The translations under genes and the position numbers were made by a program. Positions 1-64,000 of a stretch of 64,000 nt of DNA are shown here, in pieces. The stretch covers positions 52,978,951 through 53,042,950 of the forward strand of contig NC_053138.1 in assembly GCF_016808335.1 (NCBI RefSeq), in the 5' to 3' direction. The stretch's first letter is position 1. Each line of letters begins with the position of its first letter. Below the pieces are notes generated by a model. The model ran no database searches and was not told the origin of the DNA. It saw only the letters and a list, made by a program, of their open reading frames with translations. The DNA comes from Panicum virgatum (Eukaryota > Streptophyta > Magnoliopsida > Poales > Poaceae).

Positions 1-323
1 CGACGGGGACGACAACGGAGACGGCGATGTGATCTACTACTCGTACTGCAACATCAAGGCGGCCGGCGTTCTGACTGACATCGACAACATGGGACGGCCA
101 CGGTCGAAGCCCACCGTGGTGCTCTCCCTTAACTGGGGGATGATACATACGGCCATCGTCTGCGCAGAGCCGGGCGACACCCTTTGGCGAGCCGTCGCCA
201 TGAGCTGCGCCGGCGACATCGAGTGCGAGCTGCCGGCAATCCATGGCGGCCTCGCCGTGCAGGGCCGCTTCTTCGTCCCCAACCGCGCCGGAGACGTGCT
301 CGAGGTGGAGGTCAGGCCACAGC
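1..323 (+). pseudogene. F-box/DUF295-type gene, middle part of last exon (arm 1)
   Basis: This is the central part of an F-box/DUF295-type exon. The frame starts at base 2 and matches the intact copy on the minus strand at 49148-50444 almost base for base. One visible coding difference is Ala for Asp just before the residues MSCAG. The upstream exon and the F-box motif lie left of the window edge. The reading frame is cut at 323 by the CACTA element C1 and resumes at 10434 after the AGC target-site duplication. A transcript reading into C1 would stay open to a stop at 806-808, adding roughly 160 residues coded by CACTA subterminal repeats. The family acts as substrate adaptors of SCF ubiquitin ligases, but this copy is most likely non-functional. 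Confidence 0.9.
321..323. repeat. Left target-site duplication (AGC) of CACTA C1
   Basis: AGC precedes the left C1 terminus and is repeated at 10434-10436 after the right terminus. The intact F-box copy at 49148-50213 has a single AGC at this point, so deleting C1 plus one AGC restores the coding frame exactly. A 3-bp duplication is the CACTA norm. Confidence 0.97.
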
Positions 324-900
324 CACTACCGGACTCAGGTACTTTGCCGAGTGTCACAGACACTCGGCAAAGGCAGAAAAACACTCGGCAAATTGTTGGC
401 CGAGTGTGGCACTCGGCAAAGCGCACACGGCCTTTCTTCTACCGGCAAAGCCGGCTTTGCCGAGTGCCTTTTCACGGGCACTCGGCAAACCTTTACCGTG
501 TGCCAAGTCGCACTCGGCAAAAAAAAGTTGAAACGGGACGGACGGACGGACAGGTGAACTGGCGAACGGGACGGCGAACTGGCGAACGGGACGGCCGAAC
601 GGGACGGGTCGAAAACTTTGCCGAGTGCCATATGCTCGGCACTCGGCAAAGATTCAAACTTCGCCGAGTGCCAACCTGGCCGCACTCGGCGAAGTTTGGG
701 TTTTTGCCGAGTGTCAGGTGTCTGGCACTCGGCGAAGTTTGGGTCTTTGCCGAGTGCCAGTCGTCTGTCACTCGGCGAAGTTTCAAACTTCGCCGAGTGC
801 CAAGGTAATTACACTCGGCAAATACGTTTTCCAGGAAATAGAAAAATGGTTGCTTTGCCGAGTGTCAGGGTAAAAACACTCGGCAAAAGCTTGCTGTTTT
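324..900. repeat. 3' subterminal repeat array of C1
   Basis: About a dozen copies of a ~12-bp motif (TTTGCCGAGTG or CGCCGAGTG, both orientations, usually as facing pairs) lie between 338 and 886. They are interrupted by a short GACGGACGG/GGCGAACGGGACGG simple repeat at 536-606. In En/Spm such repeats bind the element-encoded TNPA-type protein. The motif contains no stop codon in any frame, which explains the many spurious open frames here. Confidence 0.9.
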
Positions 901-1187
901 TTTATATTTTTTCTGTTTTTATGTATTAACCACATTCATCGTCACAAAAAAAAACATATATACATTCCAGACAAGCGTTACAGTATATATATGGCACATC
1001 CATCACATAATAATGCAAATATCTCACGCTGTGTCGCATGAATATCACAAATAGCATAAGTCCAACATCGATGGTATAAGTGTAACGTTCAACAAGCACA
1101 AGTCCAACTAATTAAACAAGTCTAGTCCAACAACAACAAGCCCGTAGAACAAATATCATAAACAACTCTAAATTAGCTAGGTGGCCA
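900..1187. other. C1 internal 3' non-coding stretch
   Basis: AT-rich sequence between the 3' subterminal array and the last exon of the Transposase_24-type gene. It presumably contains the 3' UTR. I see no further gene or repeat in it. Confidence 0.5.
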
Positions 1188-3931
1188 CTACGACGCTGCA
1201 CGTGCCGGTGAATGCTCGTCCGGAGGCTCATTTGACCCCCAATCGATTGATTCTGCAAAAAAAAATATTTTAACTTTTGGCATGGTGATGCATAGAGCCA
1301 CTATCTGAACAAGGTAAAATACAATAAAAATGCAGGCCGTATATATTGCATCAAACACAAGTATTATTTGCAATGCATCTGAACCAGTATTAGCTTGATA
1401 AAAGAAGGAAAAAATAAAAGGAGTACTGAGATTATACTACTTGTCCATCATGTACGATCGTTCTAAACTTCCACTAATTTTCCAAGTGTGGCTGAAAGAT
1501 CAGTCCTGGTGCCTCCTAATCATACGTAATTAAACAGCAATATATAGTCACGAATTTACTGTCTAATTTGTGGGAAATTACATTGGCAGCCTAGCTAATC
1601 TCTAGTATATAGCACGAGAGATCTTGGGAAGGATCATGTAGCACACGTGTTCGATCAGCCAACCACTAAGTATCTCAACACTCCACTAAGTGAGTCTAGA
1701 TGTTCTTTCAGATATAGCACATGATATATTGACATAAAGTATCTCAAAATTTGAATATATATGTGCAAGCAAAGTAAATCTATATATCATACTCACAGGA
1801 GTGCCTGTAGTGCCAGATGGAGGAAAGATAGACGGAATGCCTAGCGGTGGCAGCGGTGGTGGAGGCCAGGCCATCGTTGGCGGCGGTTGATAGTTGATTG
1901 TCGCGCCAAGGCCTTGGAGATATGAGAACATGGTCTGCATCTGTTGTTGCGCGGCCTGTCGCTCAGCAAGAAGCGCCTGCTCCATCCTCTGCCGCTCCTG
2001 CATCCGCTCTTCCTGCCACCTGCGCTCTTGCTCCTGCCTTAGCGTCCGCTCCTCCTCCAGCCTCGCCTCGATCTCCTCCCGCCTCTTCGTCTCTTCGTCC
2101 ATCCGGGCCTATAAGATTTCACCCAAATGTTACAATGCGAACAAAATATAACTAACAGCAACGAACGACAAATGGAGCAGAAATAACCTGGATTGCACGC
2201 ACGCTGGCCACTGAAGTCTCAGGCCGTGGGCGTATTGGCGGAGTCGAGTCGGTGGTCCTTGCCCGAAGCTGAGAGAGAGTCGGCGTACTGGCTGTGTCGA
2301 CAAGGCTGTTGGCGATCCAGTAACGGCCGTGCTTCTTCCCTCCTCCTGCCCTCATGATGGCTTCTCCAGAAAGGGGCTGGGTGGCCGGATCCCATGTGTC
2401 CCCATGGAGTGCCTTTCCCATCTCCGTGTACTCAGTGATGCGCGTGTGGACGCTCGGGTTGCTGTACGCCTCGGGTGGATCCGCCGGGTTGTAGGAGACG
2501 TCGGACGTCGCCCTGCCCTTGTGCGCCATACAGTATGCCTGGAAGTCATTGCATTCCTGGTCTTCATGTGACCCCGACTGCAAGCAAAGCGAAAGAATAC
2601 AATGATTAGTGAGAATGCAGAATTTAGAGTTTGAAAGTACCAAAAAGTGTAATGACTTACCCAAGCATCCCTGTACTCGGGAAGGCCTCGGCTGTCTTGA
2701 TGGTGTGGCGCACCTTGCATCAACAAGCGGCGCTCCCGGCATAAGTTGTGCCGCTGAATCCACTCCTCGCTAAGCCACATGTCCACCATCATTTCCCAGC
2801 ACGCGCCCTTGCCAGCACACCAGTTCGGAGGCACCTACATGTAATGGAAGCAAAGTGGATGACATTTCCGAAAATGAAATTCAAAAGAAATGAGTAGTGA
2901 TTTCGTCATTTACCCTCAAGTATTGTTCCCGCGTGAGAAACATATTTCTTGCTACGTCCTTGCCGACCTTCCTTTTTTCCACATCGGCGTAGTAGGTAAT
3001 TACGGCCTGAACACGCGCCTCGTAGTGCATGTCCTTCACTAGTTTGCGACATGCTGTGTCAGCCACCTAAGCCGCTATGGCCTCATATCCTGGCTCGCAC
3101 CTGAAGAAATCCTGCATAGACTCGATAATTGCAGTCAATATTCAAAGAGTTTCAAATATATGGTAACTATTCACCAATATAGTGCGACGACTTACCCAAA
3201 ATTCTCCCACCACTCGTCTCGCCTTGTTGCCGAAGGACCTCCCTTCCCGATCTTCTGCATCTGGGACGGCGATGTAGTGGTCCCACGTGTATGCCGGCTC
3301 CAGATTCCCGGCATGCATCACCAGCCCAGGGAAGAGCTCCCTGCATAGGGTTCCCAGGATGCCGTTGGGCTTCCTTTTGTGGGCACCCGCCTGCACGAGC
3401 ATCCAATACCTGTAAAAGTGTATAACATAAAGTATTAGTATCTTGTCATTTTGAACATATGAATTGAAAAATAAATGCCATTGTGTATAACATAAAGTAT
3501 TACCTGTCTGGTACCGGTCGAATGATCGGGCGTCTCGCAAGAGGTATCGGCCGCTGCGGCAGTTGCGACAGTCCTCGCAACCACACCGCCCTCGTATCTC
3601 CTGCTGCCTCCTCCTCCTCCTCCTGGTCCTCCTCCTCCTGTCTCGGCTCCTCCTGCTCCCGCACCTCCTCCTCCTCCTCCTCCTCCGCCGCCGCCGCCGC
3701 CGCCGTCAAATCTGGAGGTGTCCTCTCCCTCCTGCTTCTTCTCGTCCTCCCCTGGTATCCACCACCTGTCTTACCTCCTCTCGTTCTCCCTGGCCCTCGT
3801 CCCCAACGCCTCCTGGACCCCTCTGAGACATTGGACCCCCCTGCTGCACTGGACCCCTCAGGAGCCTCTTGCTCTCCACCACTACTCCTGTACAAGGCGC
3901 TCAGGAAACCAATCTTGCCCCCGCCTGGCAT
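1188..3931 (-). pseudogene. C1 second gene: Transposase_24 (Ptta/En/Spm) DNA-binding-type protein
   Basis: Likely exons on the minus strand, all with GT-AG borders, are 3504-3931, 3196-3409, 2914-3111, 2661-2834, 2188-2577, 1797-2108 and 1188-1252. Exon 1 begins MPGGGKIG and codes a low-complexity acidic Glu-rich and Arg-rich N-terminus. Exons 2-5 code the conserved Transposase_24 region (motifs NGILGTLCRELFPG, TWDHYIAV, GKKHGRYWI). Exon 6 codes a Glu/Arg/Gln coiled coil followed by a Pro-rich tail. In CACTA elements this protein family is thought to bind subterminal repeats and assist the tnp2 transposase. Exon 3 has an in-frame TAG (complement of 3067-3069) where related copies read through, so the protein is probably truncated unless the stop is bypassed. 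The family call is firm; exact splice sites are inferred. Confidence 0.82.
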
Positions 3932-4209
3932 TTCGAATCAATAACCTGCAATCAATAATTGTAAATGAATCAGCAAAAATGAACAATATGTACTTAACAA
4001 ATTATGCAAAATAAACAATAAATATGCGCCATTTTTTAGAAGAGACTCCGATTCGTTCTAGGTCGGAGACCTTGAGCGACGCCAGAATAGACGAACAAAT
4101 TGCCTGTGTGAAATATGATCAAGGGGTTGGATGCTGCTTAGTGCAAACGCAAGAAGATGTTAAATGAGATGCTAAATCGTGGAACATCATGAACACGTTA
4201 AATGAGAAC

Positions 4210-6750
4210 TTACCCTATGTACGGCTCCACCTCAGAAAGGTTGGTCAACAAATAAAGCATGATACGACGCCACTCTTCATGGTTCAGGGTCTTGTACCTC
4301 GCATCACTTGCACTTCCAAGTTGCCCTCGGAAAATACTGAGACTCGATTCCTTATCGCCAGCATTGTAACAAGGAGGTGGATTATGCACGCTGGGAAGCT
4401 TCTCACCATAGTATTTAGTCGTGAAGTTTGACACCTCCTCCAAAATGTATGCCTCAGCAATCGAAGCCTCAATTTTGCATTTATTCTTACATTTCATTCG
4501 AAGAACCTTCTGGCATCTTTCAACTGGATAGCACCAACGGAACTGCACAGGCCCTCCCATTCTTGCCTCATAAGGCAGATGCAGAAGCAAATGTTGCATT
4601 GGATTGAAGAAGGCTGGTGGAAAGATCTTCTCCAACTTACAGAGCAACACGGGAGCCATTTTTTCCATGTCCGCAATAATAGCCCGAGATAACTCCTTAG
4701 CACAAAGCTGACGGAAAAAATTGCTCAACTCTGCTAGCACGAGCCATACATTATCAGGTAAGTAGCCTCGAACCATTACCAGAAGAAGCCGCTCAATCCA
4801 TATATGGTAGTCATGACTCTTTAGCCCGTTGATTCGCATAGTAGTCAAGTTCACACCCCTCCTAAGATTCGTTGCATATCCATCAGGAAATTGTAACTTT
4901 TGGATCCACTCTAGTGCTTCTTTCTTCTGGGCCCTCATGAGGACGAAGTCGGCCTGTGTCTTCTTCCATTTCCTCCCGGGTCCAGGAGTCCTCATTTCGT
5001 ATCTTGGTCTATCGCACAACATTGCCAGATCCACTCTTGCCTTTACGTTGTCCTTTGTCTTATCAGAAATATCCATGACTGTTCCAAAAAGTGCCTCCCC
5101 CCAATTCTTTTCAGTATGCATCACATCAATGTTGTGTGGAAGCAGAATATCATCAATATAAGGGAGCCTCCACAGCCCAGACTTCTGAGTCCAAGCATGT
5201 TCCTCACCGTACCCAACAAAACCACCGCCATCGTTGACTCGGAGAGTGTCTATCTGAGCATGAATCGCAGCACCCGTCATGATCGGTGGTGCAAATTCTG
5301 TAATTTTTACACCTTTCGTGAAGTTCTTAACGTCTTGTCTAAAAGGATGGTCAGCGGGGAGGAATTGTCGATGTTTGTCAAACGACGAATACTTACCCCC
5401 CTTCCTCAACCAGATGAACTGCAGAGCTGCCTTGCATGTTGGACATGGGAACTTCCCGTGAGTACACCAGCCACAGAATATGCCATACGCGGGTAAGTCA
5501 TGCAGGGAGAATTGGTACCAAACATACATTCTAAAATTTGTCTTTGTTGCTCGATCATAGGTCCACACCCCTTCGTCCCATGCCTTGACCAAATCATCAA
5601 TCAGAGGCTCCATGTAAACACTCATTTTATTCCCCGGGTGCTCTGGAATAATCAACGACACGAATATGGACTGTCGTTGAAATAGGACCCCTGGAGGGCG
5701 ATTCAGAGGGATAACAAACACAGGCCAGCATGAGTACGAGGCGGCCACCATCCCATAAGGATTGAACCCATCTGTTGCAAGCGCAATACGTACATTACGA
5801 GCTTCATTAGCCTTGTCATGATGAATCCTATCAAAATTCTTCCATGACTCACCATCGGATGGATGCACCATCTTGTCAGGGTTGTATCGAACACCTTTCT
5901 TGTGCCAGGTCATCTGTTGCGCGGATTCCTCGGTCATGAATAGTCGTTGGATCCTCGGAATGAAAGGAAGGTAGCGTAGGATTTTCACGGGAATCGTGAG
6001 CTGCTTCTTAGGCTGACCATCACCAGAGTCCACTTCGAGGAACCTAGAGGCTTTACATTTCGGACAGTAAGCAGCTTTCTCATGCTCCTTCCTAAATAAG
6101 ATACACCCATTTGGACAAGAATGTATCTGCTCATATGGCATCTTAAGTGCACCGAGAATTTTCTGTGCCTGATACATTGACTTTGGCATAATGTGATTTT
6201 CTGGAAGCATGCTTCCAAACACGGTCAACAGACTGTCGAAGGCGTCTCGGCTCAGGCTAAACTGAGACTTCAAGGCCATTAGTCGTCCGATGCCATCCAG
6301 CTGAGAAACCTTTGTATGACCGTGAAGTGGTTTCTGTGCAGCCTCCAACATCTCGAAATACACCTTTGCGGATGCCTCTGGCTCCTCCTCCTGCAGTCGT
6401 TCACCGAAATGTGCTTCATGATAGTCATGTAACATGTCTCCAACCCCACCATCAGCATCACAATCATCGATGCGTTGCCTCACAACCTCGTCCCTCATAC
6501 GGTGGCCTTCACCATGAAAGATCCACCGGGTATAGTCCGGCGTAAATCCATACTTGCAAAGATGTTGGCCCATAACCTTCTTCGTTTTCCGTTTCTTATT
6601 TCCACATATGTTGCACGGACACCACAAGAAACTCGATCCTTCAGCCTGACTCCACGCGGCTTCCAAAAAATCATTGGTCTTTCGAATCCATTCATCGGTC
6701 ATGGTAGCCTGACTTGGACGGCCCGTGTACATCCAATGACGGTCATCCAT
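4210..6750 (-). CDS. C1 tnp2-family CACTA transposase (TNPD-like)
   Basis: A single uninterrupted frame of 846 codons begins MDDRHWMYTGRP. Domains in order: an N-terminal Transpos_assoc zinc-finger-like region (about residues 1-85, Cys pairs in WCPCNICG); the tnp2 transposase domain (about 165-560, with CPNGCILFRKEHE, CPKCKASRFLEV, NVRIALATDGFNP and HNIDVMHTEKNW); and a DUF4218-type region (about 660-780, with FFNPMQHLLLHLP and YPVERCQK). tnp2 proteins catalyse excision and insertion at CACTA ends. No stop or frameshift is visible. The final codons overlap a good splice donor (AGG|GTAAGT at the stop), so the real gene may continue into 3' exons that I could not identify. The ATG at 6750 was chosen because it opens the conserved Transpos_assoc motif. 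Confidence 0.92.
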   Translation of the reverse strand: MDDRHWMYTGRPSQATMTDEWIRKTNDFLEAAWSQAEGSSFLWCPCNICGNKKRKTKKVMGQHLCKYGFTPDYTRWIFHGEGHRMRDEVVRQRIDDCDADGGVGDMLHDYHEAHFGERLQEEEPEASAKVYFEMLEAAQKPLHGHTKVSQLDGIGRLMALKSQFSLSRDAFDSLLTVFGSMLPENHIMPKSMYQAQKILGALKMPYEQIHSCPNGCILFRKEHEKAAYCPKCKASRFLEVDSGDGQPKKQLTIPVKILRYLPFIPRIQRLFMTEESAQQMTWHKKGVRYNPDKMVHPSDGESWKNFDRIHHDKANEARNVRIALATDGFNPYGMVAASYSCWPVFVIPLNRPPGVLFQRQSIFVSLIIPEHPGNKMSVYMEPLIDDLVKAWDEGVWTYDRATKTNFRMYVWYQFSLHDLPAYGIFCGWCTHGKFPCPTCKAALQFIWLRKGGKYSSFDKHRQFLPADHPFRQDVKNFTKGVKITEFAPPIMTGAAIHAQIDTLRVNDGGGFVGYGEEHAWTQKSGLWRLPYIDDILLPHNIDVMHTEKNWGEALFGTVMDISDKTKDNVKARVDLAMLCDRPRYEMRTPGPGRKWKKTQADFVLMRAQKKEALEWIQKLQFPDGYATNLRRGVNLTTMRINGLKSHDYHIWIERLLLVMVRGYLPDNVWLVLAELSNFFRQLCAKELSRAIIADMEKMAPVLLCKLEKIFPPAFFNPMQHLLLHLPYEARMGGPVQFRWCYPVERCQKVLRMKCKNKCKIEASIAEAYILEEVSNFTTKYYGEKLPSVHNPPPCYNAGDKESSLSIFRGQLGSASDARYKTLNHEEWRRIMLYLLTNLSEVEPYIG

Positions 6751-6863
6751 CCTCTAAACCGGAGTGAGAATAAAAATCAAATGCATCTACGTGTTGTCCC
6801 TACATTCTAATAGGTGAAGGTAGGTCCTAATCCCACCCGAGGATGCGTACATACGGTCAGTTT

Positions 6864-7008
6864 TCATGGTCCACTACCATCCGAGACAAAATTTCGGCAG
6901 CACCTCCCCGCTGTTCTCCAAATACACGTCCCGAAAGGGAGATTGTGTATCCGGAGAACAACGGGGAGGTGATGCCGAGACTCTGTCTCGGATGGGAGTT
7001 GATCATGG
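6864..7008. ncRNA. Long imperfect hairpin upstream of C1 tnp2 (candidate small-RNA precursor)
   Basis: Bases 6864-6927 and the reverse complement of 6945-7008 align over ~63 bp with about ten mismatches, several of which would be G:U pairs in RNA. The intervening loop contains the mini-hairpin TCCC-GAAA-GGGA. The whole would fold into a ~145-nt rod capped by a GAAA tetraloop. It lies ~110 bp upstream of the tnp2 ATG, in the leader or promoter side. Rice miR820 is an established case of a microRNA precursor inside CACTA elements; this sequence is not obviously the same. Whether it is transcribed or diced is unknown. Confidence 0.5.
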
Positions 7009-7009
7009 T

Positions 7010-8740
7010 AACTATCCGTATCTACGCATCCTCGGGCTGTCCAAATAACGTGGACAATTCGAAGGAGATATAATTATAGATATGCAAAGATCCGCATATC
7101 TCAATTGTATCTCTTCCGAATGGGAGACGCCTAACTAGGTTACATGAACTACGAGGTGCTAGATATGCAAAGACGGTGGCGGTGCTAGATATGCAAAGAC
7201 GGTGGCGGTGCTTACAACGGGTCGGCGGTGTAGGCGTGGCCGGCTTGGTGTGGACTCGCAGTTCAAGCTTCTCGTCGAGCACGTCGCAGGCGGACGCCGC
7301 TACCAGCCTATATTTTGTGCAGTCAGAACAAATAAAAGGTTAAGCATCATGACTAGCAAGAAAGCAAAATCATCAGCGGAAACTACTAAAGCATTGAGGG
7401 CACATTGAACACGACTTTCTCTGTTGACATAATATCCACCTTTGCATTAATTGAACACGACTATCGTATGCATATGAAACAGCAATGATACAAATCAGCG
7501 CTTATACATACAAAACAGTACCTTTGCATTAATTGCTCGGTCAGTATTAGTCACTAAGACATGATGTCCTGAGACCTGATGTTGTTAGAATCTGATAAAT
7601 GCTACTGATTGAGCTAGAGTTTAAAGAAAGTCCCAGGAAGGAGGTGACATCAAAGTTCAAAAGTCCCAACTTTCGACTACACATTCAAATTTCCATAGGC
7701 TCAGGCTGTTACTTAAAAGTTTCCTTACAAGGTATAAGGCTGCTATTTAGCATAGAACATATAATACATGCACCTATGGTCTACTCTTCCTAATGTGTTT
7801 TGTGACTTTGTGTAATCATGTGCATCAGCGCTAATAAGCAAACACATGCTAGGACATGCCATTGGTGTTACTTCAGTCATCTACATCTTGAAAAAAGAAA
7901 GGCAAGTTATTCTTCAAAATTAACATGAAAATGACAAAGGTGCATCAAATTTATAGTAAATCAACAATTTTCAGGATACATGGTTCCTAGTGATGCATGA
8001 CAGAAGACCGTCTTGGGGCCCGGCCTCGTCTCCTAACTACACTAGACTACTGGAGTATGATGAATCGCAGGTTAGCATCACCTAACCTTAGTGTTGAATA
8101 CATTCAAGGACAACAACCCTAAGTAGTAAGTAGTAGTAAGTATACCAAATTAAATTGAACTCCAGAAAAGTAGTAATAAGTATAAAATAATCCATATATT
8201 CGAGGAATTTGCAGGCTCCACACTGATGTGACACCAACAAATATGCAATACAAACTACTAAAACTCTACCAGATTAGTATTCTAAAGCTTGGACATGGAC
8301 CTGTATTTACCAAGAGCAAGTATCTGTTACTATGACCGGAGTGGACAGCCGCTGCCGGGGAGCCGAATCCGCCAGGCCGCCTCCGCCGCCGCCGCCGCTG
8401 GACGGCTGCGCCGCCTTCGCGTGTGCCGCGCCGGCGCCTCCCCTCGAGACTCTGGAAGGAGAAGGAGAGAACGAGGATTCGTTCCGGACCTAATGAGGTG
8501 GGGTTTCGTTCCGGGCCGGAAAGGGGGAGGAAAGGTCCGGATGGGCCAGTTTTCAATCCGGACCAGGCTCCGGGGACGGCGAGCCAGGGCGTGGAGGCGG
8601 CGGGGCAGGGCGCGGCGCGCCGGGGCGGGGCGTGGAGGCGGCGGCGCGGCGGAGTGGAGGCGGCGGCGTGAGTACGGGTGTGTGCGGCGTGAGTGAGTGC
8701 GCGTGTGTGCGGGTCGGTCACTTAGCTGGGGGCGGGGGCA
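7010..8740. other. C1 5' non-coding region
   Basis: No convincing gene lies between the hairpin and the internal subterminal cluster. A 21-23 bp unit around GATATGCAAAGACGGTGGCGGTGC is tandemly repeated near 7161-7210. Bases 8330-8700 are GC-rich, with open frames on both strands that have low-complexity Arg/Pro/Ala composition and no recognisable domain. I see nothing else in 7210-8330. Confidence 0.5.
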
Positions 8741-8875
8741 GAAACTTTGCCGAGTGCCAGATCACGGCACTCGGCAAAGACACGACCGCTTTGCCGAGTG
8801 CCCTGATTTGGCACTCGGCAAAGCCGCTACCGCTTTGCCGAGTGCCACGCTGGCAGCACTCGGCAAAGCCAGGAT
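8740..8875. repeat. Inner subterminal-repeat cluster of C1
   Basis: Six TTTGCCGAGTGCC/GGCACTCGGCAAA motifs arranged as three facing pairs. The cluster lies ~1.5 kb inside the right terminus and is separated from the terminal array by ~960 bp of AT-rich DNA. It may mark an older 5' boundary of the element, displaced by insertion of the AT-rich block. Confidence 0.8.
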
Positions 8876-9838
8876 TTCATTTCAAAATCCTTCAATTCAA
8901 AATTTATTTAAACATATTTCTTTGATTATAATTTAACATTTCATTACTAAACTTATATTTCAGACAAATATATCATGCTTCAATGATAAAAATTATATTA
9001 TTTCAATCACTTTTAGCTATATTTCAATTTGTATGAACTAATTCACTACATTTTTCAAAAAAATTAAAAAATACGAAAACATTTCGAAAAATAACCAAAC
9101 TTTAACATAAACCAATTTATGAGGTCTATTGCGTATATAAAAAATTTAACATACTTTAGCCAAAAAAATTCCATTATTTCATGCAGTATAAGTTCAAATT
9201 CAATTTACATAGTACTAAAAAACTTTAATATTATCAAATAGGCTCAAAAAATAATGAATATTTACCATAAACCTATCCATCATGTCCATTGCCTACACAA
9301 AAAATTTTGAAGTCAAAACTCAATTGGATGGTCCGTTGGACTCAAAAACATAACTGACTCATTCAAATGTCTTTGGATCCTCTTCAGGATTCCTCATCCT
9401 GTAACCAACGTATGTGATAACTTTTTTGAAATCTTCTCAAATTTTTTCCACAGCCTCTACTTATGATATCATGCTTTCACTACAAATTTCATAATTTTTG
9501 GACTTCATTTGTGTTTTATAGAATTTAAAATCTATTCGGCCACAAATTCATTGCTATGTTTCCTGAATAAGATATTTGATTTTTTTTCTTTAAATTCTTG
9601 TACAAACCCTCAAATTTGACTCAATAACATGAATATAATTTTTCCATTAATTATCAACACTTTTGACAACATTTGGCAGTTCAAATTTGAATTATACACA
9701 AAATATTCTTGTAATCAAATAAATAATCTAAATATAGTAAACATAAAGGATAATTTGCCAAATTTAAATATGATGTCTTTCACATAGTATGAGAACGGAG
9801 GAAAAAGTTTGGAGGTCGTTGGAGAAAGTTTTTGTATT
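8876..9838. other. AT-rich block between the two 5' subterminal arrays of C1
   Basis: Strongly AT-rich sequence with no open frame of note, no tRNA-like sequence and no recognisable inverted ends. The base composition differs sharply from the GC-rich DNA on its left. Origin unknown. Confidence 0.5.
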
Positions 9839-10433
9839 TGTTTGCCGAGTGCCAAAGACGACACTCGGCAAAGTTTATTAAATGCCTAGTGCCTGTTCCA
9901 TTACACTCGGCATTACAATATGTTTGCCGAGTGCCCCAATTTGGCACTCGGCGAAGCATAACGGTAACGGCCGTGGAAAAATGGGAACGTTCGTGGCAAT
10001 AGCGTAACGGCCTTGGGGAGCTGGCGGGTGCGGTGCACGTGACAGCGTTTGCCGAGTGTCGACTGTAGGGCACTCGGCAAAGATCTTGTTGCCGAGTGTC
10101 CCCATGTAGGCACTCGGCAAAGATCTTGTTGCCGAGTGTCCCCATGTAGGCACTCGGCAAACAAAAGCATCGCCACCGTAACGGTCGTCTGCGGGTCGTC
10201 TGTTGGTGCACGTGACGCTCTTTGCTGAGTGTCAACTGACTAGCACTCGGCAAAGTGTGTCTTTGCCGAGTGCCATAAGGCTGGCACTCGGCAAAGAGAT
10301 AGTCCGCCGAGTGTTATTTGTTCGCCGAGTGCATGTTTTTTGGCACTCGGCAAATAGTATCTTTGCCGAGTGCTCGAGATTATGCACTCGGCAAATATCC
10401 GGGCACTCGGCATATGTCGGTTTTCCGGTAGTG
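9839..10433. repeat. 5' subterminal repeat array of C1
   Basis: More than a dozen TTTGCCGAGTG-type motifs in both orientations, ending in the terminal inverted repeat. A ~40-bp unit (GCCGAGTGTCCCCATGTAGG plus CACTCGGCAAAGATCTTGTT) is perfectly duplicated in tandem at about 10091-10160. These are the presumed binding sites of the element's accessory protein. Confidence 0.9.
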
Positions 10434-10759
10434 AGCCGCGCCTGACATACGTTGCCAGGCAGGCCGGCGACGAGGCCCAGAGCGGCTTGAACCAGAGGTC
10501 CTACCTGGTCCCTTCTGGCAACGATGTGGGTGCCGGAATGCTCCTGCTGCGCACCTGGGGGCCTGGCAACGTCCACTACCAGGCCTTCACGGTGGATCTT
10601 GGCAACAGAAGGTTTGCGCGGCATGAGATGGGTGGCACTGACACCACCGTGTTTCTGCCATCCGTCACTCTACGCAGTTCTGCATTCCCTAATGTGGTGG
10701 CCAATATAGCCTACCTGAAGAGGCACATGAAAGCGCTGATGCAAGGGCTTTACATATGA
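10434..10759 (+). pseudogene. F-box/DUF295-type gene, 3' end of last exon (arm 1)
   Basis: After the AGC target duplication the F-box frame resumes at the residues RLTYVARQAGDE and ends with MQGLYI and TGA at 10757-10759. It matches the intact arm 2 copy nearly perfectly; one visible change is Phe for Leu in GNRRFARHE. The fragment belongs to the exon begun at 1-323 and is separated from it by 10.1 kb of CACTA DNA, so it cannot be made as part of a normal protein unless C1 excises or is spliced out. Confidence 0.92.
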
Positions 10760-11744
10760 TTCACTCCAAGTGGATGTAGTTGATTATTGATCCCCAGACT
10801 TCTTTTTATGAATTATTAATGACTTGTTTTGAGAAATATGAAATATTGGTGCATGAAACTGGTGCAATTTCAGATTGCTGTTGAACATGTAAGACTTATA
10901 AATTGCTTGTCTTCTTGATTGAAATTCGTGAGAGTGCTTTTTCCTCCTATGCAATTCTGAAATCTGAATGATGCCCGTGCATTGAGTATATATATACCAT
11001 CTATGAAATTTGCGGGCCGGCTACATTCTGATGTAGAAATGACAAAGCTTTGGGATACAGTTAGTTCATACTCGTAATTTAAGTTGCAAGTGGACATCAT
11101 TAGCAGTTGAATAATCACACTCTCGTAGGTGATCTATGTATATGCAAGTTACTGTGAGTGGATGCTAATTTTCAAATGACCAAAATTAAATGTTCTTCTG
11201 AACTGTAGATTCTCCTGAATACTGTGGTGTGATTTTGTGGTTTCAGATTGAATCCAATACGCTGACAAATTAAAGTGGATCGGTTACAAAAGCAGATCGA
11301 GTGATTAGTTATCTTACTGTCTTGAGACATGCCTTTGGGAACTCCGCTTAATTACTTGTATAGCTAAACTTACTCGGATGAGTAAGTAACACAATACTCA
11401 TCATTCTTGCCCTCAGAATTATATATATTAACCAACTAACCATGGTTCTCCATTAACTTGTAACCTCGGTCGCTTGAAGAATTAGTTAGAACAATATTAG
11501 TTAATGATTAATTATGGAGTCTGGATTTTTTGTTGATTTCAGATTTTTAAAATTCTGGGTTCTGGACTCTTCTCAACTGGATTTCAAATTCGAAGTGCTT
11601 TTAGATGTACCTGAAAATTAAAAGGCATCTTAAGGTTTGTGTTTTCTGTCAACATTTATTTTAGAATTTCAATTATCATTTTTCACCAGTTATGGTTATT
11701 GTTGCATCATCATTACGATGTTATTTTTCTTGATGCACAACTAT

Positions 11745-14240
11745 CATTTTGGTTTTGCAGCAGTGTGTAGGTTTTCTAAGGTGATGGTTGCGCAGGAGTA
11801 ACAACAAGGATTTGTGTTTTATTGCATCAACCTCCAGTCTGCCTGTATGTTAGTGTTGATCTGCAGTAATCCCAAACTACAGATATCATCAGTTACATTA
11901 TATTTAATTGGTCCGCTTTACACAATATGTCAAACATGGATATAATTCTTTTTTAACAAATGATTTTAGTCGATGTATGTAGCCTCCAGTATCTTCGCTG
12001 CAACATATGCTTATACAAGAAGTTAAGCTAATGCAGCCGATCTAAATGCTTTGAATTTATGTGTGCTGTATTGTGGCAAAGGAAAATGTTTTACCATTAC
12101 ATGCATAGTTTTGCTATGTTCAATAAATATTGACATAAATGGCACCTATCAATCTTTAAGTATAACATTACTGTATACATGCTTGAGAACAGGCAAGTCC
12201 ATTTAATTATTTTGATATGTAATAAATTCACTGTATTCTTATTAAAATCTGGTCTAGATACTATTATTTTGCTTGCTGGGTAACCTCTGCTATTTTGCTT
12301 CTAATGGTACTTCCAATTATCCAGTTTACACAGCATATGGGTATCCTTTGGCTGGATCTCTCCCATGATTGGTATATCACTCTTTTTCTAAATTTATGTT
12401 TTTGCCGTTTGGCCATTGAGTTTGTGGATCACATTTACTGATGGGAGAGGCAATATATTTTAAATCTTTTTTCTGCATGGTAGGAAGGAGGATAAACGTG
12501 TATAGCAGCAAGCCAGCAATTTATTATATGCTATCAAATTTAATTAGTGGAGTGACTTTACCTAAATCATAGCTAAAACTACATACTTTGTGTTTAGCAA
12601 CCATAGTGATCTTACCGATGCTTTTTATGGATCATGACCTACCTCATTTACAACTTTGCTTGACATGCTATGCATATTATTTTTTCACTAGTCAACTGAG
12701 GCATGAAACTATATAAATTTCTCCTTAATGTTCTAAGGTCAAATACTTTGTTTATTGGTTGCCTCTTTCTCAGGCACTGCACTTTGATCATGCGTCTAAA
12801 GGACACTATTCTCATCTGCACTCACTACACAAGTTTTGTTTTGTTCTGCATCTTTGAACTTAAATAAAGACATATATGTTGCACCCCCAGCCATAAATCA
12901 TCAATTTGCTTAAGGTCAGTCTAACAAAATCTTGTTTGTACAGCTATCATTTTGGTTTTGCAGCAGTGTGTAAGTTTTCTGAAAGTGATGGTTGTGTTGG
13001 AGTTACAACAACGTTTTATGTTTTATTGCATTAACCTCCAGTTTGCCAGTATTTTAGTGTTGATCTGTAGCAACCCCAAACTACATATATTAGTTACAGT
13101 AAATTCAATTGGTCTGTTTTACGTAGTATGACGAATATGGGTATAAGTCTTTTTCTAGCAAATGATTTTAATTGATGTAGCCTGTATCTTTGATGCAACA
13201 TATGAATCAGTACCGGTGCAACAATGCCCGGTATTTTTGGCCCGACCAGCCGATAGGCCTTTCTCTTGTAGTGCAAGAAGCTAATGCAGCCAATCTAAAT
13301 GCTTTTAATTTATGTGTGCTGTATTGTGGGGTAAATGAAAATGTTTTACCATTACATGCATAGTTTTGCTATGTTGAATAAAAAATACATGGCACCTAGA
13401 AATCTTTATGTATAACATTACTGTATAAATGCTTGATAACTGGCAAGTCCACTCAATTATTTTGATATGTAATAAATTCACTGTATTCTGATTATAATCT
13501 GATTTTTAGAAACTATTATTTTGCTTGCTGGGTAAACATCTGTTATTTTGCTTCTAATGCTACTCCCAATTATCCAGTTTACACAACATATGGGTTTCCT
13601 TTGGCTGGGTCTATCCCATGATTGGTATATCACTCTTTTCCTAAAATTATGTTTTTGCCGTTTGGCCATTGAGTTTTTGGATCACATTTGCTGGGAGAGG
13701 CAATCTTCTTTCTGCACGGTTGGAAGGAGGATAAAAGTATATAGCAGCAAGCCAGCAATTTATTATATGCTGTCAAATTTAATTAGTGAAGTGATGACTT
13801 TGGTAATAATAATGCGCCTCTCTAAATTTTTAGAACTGTACTTAAATCATAGCTAAAACTGCATACTTTGTGTGTTTATTAGCAACCAATAGTGTTCTTA
13901 CCGATGCTATTTATGGATCATTACATACCTGATTGACAACTTTACTTGACATGCTATGCATATTTTTTCGCTAGTCATCTGAGGCATGCAACTATATAAA
14001 TTTCTCCTTAATGTTCTCAAGGTCAAATACCTTGGCTATTGGTTGCCTCTTGCTCAGGCATTGCACTTCGATCATGCGTGTAAAAGCACACACTATTCTG
14101 ATCTGCACTCACTATACAAGTTTTGTTTTGTCATGCATCTTTGAGCTTAAACGAAGACATAAAGTTCTATATATATGTTGCTCCCCCTAGCCATAAATCG
14201 TGAATTTCCTAAAGGTCAGCCTAACAAAATCTTGTTTGTG
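11745..14240. repeat. Two tandem ~1.2-kb units in arm 1 flank
   Basis: Unit 1 (about 11745-12943) and unit 2 (about 12944-14240) both open with CTATCATTTTGGTTTTGCAG, or nearly so, and both close on AACAAAATCTTGTTTGT. They align along their length with many substitutions and small indels, so the tandem duplication is much older than the inverted duplication. The same two units occur inverted in arm 2 at about 45675-48180. Confidence 0.85.
13208..13273. mobile_element. 66-bp CACTA-like micro-element (arm 1)
   Basis: The block runs from CAGTACCGGTGCAAC to CTCTTGTAGTG, so its ends read CAGTACCGG and CACTACAAG. It interrupts tandem unit 2 only; unit 1 lacks it. It is present at the equivalent site in arm 2 (46637-46702), so it predates the inverted duplication. 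No clear target duplication is visible. Confidence 0.5.
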
Positions 14241-16117
14241 CAGCAAACAAGTCCCTAATTTGCTGGGTGGCAATGTATAAATCAGAGATTTGGATGGTTC
14301 ACTAGATCACTAATTTGCTAGTCAAATTTCACTTATTATTGGACACTTAGAAATGGTCTCGAACTCCGATATGGAAAACAAAAGTTTTGAGTCGATATAT
14401 ATTTCATTAGTTTACCGTCTGTGTTTTAGAGTTTAGGGTTTATCAAATCTTGGTTGAGTATGATGTAGGTGTGCGTGATGGAACGTTTTTGCTTGATTGA
14501 GGAATACGAGGTATCATAATAATTGTCCTGAAGCTATATAACTTGCCTTGATGTTATCTAGTGTCCGCATCATGTAACATTTCTTTGTGTAATGTACATT
14601 GTAATCTCACAGGAAGTAGTCCTGAAAATATAACCAGTTCCATGTCACTCATTACATTGTTTAGTAGAATGGCTGATTTATAAACATACTATTTAAGCTT
14701 ACAGGAAGTTAACCAGGAACAATTTTACATACATACTATTGATTAGTGTTACATGATTTAATACTCCTCGCATATTATGTCCTTGCATTGCTGCTATTTC
14801 TTCGGATGACTGATCGAATTCAATAGTTTACCATCAATCCAATATTCTACCCTGTCCTCTGTCCCTGATTAGTGTTTTACCAACTGATTTGTACTGTGGA
14901 AAAATTCGACATCGTAGTAGATATACCAACTCCACACATTGCTGCCTGGTAAGAGACATGTAAATATATTACAATAATATTCACTTCTTTTTTCTAGAAG
15001 TGGTAAGATACATTTACTTTGTAATGTAGGGTAGGAAATATAAGTTTTTTTTCAAAAAAATCAAATTACGGTCAGGTTTTCTTTTTGTCTGTCCAAATGG
15101 AAACAAATATTGTTTACATATTTGATGGGTTTTGTTGTTTACCATCAACCAAATGTGTTTCTGAAGAAGCTGAAGACACTGTTCAATTCTTGGATAAGGT
15201 CACCAGATTTATATAAATAGTATATATACCAGCTCCGGCGCATATATCACTGCAGGGCTACAAGCATGGAGTTGTTTCTCATTACAATTTTTATTCTCAG
15301 ATTATATGAGCACTAATATAGTTTAAGTCAGGAAAGAGATTTTCGGATATATGTGGATAGTTTTTATGTAAATAAATGAGTGTCCAAAAAGAGGTTCCTT
15401 TGTTTATCATCCCATGTCAGTGCTATATATGAGATCTAAAATGTACCACAACATTATGAAAAATAATAGCCTAGCACATTTTTTGAAAAAAGGAAATTGA
15501 TCTGATATAAGTTTGCAGCAAAGCATTCACTAAAATACTTTTTTGCCAACATTATATGAAGTTTTGTTCTTATAGTATAAATAGTCTATGTCCATGAACT
15601 ACAAACCGGCAGCAATTTCTGGAACCATTATTTTAATCTATAAATATGACAAAAGGGACAGTAAACATGTAGCTAAGGTCATGACCTTATTATATTATTA
15701 GAATAGTGAGTAGTAACCAACAATTTGTTGGTGCTATAATTAGATACCATGGACAAAAACAACAGACAAGTATTGTGCGGAAAAATCTAATGTAACATGT
15801 TGAAAATGAATAGTGTAGTTTGTCTCTTCTATTTCTTGTGGTCATTCCATATTTGGAGAGAGCGTCTCATCCAGACCGGATCTAATCCCTCGTCATCTGT
15901 GTCATGAACCATCAGGTCCCCAGCACGTAGAATAATGGAGTCAACGCTACTACACCGAACTTAAATTTAAATTTTTAAGATGGTTTTGCCGGTGCGATTT
16001 TGGATTTTATTTGGTTTGCAATTGTACTTTTTTGTGTGGTTTATATTTGAATTGCAATAACCTGAAGCTTAAACTTAACGTAACCTCTAGTTTGGGCTTT
16101 AACCTTACTTAGCCTAG

Positions 16118-16370
16118 CACTACTAGAAAAAGGGTTATGGGCACCGGTTGGAAAGATCCTTAGGGACCGGTTGAAAAGTTTTTCAACCGGTACCTCGAAA
16201 CCGGGACCTTTGGGGTTGCTCTAGGACACCAGGTATTTTATTCTGTGCTCAAGACCACCTTAGGTACCAGTTGGAATGACCAACCGGTACCTCAGAGACT
16301 GCCACGCTGACGCATGCGAGCAGCCCCTTTGATACAGATTGGTCTTTCCAACCGGTACCAAAGTGTTTCC
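16118..16370. mobile_element. CACTA-type MITE end with ACCGGT repeats (arm 1)
   Basis: It begins CACTACTAGAAAAAGGG and contains repeated inverted motifs of the type CAACCGGTACC/GGTACCGGTTG. I could not find the opposite terminus, so this may be one end of a truncated element. The copy in arm 2 is at about 43705-43957. Confidence 0.6.
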
Positions 16371-16856
16371 TCATTTCTCCCATATCCAGTTTTATTTAAT
16401 TTGTTAATTACCGATTATTCTTTTGGAATTGCTACATGTACCTGAGCTCTACAGTACTATACATCAATTGGTCGTGTTCGAATTCAAAGAATATTGAAAA
16501 ATAACTAAAAGTCAAATACAATCATATAATAAAGTTATTTAGCTATAATAATATATTTACAAATATACAAACAACATGACATCACATTTACCAATTTTAC
16601 AAATATATAAACATGCATCCGAACTTCCGGCTCGAAAACCTGTTAATGCAGCCGACCTGCTAATTAAGCGTTATATGGCAAATTCATACCTGAACTATTA
16701 TCTTATTTTTTGACTTCGGATTAATCTTCTTTCAGTTAATCATATCTCGAAAAATATTCTAATTCATCTGTATCGAATTTCTGCAGGTTCCAAGTAGAAT
16801 GTCAACATTATTTTGCAGATCTTCAAGTCAGTTAATGGTAAAGACTCATACGTTTT

Positions 16857-16910
16857 TTTTTCTCGAACACACAGGAGAGTTGCGCATCTTTATATTAAGA
16901 GAGGACATTA
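16857..16910 (-). mobile_element. 3' tail of a non-LTR retrotransposon (LINE type), arm 1
   Basis: On the minus strand this reads a short unique sequence ending in a poly(A) tract (TTCGAGAAAAAAAA), the familiar 3' tail of grass LINEs. Only ~50 bp remain. The arm 2 copy lies at about 43170-43225. Confidence 0.45.
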
Positions 16911-17722
16911 TGTTTTTTCAGATCCATAATGTGAGATAAGATTTTAGTTGACAACTTACTTAATATACTGTGGTACTGAGCAGAATATATGGGGTGCTTG
17001 CAAAGCTAGTACGATTTTAGTCGAGAGGTGTTCTGTTACTCAAAGTGATGACTGACGCACTTCTTTCCCTTTCACATTTGGCTTTCACGATTAGGATGAT
17101 GACAAGCATTTTAACGAGGGACAAAAATACATTAAAAAATGTATCGGTGCAAAACCACTGAACTCCAAAGTTGGATTGCAAAATATCCTTAGCGGATAAT
17201 ACTTCTGTGTACTAGCATAGGGTATCTGTTCCTAGTCGTCTAGAGGAAAAATTCAAAAGATGCGATGCATCTCAAACTGAAGTACATGGGTGAACGCCTT
17301 CCTTGTCTCTGCAATCATTGTTTGTCAACTTGGTTGCATCTGAGGGCATCTAGCCAACAAGAACCTTCAAAAGTGATATCTTCTGGATGTTTGATCTTGG
17401 CAAGATCTTGAACATATTTTTTCTACAAAGGCCACATAAAAAAAAGATCAGTAGTCCTCCAAGGAGAAAAAAAGGCATTCGCAATGTCTACTGGCATCAC
17501 AAAAGGACCTGAGCGAAGTATAACACTCACCTCATACGTAAACCGGGATGACTGTGTGTATACAAGTGAGCACCATCCAATGTTAGGGAGCCCTTGGTCC
17601 ACAACTTCTTAAGATGGCACGCCTGCACCTGCCAATCAACAGGTAGATCATAGGGTGAGTATGTAGGCTACAAGTTGCAACATCTGAAGTTGCTCCAGCG
17701 AAGCGTAATGCCATGTTGGCTA
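16911..17722. other. Arm 1 non-coding sequence before C2 end
   Basis: No gene or recognisable repeat seen. It is matched in inverse orientation by about 42353-43170. Confidence 0.5.
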
Positions 17723-18220
17723 CACTACATACTCCGGTACGAGAAACTCTACGGGACTGTGCATGTTTGCCGTGTGCCAGGGGCACACGGCAAACAGCGC
17801 ACGGCATACAACGGCCGACAAAGAGTTTATTTGCCGTGTGCTACATTTCGGGCACACGGCAAACACTTTGCCGAGTGCTTTTCTTTGCCCACGGCAAAAT
17901 AAAGTGCAGTGCTCGAAACCCCATTGAAAAGGGCATTTGCCGTGTGCCGTAACGGCCTGGCACACGGCAAACAATGGCACCTTTGCCGTGTGCCCTGGCC
18001 CTGGCACACGGCAAAGGTGTCTTTCAGGCTATTTTTTTATTAATGGCGTATATATGACCACAATCAAATATACAATGCTTATACAGTTCATATATACGGC
18101 GATACAAATCCAGATAATATTCGATACAAATCCATACAATAGTCGATACAACTCCATACAATAGTCGATACAACTCCATACAATAGTCGATACAATACCA
18201 AAGTCCAAATGCAGAGTTGC
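17723..18220 (+). mobile_element. Terminal fragment of CACTA C2 (arm 1 copy)
   Basis: It starts CACTACATACTCCGGTACG and carries TTTGCCGTGTGCC/GGCACACGGCAAA subterminal repeats at 17767-18016, plus one pair of the TTTGCCGAGTG form. A 22-bp minisatellite (unit around CGATACAACTCCATACAATA) follows at about 18095-18200. It is the same terminus as 41696-42352 in arm 2, but with fewer subterminal repeats. The rest of C2 is absent here because the duplication ends just beyond. Confidence 0.85.
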
Positions 18221-18223
18221 ATA

Positions 18224-18329
18224 AACTACAAAAAATATGGTGATCTATGACGAAAATTTTATGACATTTTAATGAAGCGTCACTATTGTACACAATATAT
18301 GACGAATTTAAAGGTATAGACCCTAGTCC
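18224..18329. mobile_element. 106-bp end of CACTA C3, truncated at the duplication breakpoint
   Basis: After ATA (the target duplication) the sequence AACTACAAAAAATATGG and the following ATGACG-rich bases match the inverse of the right end of C3 at 41590-41692. Homology stops near GTATAGACCCTAG. The next base belongs to the eIF5B-like gene region. Confidence 0.85.
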
Positions 18330-18419
18330 TAAACCTTTGTAACGTGTTTCCCCGCCGCCGTATGTGCGTCCGCCCCCTCGCCAACCTGGACCGCCGGCAC
18401 CGCACCCGTCTCCGCCCCG

Positions 18420-21400
18420 ATGTCGTCGAGGACGCCCACGGCGGGGTCCCGCGGCGCCGCTGGCGCTGGCGGAGGCCGGAAGAAGCAGGCGGCGGCTAGT
18501 GGCGCGAGGCCGGCGCCGAGGCAGCACGTCCGGATGATCCAAGAGCACCTGGCGCGCGCGCGCGAGGAGGAGCGGCGCGCGGAGGAGGGGCGCCGGGAGG
18601 AGGAGGCAAGGCGCGCCGAGGAGGAGCGCAGGGCCAGGGAGGAGGCGGAGAGGCGCGCCGAGGAGGAGAGGAGGGCGCGGGAGGAGAGGCGGCGCAAGAG
18701 GCAGGAGGAGGCGCGGAAGCGGGCCGAGCGGGAGGAGAAGCGCCGGATGGAGGATGCGCGAAGGCGGCTCGGCATCGCCGTCCCTGATGCCGCCAGCGGT
18801 GAGGGTAGGCACAGAAGGCCCGTGTATGAGTCGAGAAAGTCAAAATCACAGCCCAAGCATCAATCTGGAACTAATTTGGGAGAAACTCATGTAATTGAGA
18901 AGCAATTGGAGGACATGCAGAGCAATGCTTCCCTGGAAGATACTGATGGAGTAGTTGTTGATGTGCTGGAATTGAGCAAGGAACAGATTACCCAACCATT
19001 ATCAGAAGATAGCAGTGGAATCGACGACGATGATGCTTGGGAGAATAAGAGCTTTGGCGAATTTGATGCTCAGTTGTGTGGTGATTCTCCCCCTTTTGGA
19101 GAAGAGGAAGATGAGCGAACAGAGGAAAAACATGTGTACTCTGCTGCTCCGATTGCTGACTCGATGAGTTTATCTGATGATATGGGGGAAGATGTGGTCT
19201 CTATCCTTCAGGATGATGGTTCAAGCAATGGCATTGATAGGGAGCTTCGAGCACCAATATGTTGTATCCTTGGGCACGTGGATGCTGGAAAAACAAAGCT
19301 GCTTGATTGCATCCGGCGAAGCAATGTTCAGGGTGGAGAGGCTGGGGGAATCACACAGCAGATTGGTGCAACCTACTTACCAGTTGAGAATATCAGGGAG
19401 AGGTCCTCCCTGAAAGCTGAGGCCACAATCAAGGTTCCTGGTTTGCTTGTAATTGACACCCCTGGCCACCAGTCATTCAGTAACATGCGCTTGAGGGGAT
19501 CAAGTTTGTGTGACATTGCTGTAGTGGTTGTTGATATTACGCGTGGGCTGGAGAAGCAGACCATTGAGTCCCTTGATCTTTTGAAACACCGCAACGTGAG
19601 GTTTATTGTTGCCTTGAACAAGGTTGATCGGCTGTATAGGTGGAAGACTTGTCCCAATGCACCAATAGCAAAAGCGCTCAAGAGCCAATCTGAAGATGTC
19701 CAAAGCGAATTCAAATGGAGGGTAACTGAGGTATGTACATGTCATCCTGTGCATTGATTTGCTACCACTGATCAATTGATTTGATCTTTTTTTCATAATT
19801 TTGTTAATTTAACAGGTTGTAACACAACTTAAGGAAAATGGCTTCAACGCCGCCCTGTATTATGAAAACAAGAGGATGAAAGGAGTGGTGAATATTGTCC
19901 CAACTAGCGCTGTAAGGTCTGTTAGCTATATTCTGTGCTCAATTGTTTTATTTAGGTTATTTCAATATATTTCTATAATTTTATTTTCTGTCTAACTTGT
20001 ACCCTAATATCCTCCAGTGCTGAAGGCATTCCAGACCTTCTGCTGCTGCTGGTGCGGTGGGTGCCAGAAATAATGATGGAAAGACTGACATATGCCAATA
20101 ATGTAGAGGTTTGTTCTTGAGCCATTACTCTGTCAACTTTCCTTTTGATTGGCATTATGAGTATGGACATCTTTCTATTTTTTGAGAGTTTGTATTAAAA
20201 TTTAAATCACACTTCAGCAACTGATTTTGTTACATAGATCATTATTCATTGCAAGGCGATGTAAATGTGATTTTGTTGCCATATATGTTTATTTCTGTCA
20301 GTGTACTGTGCTGGAGGTCAATGAAGACAAAGATTTCGGAACTACTATTGATGTAGTGCTGATTAATGGTGCACTTCGTAAAGGTGATCAAATAGTTGTT
20401 TGCACCAAACAGGTATGTTCTTCTTTATTGTTAAAAATTCAAAATGCAGCCTTGAATGTTGCCTCATCTGATTTCAGAACCTTTTCATTTTCATCTGCAG
20501 GGGCCTGTCACAACCAACATAAGATATTTGTTGACACCTTATCCCATGAAAGAACTGAAAGCTAAGGTGAGTGAATAATGAAATCATTTTGTTTTGTTCC
20601 TGCATATCTTTTTGGGTGTAGTTAGCAGCACATAGTAACATACATGGGTGTAATAATTTTTTTAAAAAGCTATGGTTGTAATATTTTGTATATTATTATC
20701 TTATCAACTGTTTATGTATTATCGAGAACTAGAATATCAGTCTGTACCTTGTTGCAAAGATTTACAAAACCTTCTGGACATCAGCATTAATACTTGTCCA
20801 GTAACAGTTAGCATATACAATTTAGTCTAATTTACGGACTCTAGAATCTAGGTACATATGCACTCAATAGTCATGTTTGTGCTTGCTGCTAATGCTGTTC
20901 TACTATAAATTCGTACTTCCAAATGTCAGGATGCCTCATTTTAATCCTATGTTTTAGAAGGACTCTGAGACAATGTGTTACCATTGTTCATTTTTTATCA
21001 TGGATATAGTTTGTATCATTGCTGGATCAGGTATTACATCTCAGATTTTTTTCTTTTGACATATAACCATCTGCGAACCCCTTCAGGATACAACTTTGTT
21101 GGCACAACATTTAGCTAATGCATATTTGCATATTCCACATTCATGCATGTTTCATTCTTGCATCAGATTAATATCTTGATGTTAAAACAGATTTAGTTTT
21201 CCCCTGTCATTCGCAACAAGGTTAAATAGTTTTTTAAGAACTTTGATTTGAAGAACTTGTGGACATTTGCACTTCCTTTATTTCTGGCTCATCAGCCGTG
21301 TATACAAGCTATCTGTAACTGGTATTCTGTTTGTTTATTTGTTTGGAGTAATTTTACAAGATCTTTCAGACATCGGTGTTTTTATGTTTCTTTGATTGGG

Positions 21401-24400
21401 AGTAGTTTAAGTAGGCTGGTGTGCAGCTGAGACATACACATTTGCATCACCTAAACCTGAAACTTCATAGATACATCGATAAAAAAAAATCACGACAGAA
21501 ACAACAAAAGGGCCTCAAAAAATATAATGTAAGTTAACTACCATGAATACATGATCACTAATTATAACGGAATTTTTTGGATAAGTTGATTCCGTTCTTC
21601 GTGTGGTTGAATAGTTATCACCGACTGCTGAGTTTGAAACCACAACTTGATTCCAAATATCTGGAATTCTATGTTTCCATTCATGCTTTTCCCTGTATCC
21701 TAATTTGAACTTTGTAAAGTTTGTGAATGAAAGGTGTGAGTTTTAAGTAGTCCTTGCTGGCATATTCAATATTCCTAGTTACTTAAAGTAAAACTATGTT
21801 TTATTGTATGTGCCTTAGAATTTTAATTGGGTGGATGAGGAAACATGACTTTAATGTTTTTGCACTGAATCAAGAATAATTCTTTCGGGTGTTCTGACTA
21901 GCATATCCCTGTGACTTCTCAATCAGGGAGTATATAAGCATCACGAGGAGCTTAAAGCTGCCCAAGGGGTAAAAATTGCAGTGCGAGTAAGTTCTAATTT
22001 TTATTATCATTTATTTATGAAAAACTCCAATTTCCAAAGTACTCGTTTGCTTATTTTATCTTGAGTAAAATGCACTGAGGGTCCTTAAACTAGTTGACCT
22101 GTTCTGTTTAGGTCCATGAACTTCGAAAGTGCATTTTTAGGTCCACGATCTATTTAAGTGTGTCAATTGAGGTCCAAAACGTCTTTGACCAGTATTGACC
22201 GCCTACGTGGACCGCCAAGTCGGATCTAACATGGACTGGGCCTGTTGCGAGAGCGGGGCATATATGCAAAACACCCCCTCTCCTCCCCGCCGCGCTCAGC
22301 CGTCCGCACTCGTCGCCGAGGGAGCAGGGGAGGGTCGCCGACGGAGCCTGGCGCAGCCCTCCGTGGCTCCATGGGCGGACGGAGTTGCGGTGTTGGCGAG
22401 ATGGAGCGGCGGCGGCCTCTCCCTCCTCTCCTCCCCTGCGCCGGCTCCGCCCCATCCCCTGCTCCATCTGTCGCCGCCCCCTGCAGCTCGCGCGGGGCCA
22501 TGGCGGCGGCGGCCGGAGCCGAGTGTGGCTATGGCGGGGTTCACCGCATGCGAGGGCGAGCGAAAGCGCAGGGGAGGAAGAGCAGCCGGAGCCGCTGCTC
22601 TGTGCTGCCGCTGCCTGGACGCGCGCCCCCACAAGCCCGCGAGCCTGCACCGGCCTCCCGCGCGCCGCCGATCCCGCGCTGGCCCGCCTAGATTCGCGCA
22701 CGCCTCCCTAGCTTCTTGCGCGCGCCGCTCCCCTACTGCAGGCCTGCGCCGCCGCGAACCGCTCCCGCTCCTCCACGCCCTGCGCGCCGCTCCGGCCGAG
22801 CTCGAGCGGGCCTGCCATGGAGTAGGAGAGGGGGCCCGGGTCGCCCTGCCTCCGTCGCGCCGTGGGCGAGCCACCCGCGGGCCGTCCGCACTACTCCGCC
22901 GCGCCGCGTGTGCAGGGGAGGGCCGGGGATCCGCGGCGCTCGCCCAGTCGCCTCCACCTTCGCCTCGCGCGCGCCCGGCCGAGCAGGGGCCGTGGCCGCC
23001 GCGAGCAGAGGGAGGCCCGCCGCCGCCTCCTTGACGCCGCCATCCTCCGCACCTCCTCCGCGCCGCCGGTGCCAGCGCGCGGGCCAGCTCGAGGTGGGGA
23101 GGGGCAGCGAGCCGGGGAGGGGCGGCGCGGCTCGCTGCTCTGCGCGAGCAGGGAGGGTGCTCGCCCGCCGCGCGTGCCCGGCCCTGCTGGCCACGGAGCA
23201 GGGGCCGCGGCGGCGCCCTGCTCTGCCCCCCGTGAGCTCGAGCGGGAGGGAGAGGAAGGGAGGAGGGGCCGTCGTCGCCATGGCCGGCGGCCAGAGAGAC
23301 GGCCCGAGCTCGGTCCGCGCTGCCGGGGGCGGGGCAACGCCGCGCCGCGCGCGGATCCGGCCGGCGGCGGTGCGCCTCCGCGCCACGGGCCTCCGCGGCG
23401 AGGGAGGAGGAGGACCAGGGCGGCGCGGCGAGGGAGGAGGGGAGAGGCCACGGCGCCGCGGAGCTGAGGCCGGAGGAGGGAGGGAGGAGGGGCGCGCCCA
23501 TGGCCGGCGCAGGGAGGGAGCAGGAGCGCCCATGGCCAATGCGCGGGGAGGGAGCCGAGCAGCGGCCAGGCAGGAGCCGAGCAACAGGGCTGCGGCGGCC
23601 GCACGGTGCGGGAGCAGAGGAGGAGATGAAAGGACGGGGAGAATTGAGGAAGGCTCGGCTCGGGAGGGTCAATGTGCAAATATGTTGTCCACGTTAGATC
23701 CGACGTGGCGGTCCACGTAGGCGGTCAACGCTGACAGAGGCGTTTTGGATCTCAATTGACACACTTGAATAGATCATGGACCTAAAAATGCAATTTCGAA
23801 GTTCATGGACCTAAACAGAACAGGTCAACTAGTTTAAGGACCCCTAGTGCATTTTACTCTTTTATCTTTTTTAGGGACTGCGACATGCTATAGCAGGCAC
23901 TGCTCTCATTGTGGTGAAACCTGGGGATGATCTGGAACAAGCTGAAGCCGCTGCAGTGCAAGAAATCAGTAATGCCAACAGCCTGTTCAATGAGGATGAA
24001 AGGGGTGAGGGTAATGATGGAACAGCAATAGAAGAAATAAGTAGGATCAAAACTTGCAAGGAGGGTGTCTATGTGCAAGCATCTAGTCTTGGAACCTTGG
24101 AAGCCATTATTGAGCATTTGAAGACCCTTTCTTTGGACATTCCTGTTGGTGGTTGCAACTTAGGCCCAGTGCACAAGCAGGATGTCCTGAAAGCGACTGC
24201 TATGCTGAAGAGGAAAGAAGAGTATGCAGCCATCTTGGCCTTTGATGTCAAAGTAATGCCTGAGGCTTTTGACCTTGCAGCTGAGTCAGGGGTGAAGATT
24301 TTTATGGCTCATACGGTATACAAGCTTGTTGACAGCTTTACTGATCACATTAAGAAACTGAAGGAAGAGAAGAAGAAGCAATATGCAGCTGAGGCAGTGT

Positions 24401-25095
24401 TCCCATGCACCCTTAAGGTTCTGCCAAACCATGTCTACCATAAAAAAGATCCAATTGTTTGTGATGTTGAAGTTTTGGAAGGCGTTGTCAAGGTACTTTG
24501 ATGAGCCCTTTGTTCTGAGTATGTTTATTCTTAATGATGAATTTGCAAAATTGATTACTACCAGTTAATGTGTGAATACTTGTATTTCAGGTGGGAACCC
24601 CAATTTGTGTCTCTGTTCCAAGCAAGGATAGAGATGCAGACGTGGTTCATAGCCTTGGGAGGATATCTTCCATGGAAACATCCAATGGAAAGCCGATTGA
24701 TTCTGCCAAGAAAGGAGTAGTGTCGATAAAGGTACGAGCATTCAATACAATTTTGTAGTTATGACAAGTGAAAACTCGAAACAAAAATGCTAACAAATTT
24801 CATCTCCACTGCCAGATAATTGGGGAGAACCCTCAGGAGAGGTCCCGATTGTATGGACGCCATTTTAATGCCGACAACGAGCTGCTCAGCCAAATCTCTA
24901 GGAAATCTATTGATGTGCTGGAAGAGTATTATCAGGTATGTTGCTAGTACTGGTGCTATCAGTAAGCTTGTACAACTCTTCTACTCTTTGATGTATACAT
25001 CTAACGCATGTGAATTTGTTTTGCTGCAGGATGAGATGACTGATGAAAATTGGCAGCTGATCCGCAGGCTAGAGAAGCAATTTGGGATACTCTGA
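18420..25095 (+). CDS. eIF5B-like translation initiation GTPase, short N-terminus
   Basis: Exons: 18420-19730, 19816-19916, 20018-20108, 20302-20412, 20501-20566, 21927-21986, 23875-24492, 24591-24731, 24816-24935 and 25030-25095, all GT-AG with matching phases, giving 894 residues. Known role: eIF5B joins the 60S subunit to the 48S complex in a GTP-dependent step in the cytosol. Seen: a charged Arg/Glu coiled coil (about 35-115), an acidic linker, then the GTPase domain with G1 GHVDAGKT (285-292), the switch motif [11 protein letters not shown]3 DTPGHQSF (from 346), G4 NKVD (from 400) and G5 SAVSAEG. Domains II-IV follow, ending LEKQFGIL. Plant eIF5B is usually ~1200-1300 residues; the missing part is the disordered N-terminus. 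G3 has Gln where eIF5B/IF2 normally has Glu. The gene starts ~90 bp after the inverted-duplication breakpoint. Intron 6 holds a MULE. It may be a divergent paralog. Confidence 0.93.
20567..21926 (+). other. Long intron 5 of the eIF5B-like gene
   Basis: 1.36-kb AT-rich intron bounded by AAG|GTGAGT and CAATCAG|GGA. I see no transposon ends or coding sequence in it. Confidence 0.75.
22054..23868. mobile_element. Pack-MULE-like Mutator element in eIF5B-like intron 6
   Basis: The element proper is 22063-23859, flanked by the perfect 9-bp target duplication TTTTATCTT (22054-22062 and 23860-23868), the Mutator hallmark. Its terminal inverted repeats start GAGTAAAATGCAC and extend ~200 bp with good identity (22063 to about 22270, and about 23650 to 23859). 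The ~1.4 kb between them is very GC-rich and quite unlike the surrounding AT-rich intron. It has long open frames on both strands (the longest is 458 codons, minus, 22296-23672) of Arg/Pro/Ala/Gly-rich composition, with no domain I recognise. There is no mudrA transposase, so it is non-autonomous. Its right end lies only a few bases from the exon 7 acceptor. Confidence 0.9.
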
Positions 25096-25413
25096 AGCCT
25101 TGGAAGATTCCTCTAGCATCTGCTCCTTTAGAGCTGCCCTCTTTCTTTTCTATGTTTTGTGTAGTTCATTGAGACACTGGAACACTGGAATATTCATACG
25201 TTTTTTTGGTTTGTTCATGGAGGCACTTGAACGGAGTTATACTTGTGTTGTTCAAATCTTTATGTTAAAATCAATAATAGATGCTTGATATGTTGAAGTT
25301 TCTGAAATCAAGGGATGTGCTGTGCAAACTCGTTACAATGAATTTAGCATTGGTATCAAATGCCTTCCTATGCCCTGCTGAAGCAATGAGAACAGCGACC
25401 GCGACGACGAACA
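25096..25413 (+). other. 3' UTR of eIF5B-like gene and convergent gap
   Basis: Sequence between the eIF5B-like stop and the ureide permease stop, which converge. An AATAAT at about 25270 is a plausible poly(A) signal. The former C-terminal coding sequence of the permease lies out of frame in its last ~60-70 bp. Confidence 0.6.
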
Positions 25414-27142
25414 TCAACAACGAACATCAACAGCGGAAAGCAACAGGTATGTCTTCCTTGATGACAGTCGGTATTCCCCAAAGAGGATGAGGCCCCAGAA
25501 TGTGCTTACAAGTGGCAACGCCTGGAAGACCAAATGTTGAATCAGAAGTTTGATGAGATAAATATGAACGAGTGACTGAAGCTCTGAATGGGTAAAATAC
25601 CTGGACTGCATCAGCAGCTGCATACCCAGCAGCCTGGCCGCCCATGAACTGAAACCCGTTCCCAAACCCACACAGGAGTCCTGCCAGTAAGGCCCAATGC
25701 CTGCCCTTCCAGTCCCTGGCATATGCTCCGACAGTTGATGCCGGCACACCGGCCATTGTGTGGTACAAGAACCAGACATTGAGGCACACCCCGAGCGCGA
25801 AACATGACACCGAGAAGTAGAAGAAGGCGGTGTAGACCACCAGGTGTGGGACACCCTTCCTCAGGGCGTGCCACTGGTTGTTGGTGGCCAGGTTGATCGC
25901 CGGCGAGAAGAGGGAGAAGCAGGCTCCGGCGAGGAAAACCAGGCTGAGCCCTATCAGCCTGTGGGATCCAAATACCTGAATTGGGATTTCACACTGTCAG
26001 GCATGATGCTGCATGGATGCAGGGTTCAGTTTTTTTTTCTTTTTCTAGAAGAGAGCAACCTTGATGGACCGTCTCCCCTCGACCTGAATGATGAACTCTG
26101 CAGTGCCCGGTTTCGGTTCATTGGAAGCGCTGTACTCTTCTTCATGGCCGTCCATTGGTTCTTCAGGATCAGGAAGCAACTTTGCTGAAAATTGAACCAG
26201 GTTTCTTCTTAACCTCTGCATGATTGAACCAAGTAAGTTGAGCTTCCAAACGATCAAATGCTACCTTCGTCAGAAACGTCACTGCTGAGCTCGATGTCTG
26301 CATTCTTCCTGCAAATGTTTAGATATTCTTGATACCAAGGAGACGCTTCTGTTCATCATCCTTGGCATTGGAAGAATGGACGGCCGCGCCAAGGAACACC
26401 GCAATGAGGAAGCACACGACGCCGGGGAAGAGTATCTCGGCTCGATTTATGCGGCCATCAAGGAAGTAGTTGATTGTTGTCCCTGCAGATGAGTGAACTC
26501 TAAACTGCTCAGATCAGAAGTTGTCAAGAGCCTGCTGAGTTTCACACTGACAAAAGATTCAGAGATGCCTACCTATGACTACCGTCATGCTTGAGCAGAT
26601 GATGTTTGTCACTGACAGACCGGCAAACGCCCACGCGTACTGCGAGACAAGATTTCCAAGACTGAGAAAAAGGCCGCCAGCCATTGCCATTAGGGCTGAA
26701 GGCCAATTATCCTGCATCTGCCAGCATCACATTTCGAATCAAAGAAAGATTTTTCTGAAGATGACCCAGAAATAAAAATTTGAATGCTTCTGGATCAGAA
26801 AGCACTCTTCATCTGACACGGTCACCCTCGATCTCGAAACATTCAGGTTCCGCCAGCTGAAATAGCAGTGACTTCAGAAGCTGAAAACATACGAAGACTG
26901 ACCTGGCTGAGCTGAGTGAAGAAGCTTGGCAAGCCAGGCCTGCTCTCCCCAGGCTGCCCAAACGCGACGGCGAGGAGGACGGCGGCGAGGAGGTTGGTGA
27001 CGGAGTAGTCGAGGTAGGTGTGCTGGGGCAGCCGGCCTCTGCGCTCCAGCAGCGTCAGGAGAGCCGGCCAGGTGCCCAGGAGGAAGAGGGACGCGACCAT
27101 CAGCGTGGCGGCGCCGCCCCTGTCCTCGACGGTGACGGGCAT
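25414..27142 (-). CDS. Ureide permease (UPS family), C-terminus altered
   Basis: Minus-strand exons 26903-27142, 26573-26711, 26336-26482, 26265-26308, 26060-26215, 25601-25975 and 25414-25521 have GT-AG borders and consistent phases, giving 402 residues. The short exon at 26265-26308 is the least certain. UPS proteins are plant plasma or ER membrane transporters of allantoin and other oxo-purine derivatives. Family motifs seen are GTWPALLTLLERRGRLPQHT, the residues TNLLAAVLL, SLGNLVSQYAWAF, GTTINYFLDGRINRAEI, CGFGNGFQFMGGQAAGYAAA and LVSTFWGLILFGEYR. Around ten hydrophobic segments are split by a central hydrophilic loop; I see no clear Walker A motif there. The last exon contains a 13-bp tandem duplication (plus 25408-25433) and small deletions that shift frame. 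It stops at SAVDVRC, while the expected last helix (LMFVVAVAVLIAS) lies in another frame downstream. Confidence 0.88.
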
Positions 27143-27424
27143 CTCGGTCGACGGCGACGGAGAAGAACCGACGCCGAGAGATCTCGGATATGTGCAGAAG
27201 ATGCCGCGCGAGCGTGATGAGTTGCCGCGAGATCTCGCCCAGCTCTGGTCAAGCTAGCATGTTGACCCGAGAAGGGAGATGCTGCTGCCGTGATTGGATA
27301 AAATATTCGTCTGAGTCCTCCAGATTTTCTCCAGCAGTTTCAAGCATGTTTGACTCTGCGATTGAATAGGTTCAGTCGGTGATTATGATTACAGGCAGGG
27401 TACTATTCTACCACTAGACGTTGT
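27143..27424. promoter_or_regulatory. Upstream region of the ureide permease gene
   Basis: GC-rich 5' UTR and promoter side of the permease, immediately right of its ATG. I could not point to a definite TATA box or other element. Confidence 0.35.
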
Positions 27425-27580
27425 TTTCCAATATGTAGCCCCTAGAGTTCTCTGTTTATCCTCTTCCTTAACTCCCACCACTCAGCAATGTAATCGCCGA
27501 GATACAATTCTGTAATTGTTCTCCAATGCAATGAATCAGGTGGGGAAGAGTTTTTCCCGTTGAACTGTCAAAAAAAAATT
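27425..27580 (+). mobile_element. LINE-type 3' end with poly(A)
   Basis: The sequence ends in a typical grass LINE 3' region (ATGCAATGAATCAGG, GGGGAAGAG, then CAAAAAAAAA at about 27568). Only the tail is present. Confidence 0.4.
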
Positions 27581-27668
27581 ATGATTACAGGCATATACAT
27601 ATTCGTTTTTGTACTGCTTAGATAAGAAGACAACTTATCCGGCTGGACTTTGTAAAATTTAGAGTTAT

Positions 27669-28075
27669 GTTTTTTAGCGAACTTCCCTTAACACGTATTT
27701 TATTAAGAGGAAAAGAACTACGAAAGAAGCTCCGAAGTGCGGAGTTATAAGCATACCACTCAGGCAGTGGCACTGGCACCACAAACTTAAGAGAAAACGA
27801 CCACCGCCGCCCTAAACGAACAAAGAAGTAAAATTCCACCACCGCCGCACAAACGGCCAGCCCAAAACAAACCACAGCAGCAACCACCCTGCAAACAAAA
27901 GAATGGTGAAATGCAGAAAACACCAAGAATGAAGCTAGCGGCCCCAGCAGGCAGCAGCACGGATAGAACTTCAAGATGACGCCTCCTGGAGGTGTCCCCA
28001 TTGTTAGCACAAACAGAAGCCGTGCATGGTTTTCGCCAAAGACCCATCTCCATGCTGGACAATGCCGTCTACCGT
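27669..28075 (-). mobile_element. Reverse-oriented non-LTR retroelement fragment
   Basis: It starts with a T-rich border (TTTTTTAGCGAAC), the complement of a 3' tail, and continues as a non-coding Cys/Val/Phe-rich open frame on the minus strand (27618-28062). No reverse transcriptase motif is visible, so the call rests on the tail only. Confidence 0.3.
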
Positions 28076-28600
28076 GATTATTTGAGCACTATACTTCAGG
28101 CCACCAACCAGCTCTAATATAATTCCTATTTCTAGGTGCCACGCACTTGTTGCATTTATTTATCATAAAAATACAAACTGATTTAGCTCGCTCATACAGG
28201 GTCATTCAAGGTCATCAAGCAATCCATCTACCGTGATTGTCGTTTCTCCTTATAAATAGTTGGCTCATGTCTTATCCAAGGTATCTAGTTCAAAATATAG
28301 TGCCTTGCTTGGATCTCGTGCAGTCTTGATAGGGTCTAACGGAACAGAAGGCCGGCGAGCTTCTTTTCTTTTGTCTTTTTAGCTTTTGGTGCTGCTTAAG
28401 GTACTGAGAAGTTACCCTGCATCAGTTCTTACTACTCGCTAGAGCAGACATGTTCCCTTGTAATGACGGGGGTATGCAGATAGGATTTGGAGGCATCATT
28501 GAATCAGCTTCATCACGAGTCACAGTTGCATCTCGAAGTTGAAAAAAAAGAGCTGAATAAGGTCAAACATAGACCGAAGATAAGAAGAGCTGTTGAGCTT
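28076..28600. other. Unassigned intergenic DNA
   Basis: No gene or known repeat recognised. Confidence 0.4.
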
Positions 28601-28616
28601 TCATATAGTAAAATAG

Positions 28617-28790
28617 TGAGTACACTAACCGGTTGGTAATACCAACCGGGACCAAATGGATTGCCTACCACGTCGGGCCTCGCAACCCCTTTGGTTGGTC
28701 ACTGGTCCCGGTTCCTGGCCTGGCGGTCCCGATTGGGAAACCGAGACTATTCAAAATTCTCAACTGAGACATATCAGCCTTCCTGTAACG
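28617..28790. repeat. Fragment with ACCAACCGGGACC-type repeats
   Basis: Inverted motifs such as CCGGTTGGTAATACCAACCGG resemble the subterminal repeats of CACTA-type MITEs seen at 32873-33434 and 51185-51425. No intact terminus was found. Confidence 0.5.
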
Positions 28791-28889
28791 GTGAGTGCAA
28801 CTAACAATTGAGGGAAACAACTAACAATTGAGGGAAATTTAAAGAATTCCGGCTATGCAGACTTGTTGTGGGGCCTACTAACAATAGTA

Positions 28890-29420
28890 GAATTTAGAAA
28901 AAAAGGAAAAGTCCAATTTACACCTTCCCGTCAACTACAAACCGGATAACGGTGCCATCCAACTATTGAAACCGGATAAATTATTTAACCTCCTGGGTGG
29001 TCAAAGGTAATTTTCCAGTTTGTCGAAAATTCGTAAGGATACTCCAGTATTTAATATCTAGTTATGATTGAGAGGCAATTTTTTTCACGTGTTGCATCCC
29101 ACCCTCAACTCCATCTTGAACGACATTCCTTTGTGAGTAAAGTCCGTTTTGCCCCTCTTAACATGTGACCGAGTTTGAAAAATCCCCCTACCTCAAAGAT
29201 CAAACAACCGCACCCTAAAAACAGGACAAATTACTCCCATTGACCATTTCAATGCAATGTGGTTTTGCTAACGTGGACGATTTGAGAGTTTATGGACCTA
29301 GGTGAATGATCTGAGAGTTTAGGGTGGGTGGACGATTTGAGAGTTTAGGGACCTAGGTGAAATCTCGAAACAAGTTTGGGGACTCGGGGCTATCTGCATA
29401 TCATTTCAGTTTCACTTCTC
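28890..29420. repeat. Possible degenerate Mutator-like repeat
   Basis: The left part (AAAAGTCCAATTTACACC, AACCGGATAA twice) and right part (GTAAAGTCCGTTTTGCCCC; GATTTGAGAGTTTAGGGACC repeated three times) resemble terminal sequences of grass MULEs. I could not pair the ends or find a target duplication. Confidence 0.3.
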
Positions 29421-29884
29421 AGACCTGCATATATATGTCTTGCTCCGTTGCTTCTATGATGAATATATGTTACGTCCATACCTCATATTGATGATCCTGA
29501 CTATAAAACACCCTTATAGATACCAGTCTCCTGTAGGTATATATGGAAGGTGTCAGGAAAGTTCCATGGACTAACCATGACTCTGGGCTGACAAGAAACT
29601 GTAGAAGTTGTGACGTACTAGAGGGGATCTGTCGGCGTTGCGGACTTGGGGCTCCAACTTTTGTATCTTCTTCGCCTGCGATATGCTTGTATTTTTGGGA
29701 TCGCTCTTGTTGGCGCTCCAACTTCTTCGAAGTCCTTTGCTTGCAACATGTCTGAACTGATCGTGCGTGCAAACTACAAAATATCGAAAGTCATTTTTAG
29801 GCGATATATACATACGACTGAAGAACGTCTTGAAGCTAGAAATACTGAAATTTTCCTCCCTGGGATTATTGTCCTGTAGCTAAA
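29421..29884. other. Unassigned sequence before the tandem 2.4-kb repeats
   Basis: Two short overlapping frames (29543-29755 and 29646-29879, +) occur here. The first includes several Cys residues. I could not assign either to a family. The stretch around 29540 (GGTATATATGGAAGGTGTCA) echoes a sequence at about 30077 in unit A, so this may be a third, more diverged repeat. Confidence 0.35.
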
Positions 29885-31326
29885 GTGTACATTTTGATCT
29901 CCTGGAATTGGAAACACGCCAACCTGTTAAATTCAGTGCTCACCCTCGATACATAAATATCCGTTGCTTCATGCATGGCTCCCGTTATATATACATCCTC
30001 ATGCATCATGCATATCTCCTGTGTCCATCAAAAACCTTGCGCATGCATGCTAATCTCATGTGGAGCATAGTTCGTATAGGTATGGAAGGCACCAGGAAAT
30101 TAAATCAGGTGCAGCTTGCATATTCTTCCATATTTCATTACTTGATCTACTTACTGCTGTTGTCACACCATATGACGACGTTCCCATCTCCACTTCCGTT
30201 TTCATCCATCTGCTGCTGTCGAACCACCAATCCACCATAGGTAATTGATTGTAATTTCATGAACATTCGTGTGCCTGCTTGCGCTACGGCTTACAATTAC
30301 ATGTAAACCTTAATTAATGATGCGTAACATGCATGCTCATGTGAGAATGACACTGTACATACGATTCTAATGATAAAAAAAATAACCAGAAAATATGTAA
30401 ATGATTTACAAACAAATAAAAAATGTGCAAATAAGATCTAAATGGCTCCTTGACTTGCTTTCTCTGGACATTCGCAAGTGTGTTGTCTCTCAACCAGATT
30501 ATATTTTTTGCAGGCCACCTGGCAATACTGTAATGAGGAGTAATTTTCTCATGAAAAACTAAACTATTTTGATTTGGGTGATTCATAAATTCGGAGCCAG
30601 ATAAAACGGTAATATTGATGAAAATGTTATATGTCCAGTTTCTATTGAAAAGCACCTGAAACTTGTTGCTGTACTGCTAACAAGAGTTTGCATTGCATTC
30701 TTGTGTAATATCTTCCCAAATTAAACATGATATATATATATTGGAGATTACTAATTTATTAAACATAGCATACGCCATAGTATATGCTGTAATTAACAAC
30801 CCAGCCTTGCATTGGTACCAACGAGCGTGGCCATTTCTAATCGTTTGGTACCTACAGTACTATGTCATTAATTCCTATTACAATCAAGCCATGAATCTTA
30901 AAGCAATATGGTGTGTACGCACGAGTTGTTGGAAAAATTAGACTGAACTAGCAGTGCAAAAACATGTTTAATTTTGTACTTTTGTGCAGTCCTTCACTTC
31001 AAAAAGACCAGGCTCCTTCACAATTATGAGTCGAATCATGAACCGCCGGGGCAGCAGGCATGTTGTGTCCAATAAATTGGGAGTACATAAAAGCAGCCGT
31101 AGTCAAACCAACCGAATTTTTCTTTTGTCACATGCATTACGCTTGATAGTCCAGAACAATATAAACTCCATTCCATGAATGGCTGAAGTCGCCTTCCATG
31201 AAATGAGGACGGGATTAGAAGGCGTTAGGAGTGTTCAAAATGCGTCATTGTGTCATTCCTAGCAACATCAAGATTGTCCTTCACATAATCTCAGGGGATA
31301 CAGAATTAGTCTTATTTCAGAAAGTG

Positions 31327-31330
<4 letters not shown>

Positions 31331-31400
<70 letters not shown>
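31331..31400. repeat. (TA)n-(GA)n microsatellite
   Basis: A run of TA dinucleotides passes directly into GA dinucleotides, ~70 bp in all. It produces spurious Tyr-Ile and Arg-Glu frames. Confidence 0.97.
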
Positions 31401-31403
<3 letters not shown>

Positions 31404-31734
31404 GGTGGGCAGGCCAGCGCGGTGGGAGAGGGGGATCTGGGCCGACTGGGCTGCGCAGGGAAAGAAAAGAGAGGAGAGAAAGGTGGGCTGGGACAGAAAG
31501 AGAAGGAGAGGAAGGAGAAGAAAGTTTTGTTTTTTCAAGCACAAACATCATTTGAAAATTATTTTGAATTCAAACAAAATTTAAGTTTTGGATGTTACAA
31601 CCGCTCACCATGGATGCTACACAACAAATTAAACATCATTTAGATTAAGGTCCTGCGCGTCTATCAACCATGAATTATTTCATCTTGCACCTGATAATTT
31701 CGTTTTATGATATGCATGAAATGGACCAAATAAA

Positions 31735-32215
31735 TGCAAAAAAACACTAGCTTGCATTATTTGTTTTCAATTAAGATTTCATTTAATTTGGCCAATTTTG
31801 ATGTCCAGGCACCGTCATCATTATTACTGGTCACCCCTTCACTCCAAATCTGCTGGGTCTCGCTCTCGTCCTCTCTCTTCTACTCGCACTGCCTGTATAT
31901 TTCTTACCCAAGCTAGCTAAAGCTCCCACATATGGATGATGCAAGTAGCCACAGCTTGGGAGTGACTAGTCATAACACTAGCTTGCATTATTTGTTTCCA
32001 ATTAAGATTTCATTTAATTTGGCCAATCTTGATGTCCAGGCACCATCATCATTATTACTGGTCACCCCTTCACTCCAAATCTGCTGGGTCTCGCTCTTGT
32101 CCTCTCTCTTCTACTCGCACTGCCTGTATATTTCTTACCCAAGCTAGCTAAAGCACCCACATATGGATGATGCAAGTAGCCACAGCTTGCGGGTGACTAG
32201 TCATCCAGTACTTCA
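31735..32215. repeat. Direct tandem repeat of ~240 bp
   Basis: Two near-identical copies (about 31747-31966 and 31977-32206) run from CACTAGCTTGCATTATTTG to AGTCATAACA or its equivalent. A third, diverged copy lies at about 34630-34855 at the end of unit B. Confidence 0.88.
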
Positions 32216-32872
32216 TTCTATAACTTATAGGATTGAGACGCGGAGAATCCTATCAATTAATTATCATGCATCATGTACATTTTGATCTCCTGGCAGTACG
32301 ATCATTGTCCTCCCAGCACAGCTACTCCACGCCAGCCCATTAAATTTAGTTAGTGCTAACCCTCGATATAAAAATATAACTTCCGTAGCTCCATGGCTCA
32401 CTCCCATTATAGGTCGGCGTGCATTTCAACGACTTTCCATCAAAAATCTTACCCATACTAATATAACTGTAGGTACGAAAGGCACCAGGAAATCGAGTGC
32501 AGAGTGTCCCTTGCTATTATTCAATGAACATTCCATATGCGGCTCTCAGAACACCGTTGGCGCGCACCGGTGATGCATGAACATTCGTGTGACGGCAATC
32601 TTCCGTACGAAATACTTCATGATACGTAACATGATGTATATCTGCATTTGATCGATTCTTTGTCTCCCTTTGCTCAGGAGATAATGTCCAATAATAGAAT
32701 TCCCAAAATAATGGGGTGGGATTTTTTATTATCTCTTACTAGTATGAAACAACGTTGGCTACTCGTTAGCAGTGAATTCATGGTCTATTTGAAGTCCTTG
32801 CGTGGAAGCAATTTTAGAAATGAATTATATGTTATGGACCTTTTTTTTCTCAAATAAATGCCTTATATCTCA

Positions 32873-33434
32873 GCAACTACAACAGAACATGCCTTTGATC
32901 CCTCACATTTGTCCCAATCACAATTAGACTCGGGACTAAAGCCCTCTTTAGTCCCGGGTCCAGTGGCTAGGGGGTTGCAAGGACATTTGATCCCAGTTGG
33001 TGACTCCAACCAGGACCAAAGGTCCTGGACTTTTAGTCCCGGGTGGTAACACCAACCGGGACTAAAGGATGACCCTTTGGTCCCCGTTGGTGATTCCAAC
33101 CCGGACCAAAAGGGTCTTTAGTCCCGATTCGTGGTTCCAACCAGGACTAAAGCATTCTTTACAGGTTACTTTAAAAGGAAAGCATCACATCCAAACCCAC
33201 AAAGTGCTTTGTAGGTGGGTTGGCAAGGACTTTTTACGCGAGGTCAAAGGTCATGGGTTCGAATCCTAGTGGGTGCAGAATAATTTTTTTTTGCATTATA
33301 CTTACCCTTTGGTCCCGGTTCCCACACCCGGGACTAAAGTTCCGAGTCTTTAGTCCCAGACTAGTAGTCCCGGTTCCAAAACCGGGACCAAAGGGCCTAA
33401 GGAACCGGGACAAAAGGTAGATTCTGTACTAGTG
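32873..33434. mobile_element. CACTA-type MITE, ~560 bp, with GGGACTAAAG repeats
   Basis: The right end is TTCTGTACTAGTG, the inverse of CACTAGTACAGAA. The left end is degenerate (CAACTACAACAGAACATG). Inside are repeated motifs such as ACCAACCGGGACTAAAG and TTTAGTCCCGG in both orientations. It carries a tRNA-like module at 33205-33290. Confidence 0.75.
33205..33290 (+). other. tRNA-like module inside the MITE
   Basis: An A-box-like TAGGTGGGTTGG is followed ~45 bp later by a perfect B box GGTTCGAATCC and then by a T8 tract. It lacks a full cloverleaf. Similar to three modules in C3 at 40795-41155. Confidence 0.5.
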
Positions 33435-34267
33435 AGCTCATTGTTATGTATTCCCGGACAACACACTTGTGAATGTATAGATTTTTTTTTGCAGACAACC
33501 AGGCAAATGAGATGACAAACTATTTTATTTGTGGTGATTCACAAATTCGGAGCCAGATAAAACTGTAATATTGACCAAAATGCTAATGTTCAGTTTTTAC
33601 TGCTCAAAAGCACCACAAGCTTGTAGTTGTTGTACTGCTTAGAAGAGCTTGCATTTGTTGTGTAATATCTTTCCAAATAAACATGATATATTTGAGATTA
33701 CTAATTTATCAAACATAGCATACGATACGACAGAGTATATGCTGTAACAACTAAGTGCCAAGCCTGCATCGGTACCAGCCAATATAATGTGGCCATTTTG
33801 TCTAATCGTTGGTACTATACAGTAAACATTTCCTTTTACAATCACGCCAATGTGGTTTGCATTGTAGGAACTGTTGGAAATTTGACTTAATCTGGCAGTG
33901 CAAAAGCATGTTTTGTGCAGTCCTTCACTTAAAAAAGATCAGTCTCCTCGCCGGTTAAGTGCCGAATCAATTTCATTATTGGTCGAATCATGAACCCGGT
34001 GGGCAGCACAGACATGTTCTGTCCAATAAATTGGGAGCTATACATAAATGCAGCCATAGTCAAGCCGACCTAATTTTTCTTTGTTACATAACGCTTGATG
34101 GTCCAAAAGAATACAAACTGCTCATAATCTCAGGGGACATAATTAGTCTCATTTCAGAAATGTGGACCATAGTATAAGCTATAGTAATGTGTATGCTTGG
34201 TGCCGTGACATTATACGCTCCATAGATGTGACAAGAAGATCAACCAGGGTGCTAGCACAGGCAAAGG

Positions 34268-34271
<4 letters not shown>

Positions 34272-34305
<34 letters not shown>

Positions 34306-34326
34306 TGTGTGTGTGTGCGTGTGTGT
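34272..34326. repeat. (GT)n microsatellite
   Basis: About 55 bp of GT dinucleotides with a few GC interruptions. Confidence 0.97.
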
Positions 34327-34859
34327 TAAGAATTCAATCTTGCTTCACCATAACTGAGTGTGAGGGTATGTTACATATACTTGATGTAAAAAATAGAGAC
34401 GCTTCATTTTATTTTTCGCTATATTTAGAGATGTGACAAGACCATATAGTAATGTTTGGATTCATATACATACCAATGTTCGTACACCGCTCCCCTGGAT
34501 CCTACACAACAAATAAACATCCTTCAAATTATGGCCCCGTGCGTCCAGCAACCATGAATTATTTTGCATCTTGCACCTGATAATTTTGTTTTATGGTATT
34601 CGTGAAACAAACCAAAAGCAAAAAGTCACTGTCTTGCATTTTCTGTTTTTCAATGAAGATTTCATTTAATTTGTTTAATCTTGATGTCCACGCGCCATCG
34701 TTATTACTGGTCACCAACTCTGGGTCTCGTCCTCTCTCTATTCTACTCGCTCGCACTGCCTATATATTTCTTACCCAAGCTAGCTGCTAGCTAGCTAAAG
34801 GCTCCCACATATGGATGATGCAGGTAGCACACCCACAACTCGGGGGTGACTAGTATATA

Positions 34860-35008
34860 CTCCCTCTGTTCCAAAATGTAGGTCGTTTTGGCTTTTCTAG
34901 ATTCATAGTGATTTATTAAGTATCTAGATATAACTTATGTCTAGATATATATAGCAAAATATATGAATCTAGAAAAGTTAAAACGATCTATATTTAGGAA
35001 CGGGGGAG
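34860..35008. mobile_element. Stowaway-type (Tc1/Mariner) MITE, 149 bp
   Basis: Terminal inverted repeats CTCCCTCTGTTCC and GGAACGGGGGAG enclose near-palindromic AT-rich DNA (e.g. TTTTCTAGATTCAT paired with ATGAATCTAGAAAA). The left flank ends in TA. It lies at the end of unit B. Confidence 0.85.
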
Positions 35009-35229
35009 CATATCTATCTAATATACGTAATGGAGATATCTATCTAACATATGCATGTGTGAACCTGATTGTGAAGTGTATGTAAGCATGTGTGAAAGCA
35101 ATTGTGGTAGCTTATTCTATCAATTTGATGCTGATCGGTTCGATTTCTGAACCTAATGTATATACATATCTAGTGTGTGAATATAGCATGTTATCGTTCT
35201 CTCATGAATGGTACAATATCTTTGCTCTA

Positions 35230-35689
35230 CACTAGCACAAAAAAATGATGTGACAACAACAATGAAACCGAAACAATAATACCCCTGGTGTTCAGATATA
35301 TACGGGGACGGGAAGGAGAAGGGGGGCAGGGGGTTGGAGATGGGGATGAGAAGAGAAGAAGGTTCTGAGGGGCATCGGTGGGGAGATAGGATAAGGACGC
35401 ACGAAAAAAATCTGAGGAGATAGGAAGACAGATCACCGTCGGTTCGTAATACGAACCGTTGGTGATGTTTCATATCACCGCCGGTTCGTAATACAAACCG
35501 GCGGTGATGCGCTCGCAGGCCATCACCAACGGTTCGTACCACGAACCGGCGGTGATAGGAAGCATCATTGCCGGTTCCAACGGCCACTACGGCCACTTGG
35601 TCTGGACCCGGCGGTCATACCACATCACCGCCAGTTCGTGTTGAACCGGCGGTAATAGCCTGTTTGCGATGACCAATTCTCTAGTAGTG
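35230..35689. mobile_element. CACTA-type MITE, 460 bp, with CCGGCGGTGAT repeats
   Basis: The left end is CACTAGCACAAAAAAATG and the right end is the inverse of CACTACTAGAGAATTGG. Subterminal motifs CACCGCCGGTTCGTA/TACGAACCGGCGGTG lie in several facing pairs. No matching 3-bp target duplication was found. It abuts the broken 5' end of the C2 transposase gene. Confidence 0.7.
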
Positions 35690-37036
35690 GCCCATAGCCG
35701 CCTCATTCAATACAACTCGATGGCAACGGAGGTCCATGGGACGGAGTTCGATCCGAGCACGGGGCCCATTGATGGAGAAATTGTCATGAGGGTGGGAGCA
35801 GGTAAGAAGTATGGCCGGTACTGGATCGGCGACAGCGTAATCGACACGGCCAGTACTCCCACTCGCGTAGATTTGAGCTAGGAGCACCAGCTCAAGCCCG
35901 GCCATACGCCCACGGCCAAGCACTACAGAGATGCAGCTAGCGGAACTGAAGGTTATTTCTATTTCATTCGTTTTTCCTTGATTGTTAAAGATGTTTGTTT
36001 TGAATTCTAACCATTTAATAACATATTGTAGGCCCAAATGCAAGTTGAGTTCCAAGCACAGCAGGAGGAGCAGGAGGCGAAGTGGCAGGCCGAGCGGGAG
36101 ATGATACAACGAGAGTTTCAACAAGCACAGGAGGCCGACCGCTAGAAGCTGGATCAGGCTCTTCAGTACATGCAGACTATGGGCTCGATGATGGGTCTTT
36201 TGCCGCCTCCATTCACTCTGTCTCCTCTTCCTTATCGTGGAGCTACTCCTACTCCTGTGAGTGACTTCACATTCTTCTAGTTTCATTTACCATAGTGATT
36301 TAGAAATTCGAATGATAGCAATTCGAATGATAGCAAACTCTAGCATGACTTATAGCTAAAGACTTAGAGCTACAGACTTAGTAATTAGCATGACATAGAG
36401 CTAAAGACTAAATTAAATCTTAGTGAGTTGCATTGATTACTTTGGGATAACATAGCTTAAGTAACAAAGATAGGCATTATTGGGCATTCTGCTCAATATG
36501 ATGTAGCTTTGAACTAATAACTACCACAGCTTAAGAAAAGTGCGGCGAAGTTCGCGGGCGGTGGTGAAGTGCGGTTTTTGGTGATGCCGACTGGCGCTTA
36601 GAAACAGCAGTGGCTCTACTTCCGTGGTCTCAGTATGCTGCTTCCAGCAGTCGTGGCAGGGCTTTGCAGTTTTTTTTCTTGTATAGGAGCTGCTTGTGCT
36701 GGAACTTGGGTTTTTGCGGGAATGTCCTTTGGGTTGTGTTTGAGCAGGTCCAATCGTTCTGGAGCAATTGTGTAACAAAATATAGTTCAAACTAGAGATG
36801 TATGTGATCATGATACAATAATTGAGCTGGCAAGCTTAATCATCATTGTGGTGGCTAACACACATAATATCTTCAATAATTATGTGCAGCCTCAGTCGGC
36901 GGCGTCCAATGATGGGCCAGTCAATCAAGAAATGTCGCCTCAGCAGAACGCCGCAGTAGTGTGGATGGCTTTCACGCAGCGCTACTCGCAGCCTCCGCCG
37001 TGGTCGGTGCCGCCATCGCCGTCGTCTGCCCTGTGA
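35690..37036 (+). pseudogene. C2 Transposase_24-type gene, 5'-truncated
   Basis: The remaining exons resemble the C1 second gene. An exon at about 35698-35880 codes the conserved motif GAGKKYGRYWIGDSVIDTAS (C1 has GGGKKHGRYWIANSLVDTAS). An exon at 36032-36256 codes a Gln/Glu-rich coiled coil and Pro-rich tail. A last exon at about 36889-37036 ends SPSSAL. Stops interrupt it: TAG shortly after the first motif (about 35879) and TAG at 36143-36145. All upstream exons and any tnp2 are missing left of the MITE at 35689. The gene belongs to the CACTA whose 3' end is at 42352. It was once an accessory DNA-binding transposition protein and is now dead. Confidence 0.8.
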
Positions 37037-38049
37037 GTAGCATGAGCTTTGGACTATATGCAAGTTTGCACTTCGACTAGTGTATGGAGTAGTGTATGGA
37101 CTATATATTGTATGGACTAGTGTATCGACTATATCACTACAAAAATTCTGTTGATCCATGACGATTGAATTTCATCACAGATCACTTAAAAACCATCATA
37201 AAACAGTATCTATGACGATCTCAAATAACGTCATGTATTGAGCATCACAGATCACACCTCGTGACGTTCCTTAAATTTTCATCATAGATTGTTTGATCCA
37301 TGACGTTTTAAAACCGTCATGGAATATCCCCGAGCCCCCGAAGCCCAACCCAAGCCTGTTTTCTATGACGAAAATTAACGTCACGAACAGTATAATTTTC
37401 GTCACAGATTTAATTGTCATGTCACACAATGGTGACATGAAGGATGACGTGGCTGTTGACTTGACGATGACGTGGATAGTAATGATGACATGGCTGCTGA
37501 CATGGCAATGATGTCGAAAGTGACGTGGCAATCGCATGTGATGTGGCAAGTGACATCAGCAGCACAGCCCACAAGTGGATGGGCCCAATTCAGAGTGGGC
37601 CATCAAATTGGGCCTAATTTCAACCCTTTTATTAGAATAGTCATTACAGCCCTATATACCAAAACTGTAAGACCATTTACCAAAGCATCAAATCAAATAC
37701 AATATCGTATGATTTACATTGAGAAGCACCTCAAAATTTACATGCAAGTTACATTCATCTTGCATCAAAAGCAACACTAGAAACAAAAACATCAAATATT
37801 CCAGCATTTGCCTTCAAATTTCCAATCTCTTCTCACTGTTTGTCCCTTGTTCTATTTCATCCTAACATGAAAAGAGCACATTGTCAAATATTAATTAGAG
37901 GACAATATTTGTATTTGTGATGGAAACTACTGAAACTAGCAGAAATTCACATTGACAAATATTAATCAGAGGGATATTTGTGATGGAAATTACTGATACT
38001 AGCACGAACTGGTTCAATTATAACAGTGGAATTAATGTTGTAGACTTAA

Positions 38050-38272
38050 TTAAAATACACTATACCATAGCCCCAATATCCCATCAGACATCAGTTGCTA
38101 TAAGTAGATAAATACCGATGAACCATCGGTCGGTAAAAAGTTCTAACCAACAATCTGTCGGTATTTCAATATTTCCCGACCGAGTATGAGTCGGTACAAA
38201 TATTTACTTATAGCGTCGAATGATCAGTCGGCAAAAACTGAAAATTAGATCCAACTATCCATCGGCATTGTC
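38050..38272. repeat. Nested MITE-like fragment with TCGGTCGGTAAA motifs
   Basis: Repeated CCATCGGTCGGTAAAA, ACCGACTCATACTCGG-type and CAGTCGGCAAAA motifs lie between GCTATAAGTAGATAAATACC and its near inverse (ATTTACTTATAGC). This is an inverted-repeat arrangement typical of small CACTA-like elements. Confidence 0.5.
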
Positions 38273-40790
38273 ATACTGGGCCTTGGGCAACAGGCCCATG
38301 ACCGAAGCCAACCGCCCAGGATATGTTTGCATCTCGAACCCTAGCTTGTCCTGAGTCCCTCACTCTACAGCCGTCGTCGATGCTCGCCAAGGGCCATGGC
38401 CCCGCGCTGCCACCGGCCGAAGAAGCCCCTCGCCGCAATAGGACTTCGATTAGAGTTAAAGATTCTATATTAACCTGGCCACGGATCCCAGCAATATGGA
38501 GCTTTAGCCTATATATCCCTGCTGGTACCTGTAGACCACATTGCTTGCACTTGATCAGCATATCAAATTCCAGAGAGCACTAGCAGTAGCAGATCAAATA
38601 AATAGATGATACATATGGATTTACAATATCTCATGACTACACATTAAAAGATATCACATAGGTAAAGAGGCCCAAAAAGGATAAGACATTGGGCAAATCT
38701 TAGTGACAAGCAAACTGCAATATGACTCTTTACTTTAATTGGAGAATGCAAGCATGCTTGCCCAATAAATCATTTCTCCTCTCTTAGAAATCAGATGTCG
38801 ATAGTAAATTGATCCAAGTTCAACAATCATGTGGACTGCATTTCATTTGCATACTAAACTTAGAACTCAAATGGATATTACCAGTCATGGATGATTGAAA
38901 CAATGAGCTAAATAAAATTATTGCTGCCAGCCACATATGTATAAAAGGAATGATTATCCAAGTGTTACTCTGCATGAAAGTGACTGATCAAAACAGGAAC
39001 AAAGACAAATGATCTTCATTTCTTGATATTTTGTTTCTATTACTATGTTCCTTCATCCAATCTGTTGACGTCCCACAAATCATATCTAGTGACGAGGTAG
39101 AGTAATAAGAGCAGAACTCAAATCTAGTGACGACTCAAAATTCAGTGACGTGCAGATTAACAAGAGGTGTAGATTAACCTGGATAGCCATGGAAATCAGG
39201 GGCTCCCATTTCCATGACGAGGGGAGGGAGTGGAGCCCATCGGGCACAGGCAGCAGCGATGACGCCGGCTCACGCACTAGGAGGCCGGCCATCGCGTCGC
39301 CGTGCCGGATCCGGGAAGATCCACTCAATTCTTTCACAGATCAAAGGAGAAAGTGAGGACAAGCAGATCCACTCGATTCCTTCACAGATCAAAGGAGAAA
39401 GTGAGAATTCTCACGAGATTTACATGTAATCCCATGAAATTAAATGTTGAAAAGGAAGAAATCGAGAGGGGTACAAAGATTACTTGCCTTTGCATCACGA
39501 GATCAACAAAATTGACGCTTTGAATCAAAAAACGAGGGGCGCGGCGCCACCGCTCCCAGGAAGGCCGACGCACCGCCGCCCCACTTGTCCCGCCCGCTGC
39601 CCTCGCCGGCCCCGTGCACCGACGCGCCGCTGCCCTGCTGCTCCGCGGAACTACACCGTCGACCTCCGCTGTCGGCCTCCGCGCCCCTGCTGCACCGCGG
39701 ATCTGCGCACGTGGCCTCCGCTCCGCCCGTGGATCTTACGGCTCCTGCTTGCGAGCCGCGGAAGGGAAGGGAGGGGCAACGACGGGGAAGGCGAGGAGGG
39801 GCGCGGCCAGATATGAATGGACAGAAATTGTTGGGCTGAACGGGCTTTCTCATACTTTGTCTGTCAAATGTTTTTCTTTTTATATTTTTATTTTATAACA
39901 CCATTGTAAAGTAACATGTTCAAATAGTTATCTTATAGACACCAATATATTTTTTATATATAGTAAACTTTATATAAATTTTCTTCTACAAGTATCGATA
40001 ATTTTACAACTTATTTACTATTTTTAATTGTTTAAATTGAATTTCTGTGAGTTTATATGCAACTTTAATATAAAATAATGAGAATAATATCCAAAAAATC
40101 CCTCAAAATATATTTTAAGTTTCTCTGTTCTATTATAGCTCATATCATGAAAATAGTTGAAAATTTCAAATGTTTACTAGGGATAAGTCAAACGTCTACT
40201 TGCAACTTTATTATAAACTAATGATAATAATATCTAAAACTTCACTGAAAAATTCTGTAAATTGTTATAGAATCATTTTATGAATGTATAATCTTGACAT
40301 AAATTTGTTTTAAAATTTTATGATGTTTGAAGTATACATTGTTTATAATGGATACATCTCTCACAAAGTATGCTGTAATTCAAGTCAAAACTTTGAGATT
40401 TGAATACCTCATCATATTTTTGAACTCGTATGCACCTCATATTTGGACACAACCTTATTATCACCATATCATTAGAAAATATGAACTTACGTTACCAATT
40501 TTTATGAAAAAACATATTTTTTTTCTACTTTCAATTTAGGTGGAAGAAAACAAGCCGTATGAAAAAGATCCAGGAAATAGTAATTAACATAAACAAATGC
40601 CATTACATGAAAGATCATGATTTTAGAAAAGTTGAGAAAAAGAACCATCAAATTTGGAGTTGTTATGAGGGAGAAATACCAATTATAAAATTTAATTGCA
40701 GATTAAAAAGAAAAATATGAATCAAACATCTGTACTTCATTACAGACTACGTTATAAATGACTATATGAGTGTTTTGTTACCCATTATCT
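38273..40790. other. C3 internal sequence
   Basis: Mostly AT-rich, without a convincing gene. Two GC-rich patches (about 38330-38440 and 39530-39830) have gene-like composition and may be captured host fragments, but no protein motif could be recognised. A ~47-bp direct repeat (GATCCACTCAATTCTTTCAC and its near copy) lies at about 39318-39405. Confidence 0.4.
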
Positions 40791-40794
40791 TCAC

Positions 40795-41155
40795 AAGCGA
40801 ATTCCTGGCGCGCTGGTAGGGCACCCTTTTCTCATCTCCGTGAACCGGGTTCGAATCCCCACTACTCAATGCATCTCTTTTTTCTCGGAATTACAATACG
40901 CGATACTTGTATAAATAAAGAAATACCAGTCAATGTCAGAACATAAGATGCAGCCCAGTTGGTAAATGTTTTGCGCGTCTAATGCTCCAGGCCACGGTTC
41001 GATTCCCTATTGCCTCACTATTTTTCTCTTAGCAGATCTATTTTCGCAGTAGTTAGATAAAACCAGATAATAACTCGCTTAGTCACAAACAGAGGCGCAG
41101 CATACTGGTAACACTTGCGTTGGTTCGAATCCTGGTGGCGCCGTTATTTTGCCGA
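40795..41155 (+). other. Tandem cluster of three tRNA-like modules in C3
   Basis: Module 1 (about 40810-40880), module 2 (about 40946-41030) and module 3 (about 41090-41158) each have an A-box-like stretch (GCGCGCTGGTAGGGC, GCAGCCCAGTTGGTA, GGCGCAGCATACTGGTAAC). Each then has a perfect B box: GGTTCGAATCC, GGTTCGATTCC and GGTTCGAATCC. Runs of T6, T5 and T4 follow, which would serve as Pol III terminators. Module 3 can pair GGCGC with GCGCC as an acceptor-like stem. None forms a complete tRNA with a clear anticodon arm, so I do not call tRNA genes. Confidence 0.6.
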
Positions 41156-41695
41156 AGTGGTGTGGTGGTATTTGCGCTCTCCTTGTTTCCACTTTTTATT
41201 TAACACTAACCTTTTTTTCGCACACCAATTTTTTTCCCAATCACATATGCATACTGCGGGAGGATAGGTTTAATGCCAAATTCAAATTTTTTTCAATCAC
41301 TTTTTTTTATTCAATCACATATGCATGTACCACGGGAGGATAGGGAGCGGAATAGGACTTAGTAGAATGTTGAAATTTGGTTTGAGGCTTTTAGTTTGCT
41401 TTTCATGTGCGCTGACTAGGCTGCCACGTAAGCATCAAATAAGAGAAGAAAAAACTTGAATTAAAAATGAAAATGTCAAAACATATAGTTAAAATAACTA
41501 TGACGATTTTTTATGATATTAATGTTAAAACATCATGTTTTGTGGGCTCAATTATGACGAATTCGATAAAACGTTATAGAGTTCTAAGCCTAGGGTCCAT
41601 ACCTTCAAATTCGTCATAGATTGTGTACAATAGTGACGCTCCATTAAAATGTCATAAAATTTTCGTCATAGATCACCATATTTCTTGTAGTTTAT

Positions 41696-42352
41696 GCAAC
41701 TCTGCATTTTGACTGTGGTATTGTATCGACTGTTGTATGGAGTTGTATCGACTATTGTATGGATTTGTATCAACTATTGTATGGATTTGATTCGAGTATT
41801 GTATGGATTTGTATCGAATATTATCTGGATTTGTATCGATGTATATATGAACTGTATAAGCTTTGTATATTTGATTGTGGTCATATATACGCCATTAATA
41901 AAAAAACAGCCTGAAAGACACCTTTGCCGTGTGCCAGGGCCAGGGCACACGGCAAAGGTGCCATTGTTTGCCGTGTACCAGGGGCGTGACACACGGCAAA
42001 TGTGCCATTGTTTGCGGTGTGCCAGGGGCGTGACACACGGCAAACAGCCTCTTGTTTGCCGTGTGCCAGGCCGTTACGGCACACGGCAAACGCCCTTTTC
42101 AATGGGGTTCCGAGCACTGCACTTTATTTTGCCGTGGGCCCAGAAAAGCACTCGGCAAAGTGTTTGCCGTGTGCCCGAAATGTAGCACACGGCAAACAAG
42201 CTCTTTGTCGGCCGTTGTATGCCGTGCGCTGTTTGTCGTGTGTTATACTCGACAAACACTTTGCCGAGTGTAAACCTGTCTTTGCCGTGTGCCCCTGGCA
42301 CACGGCAAACATGCACAGTCCCGTGGTCTTTCTCATACCGGAGTATGTAGTG
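41696..42352 (+). repeat. C2 3' subterminal region with 22-bp minisatellite
   Basis: Bases 41720-41850 are a 22-bp minisatellite (unit around GTATCGACTATTGTATGGATTT, five or more copies). Bases 41930-42310 hold about a dozen TTTGCCGTGTGCC-type motifs and a few of the TTTGCCGAGTG type. Compared with arm 1, extra repeat pairs are present around 41965-42055 and 42236-42290. Confidence 0.88.
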
Positions 42353-45300
42353 TAGCCAACATGGCATTACGCTTCGCTGGAGCAACTTCAGATGTTGCAA
42401 CTTGTAGCCTACATACTCACCCTATGATCTACCTGTTGATTGGCAGGTGCAGGCATGCCATCTTAAGAAGTTGTGGACCAAGGGCTCCCTAACATTGGAT
42501 GGTGCTCACTTGTATACACACAGTCATCCCGGTTTACGTATGAGGTGAGTGTTATACTTCGCTCAGGTCCTTTTGTGATGCCAGTAGACATTGCGAATGC
42601 CTTTTTTTCTCCTTGGAGGACTACTGATCTTTTTTTTATGTGGCCTTTGTAGAAAAAATATGTTCAAGATCTTGCCAAGATCAAACATCCAGAAGATATC
42701 ACTTTTGAAGGTTCTTGTTGGCTAGATGCCCTCAGATGCAACCAAGTTGACAAACAATGATTGCAGAGACAAGGAAGGCGTTCACCCATGTACTTCAGTT
42801 TGAGATGCATCGCATCTTTTGAATTTTTCCTCTAGACGACTAGGAACAGATACCCTATGTTAGTACACAGAAGTATTATCCGCTAAGGATATTTTGCAAT
42901 CCAACTTTGGAGTTCAGTGGTTTTGCACCGATACATTTTTTAATGTATTTTTGGCGCTCGTTAAAATGCTTGTCATCATCCTAATCGTGAAAGCCTAAAT
43001 GTGAAAGGGAAAGAAGTGCGTCAGTCATCACTTTGAGTAACAGAACACCTCTCGACTAAAATCGTACTAGCTTTGCAAGCACCCCATATATTCTGCTCAG
43101 TACCACAGTATATTAAGTAAGTTGTCAACTAAAATCTTATCTCACATTATGGATCTGAAAAAACATAATGTCCTCTCTTAATATAAAGATGCGCAACTCT
43201 CCTGTGTGTTCGAGAAAAAAAACGTATGAGTCTTTACCATTAACTGACTTGAAGATCTGCAAAATAATGTTGACATTCTACTTGGAACCTGCAGAAATTC
43301 GATACAGATGAATTAGAATATTTTTCGAGATATGATTAACTGAAAGAAGATTAATCCGAAGTCAAAAAATAAGATAATAGTTCAGGTATGAATTTGCCAT
43401 ATAACGCTTAATTAGCAGGTCGGCTGCATTAACAGGTTTTCGAGCCGGAAGTTCGGATGCATGTTTATATATTTGTAAAATTGGTAAATGTGATGTCATG
43501 TTGTTTGTATATTTGTAAATATATTATTATAGCTAAATAACTTTATTATATGATTGCATTTGACTTTTAGTTATTTTTCAATATTCTTTGAATTCGAACA
43601 CGACCAATGGATGGATAGTACTGTAGAGCTCAGGTACATGTAGCAATTCCAAAAGAATAATCGGTAAATAACAAATTAAATAAAACTGGATATGGGAGAA
43701 ATGAGGAAACACTTTGGTACCGGTTAGGAAGACCAATCTGTATCAAAGGGGCTTCTCGCATGCGTCAGCATGGCAGTCTCTGAGGTACCGGTTGGTCATT
43801 CCAACTGGTACCTAAGGTGGTCTTGAGCACAGAATAAAATACCTGGTGTCCTAGAGCAACCCCAAAGGTCCCGGTTTCGAGGTACCGGTTGAAAAACTTT
43901 TCTACCGGTCCCTAAGGATCTTTCCAACCGTTGCCCATAACCCTTTTTCTAGTAGTGCTAGGCTAAGTAAGGTTAAAGCCCAAACTAGAGGTTACGTTAA
44001 GTTTAAGCTTCAGGTTATTGCAATTCAAATATAAACCACACAAAAAAGTACAATTGCAAACCAAATAAAATCCAAAATCGCACCGGCAAAACCATCTTAA
44101 AAATTTAAATTTAAGTTCGGTGTAGTAGCGTTGACTCCATTATTCTACGTGCTGGGGACCTGATGGTTCATGACACAGATGACGAGGGATTAGATCCGGT
44201 ATGGATGAGACGCTCTCTCCAAATATTGAATGACCACAAGAAATAGAAGAGACAAACTGCACTATTCATTTTCAACATGTTACATTAGATTTTTCCGCAC
44301 AATACCTGTCTGTTGTTTTTGTCCATGGTATCTAATTATAGCACCAACAAATTGTTGGTTACTACTCACTATTCTAATAATATAATAAGGTCATGACCTT
44401 AGCTACATGTTTACTGTCCCTTTTGTCATATTTATAGATTAAAATAATGGTTCCAGAAATTGCTGCCGGTTTGTAGTTCATGGACATAGACTATTTATAC
44501 TATAAGAACAAAACTTCATATAATGTTGGCAAAAAAGTATTTTAGTGAATGCTTTGCTGCAAACTTATATCAGATCAATTTCCTTTTTTCAAAAAATGTG
44601 CTAGGCTATTATTTTTCATAATGTTGTGGTACATTTTAGATCTCATATATAGCACTGACATGGGATGATAAACAAAGGAACCTCTTTTTGGACACTCATT
44701 TATTTACATAAAAACTATCCACATATATCCGAAAATCTCTTTCCTGACTTAAACTATATTAGTGCTCATATAATCTGAGAATAAAAATTGTAATGAGAAA
44801 CAACTCCATGCTTGTAGCCCTGCAGTGATATATGCGCCGGAGCTGGTATATATACTATTTATATAAATCTGGTGACCTTATCCAAGAATTAAACAGTGTC
44901 TTCAGCTTCTTCAGAAACACATTTGGTTGATGGTAAACAACAAAACCCGTCAAATATGTAAACAATATTTATTTCCATTTGGACAGACAAAAAGAAAACC
45001 TGACCGTAATTTGATTTTTTTGGGAAAAAAAAACTTATATAGTATGTAAAACAGAGGACAGGATAGAATATTGGATTGATGGTAAACTATTGGATTCAGT
45101 CATCCGAAGAAATAGCAGCAATGCAAGGACATAATATGCGAGGAGTATTAAATCATGTAACACTAATCAATAGTATGTATGTAAAATTGTTCCTGGTTAA
45201 CTTCCTGTAAGCTTAAATAGTATGTTTATAAATCAGCCATTCTACTAAACAATGTAATGAGTGACATGAAACTGGTTATATTTTCAGGACTACTTCCTGT

Positions 45301-48300
45301 GAGATTACAATGTACATTACACAAAGAAATGTTACATGATGCAGACACTAGATAACATCAAGGCAAGTTATATAGCTTCAGGACAATTATTATGATACCT
45401 CGTATTCCTCAATCAAGCAAAAACGTTCCATCACGCACACCTACATCATACTCAACAAAGATTTGATAAACCCTAAACTCTAAAACACAGACGGTAAACT
45501 AATGAAATATATATCGACTCAAAACTTTTGTTTTCCATATCGGAGTTCGAGACCATTTCTAAGTGTCCAATAATAAGTGAAATTTGACTAGCAAATTAGT
45601 GATCTAGTGAACCATCCAAATCTCTGATTTATACATTGCCACCCAGCAAATTAGGGACTTGTTTGCTGCACAAACAAGATTTTGTTAGGCTGACCTTTAG
45701 GAAATTCACGATTTATGGCTAGGGGGAGCAACATATATATAGAACTTTATGTCTTCGTTTAAGCTCAAAGATGCATGACAAAACAAAACTTGTATAGTGA
45801 GTGCAGATCAGAATAGTGTGTGCTTTTACACGCATGACCGAAGTGCAATGCCTGAGCAAGAGGCAACCAATAGCCAAGGTATTTGACCTTGAGAACATTA
45901 AGGAGAAATTTATATAGTTGCATGCCTCAGATGACTAGCGAAAAAATATGCATAGCATGTCAAGCAAAGTTGTCAATCAGGTATGTAATGATCCATAAAT
46001 AGCATCGGTAAGAACACTATTGGTTGCTAATAAACACACAAAGTATGCAGTTTTAGCTATGATTTAAGTACAGTTCTAAAAATTTAGAGAGGCGCATTAT
46101 TATTACCAAAGTCATCACTTCACTAATTAAATTTGACAGCATATAATAAATTGCTGGCTTGCTGCTATATACTTTTATCCTCCTTCCTACCGTGCAGAAA
46201 GAAGATTGCCTCTCCCAGCAAATGTGATCCAAAAACTCAATGGCCAAACGGCAAAAACATAATTTTAGGAAAAGAGTGATATACCAATCATGGGATAGAC
46301 CCAGCCAAAGGAAACCCATATGTTGTGTAAACTGGATAATTGGGAGTAGCATTAGAAGCAAAATAACAGATGTTTACCCAGCAAGCAAAATAATAGTTTC
46401 TAAAAATCAGATTATAATCAGAATACAGTGAATTTATTACATATCAAAATAATTGAGTGGACTTGCCAGTTATCAAGCATTTATACAGTAATGTTATACA
46501 TAAAGATTTCTAGGTGCCATGTATTTTTTATTCAACATAGCAAAACTATGCATGTAATGGTAAAACATTTTCCTTTACCACACAATACAGCACACATAAA
46601 TTAAAAGCATTTTAGATTGGCTGCATTAGCTTCTTGCACTACAAGAGAAAGGCCTATCGGCTGGTCGGGCCAAAAATACGGGGCATTGTTGCACCGGTAC
46701 TGATTCATATGTTGCATCAAAGATACAGGCTACATCAATTAAAATCATTTGCTAGAAAAAGACTTATACCCATATTCGTCATACTACGTAAAACAGACCA
46801 ATTGAATTTACTGTAACTAATATATGTAGTTTGGGGTTGCTACAGATCAACAGTAAAATACTGGCAAACTGGAGGTTAATGCAATAAAACATAAAACGTT
46901 GTTGTAACTCCAACACAACCATCACTTACAGAAAACTTACACACTGCTGCAAAACCAAAATGATAGCTGTACAAACAAGATTTTGTTAGACTGACCTTAA
47001 GCAAATTGATGATTTATGGCTGGGGGTGCAACATATATGTCTTTATTTAAGTTCAAAGATGCAGAACAAAACAAAACTTGTGTAGTGAGTGCAGATGAGA
47101 ATAGTGTCCTTTAGACGCATGATCAAAGTGCAGTGCCTGAGAAAGAGGCAACCAATAAACAAAGTATTTGACCTTAGAACATTAAAGAGAAATTTATGTA
47201 GTTTCATGCCTCAGTTGACTAGTGAAAAAATAATATGCATAGCATGTCAAGCAAAGTTGTAAATGAGGTAGGTCATGATCCATAAAAAGCATCGGTAAGA
47301 TCACTATGGTTGCTAAACACAAAGTATGTAGTTTTAGCTATGATTTAGGTACAGTCACTCCACTAATTAAATTTGATAGCATATAATAAATTGCTGGCTT
47401 GCTGCGATACACGTTTATCCTCCTTCCTACCATGCAGAAAAAAGATTTAAAATATATTGCCTCTCCCATCAGTAAATGTGATCCACAAACTCAATGGCCA
47501 AACGGCAAAAACATAAATTTAGAAAAAGAGTGATATACCAATCATGGGAGAGACCCAGCCAAAGGATACCCATATGCTGTGTAAACTGGATAATTGGAAG
47601 TACCATTAGAAGCAAAATAGCAGAGGTTACCCAGCAAGCAAAATAATAGTATCTAGACCAGATTTTAATAAGAATATAGTGAATTTATTACATATCAAAA
47701 TAATTAAATGGACTTGCCTGTTCTCAAGCATGTATACAGTAATGTTATACTTAAAGATTGGTAGGTGCCATTTATGTCAATATTTATTGAACATAGCAAA
47801 ACTATGCATGTAATGGTAAAACATTTTCCTTTGCCACAATACAGCACACATAAATTCAAAGCATTTGGATCGGCTGCATTAGCTTAACTTCTTGTATAAG
47901 CATATGTTGCAGCAAAGATACTGGAGGCTACATACATCGACTAAAATCATTTGTTAAAAAAGAATTATATCCATGTTTGACATATTGTGTAAAGCGGACC
48001 AATTAAATATAATGTAACTGATGATATCTGTAGTTTGGGATTACTGCAGATCAACACTAACATACAGGCAGACTGGAGGTTGATGCAATAAAACACAAAT
48101 CCTTGTTGTTACTCCAGCACAACCATCACCTTAGAAAACCTACACACTGCTGCAAAACCAAAATGATAGTGGTGCATCAAGAAAAATAACATCGTAATGA
48201 TGATGCAACAATAACCATCACTGGTGAAAAATGATAATTGAAATTCTAAAATAAATGTTGACAGAAAACACAAACCTTAAGATGCCTTTTAATTTTCAGG

Positions 48301-49147
48301 TAGATCTAAAAGCACTTCGAATTTGAAATCCAGTAGAGAAGAATCCAGAACCCAGAATTTTGCAAATCTGAAATCAACAAAAAATCCAGACTCCATAATT
48401 AATCATTAACTAATATTGTTCTAACTAATTCTTCAAGCGACCGAGGTTGCAAGTTAATGGAGAACCATGGTTAGTTGGTTAATATAATTCTGAGGGCAAG
48501 AATGATAGAGTATTGGGTTACTTACTCATCCGAGTAAGTTTAGCTATACAAGTAATTAAGCGGAGTAATCCCAAAGGCATGTCTCAAGACAGTAAGATAG
48601 CTAATCACTCGATCTGCTTTTGTAACCGATCCACTTTAATTTGTCAGCGTATTGGATTCAATCTGAAACCACAAAATCACACCACAGTATTCAGGAGAAT
48701 CTACAGTTCAGAAGAACATTTAATTTTGGTCATTTGAAAATTAGCATCCACTCACAGTAACTTGCATATACATAGATCACCTACGAGAGTGTGATTATTC
48801 AACTGCTAATGATGTCCACTTGCAACTTAAATTACGAGTATGAACTAACTGTATCCCAAAGCTTTGTCATTTCTACATCAGAATGTAGCCGGCCCGCAAA
48901 TTTCATAGATGGTATATATACTCAATGCACGGGCATCATTCAGATTTCAGAATTGCACAGGAGGAAAAAGCACTCTCACGAATTTCAATCAAGAAGACAA
49001 GCAATTTATAAGTCTTACATGTTCAACAGCAATCTGAAATTGCACCAGTTTCATGCACCAATATTTCATATTTCTCAAAACAAGTCATTAATAATTCATA
49101 AAAAGAAGTCTGGGGATCAATAATCAACTACATCCACTTGGAGTGAA
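42353..49147. other. Non-coding 3' flank of F-box gene, arm 2
   Basis: Inverse copy of 10760-17722. It contains the LINE tail (about 43170-43225), the ACCGGT CACTA-type end (about 43705-43957), the two tandem 1.2-kb units (about 45675-48180) and the 66-bp micro-element (46637-46702). No gene is seen. Confidence 0.7.
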
Positions 49148-50444
49148 TCATATGTAAAGCCCTTGCATCAGCGCTTTCATGTGCCTCTTCAGGTAGGCTA
49201 TATTGGCCACCACATTAGGGAATGCAGAACTGCGTAGAGTGACGGATGGCAGAAACACGGTGGTGTCAGTGCCACCCATCTCATGCCGCGCAAGCCTTCT
49301 GTTGCCAAGATCCACCGTGAAGGCCTGGTAGTGGACGTTGCCAGGCCCCCAGGTGCGCAGCAGGAGCATTCCGGCACCCACATCGTTGCCAGAAGGGACC
49401 AGGTAGGACCTCTGGTTCAAGCCGCTCTGGGCCTCATCGCCGGCCTGCCTGGCAACGTATGTCAGGCGCGGCTGTGGCCTGACCTCCACCTCGAGCACGT
49501 CTCCGGCGCGGTTGGGGACGAAGAAGCGGCCCTGCACGGCGAGGCCGCCATGGATTGCCGGCAGCTCGCACTCGATGTCGCCGGCGCAGCTCATGTCGAC
49601 GGCTCGCCAAAGGGTGTCGCCCGGCTCTGCGCAGACGATGGCCGTATGTATCATCCCCCAGTTAAGGGAGAGCACCACGGTGGGCTTCGACCGTGGCCGT
49701 CCCATGTTGTCGATGTCAGTCAGAACGCCGGCCGCCTTGATGTTGCAGTACGAGTAGTAGATCACATCGCCGTCTCCGTTGTCGTCCCCGTCGCCCAAAG
49801 GTTGCGTCAGTTGCACCGTGGACATCATCGGAAGGTCGGTGAAGGCCATGGTGAGCGGGTTGAGCAGGCATACAGTGTCGGTGAGCGAGTGCCAGAGCAC
49901 CAGGAGGCCCTCCGTGTTGCCGTGGTGGGTGTACTCCTTGGGATTCGGCAGTTCGATCCGGAGCGTGGCGCCGGTCCGCACGTTGACGAAGCGCTCCGGC
50001 TTGCCGTCCCGGCGGAGCTTCTCTTCAGCGATCAGCAGCCACTGCCGGGGGAAGAAGCGGGGATCCAGGGTGCTGGGGTCCGTGGTGGAGCTCCTCCACG
50101 GCTTGCAGACGGCCCTCAGGCGGATGTACTCCGCCACGTCGTCGGACAGGAGGTCGCCGGCGATCTTGCCGACGAGATCGGGGAGGAGATGGGCCCAGTC
50201 CCTCACTTCTACCCTGGAGGAGAAACACACAAACGACGGTCAGATTCAGAATTGCAGATCTCTGCTGCGTTGCAAAAAGGGGGAAATTTGAGCGGAAGGA
50301 GAAGAAGCATGGGTAGATTGGAGAGGAGCTAGCTTACTCTTCCAGGGAATCGTCGCTGCCGGTGACGGGAACGGGGACGGGGACGGGCCCTGCTCCGGAG
50401 GTCCGCCGGGCGGCGCGCCGTGGGCGCTTGTCGACGCGCGACAT
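49148..50444 (-). CDS. F-box/DUF295-type protein, intact copy (arm 2)
   Basis: Two exons, 50338-50444 and 49148-50213 (donor GA|GTAAGC, acceptor CTCCAG|GG), give 390 residues starting MSRVDKRPRRAARR. A short basic, Pro/Val-rich N-terminus is followed by an F-box-like helix set (WAHLLPDLVGKIAGDLL, then YIRLRAVCKPWRSS, about residues 41-90). A C-terminal region of the DUF295 or KIB-like beta-propeller type follows (GLLVLWHSLTDTVCLLNPLT; WRAVDMSCAG; FFVPNRAGDVLEV; ending MQGLYI). Such proteins recruit targets to SCF ubiquitin ligases; the target is unknown. No frameshift or stop is present. This is the uninterrupted counterpart of the arm 1 copy and shows the empty target site of C1. Confidence 0.9.
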
Positions 50445-51184
50445 GACGGGCGACGGGCGCGACGGTGAGGGCCGCTGGATCGATTTCGCCGGAGCTGAGG
50501 AGAATGGAGAGCGCTGCAACTTGAAGACTAGCGCGCAGTCCAGACGAGAATGGAACGTGTTGCATGCTGCCTTGCTGGACGCTGGACAGATTGCGTGACA
50601 GGATTTTCGGGGCCCCTGTTGAGAACTGCCTGTCCATTTTAGAAACGGACAAATACAGTTTTTTTCTTGATTTTTTTGGGGAAATAATCTATATAAATTC
50701 TTTAATTGCTTAAAGTTATTGACATACACCCGAATGTTACAACGACATTATATATGTCACGCTCAGTTAGATATGTTTTATGTGATAATTAAGATTTGTT
50801 TTCATATCTTTAATTTGTCTAGTATCCATATATATTGTAGTATTGTCCCTCATAAATTTTGTAGCACTAACTTGTCACAAAAAATATTTTAAAATACCCC
50901 CTCCATCCACAAGTATAAATATATACCTTTTTATTTGCTCTAAGCCAAATCTATCTAAAATATAAATATTATAAATTGAAAAGTTATTTCCACTACTAAA
51001 AAGTCATTTCTGATTTTTACATGTGTGCCTTTGGGCTAGCATATATATGCTGAATGTTTTTAGTATGGCCATATATTGTTGTACTGTAGAGAGGCTGGAA
51101 CGCCTTGTCTGGTTCCCATCATGTAAAATCTCTTCAGATTCACTATATGATATCTGATGTGTATATAGAATAATGCCGTAATCA
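50445..51184 (-). promoter_or_regulatory. 5' flank of the F-box gene
   Basis: GC-rich leader for ~150 bp beyond the ATG, then AT-rich. About 50897-50990 resembles one half of a Stowaway-type MITE (CCCCTCCATCCACAAGTAT). CACTACTAAAAAGTC at about 50991 resembles a lone CACTA end. No promoter element can be named with confidence. Confidence 0.4.
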
Positions 51185-51425
51185 CACTACTACAAAAACG
51201 TTGATTTGTCCTGGTTGGGAAACCCCTGTTGTCCCGGTTTCCTAACCGGGAACGCCAATCCGGGACAAAAGGGGTGCCTTTTGTCCCAGGTCTGGCAACC
51301 GGGACAAAAGAGGACCTTTAGTCCCGGTTGGTAACACCAACCGGGACAAAAGGTGCAGCTAGCGCCCACGTGGCTGGCGCACCCTTTTGTCCCGGTTGGT
51401 GTTACCAACCGGGACAAAAGGTCCT
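51185..51425. repeat. 3' terminus and subterminal repeats of C4
   Basis: Terminal CACTACTACAAAAACGTTG is followed by eight or more GGGACAAAAGG/CCTTTTGTCCC motifs in facing pairs. One pair, TTTAGTCCCGGTTGG...CCAACCGGGACAAAAGG, forms a near-perfect palindrome. Confidence 0.85.
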
Positions 51426-51955
51426 TTTTTCATGTTTTCTTTTTCTCAATTATTTTTCTATTTCAATTATACTTTTGCATTTCAATTAAACTTATGTATT
51501 GGAATTCAGTGTGTATGATCTCCACTAATATATATATATAGTTACTTATATAATATTTGTCCTAGATAGTTTTCATATATAAATTAATTCACTTATATAT
51601 ATATATATATGTATACACATATCTATACATGTGAATTCCTTTACATATGAAAATATCTAGGACCAATATTATATAAATATATATATATATACACATATAT
51701 ATTATTGGAATGCTTATATATATAATACATACATACTCCATCATATTTGCATAGGTATATTCGTTCTTAATTACATAGGTATATTTGTTCTTAATTACAT
51801 AGTAGAATTCGCCTTTTGGAAATTTAATACATACATACTCATAAATAGAAATTTAATACATAGACACACATATATATTTACATAGGTATATTCGTTCTTA
51901 ATTACATATATACGCGTATATTGTCATATTTGCTGTGATTGTCAATATTAGATAT
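51426..51955. other. AT-rich 3' region of C4
   Basis: TA-rich sequence with several ATATAT runs and a ~60-bp partly repeated block (ACATAGGTATATTCGTTCTT three times between 51750 and 51905). No gene. Confidence 0.6.
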
Positions 51956-54900
51956 TCCATTATAGTAGAATTCGCCTTTTGGATCGAGGACTTGCTCAAC
52001 AATAAATCCGGAGAATTGTTCTTGAATCGCCATAATCTTTTCCTCCGGTATGAGTTTATCGCGCATCTCCCCGACCTATGGAAAAAGGGGATAATTAATT
52101 TCGACTAATTAAAATACGAGTTCAAATATTAACAAGTTTTTTACTTACTTCCTCCTCCCAATCTATCCAGCCCTTTGGAGGACCTACCAGACCATGGATG
52201 TTCTCGCATACATAGTATGCGCACAATACAGTGCCTTGTTTCTGCCTCATACACTTTAAGAGAGAAGAAATTATCAGTTATTTACATGAATATATAATAA
52301 AACTAATGAATCGTGCAACGAATCATCCAAGTGCGTACCGCAAAATCTGTCTTGATCTTCAATTCCTTGTCAAATTTGCCTGGATGATTTTTAGCGAATT
52401 CTTTCCAAACCCTGTGCATGATTAGAACAATTATAAGTAACAAAGTGATTCAAATTATCGGTCATCGACGGAGTAGTGGTAGAATTACTTTTTCATCATG
52501 TTAAGAAGATTTTCATATTGTTCTGGAGGTCTCCTCAATGAGTCCATAACCACGAGTAGGCTCTTCTCGGGAATTATGAAATTAGGACCCAGTGTTCACT
52601 GCAAGATTATACGGAGGCAGTTCTTGGTAGTTAAGGTTTAAACAATTCGATTACAGAATAGAAAGAGTTAGACGGAAGGAATCACTCACGCAAAGTTGTA
52701 AGGAAACAATATCATTTGCTTGTTGTGAAGAACGCTTATGTACTTGAACAAGTTTTGGAATATCTCATCGGAATTGTCGCGTAGAAGCCTCCAATTACAA
52801 GTAATTGGGTCGATGGAGCCGAGGTGAGAGTATCCCTTTCTCCTGCAAGTTTGTATCTCCATTCTACATGATACCGAATAAATCAAGGGATCAGTATGTT
52901 GAGATCATGCAAAACAATACGTAAGGAGAGTAAAATACTTACAGAACCCACAAGCCGACCATAGAGATGTCGAGGGCCTCCTGATGGAATAGTTGGTAAA
53001 TTTCTTCCCAGTTTATCCATATAATGGCCTCCCCCCATAAGAAATCGTCATCTTTAATCTTTGCGCCCTGTATGAAGATGCAATCGGCCATCGCACGCAT
53101 GTAGTGCTGGTGCAGCTTATACATTTGCGTTGGAAGCACAGACACTACTTCGGGGGGTACAAGAGTTTTGCCAATCTCAAACGTCCATTTGACGACCACA
53201 TCGGCCTTTGGAATATCTTCTCCCCCTGCAATCTGAGCCGCCGTCAGTTTTGATTCTTTCAAAAATGTAACAAAGTCTTGTTCTTGCGTCGTCTGTCCCA
53301 CTACGAGAGGCTCTATTGATTATTTCTTTTGGGCTCCGAGCTGTGGAACGTCGGACGACGACGACTTTGATTGTATCTTCTTTTTCTCAGTAGTTTTGAT
53401 AATTGTGCATTCGTAGTCTGAAGGGGGGTCTCTCGGAATGAATTTTCTCTTATTTGCTTCGCATATTCCCTTAAAAAATTTCAAATCTATCGGATTTATG
53501 ACTTTCTCGGGCTCCGGCTTCGGCTTCGGCTTGAAGTGCTCTTTAACTCTTTCTTGAGTTATCCGATCGTATTCTTCAAGGCTCATGTCTTAGGGTTTAA
53601 TAGGAGACTCCTTGGTTTTCTTCTCCTTTTCCTTCTTCTTTGGAGGCTCCTTAGCCGGTGCAGCTACCTTCTTTATCGGCGGCCGTTTCTGCTTCTTTGC
53701 CAGCGGCGGAGGGGGTGACCATGGAGGCGACGGTGACGCTTGAGTGTTCATCGGCGCATGAGATGATGGTGATGGAGAATGTGCCGGTGATCCTTGCCGA
53801 GACAGTGCTGCCCTTGGGGAGTTTTGCGGAGATGCTGGCCTTGGAGAGGCATGCTGAGATGCCGGTCTTGGTGTTTGATCATCCGACTTTAGGACAATGT
53901 AGCGCTTATCCCATAGGATGTAGCCATGAATGGCTTCTGCTAGTGTCCTCTCCCCATCGCCTCCAGGAATATCAAGCTCGAGCGTCTCCCAACACTGGCA
54001 CACCTGCTCCATGCCAACTCGTGTGTATCCAGGCAGAATTTGCTGCCCGTGGTACACGTCGCCTGGTTGGGTTGGCATGGCGGTACCGTACGCAACAGTG
54101 AACATTAAGTTCTTAACGGCAGTCTGCAGGTCACAAGGTGTCCGCTGGGTGATCTCATCCACTGGAAATCGCTGCGGGGCTGACGCTTCAACTGCGGCCT
54201 GGATCCCCGTTGGCTCGGCGACGGCGACGTCTGTGGAAGCGCAGCTGCTTTTCCGCTGAGACAGGTGATCGGCTGCGACATTAGGCTCTGGAGGCACCGT
54301 TTGCGCTTGTTGTTGCTGGCTCATTGCTATGGCCACTTGGCGTTGAACCTCTTCCTCCAGTCTTTGATCGTGTGACATGAGCCGTTCCTCTAGCCTTCGC
54401 ATGTGCTCCCGCTCATCATTCTTTCTTCTTTGCCGGCTTCTATATGATTCAATGTAATCCCTGAACCCATACTTCCATGGAACCACACCTTTGCCTCTTG
54501 TGTGGACTGGATGCTCTGGATTCCCAAGGGCGTAAGTCAGCTCGTGCCTCTCTCTATCCGGCTGGAATGTTCCCTTGGCCGCTGCTTGCATGGCCTCCTG
54601 TAGTCTCTGGGCTGCTCGCTGGATGTTTGGCCCATAGATGCAGTCATCAGTCAATGGGTCCAAGCTTCCCCCATGACCATAAAACCAGGTCCTCGACCTT
54701 TCAGGCCAGTTCAAGGTCGTAGGTTGGATGCCTCTGTCAAGCAGATCCTGCTCCATCTTCTCCCATTTGGGTATTGCAAGCTTGTAGCCTCCTTGGCCTA
54801 GAGTGCGATGGTACACTTTCTTTGAGGCGTTGTCTTTGGCCTTCTGCACCTTCTGAAGCCCAAGCTCTGAAGACTTGTATTCCACAAATGCATCCCAGTG

Positions 54901-55597
54901 ACCCTTGAGCTTTTCGAGCTCGCCGGTAAATACGGGTGTGGTCCCGGTCTTGATATATTTCTTCGTCAAAATTTTCTTGAATGATTGCAGCTGTTCGGCC
55001 ATCTTACTCAGGGTCCAGCGCTTGCATATCTCTTCGGATTCAGCTGGAACCGTGAAATTTTTCTTAAGCTCCCGCCAACACCATTCTTTTTCTCTTTCGG
55101 GTACCGCATCCCGTTCCTCGCTTGGATTGTAAGCTTTCCAGAGCCTGAAGCTGATCGGGATGTGGTCCCTGACAATACATCCGGATTGTCTTATGAATTT
55201 TTTGGCGGCAGCTTTTGGAGCGATCGGTTCGCCATCCGGACCAACTTCCGTTATAATGAACCGCCCTTCCAGTTTTTTTTGTTGGGCCTCGCTTCGTCTT
55301 TTTCTGTTGCGACGATGATCCAGACGGCTATAAAAAAACATTCATAGTATTCATATAGATTCAGATGAAAATATGATTGTCACTACAAATAAGTATAGTT
55401 GTGATATGTACATTAGCACTTTGTTCAGCAGCAGTGTCATCCTGAATATATGGTGGCTCAATTCCATCACCGGACATATTCAAATATATGTCGGTATTGC
55501 TGCCATCATCAGCTTGTTCAGGGACATCTCCTTGACCTTCGCCAATCATATTCAACAGGAACTATTCATCTTCCGCGTCTGTGTGTCGCGGGTCCAT
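51956..55597 (-). pseudogene. C4 second gene: DUF8039 plus Ulp1-like (C48) protease domains, broken
   Basis: Exons on the minus strand: 55413-55597 (starts MDPRHTDAEDE), about 53320-55331, 52939-53318, 52688-52862, then short exons near 52497-52590, 52322-52413, 52150-52250 and 51956-52077. The N-terminal half has the GRFIITEVGPDGEPIAP motif of plant CACTA proteins, a coiled coil (EHMRRLEERLMSHDQRLEEE) and a DUF8039-type block (QQILPGYTRVGMEQVCQCW). The C-terminal half resembles Ulp1 cysteine proteases, which cleave SUMO: a His in EHWVLI, Asp in VVMDSLRR and Gln/Cys in QKQGTVLCAYYVCE. Damage: stops TAG after DAEDE, TAA at 53590-53592 and TAA at 53320-53322; an A8 run near 55272 shifts frame; one T is missing after EHW. 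The apparent frame start just right of the A8 run is an artefact. Confidence 0.78.
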
Positions 55598-55613
55598 CGT
55601 AACTAAAATATGA

Positions 55614-56460
55614 ATACAAATAAAACCCTTTAAAAAATTCTCTAAATAATCCACATATTTGCGACCATTTGACTAAGTACCGATCGATGGACGAGGTCGA
55701 GTAATATTCTCTAAGTAATTCAAGAAATAAACTTAAAATATTATATATATGAAATATTCTAGACGGTTTTTTCAATAAGTACCGATCGATGGATGAGGTC
55801 GAGAAATATTCTCTAAGTAATTCAAGAAATATAAAAGAAATATTCTATCGATAATTTCACTAAGTACCGATCGATGGATGAGGTCGAGAAATATTCTCTA
55901 AGTAATTCAAAAAATATACACGAAATATTCTATCTATAATTTCACTAAGTATGGACTGTGAAATATTCTAGATGGTTTTTTCACTAAGTACCGATCGATG
56001 GACGAGGTCGAGTAATATTCTCTAAGTAATTCAAGAAATAAACTTGAAATCATCTATATATGAAATATTCTAGACGGTTTTTTCACTAAGTAACAATCGA
56101 TGGATGAAGTCAAGAAATATTCTCTAAGTAATTCAAGAAATATACATGAAATATTTAAAAGAAATTTAAACTCACTTTACACATACATACATACATACAT
56201 TTCGAGAATTTGTAAATATACCTTTATTTACACAACAAATTATGATTTCACTCTAAACAACAAATTATGATTTCACTCTAAATAACATGAGCTCTAAATA
56301 ATATAATTTCAAAAGTAATTAACACCCTATTTGTCATCAAAATTAAACAAATTAACAAATAATATATATTTTACAACATAATTTCTAAACAAATAATCCA
56401 TATTTTCAAATTTAAACAAATAATCCATATTTAAACTAATTTCTAAACAAATTTAAACAA
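55614..56460. repeat. Tandem repeat of ~85-125 bp, five copies, plus AT-rich DNA
   Basis: Copies begin at ACTAAGTACCGATCGATGG, or close variants, at about 55672, 55774, 55859, 55983 and 56085. Each includes ATTCTCTAAGTAATTCAAGAAAT. Spacing is about 102, 85, 124 and 102 bp. After 56165 the sequence is AT-rich with AAACAAATAATCCATATTT direct repeats. Confidence 0.9.
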
Positions 56461-57410
56461 ATAATTGGGCTCGCACAGGCAAAGGCGGGGCAAGCCGGAG
56501 GACGCGGGGCTCTGGGCGGCGGCGTGAGGTCGGCGGCGCTCGGGGACGTTGGGCACGCGCGGCGGGGTCCGGGCCGGGATGGCGGACGTTAGGAGTTCTC
56601 TGCAAATTTTTCAGATTTAATGGATAACTTTACAGGGTATGAAAAATAACACAAGTGATTAAGGCATAAAGCATAACTGATTTTTAAAAACAGTTATACT
56701 GCACTTCAAGTGTTCACATTTTTCTAGCAATCATAACTAGTTGTTTATAGGCTCCGGTAAAAATAAGGAATTTTTCCTAGCACATAAATTATTTTTCTTG
56801 ATTTAGTTCAATTACTTAAACCATTAATTAGTTTAACTAGTTTGGGTCCACTAAAAATCATCAAAAATTTTTTATGGCCTATAAGCAACACAACTAACAT
56901 GTTGTAAAAGTTTCAAGTGAGCAGCAGCAGCAGCCGCCAGTGAGCAACACAGCTGGTGTGGAGTGTGCTGCTCTTGGCTGCAGCAGCAGCCAGCAGCAGC
57001 AGCAAAACGGCAGCAGCAGCCTAGAAGCTAGCAGCAAGCGGCCAGCCGAACGGCAGCAGCAGCCGGAAGCAGCCCGGGAACAAGCAGCCGAACACGGTGT
57101 TGACAGGAACTCGGCGGCTCGGGTCGCATGCAGCTAGGGTGATTAGGGTCACGGGGAAGGCTGATTGGCGGTGCGAGGAGGATTAGGGAGGTGCGGTGGG
57201 GCTTACCGGTGCTCTAATTTAGGTGGAGCGGCGGTCAATTCGTGCGGCGGGGCGGGGATGGCCGGAGGCGGCGAAGACGAGGTGGACGGGGCCGGGGACG
57301 GCGGCGCACCGGTGAGTGGCCTGGCGGGGTCGTCGTCCAAGGCGGCCGTGGCGTGGAGGCGGCGGAGCTCGGGCGGCACTCGGGGACGGCGGCGAAGTAG
57401 GAGGCGCGAT
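56461..57410. other. GC-rich patches and CAG-rich microsatellite
   Basis: A GC-rich block (56465-56585), an AT-rich spacer, an imperfect CAG/GCA trinucleotide array (about 56918-57090) and another GC-rich block (57160-57415). Open frames of 60-100 codons are low complexity (Gln/Ser or Gly/Arg) and show no domain. Confidence 0.5.
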
Positions 57411-58720
57411 GGTGTAAGGATCACCGGGATGTCCGACCCTAGAGGGGGAGGGGGTGAATAGGGTCGCTAATCGCTTTTTAACCTAGGGCTCAATCTAATT
57501 GCATAAGATAAACCTAACACGTCCTACACATGCTAGTTATGACTAAGGTTTATCTTTGCTACCCTCTACTTACCCCAAAAGACTTGCAACCTATAGCCAA
57601 TCCTAATCAAACTAACTAGGAAAGTAAAGGTAAGCAAGAAAGAGTAAATGCGGAAACGTAATGCGGTAAGTAAAGCGGTAAGGGAGAGGATATGCAAACT
57701 CCCGTGAAGACACCAAGACACACGATTTAACGTGGTTCGATTAGGACACCAAAGTCCCTCCCTACGTCCACGGCCACTTGTCCAACACGAACAAGTGTGA
57801 TGCCGAGTCTCTTCGCTTGATCACCGTCTTGCCACGCCTCCAAGGCTCCCGACAAGCAAAGGCTAAGTGACGCCAAGTCACAAAGACGAGGTCACCGCCA
57901 CCGTCTATCTCGAAGCGTCACCATGGCACCGTCTTCACTATCTTGGAGCTTTAACACCAAGTAGGGGCCTCCTTCCCCGCACAAAGTGTCGTTGCCACTC
58001 CACACCAAGTCGGAGGGTCACACGACGAGTACACAAGGTGCTTGCCACAGCAAGGCTTTCTCTCAAGCTAGTTCTCTCAAGAACTAAGCCTAAACAAGCA
58101 CTAAGCACTCTAACAAGTGTGCTTAAGCCTATATGATGTACAATGAAGCTCTAAGGTGGTTGGAGATGTTCTTCAAGTGTAGTAGAATGTTCAGCAACTC
58201 CAGCACACTTCAAATGGACGGGGTGAGGTGTATATATAGGCCACCAAGTCTTGTAGCCGTTGCTCCAACGGTCAGCTATAAATCTGCGTATCACCGGAAG
58301 AACCGATGCCTCTGGCAGGGGTAGCATCGGTTCTTCCGGTCACTCATAAACCGAAGTAGCCGTTGAACTCCTGACAGCTGACGCAGTGACCACCGGTTGA
58401 ACCGATGCTATGCAGCGATGCCTCACCGGTTCAACCGGTGTTGAAGGATATTCTCCCGGGCGCTGACGTCATTGCACTGATGGTATGCTCTGATGCACCG
58501 TCGGTTGAACCGGTGCTGAAGAAACTTCTCCTGGGCGCTTGACATCGTCTCTGGTACAAAGGACACCCAATGCACCGATGCCCTTCGGGCCTAGCTACGC
58601 CTATCTTCTCTTTGTCATCACTTGAACCTAAAAGCCTGGGAATGTTCATCTTAACAATCATATTAGTCCAAGTGTTGTGTGTGTCATCAATTACCAAAAC
58701 ATTATATTGAAATATGGCAT
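57411..58720. repeat. Dispersed grass repeat, possibly LTR-derived
   Basis: A ~1.3-kb non-coding block with features common in grass repeats: TGTCCGACCCTAGAGGGGG near the left border, AACGTGGTTCGATTAGGAC, and a hairpin-rich section at 58290-58450. It looks like an insertion into C4 between its two genes. I could not confirm matching ends or a target duplication. Confidence 0.4.
58293..58340. repeat. Perfect 17-bp inverted repeat
   Basis: ACCGGAAGAACCGATGC (58293-58309) faces its exact complement at 58324-58340 across a 14-base loop. Similar CACCGGTTGAACCG/CGGTTCAACCGGTG pairs follow at about 58390-58440. Confidence 0.9.
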
Positions 58721-58819
58721 GAGAGACCATTTTCGCTACGATGGGCGAGACGACGGCGGCGCGGCGCAGATCAGGAAAATGCCCCAAGTGTTGGAGGAAG
58801 GCGGAGGTTGAGCGAATAT

Positions 58820-58965
58820 ATAGGAGGCCCCCCTTTTGTCCCAGGTCGTGGCTTCACCCGGACAAAAGGTGTTTTTGGGCGGGCCGGGAAAATTCCCAGC
58901 CCGCGGCCCACCTTTAGTCCCGGGTGGATCTACCACCCGGGACAAAAGGGGCCCATTTTCCCTCG
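58820..58965. repeat. Inner cluster of C4-type subterminal motifs
   Basis: CCCTTTTGTCCCAGG, CCGGACAAAAGG, CCTTTAGTCCCGGG and CCCGGGACAAAAGGG in facing pairs, as at the C4 left end. It may be a remnant of a MITE or of an older element boundary between the two C4 genes. Confidence 0.7.
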
Positions 58966-59588
58966 TTCCCGCCTAATCTTATGTTTGTTATTGTTTCTTT
59001 TTACTTCTCTTATAAAATTGGCTTTCATTTGTTAATTCAGTTAATAAAATTATGATTCCAAAAATTATGGAACAAAATTTCTTATCTCTATATAAACTTG
59101 ATACACGCAACAAAAATAATTAATTTTCATTCAAGTGATTGGGTCAATGAAATATCTAACTTTTTTGAAATCATATTTATTATTTTGACCATGCAAAAAT
59201 ATATTAGGTGAACAAATTTTTTCAAACTGTTGCTTTTTGACAGAAAGTGGATTCTATCACGATATTAACATTTAAAAAGTGAATTTTAGATAAAATTAAG
59301 CAATTTCATGATATTAATGAGTAGTGTGTGAGTTTGAGAGATAGTTTGTGTTAGTGAGATTGTGTGTGTTAGTGAGAGAGTATAGTGTGTTAATGTGAAT
59401 GCAATTTCATGAAATAAATAAAATTAGTTGAGTAATCCATTATTGAATGAAAATTATAATTGAGTCTGGTAATTAAGTGAAATATATATAAAATAATATA
59501 TATAACACATAAAGTATAATTGTACAGTACATATATAATAAAAGTATTCGAATTGCGATTATGTTTTTATACAATAATATAAAATGAT
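58966..59588. other. AT-rich sequence downstream of C4 tnp2
   Basis: Includes a short GAGA/GTGTGTTAGTGAGA stretch (59325-59385). No gene seen; presumably 3' UTR or spacer. Confidence 0.5.
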
Positions 59589-62500
59589 TCAAGTACATGA
59601 AGGATTAGCGGTAACAGACTTTCTCTTCACAAATGTCCTTTGATTATGATCACGGCGCAAGTATGGAGCATCATCATTGGCTAGCAGGATGCATGGATCA
59701 GCATTTACTTCGAAAGGTGGAATGACAACAAAATTATTATATTCTTCTGACAAGTCTGTCTTGTCCTCCACTCCAACGATGTTTCTCTTTCCTGATAGAA
59801 CTATGTGTCGCTTAGGCTCATCCTTTTGCTTGTTTATCCACTTCTTTGGCTTGCTGGACATGTCCTTAATGTAGAAAACCTGAGCGACATCCTGGGCTAG
59901 GACAAATGGCTCGTCTCTATATCCAAGAATGTTGAGATCAACTATTGTCATCCCATACTCATCTTTTGTTACCCCTCCTCCAGATAGCTTAACCCATTGG
60001 CAACGAAATAGAGGCACCTTGAAATTGGGATCGTAATCCAGCTCCCATATCTCTTCAATGTAGCCGTAATATGTGTCTTTTTTTCCATTATTGTCCGTGG
60101 CATCCGTACGAACACCACTGTTTTGGTTGGTACTCTTTTTATCTTGGGTTATCGTATAAAATGTGTTTCCATTTATCTCGTACCCTTGGTATGTTAAGAT
60201 ATTCCAAGATGGTCCCCTAGCCAATAAGAACAGTTGTTCACTTATATCCATGTTATGCATTATATGCTTCCGCAACCAGCTGCAGAAAGTGTTCATGTGC
60301 TCACGTGTAATCCATGCCTCAGACTTTTCCGGGAAATTGGAGAGCAGAATTTTCTTGTGTTCCTCGATATATGGGTCAACCAAGGATGATTGTTGAAGAA
60401 CCGTATAATCTGCTTTCTTGAATGAGAAATCATCTGTGCAGACATAAGATTTCTTTCCTAATGTACCCTTTTCAGTTAGTCTCCCCTCATATCGCGATTC
60501 AGGGACTCCAATCGGTTTAAGGTCATCAATAAAGTCAACACAAAAGTCAATGACCTCCTCAGTTCCATAGGCACTGGCGATGCTTCCTTCTGGACGAGCT
60601 CTATTACGAACACATTTCTTGAGTACCCCCATGAACCTTTCGAATGGCAACATGTTGTGTAGAAATACTGGTCCGAGGATATCAATCTCTTTGACAAGGT
60701 GCACTAGAAGATGTGTCATGATGTTGAAGAAAGATGGTGGAAATATCAGCTCAAAGCCAACAAGATATTACACCACATCGTTTTGCAGCTTTATCAAATT
60801 CTCCGGGTCAATTATCTTCTGAGAAACTGCGTTGAGGAAGGCACATATCTTCACGATGGTTAACCGGACATTATCAGGCAGAATCCCCACAGCACAACCG
60901 GAAGAAGTTCGGTCATAAGCACATGGCAGTCATGGGACTTGAGATTTATAAATTTCTTCTCTGCCAAATTTAAGATTCCTTTTATATTGGATGAGTATCC
61001 AGATGGAACCTTTATACTGCTCAAGCAGTCAAACATGGTTTCTTTCTCTTCCTTGCTAAGAGTATAGCTGGCAGGACTTAAGTATTGTCGTTCATTATCT
61101 CGCTGTTGTGGATGTAAGGCATCTCGTTCTTCCATACGTTGCAATTCTTGACGTGCTTCTACTGTATCTTTTGTCTTTCCGTACACTCCCAAGAATGCTA
61201 TCAGGTTGACGCAAAAATTCTTCGTGAGGTGCATCACATCAATTGCATGACGAACATCTAAGACTTCCCAATATGGTAGCTCCCAAAATATAGATTTATT
61301 CTTCCACATGGGCGCCATTCCATTTTCGTTCGGAACAGGTTGGCTACCAGATCCCTTTCCAAAAATAACTTCTAGATCTTTTACCATGTTGAAGACGTCT
61401 TTACCACTACGGTGCTTCGGTTTTGTTCGGTGGTCCGCTTGGCCTTTGAAATGCTTGCCCTTCTTTCGTACCGCATGCCTGATGGGAAGAAACCGACGAT
61501 GACCCATGTATACAACTTTCTTACAGTGAGTCAACCATATATTATCGGTATCATCTAAACAGTGTGTGCATGCTTTGTATCCCTTGTTCGAATGTCCTGA
61601 CAAGTTACTAAGAGCAGGCCAGTCATTGATCGTTACGAACAGCAATGCTCGTAGGTTGAAGTTTTCCTGTTTGTATTCATCCCACATCCGTACACCTTCA
61701 TCGCCCCAGAGCAATAAGAGTTCTTCGACCAATGGTCTTAGGTACACATCAATGTCATTTCCGGGCTGCTTTGGACCCTGGATAAGCACTGACATCATGA
61801 TGAACTTTCGTTTCATGCAGAGCCATGGTGGAAGATTGTACAGACAAAGAGTCATAGGCCAAGTGCTATGACCACTGCTCATCTCAGCAAAAGGATTCAT
61901 GCCATCCGTACTCAAACCGAACCTTATGTTTCTCGCATCCAAATCAAATTCAGGGTATGTTCTATCTATTTTTCTCCACTGCGACCCATCAGCGGGGTGT
62001 CTCAACATCGAGTCTTTCTTGCGTTCCTCTTTGTGCCATCGCATCAACTTAGCATTATCTTTATTTCTAAATAGACGCTTCAAACGTGGTATTATAGGCG
62101 AATACCACATGACCTTCGCAGGAACTCTCTTCCGGGGAGGCTCCCCCTCGACATCTCCAGGATCATCTTTTCTAATCTTGTAACGCAATGCACTGCATAC
62201 GGGACATGCATCCAAATTCTCGTACTCGCCTCGGTAGAGGATGCAGTCGTTGGGGCATGCATGTATCTTTTGCACTTCCAGTCCTAAAGGGCAAACAAGT
62301 TTTTTGGCTTCATACATTGTGGCAGGCAATTCGTTGTCCTTAGGAAGCATTTTTTAAACAAGTTTGAGTAATTCACCAAATCCCTTGTCGGATACACCAT
62401 TTGTCGCCTTCCATTGCAGAACTCCAAGGTGGTGCCAAGTTTCTTCAATCCATTTTGACAATCTGGGTACAACAACTTATGGTGGTCCTCTAACAACTTC

Positions 62501-62940
62501 TGGAACTTCAACCTCTCCGTTTCACTCTCACAGTTTGCCTGCACATTGTGCAATGCCTGCCCCAGATCGTCGCTGGGATCATTTTCTGCTACATCTACTT
62601 CGGGCTCTTCCATGGGAATATCGTCCTCGAATGCACCGATTCCAGCATTCCCGGGAAAGTGGTCGTCAAAATCTTCTTCTTCATTGTCTTCCATGGTAAC
62701 CCCCTGTTCTCCGTGCTTCGTCCAACAAACATACTTCTCCATGAAACCATTTGCGAAAATGTGGCTGTGTAGGATTCTTGAAGATGAGTAATCCTTGTTA
62801 TTGTTGCAATGAACACACGGGTAGCACATAAAACCATTCTGCTTGTTTGCCTCAGCCACAGACAAAAAATAATGCAGGCCATCAATGAATTCTTTCGAAT
62901 GCCGGTCAGCATTGTACATCCATTGCCGGTCCATCTGCAT
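59589..62940 (-). pseudogene. C4 tnp2-family transposase, broken
   Basis: Starts MQMDRQWMYNADRHSKEF. Domains in order: Transpos_assoc (62700-62940, with CYPCVHCNNN); an acidic linker; the tnp2 domain (about 61150-62350, with HACPNDCILYRGEYENLD, NIRFGLSTDGMNPF and VRHAIDVMHLTKNF); DUF4218 (about 60500-60900, with FFNIMTHLLVHLVKEI and LPFERFMGVLKK); and DUF4216 near the C-terminus (FRCQWVKLSGGGV, GYRDEPFVLAQDVAQVFY). Damage: one A short in the A-run at 62350-62355; one G short in the GGGG run near 60887; and an in-frame TAA at about 60766, where relatives have Gln (DVVQ). The gene is otherwise colinear and well conserved, so inactivation is fairly recent. Confidence 0.88.
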
Positions 62941-63156
62941 TTTAAATAAATCGATTTGAATTCTTTACACGTATCGAATAAATAAAATATATCAAACCTA
63001 AATTAAACTAAATGTAACATAACATGAATAATTAAAAGATATGTAATATCCATCATACATCTTGATTAATTAAAAGGAGTACTTAATCCATTACAGAACT
63101 TAACAAAGGAGTACTATACATGAAACTTAAAAATTCGGTCAACAACACATAGGTTT

Positions 63157-63465
63157 TCAACCATCCTTGTGTTGGAACGCAGAATGCTCTAACGGATTTC
63201 TTGCTGGTGCAGAAGAAGATGGCGGAGCTGAAACCTCCGAGTTTGGTGGTGACGAACCGTAACGCTGCAATAAATCCTCAAGATCAAACGGAGGTTCCTC
63301 GTCCCTTGCCATGCATTCTCAATATTCTTTTTCTAAATAACGGAGCGCTGCCCTATGAAAAGCACTAGGTTTTTTGGACCGACGACCTACTCGAGTTGTG
63401 CCCTTCTCTCCAGAAGGACAACGATCACCCCCACCGGCGCCACTCCCTCCAGCTGCTGAAGCCAT
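63157..63465 (-). pseudogene. Small C4 frame upstream of tnp2, one internal stop
   Basis: From the ATG at 63465 the frame reads MASAAGGSGAGGGDRCPSGE, continues through RVGRRSKKPSAFHRAALRYL, meets one TGA after EKEY, then continues ECMARDEEPPFDLEDLLQRY to a second stop at 63157-63159. The composition is Ser/Pro/Gly-rich. No family recognised. It could be an upstream exon or a small accessory protein of the element. Confidence 0.5.
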
Positions 63466-64000
63466 ATTTTACTGAAAAATACCTTTATTTTCCACAAAAT
63501 TATAAATTCTTACCATTACAATGCAAAAATTATTTACTATTTACTAGAGTGTTAAAATAATCCATTCATAATACAAAAAATTCTAATATACTCATTTCAT
63601 TAATTCATTCATGAATAAAAAAATCAACTATCAACAATATGGTCATATATACAAGTACATCACATGAAGTGTCTACACTCATTCTAAAAATTTCTGCTAT
63701 CCACATACTCATCTAAATCTAAAAAAAAATCATTCCTACATATGCAATCTAGCTAGGTAAATGTCCAAGAAATGAGCTAGCTACACATTTTCTCTATTTC
63801 TAAAGCATGAAATGAGCTATACAAGCCAATGAAGAAGAGAAAAACAAGCCCCAAACCATTAGCGCCGATGGATGGACGGGGAATCAAAGATCTTCACAAA
63901 TGTGGTGAAGAAATGAACAAGAACTCCTCTATCCTGAGCCAAGAATAGCAAGAATAGCAAGAAAACAAGTGAGCTGAATGGCTCGGGCGGGGGGAGAGGG
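63466..64000. other. Right window edge, C4 5' region
   Basis: AT-rich, no gene recognised, and no CACTA terminus before the edge. Confidence 0.5.

What the first reader, a model, noticed from the sequence alone, without database searches (positions are those of the whole stretch)
1..49793. Near-identical 8.2-kb inverted duplication flanking a 23-kb segment with two host genes
Arm 1 (1-323 plus 10434-18329) and arm 2 (about 41590-49793) are inverse copies with long identical stretches. They enclose the eIF5B-like gene, the ureide permease and old repeats. Such arms can drive inversion of the enclosed segment by recombination, and read-through transcription could make long double-stranded RNA against the F-box gene. 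An assembly artefact joining two haplotypes in inverse order is an alternative.
Basis: partly seen in the sequence, partly recalled or inferred. Interest (0 to 1): 0.78.

Follow-up and report, generated by a model that had tools for sequence, protein, structure and literature searches.

The report
Switchgrass F-box gene copied in reverse
A stretch of (probably) switchgrass DNA carrying an F-box-like gene appears twice, in opposite directions, about 23,000 bases apart, and one copy was later broken by a jumping gene; this looks like ordinary gene turnover in a grass genome, with one odd divergence step at an old transposon's end.

Summary
The inverted duplication is real in the sequence. Arm 1 (1-323 plus 10434-18329) and arm 2 (49793-41587, reversed) differ at 85 of 8,004 compared sites. 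Arm 1 touches the window start, so 8.2 kb is a minimum. The 10,110-bp interruption (324-10433) is a CACTA transposon with AGC target duplication and tnp2-type ORF. It splits the arm-1 copy of a KIB1-4/F-box-like gene; arm 2 has an intact copy and the empty site. The spacer's eIF5B-like protein matches PVAP13_J683216 of Panicum virgatum, so the window is probably an unplaced switchgrass contig. Locus tags in sorghum, Digitaria and Eragrostis put eIF5B, ureide permease and F-box relatives close together: the spacer looks native. Divergence steps from 0.8% to 4.4% at 17740, the end of an older CACTA fragment that closes both arms (0 of 2,000 permutations as strong). Best reading: a recent local inverted duplication, then loss of one gene copy. 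The double-stranded RNA idea is weak. Haplotype mis-join is unlikely but untested; the genome search did not complete (8 of 8 requests).

The parts
1..323 (+). Arm 1, outer piece; part of the KIB1-4/F-box-like coding sequence; cut off by the window start
   Evidence: 99.7% to 49793-49470 reversed; matches P0001 residues 147-254
324..10433 (-). CACTA (En/Spm-type) transposon, 10,110 bp, in arm 1 only, so younger than the duplication; transposase ORF on the minus strand
   Evidence: Ends CACTACCGGA / TCCGGTAGTG, target duplication AGC at 321-323 and 10434-10436; Transposase_21/tnp2, DUF4218 and Transpos_assoc in one 847-aa ORF 4210-6753; arm 2 has the empty site
10434..18329 (+). Arm 1, inner piece (gene 3' end, about 7 kb without recognised genes, CACTA terminal fragment)
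41587..49793 (-). Arm 2 (reverse copy of arm 1 as far as the window allows)
18330..41586 (.). Spacer between the arms, 23.3 kb
   Evidence: genes by Pfam
49148..50444 (-). Apparently intact KIB1-4 beta-propeller / F-box-like gene of arm 2: exon 1 from ATG 50444 to a GT donor at about 50337, last exon to the stop at 49148
   Evidence: PF03478, E 3.3e-9; 360-aa P0001 99.4%; exon 1 like the start of P0002 of Panicum miliaceum
10437..10759 (+). 3' remainder of the arm-1 gene copy, separated from 1-323 by the CACTA element; the frame of 1-323 meets a stop inside the element at about 806
   Evidence: two amino-acid differences from arm 2 (215 D->A, 316 L->F, numbering of the 363-aa arm-2 ORF)
17723..18329 (+). 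Terminal fragment of an older CACTA element in arm 1 (CACTACATACTCCGGTA, then TTTGCCGTGTG-type repeats), ending about 90 bp before the eIF5B-like ATG
   Evidence: divergence step at 17740
41587..42352 (-). Same CACTA terminal fragment in arm 2
   Evidence: the new CACTA element matches 42309-42148 (72.7% over 165)
35693..35972 (+). Degenerate CACTA coding remnant in the spacer, in the orientation expected if the old element ran leftwards from 42352
   Evidence: tblastn with an ORF of the new element: 52% over 61 aa and 50% over 32 aa, E 9.7e-22; no tnp2 match in the spacer
18420..25095 (+). eIF5B-like gene, no break seen in the exons found
   Evidence: Pfam GTP_EFTU and IF-2; 91% to PAHAL_3G441900 over the full query, 100% (rounded) over 72% of the query to PVAP13_J683216; exon matches
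25274..27142 (-). Ureide permease gene copy with a frame-changing 13-bp tandem duplication at 25407-25432 and a second frame change between 26346 and 26307
   Evidence: PF07168; tandem repeat; frames against PVAP13_3KG438016
22063..23859 (.). Mutator-like element with 174-bp terminal inverted repeats and G+C-rich interior, within the eIF5B-like gene between exons
   Evidence: 92% inverted repeat; 9-bp TTTTATCTT on both sides
11734..14244 (.). Older tandem duplication, units of 1.2-1.3 kb, present in both arms

Best explanation
This is a recent local inverted segmental duplication in a Panicum genome, almost certainly switchgrass, at a locus where eIF5B-like, ureide-permease and KIB1-4/F-box-like genes are old neighbours. 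A segment holding an F-box-like gene, several kb of flank and the end of an old CACTA transposon was copied in reverse orientation to just upstream of the eIF5B-like gene (arm 1), most likely by ectopic repair or replication template switching in CACTA-rich DNA. Later a full CACTA element inserted into the arm-1 coding sequence, leaving arm 2 as the intact copy. Shown: the arms, their divergence, the insertion with its target duplication and empty site, the intact and the broken gene copy, the protein match to a switchgrass record. Inferred: direction of copying, mechanism, age (about 0.3-0.6 My from K2P 0.0080 of the F-box part, with recalled grass rates of 6.5e-9 to 1.3e-8), and the absence of a dedicated function.
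For: Arms inverted, 85 of 8,004 sites different. CACTA hallmarks and empty site. eIF5B-like protein 100% (rounded) over 72% of my joined query to the 646-aa PVAP13_J683216 [Panicum virgatum], longest record 84,875 bases. Locus tags, taken as order along a chromosome: Sorghum eIF5B 08G118000, permease 08G118100, F-box relatives 08G118600 and 08G118700; Digitaria 065912, 065903/065904, 065921; Eragrostis 01456, 01452, 01438. At the two amino-acid differences between the copies, relatives agree with arm 2: D in 5 of 5 and L in 4 of 5 proteins looked at (P0001-P0005; my pattern did not match the second site in P0005), so both changes probably arose in arm 1. CACTA remnants colinear with the new element lie on both sides of the arm-2 inner border.
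Against: No read, map or second assembly was available; the genome search did not complete. The contig seems to be unplaced in an outbred, haplotype-pruned assembly, where mis-joins and left-over haplotigs are more likely. The outer ends of the arms are not in view. One uniform event does not by itself explain the 5.5-fold divergence step. Continuity of the old CACTA element past 41587 rests on two weak matches about 6 kb apart; no tnp2 remnant was found in the spacer and no second terminus of it in the window. The neighbourhood is not uniform: in Stipagrostis and Urochloa decumbens the best F-box hit lies on another record than eIF5B.
Confidence: 0.72

Rival explanations
1. Assembly artefact: two haplotypes (or homoeologues) of one locus were joined in opposite directions inside one contig.
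For: The matching switchgrass protein bears the tag J683216 on an 84,875-base record, which I take to be unplaced; the AP13 plant is outbred and its first assembly held both haplotypes (PMC7886653 passages); 0.8% divergence could be allelic; a close switchgrass permease lies on another, chromosome-size record, PVAP13_3KG438016.
Against: No N in the window. Two alleles should both continue into eIF5B; arm 2 does not. Similarity decays near the border (10 of 146 sites differ from 18184 to 18329) rather than stopping abruptly in near-identical sequence. The arms differ by indels and a 10-kb insertion, which alleles could also do.
Confidence: 0.18
2. A variant of the best explanation, not exclusive of it: the inverted duplication is older, and its F-box part was later made alike by gene conversion between the arms, with the tract ending at the CACTA terminus.
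For: 26 of 607 sites (4.3%) differ inside the CACTA fragment against 59 of 7,397 (0.8%) outside; best change point 17740, 0 of 2,000 permutations as strong; changes other than CG/CHG transitions show the same excess (19 of 607 vs 47 of 7,397).
Against: Divergence over the remaining 7.4 kb is even (944 of 2,000 permutations reach the second change point), with no patchwork; faster mutation of silenced transposon DNA is a simple alternative, and CG/CHG transitions are also in excess (7 of 607 vs 12 of 7,397).
Confidence: 0.3
3. Functional hairpin locus: read-through transcription makes double-stranded RNA that silences the F-box-like gene family.
For: Long inverted arms contain coding sequence of the gene.
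Against: About 38 kb between the converging 3' ends, with two genes and repeats in between; arm-1 copy split by a 10.1-kb element with an in-frame stop. No transcript or small-RNA data were available. Known plant cases, from recall, have short spacers.
Confidence: 0.03
4. The arms drive recurrent inversion of the 23-kb spacer by recombination between them.
For: At least 8 kb of arms with identical runs of 599 and 584 sites.
Against: No second individual or haplotype was examined.
Confidence: 0.1

Closest known systems
Local duplication of KIB1-4/F-box genes in grasses
   Same: Close locus tags suggest local clusters in other grasses (Eragrostis 01250/01254/01257; Eleusine 5BG0439450/5BG0439470/5BG0439510; Sorghum 08G118600/08G118700); here one copy is intact and one decaying.
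   Different: Here the copy is reversed, lies across two older neighbours and ends inside a CACTA element.
CACTA (En/Spm) transposon
   Same: The element at 324-10433 has CACTA termini, a 3-bp target duplication and a tnp2-type transposase ORF.
   Different: Nothing unusual seen.
Sister chromatid transposition (maize Ac/Ds), which can leave flanking inverted duplications (PMC3744419, passages)
   Same: Inverted duplication whose inner edges carry transposon ends.
   Different: That mechanism pairs a 5' with a 3' terminus; here both inner edges carry the same terminus and 0.6 kb of interior, and the family is CACTA, not hAT.
Hairpin-type siRNA loci from inverted gene duplications (soybean chalcone synthase cluster, from recall; PMC3534067 seen only in listings)
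   Same: Inverted gene copies.
   Different: Much longer spacer, one copy broken, no small-RNA evidence either way.

Membership tests
Segmental duplication | At least 1 kb and at least 90% identity between two copies | tested here: met
   85 of 8,004 sites differ
Segmental duplication | Not simply a high-copy repeat | not testable with these tools
   Genome search unanswered 8 of 8 times
CACTA transposon (324-10433) | Termini beginning CACTA in inverted orientation | tested here: met
   First 10 bases of both ends identical, CACTACCGGA
CACTA transposon (324-10433) | 3-bp target-site duplication and an empty site | tested here: met
   AGC on both sides; arm 2 lacks the element
CACTA transposon (324-10433) | tnp2-type transposase | tested here: met
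   PF02992, E 8.2e-61, in an 847-aa ORF
Sister chromatid transposition product | A 5' and a 3' terminus of linked elements at the junctions | tested here: not met
   Both inner edges carry the same terminus, CACTACATACTCCGGTA
Hairpin siRNA locus | One transcript spanning both arms | not testable with these tools
   No transcript data; the 23.3-kb spacer argues against it
Hairpin siRNA locus | Small RNAs from both arms | not testable with these tools
   No small-RNA data held
KIB1-4/F-box gene | KIB1-4 beta-propeller domain | tested here: met
   PF03478, 37.1 bits, cut-off 27.4
KIB1-4/F-box gene | F-box motif at the N-terminus | tested here: inconclusive
   No Pfam F-box match at E 0.001 in the arm-2 ORF; of 55 relatives listed, P0031 carries PF00646

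The most novel reading that the evidence does not exclude
The two CACTA ends at the inner edges are different members of one transposon family (4.4% apart) that already stood near eIF5B and near the F-box-like gene. A transposase-made break at the eIF5B-side terminus invaded the F-box-side terminus and copied outwards through the gene by break-induced replication, so the copied flank (0.8%) is younger than the transposon ends that primed it. The duplication would then start exactly at a transposon terminus and be inverted because the two ends faced each other.
Probability: 0.15. Interest if true: 0.5.

Novelty: new member of a known kind. Interest (0 to 1): 0.3.

Why it matters
If genuine, it is a datable example of how fast-evolving grass F-box-type genes are copied and lost beside conserved neighbours, and the divergence step exactly at a CACTA terminus makes one testable case for transposon ends priming gene duplication. 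It also warns users of the reference that this contig carries a broken F-box-like copy and a frame-shifted ureide-permease copy.

Tried and rejected
Assembly fold-back (a chimeric or hairpin read) was rejected because the arms differ by 85 substitutions, indels and a 10-kb insertion. A single giant CACTA element bounded by 17723 and 42352, with eIF5B and the permease as cargo, was considered: the two termini face inwards, but the homology continues outside them for at least 7 kb, the flanking triplets are CTA and TAG and not a direct repeat, and eIF5B and permease tags are neighbours in other grasses, so it was rejected. Methylation-type mutation alone was tested and does not account for the whole step (19 of 607 vs 47 of 7,397 for other changes), though it may add to it.

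Pfam on 8 of the 39 ORFs (60 aa or more) listed for 41400-50400 found nothing (0 of 8; the same call held two ORFs from elsewhere, one with a below-cut-off match). Rfam: 0 matches at gathering score. Eight literature searches gave background; I saw no report of this locus in their listings, which is no proof of absence, as the lists were capped and the library lacks most subscription journals. Only PMC7886653 and PMC3744419 were opened, and only passages of them were seen.

The arms' outer ends, the copy number in the genome and the rest of the contig outside the window could not be examined.

Full report
Observation. Self-comparison of the window shows two long inverse copies: arm 1 is 1-324 plus 10434-18348 and arm 2 is 49793-41568 in reverse. 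A MAFFT alignment of the arms, with sites 318-324, one indel tract (14863-15060) and all sites beyond 18329 left out, gives 85 differences in 8,004 sites. The finding is therefore correct, with two limits: arm 1 runs off the window start, so the full arm may be longer than what is seen, and the last bases before 18348 are not reliably homologous.

The gap in arm 1. Positions 324-10433 are a 10,110-bp CACTA transposon. Its two ends agree in the first ten bases (CACTACCGGA), it is flanked by AGC on both sides, and arm 2 carries the same site without the element. One 847-aa minus-strand ORF holds Transpos_assoc, Transposase_21 and DUF4218. Because arm 2 is empty at this site, the insertion is most simply younger than the duplication. 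It falls in the coding sequence of a KIB1-4 beta-propeller gene (PF03478), and the interrupted frame meets a stop at about position 806.

The gene in the arms. The arm-2 copy looks intact: exon 1 from an ATG at 50444, a GT donor at about 50337, and a last exon ending at 49148. Its nearest listed relatives are P0001 (99%), Panicum miliaceum (82%) and Urochloa decumbens (68%). P0001 is listed without a source, which the tool uses for proteins of the window itself, but it differs from arm 2 at 2 of 360 residues, one of them the first. Over the 214 codons visible in both arms there are two amino-acid differences. At the first, 5 of 5 relatives (P0001-P0005) have the arm-2 residue; at the second, 4 of 5 do and my pattern did not match P0005. 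Both changes thus probably arose in arm 1, as expected of a copy no longer under constraint, but two changes are too few for a test. I call the gene F-box-like from recall of the family and because P0031, one of 55 relatives listed, has an F-box match; Pfam gave none in the window's ORF.

Where it is from. The eIF5B-like protein of the spacer agrees at 100% (rounded, over 72% of my joined query) with the 646-aa PVAP13_J683216 of Panicum virgatum, whose longest record is 84,875 bases. The window, 64,000 bases without N, is probably part of that record. The AP13 assembly paper (PMC7886653; only passages seen) describes an outbred plant, a first assembly with both haplotypes, pruning to one haplotype, joins marked by 10,000 Ns, and 97.2% of bases placed on chromosomes. 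That the letter J marks an unplaced sequence is recalled. The best named switchgrass ureide permease is PVAP13_3KG438016 (93% to my joined query), so the window's copy is a homoeologue, an allele or a further copy.

Native neighbourhood. Locus tags in three other grasses put the same gene types close together: Sorghum eIF5B 08G118000, permease 08G118100, F-box relatives 08G118600 and 08G118700; Digitaria 065912, 065903/065904 and 065921; Eragrostis 01456, 01452 and 01438. Panicum hallii var. hallii has permease 3G417600 beside a 40% F-box relative, 3G417700. These were picked from the listed hits; in Stipagrostis and Urochloa decumbens the best F-box hit lies on another record than eIF5B. That tag numbers follow the chromosome is an inference. 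The spacer is thus probably old locus, and the F-box-like gene is what was copied.

The inner edges. In both arms the last 0.6-0.8 kb begins with the terminus of an older CACTA element, CACTACATACTCCGGTA, followed by TTTGCCGTGTG-type repeats. With up to three mismatches this 17-mer occurs twice in the window, at 17723 (+) and 42352 (-), against 0.07 expected. CACTA-like DNA may continue beyond arm 2: the new CACTA element matches 42309-42148 and 36097-35719 in colinear order, and the second match is also seen in protein (35693-35972, E 9.7e-22). Against this, no tnp2 remnant was found in the spacer and no second terminus in the window. In arm 1 the fragment stops about 90 bp before the ATG of eIF5B. 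This suggests, weakly, that arm 2 is the original and arm 1 the copy.

The divergence step. The best single change point in the differences lies at 17740, just after the CACTA terminus: 0.80% outside and 4.4% inside, and 0 of 2,000 permutations did as well. Cut at 17723, the counts are 26 of 607 inside against 59 of 7,397 outside; CG/CHG transitions are 7 of 607 against 12 of 7,397, all other changes 19 of 607 against 47 of 7,397. Outside the fragment the differences are spread evenly (944 of 2,000 permutations reach the second change point). Part of the fragment is tandem repeats, where alignment is less sure; the last 146 sites (18184-18329), mostly outside them, still have 10 differences. 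Three readings remain: fast mutation of transposon DNA, gene conversion of the F-box part, or two different CACTA copies that primed the duplication. The data do not separate them without a third copy.

Function. Nothing points to a dedicated function. The two gene copies converge with about 38 kb between their 3' ends and one is split, so a hairpin RNA is unlikely. Inversion by recombination is possible given arm length and identical runs of 599 and 584 sites, but untested.

Artefact. A mis-join of haplotypes cannot be excluded without reads. Against it stand the lack of Ns, the differing flanks at both inner borders, the decay of similarity near the border, and the possible CACTA continuity at arm 2. 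I put it at 0.18.

Verdict. A probably genuine, young, local inverted segmental duplication with one decayed gene copy: a new member of a known kind, of modest interest, with one feature (the step at the CACTA terminus) worth a follow-up. The odds of the conversion variant overlap those of the best explanation.

Noticed in passing
22063-23859: Element with 174-bp terminal inverted repeats (92%), G+C-rich interior and 9-bp flanking repeats TTTTATCTT between exons of the eIF5B-like gene: Mutator-like, possibly carrying gene fragments.
   Followed up: partly
25407-25432: A 13-bp tandem duplication shifts the frame near the end of the ureide permease copy; a second frame change lies between 26346 and 26307, unless a very short intron is there. 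The copy is probably damaged.
   Followed up: partly
51185-64000: A further CACTA-type element on the right: tnp2-related pieces at 59589-62964, an ORF at 53590-55341 without Pfam match that looks TNPA-like from recall, and a possible terminus CACTACTACAAAAACG at 51185; no partner terminus was found in 62500-64000.
   Followed up: partly
11734-14244 and 45665-48169: Tandem pair of 1.2-1.3-kb units, 82-83% alike, shared by both arms and so older than the inverted duplication.
   Followed up: no
31743-32204: 231-bp tandem duplication (97%) in the spacer, near an AT/AG microsatellite; a related diverged stretch lies at 34486-34854.
   Followed up: no
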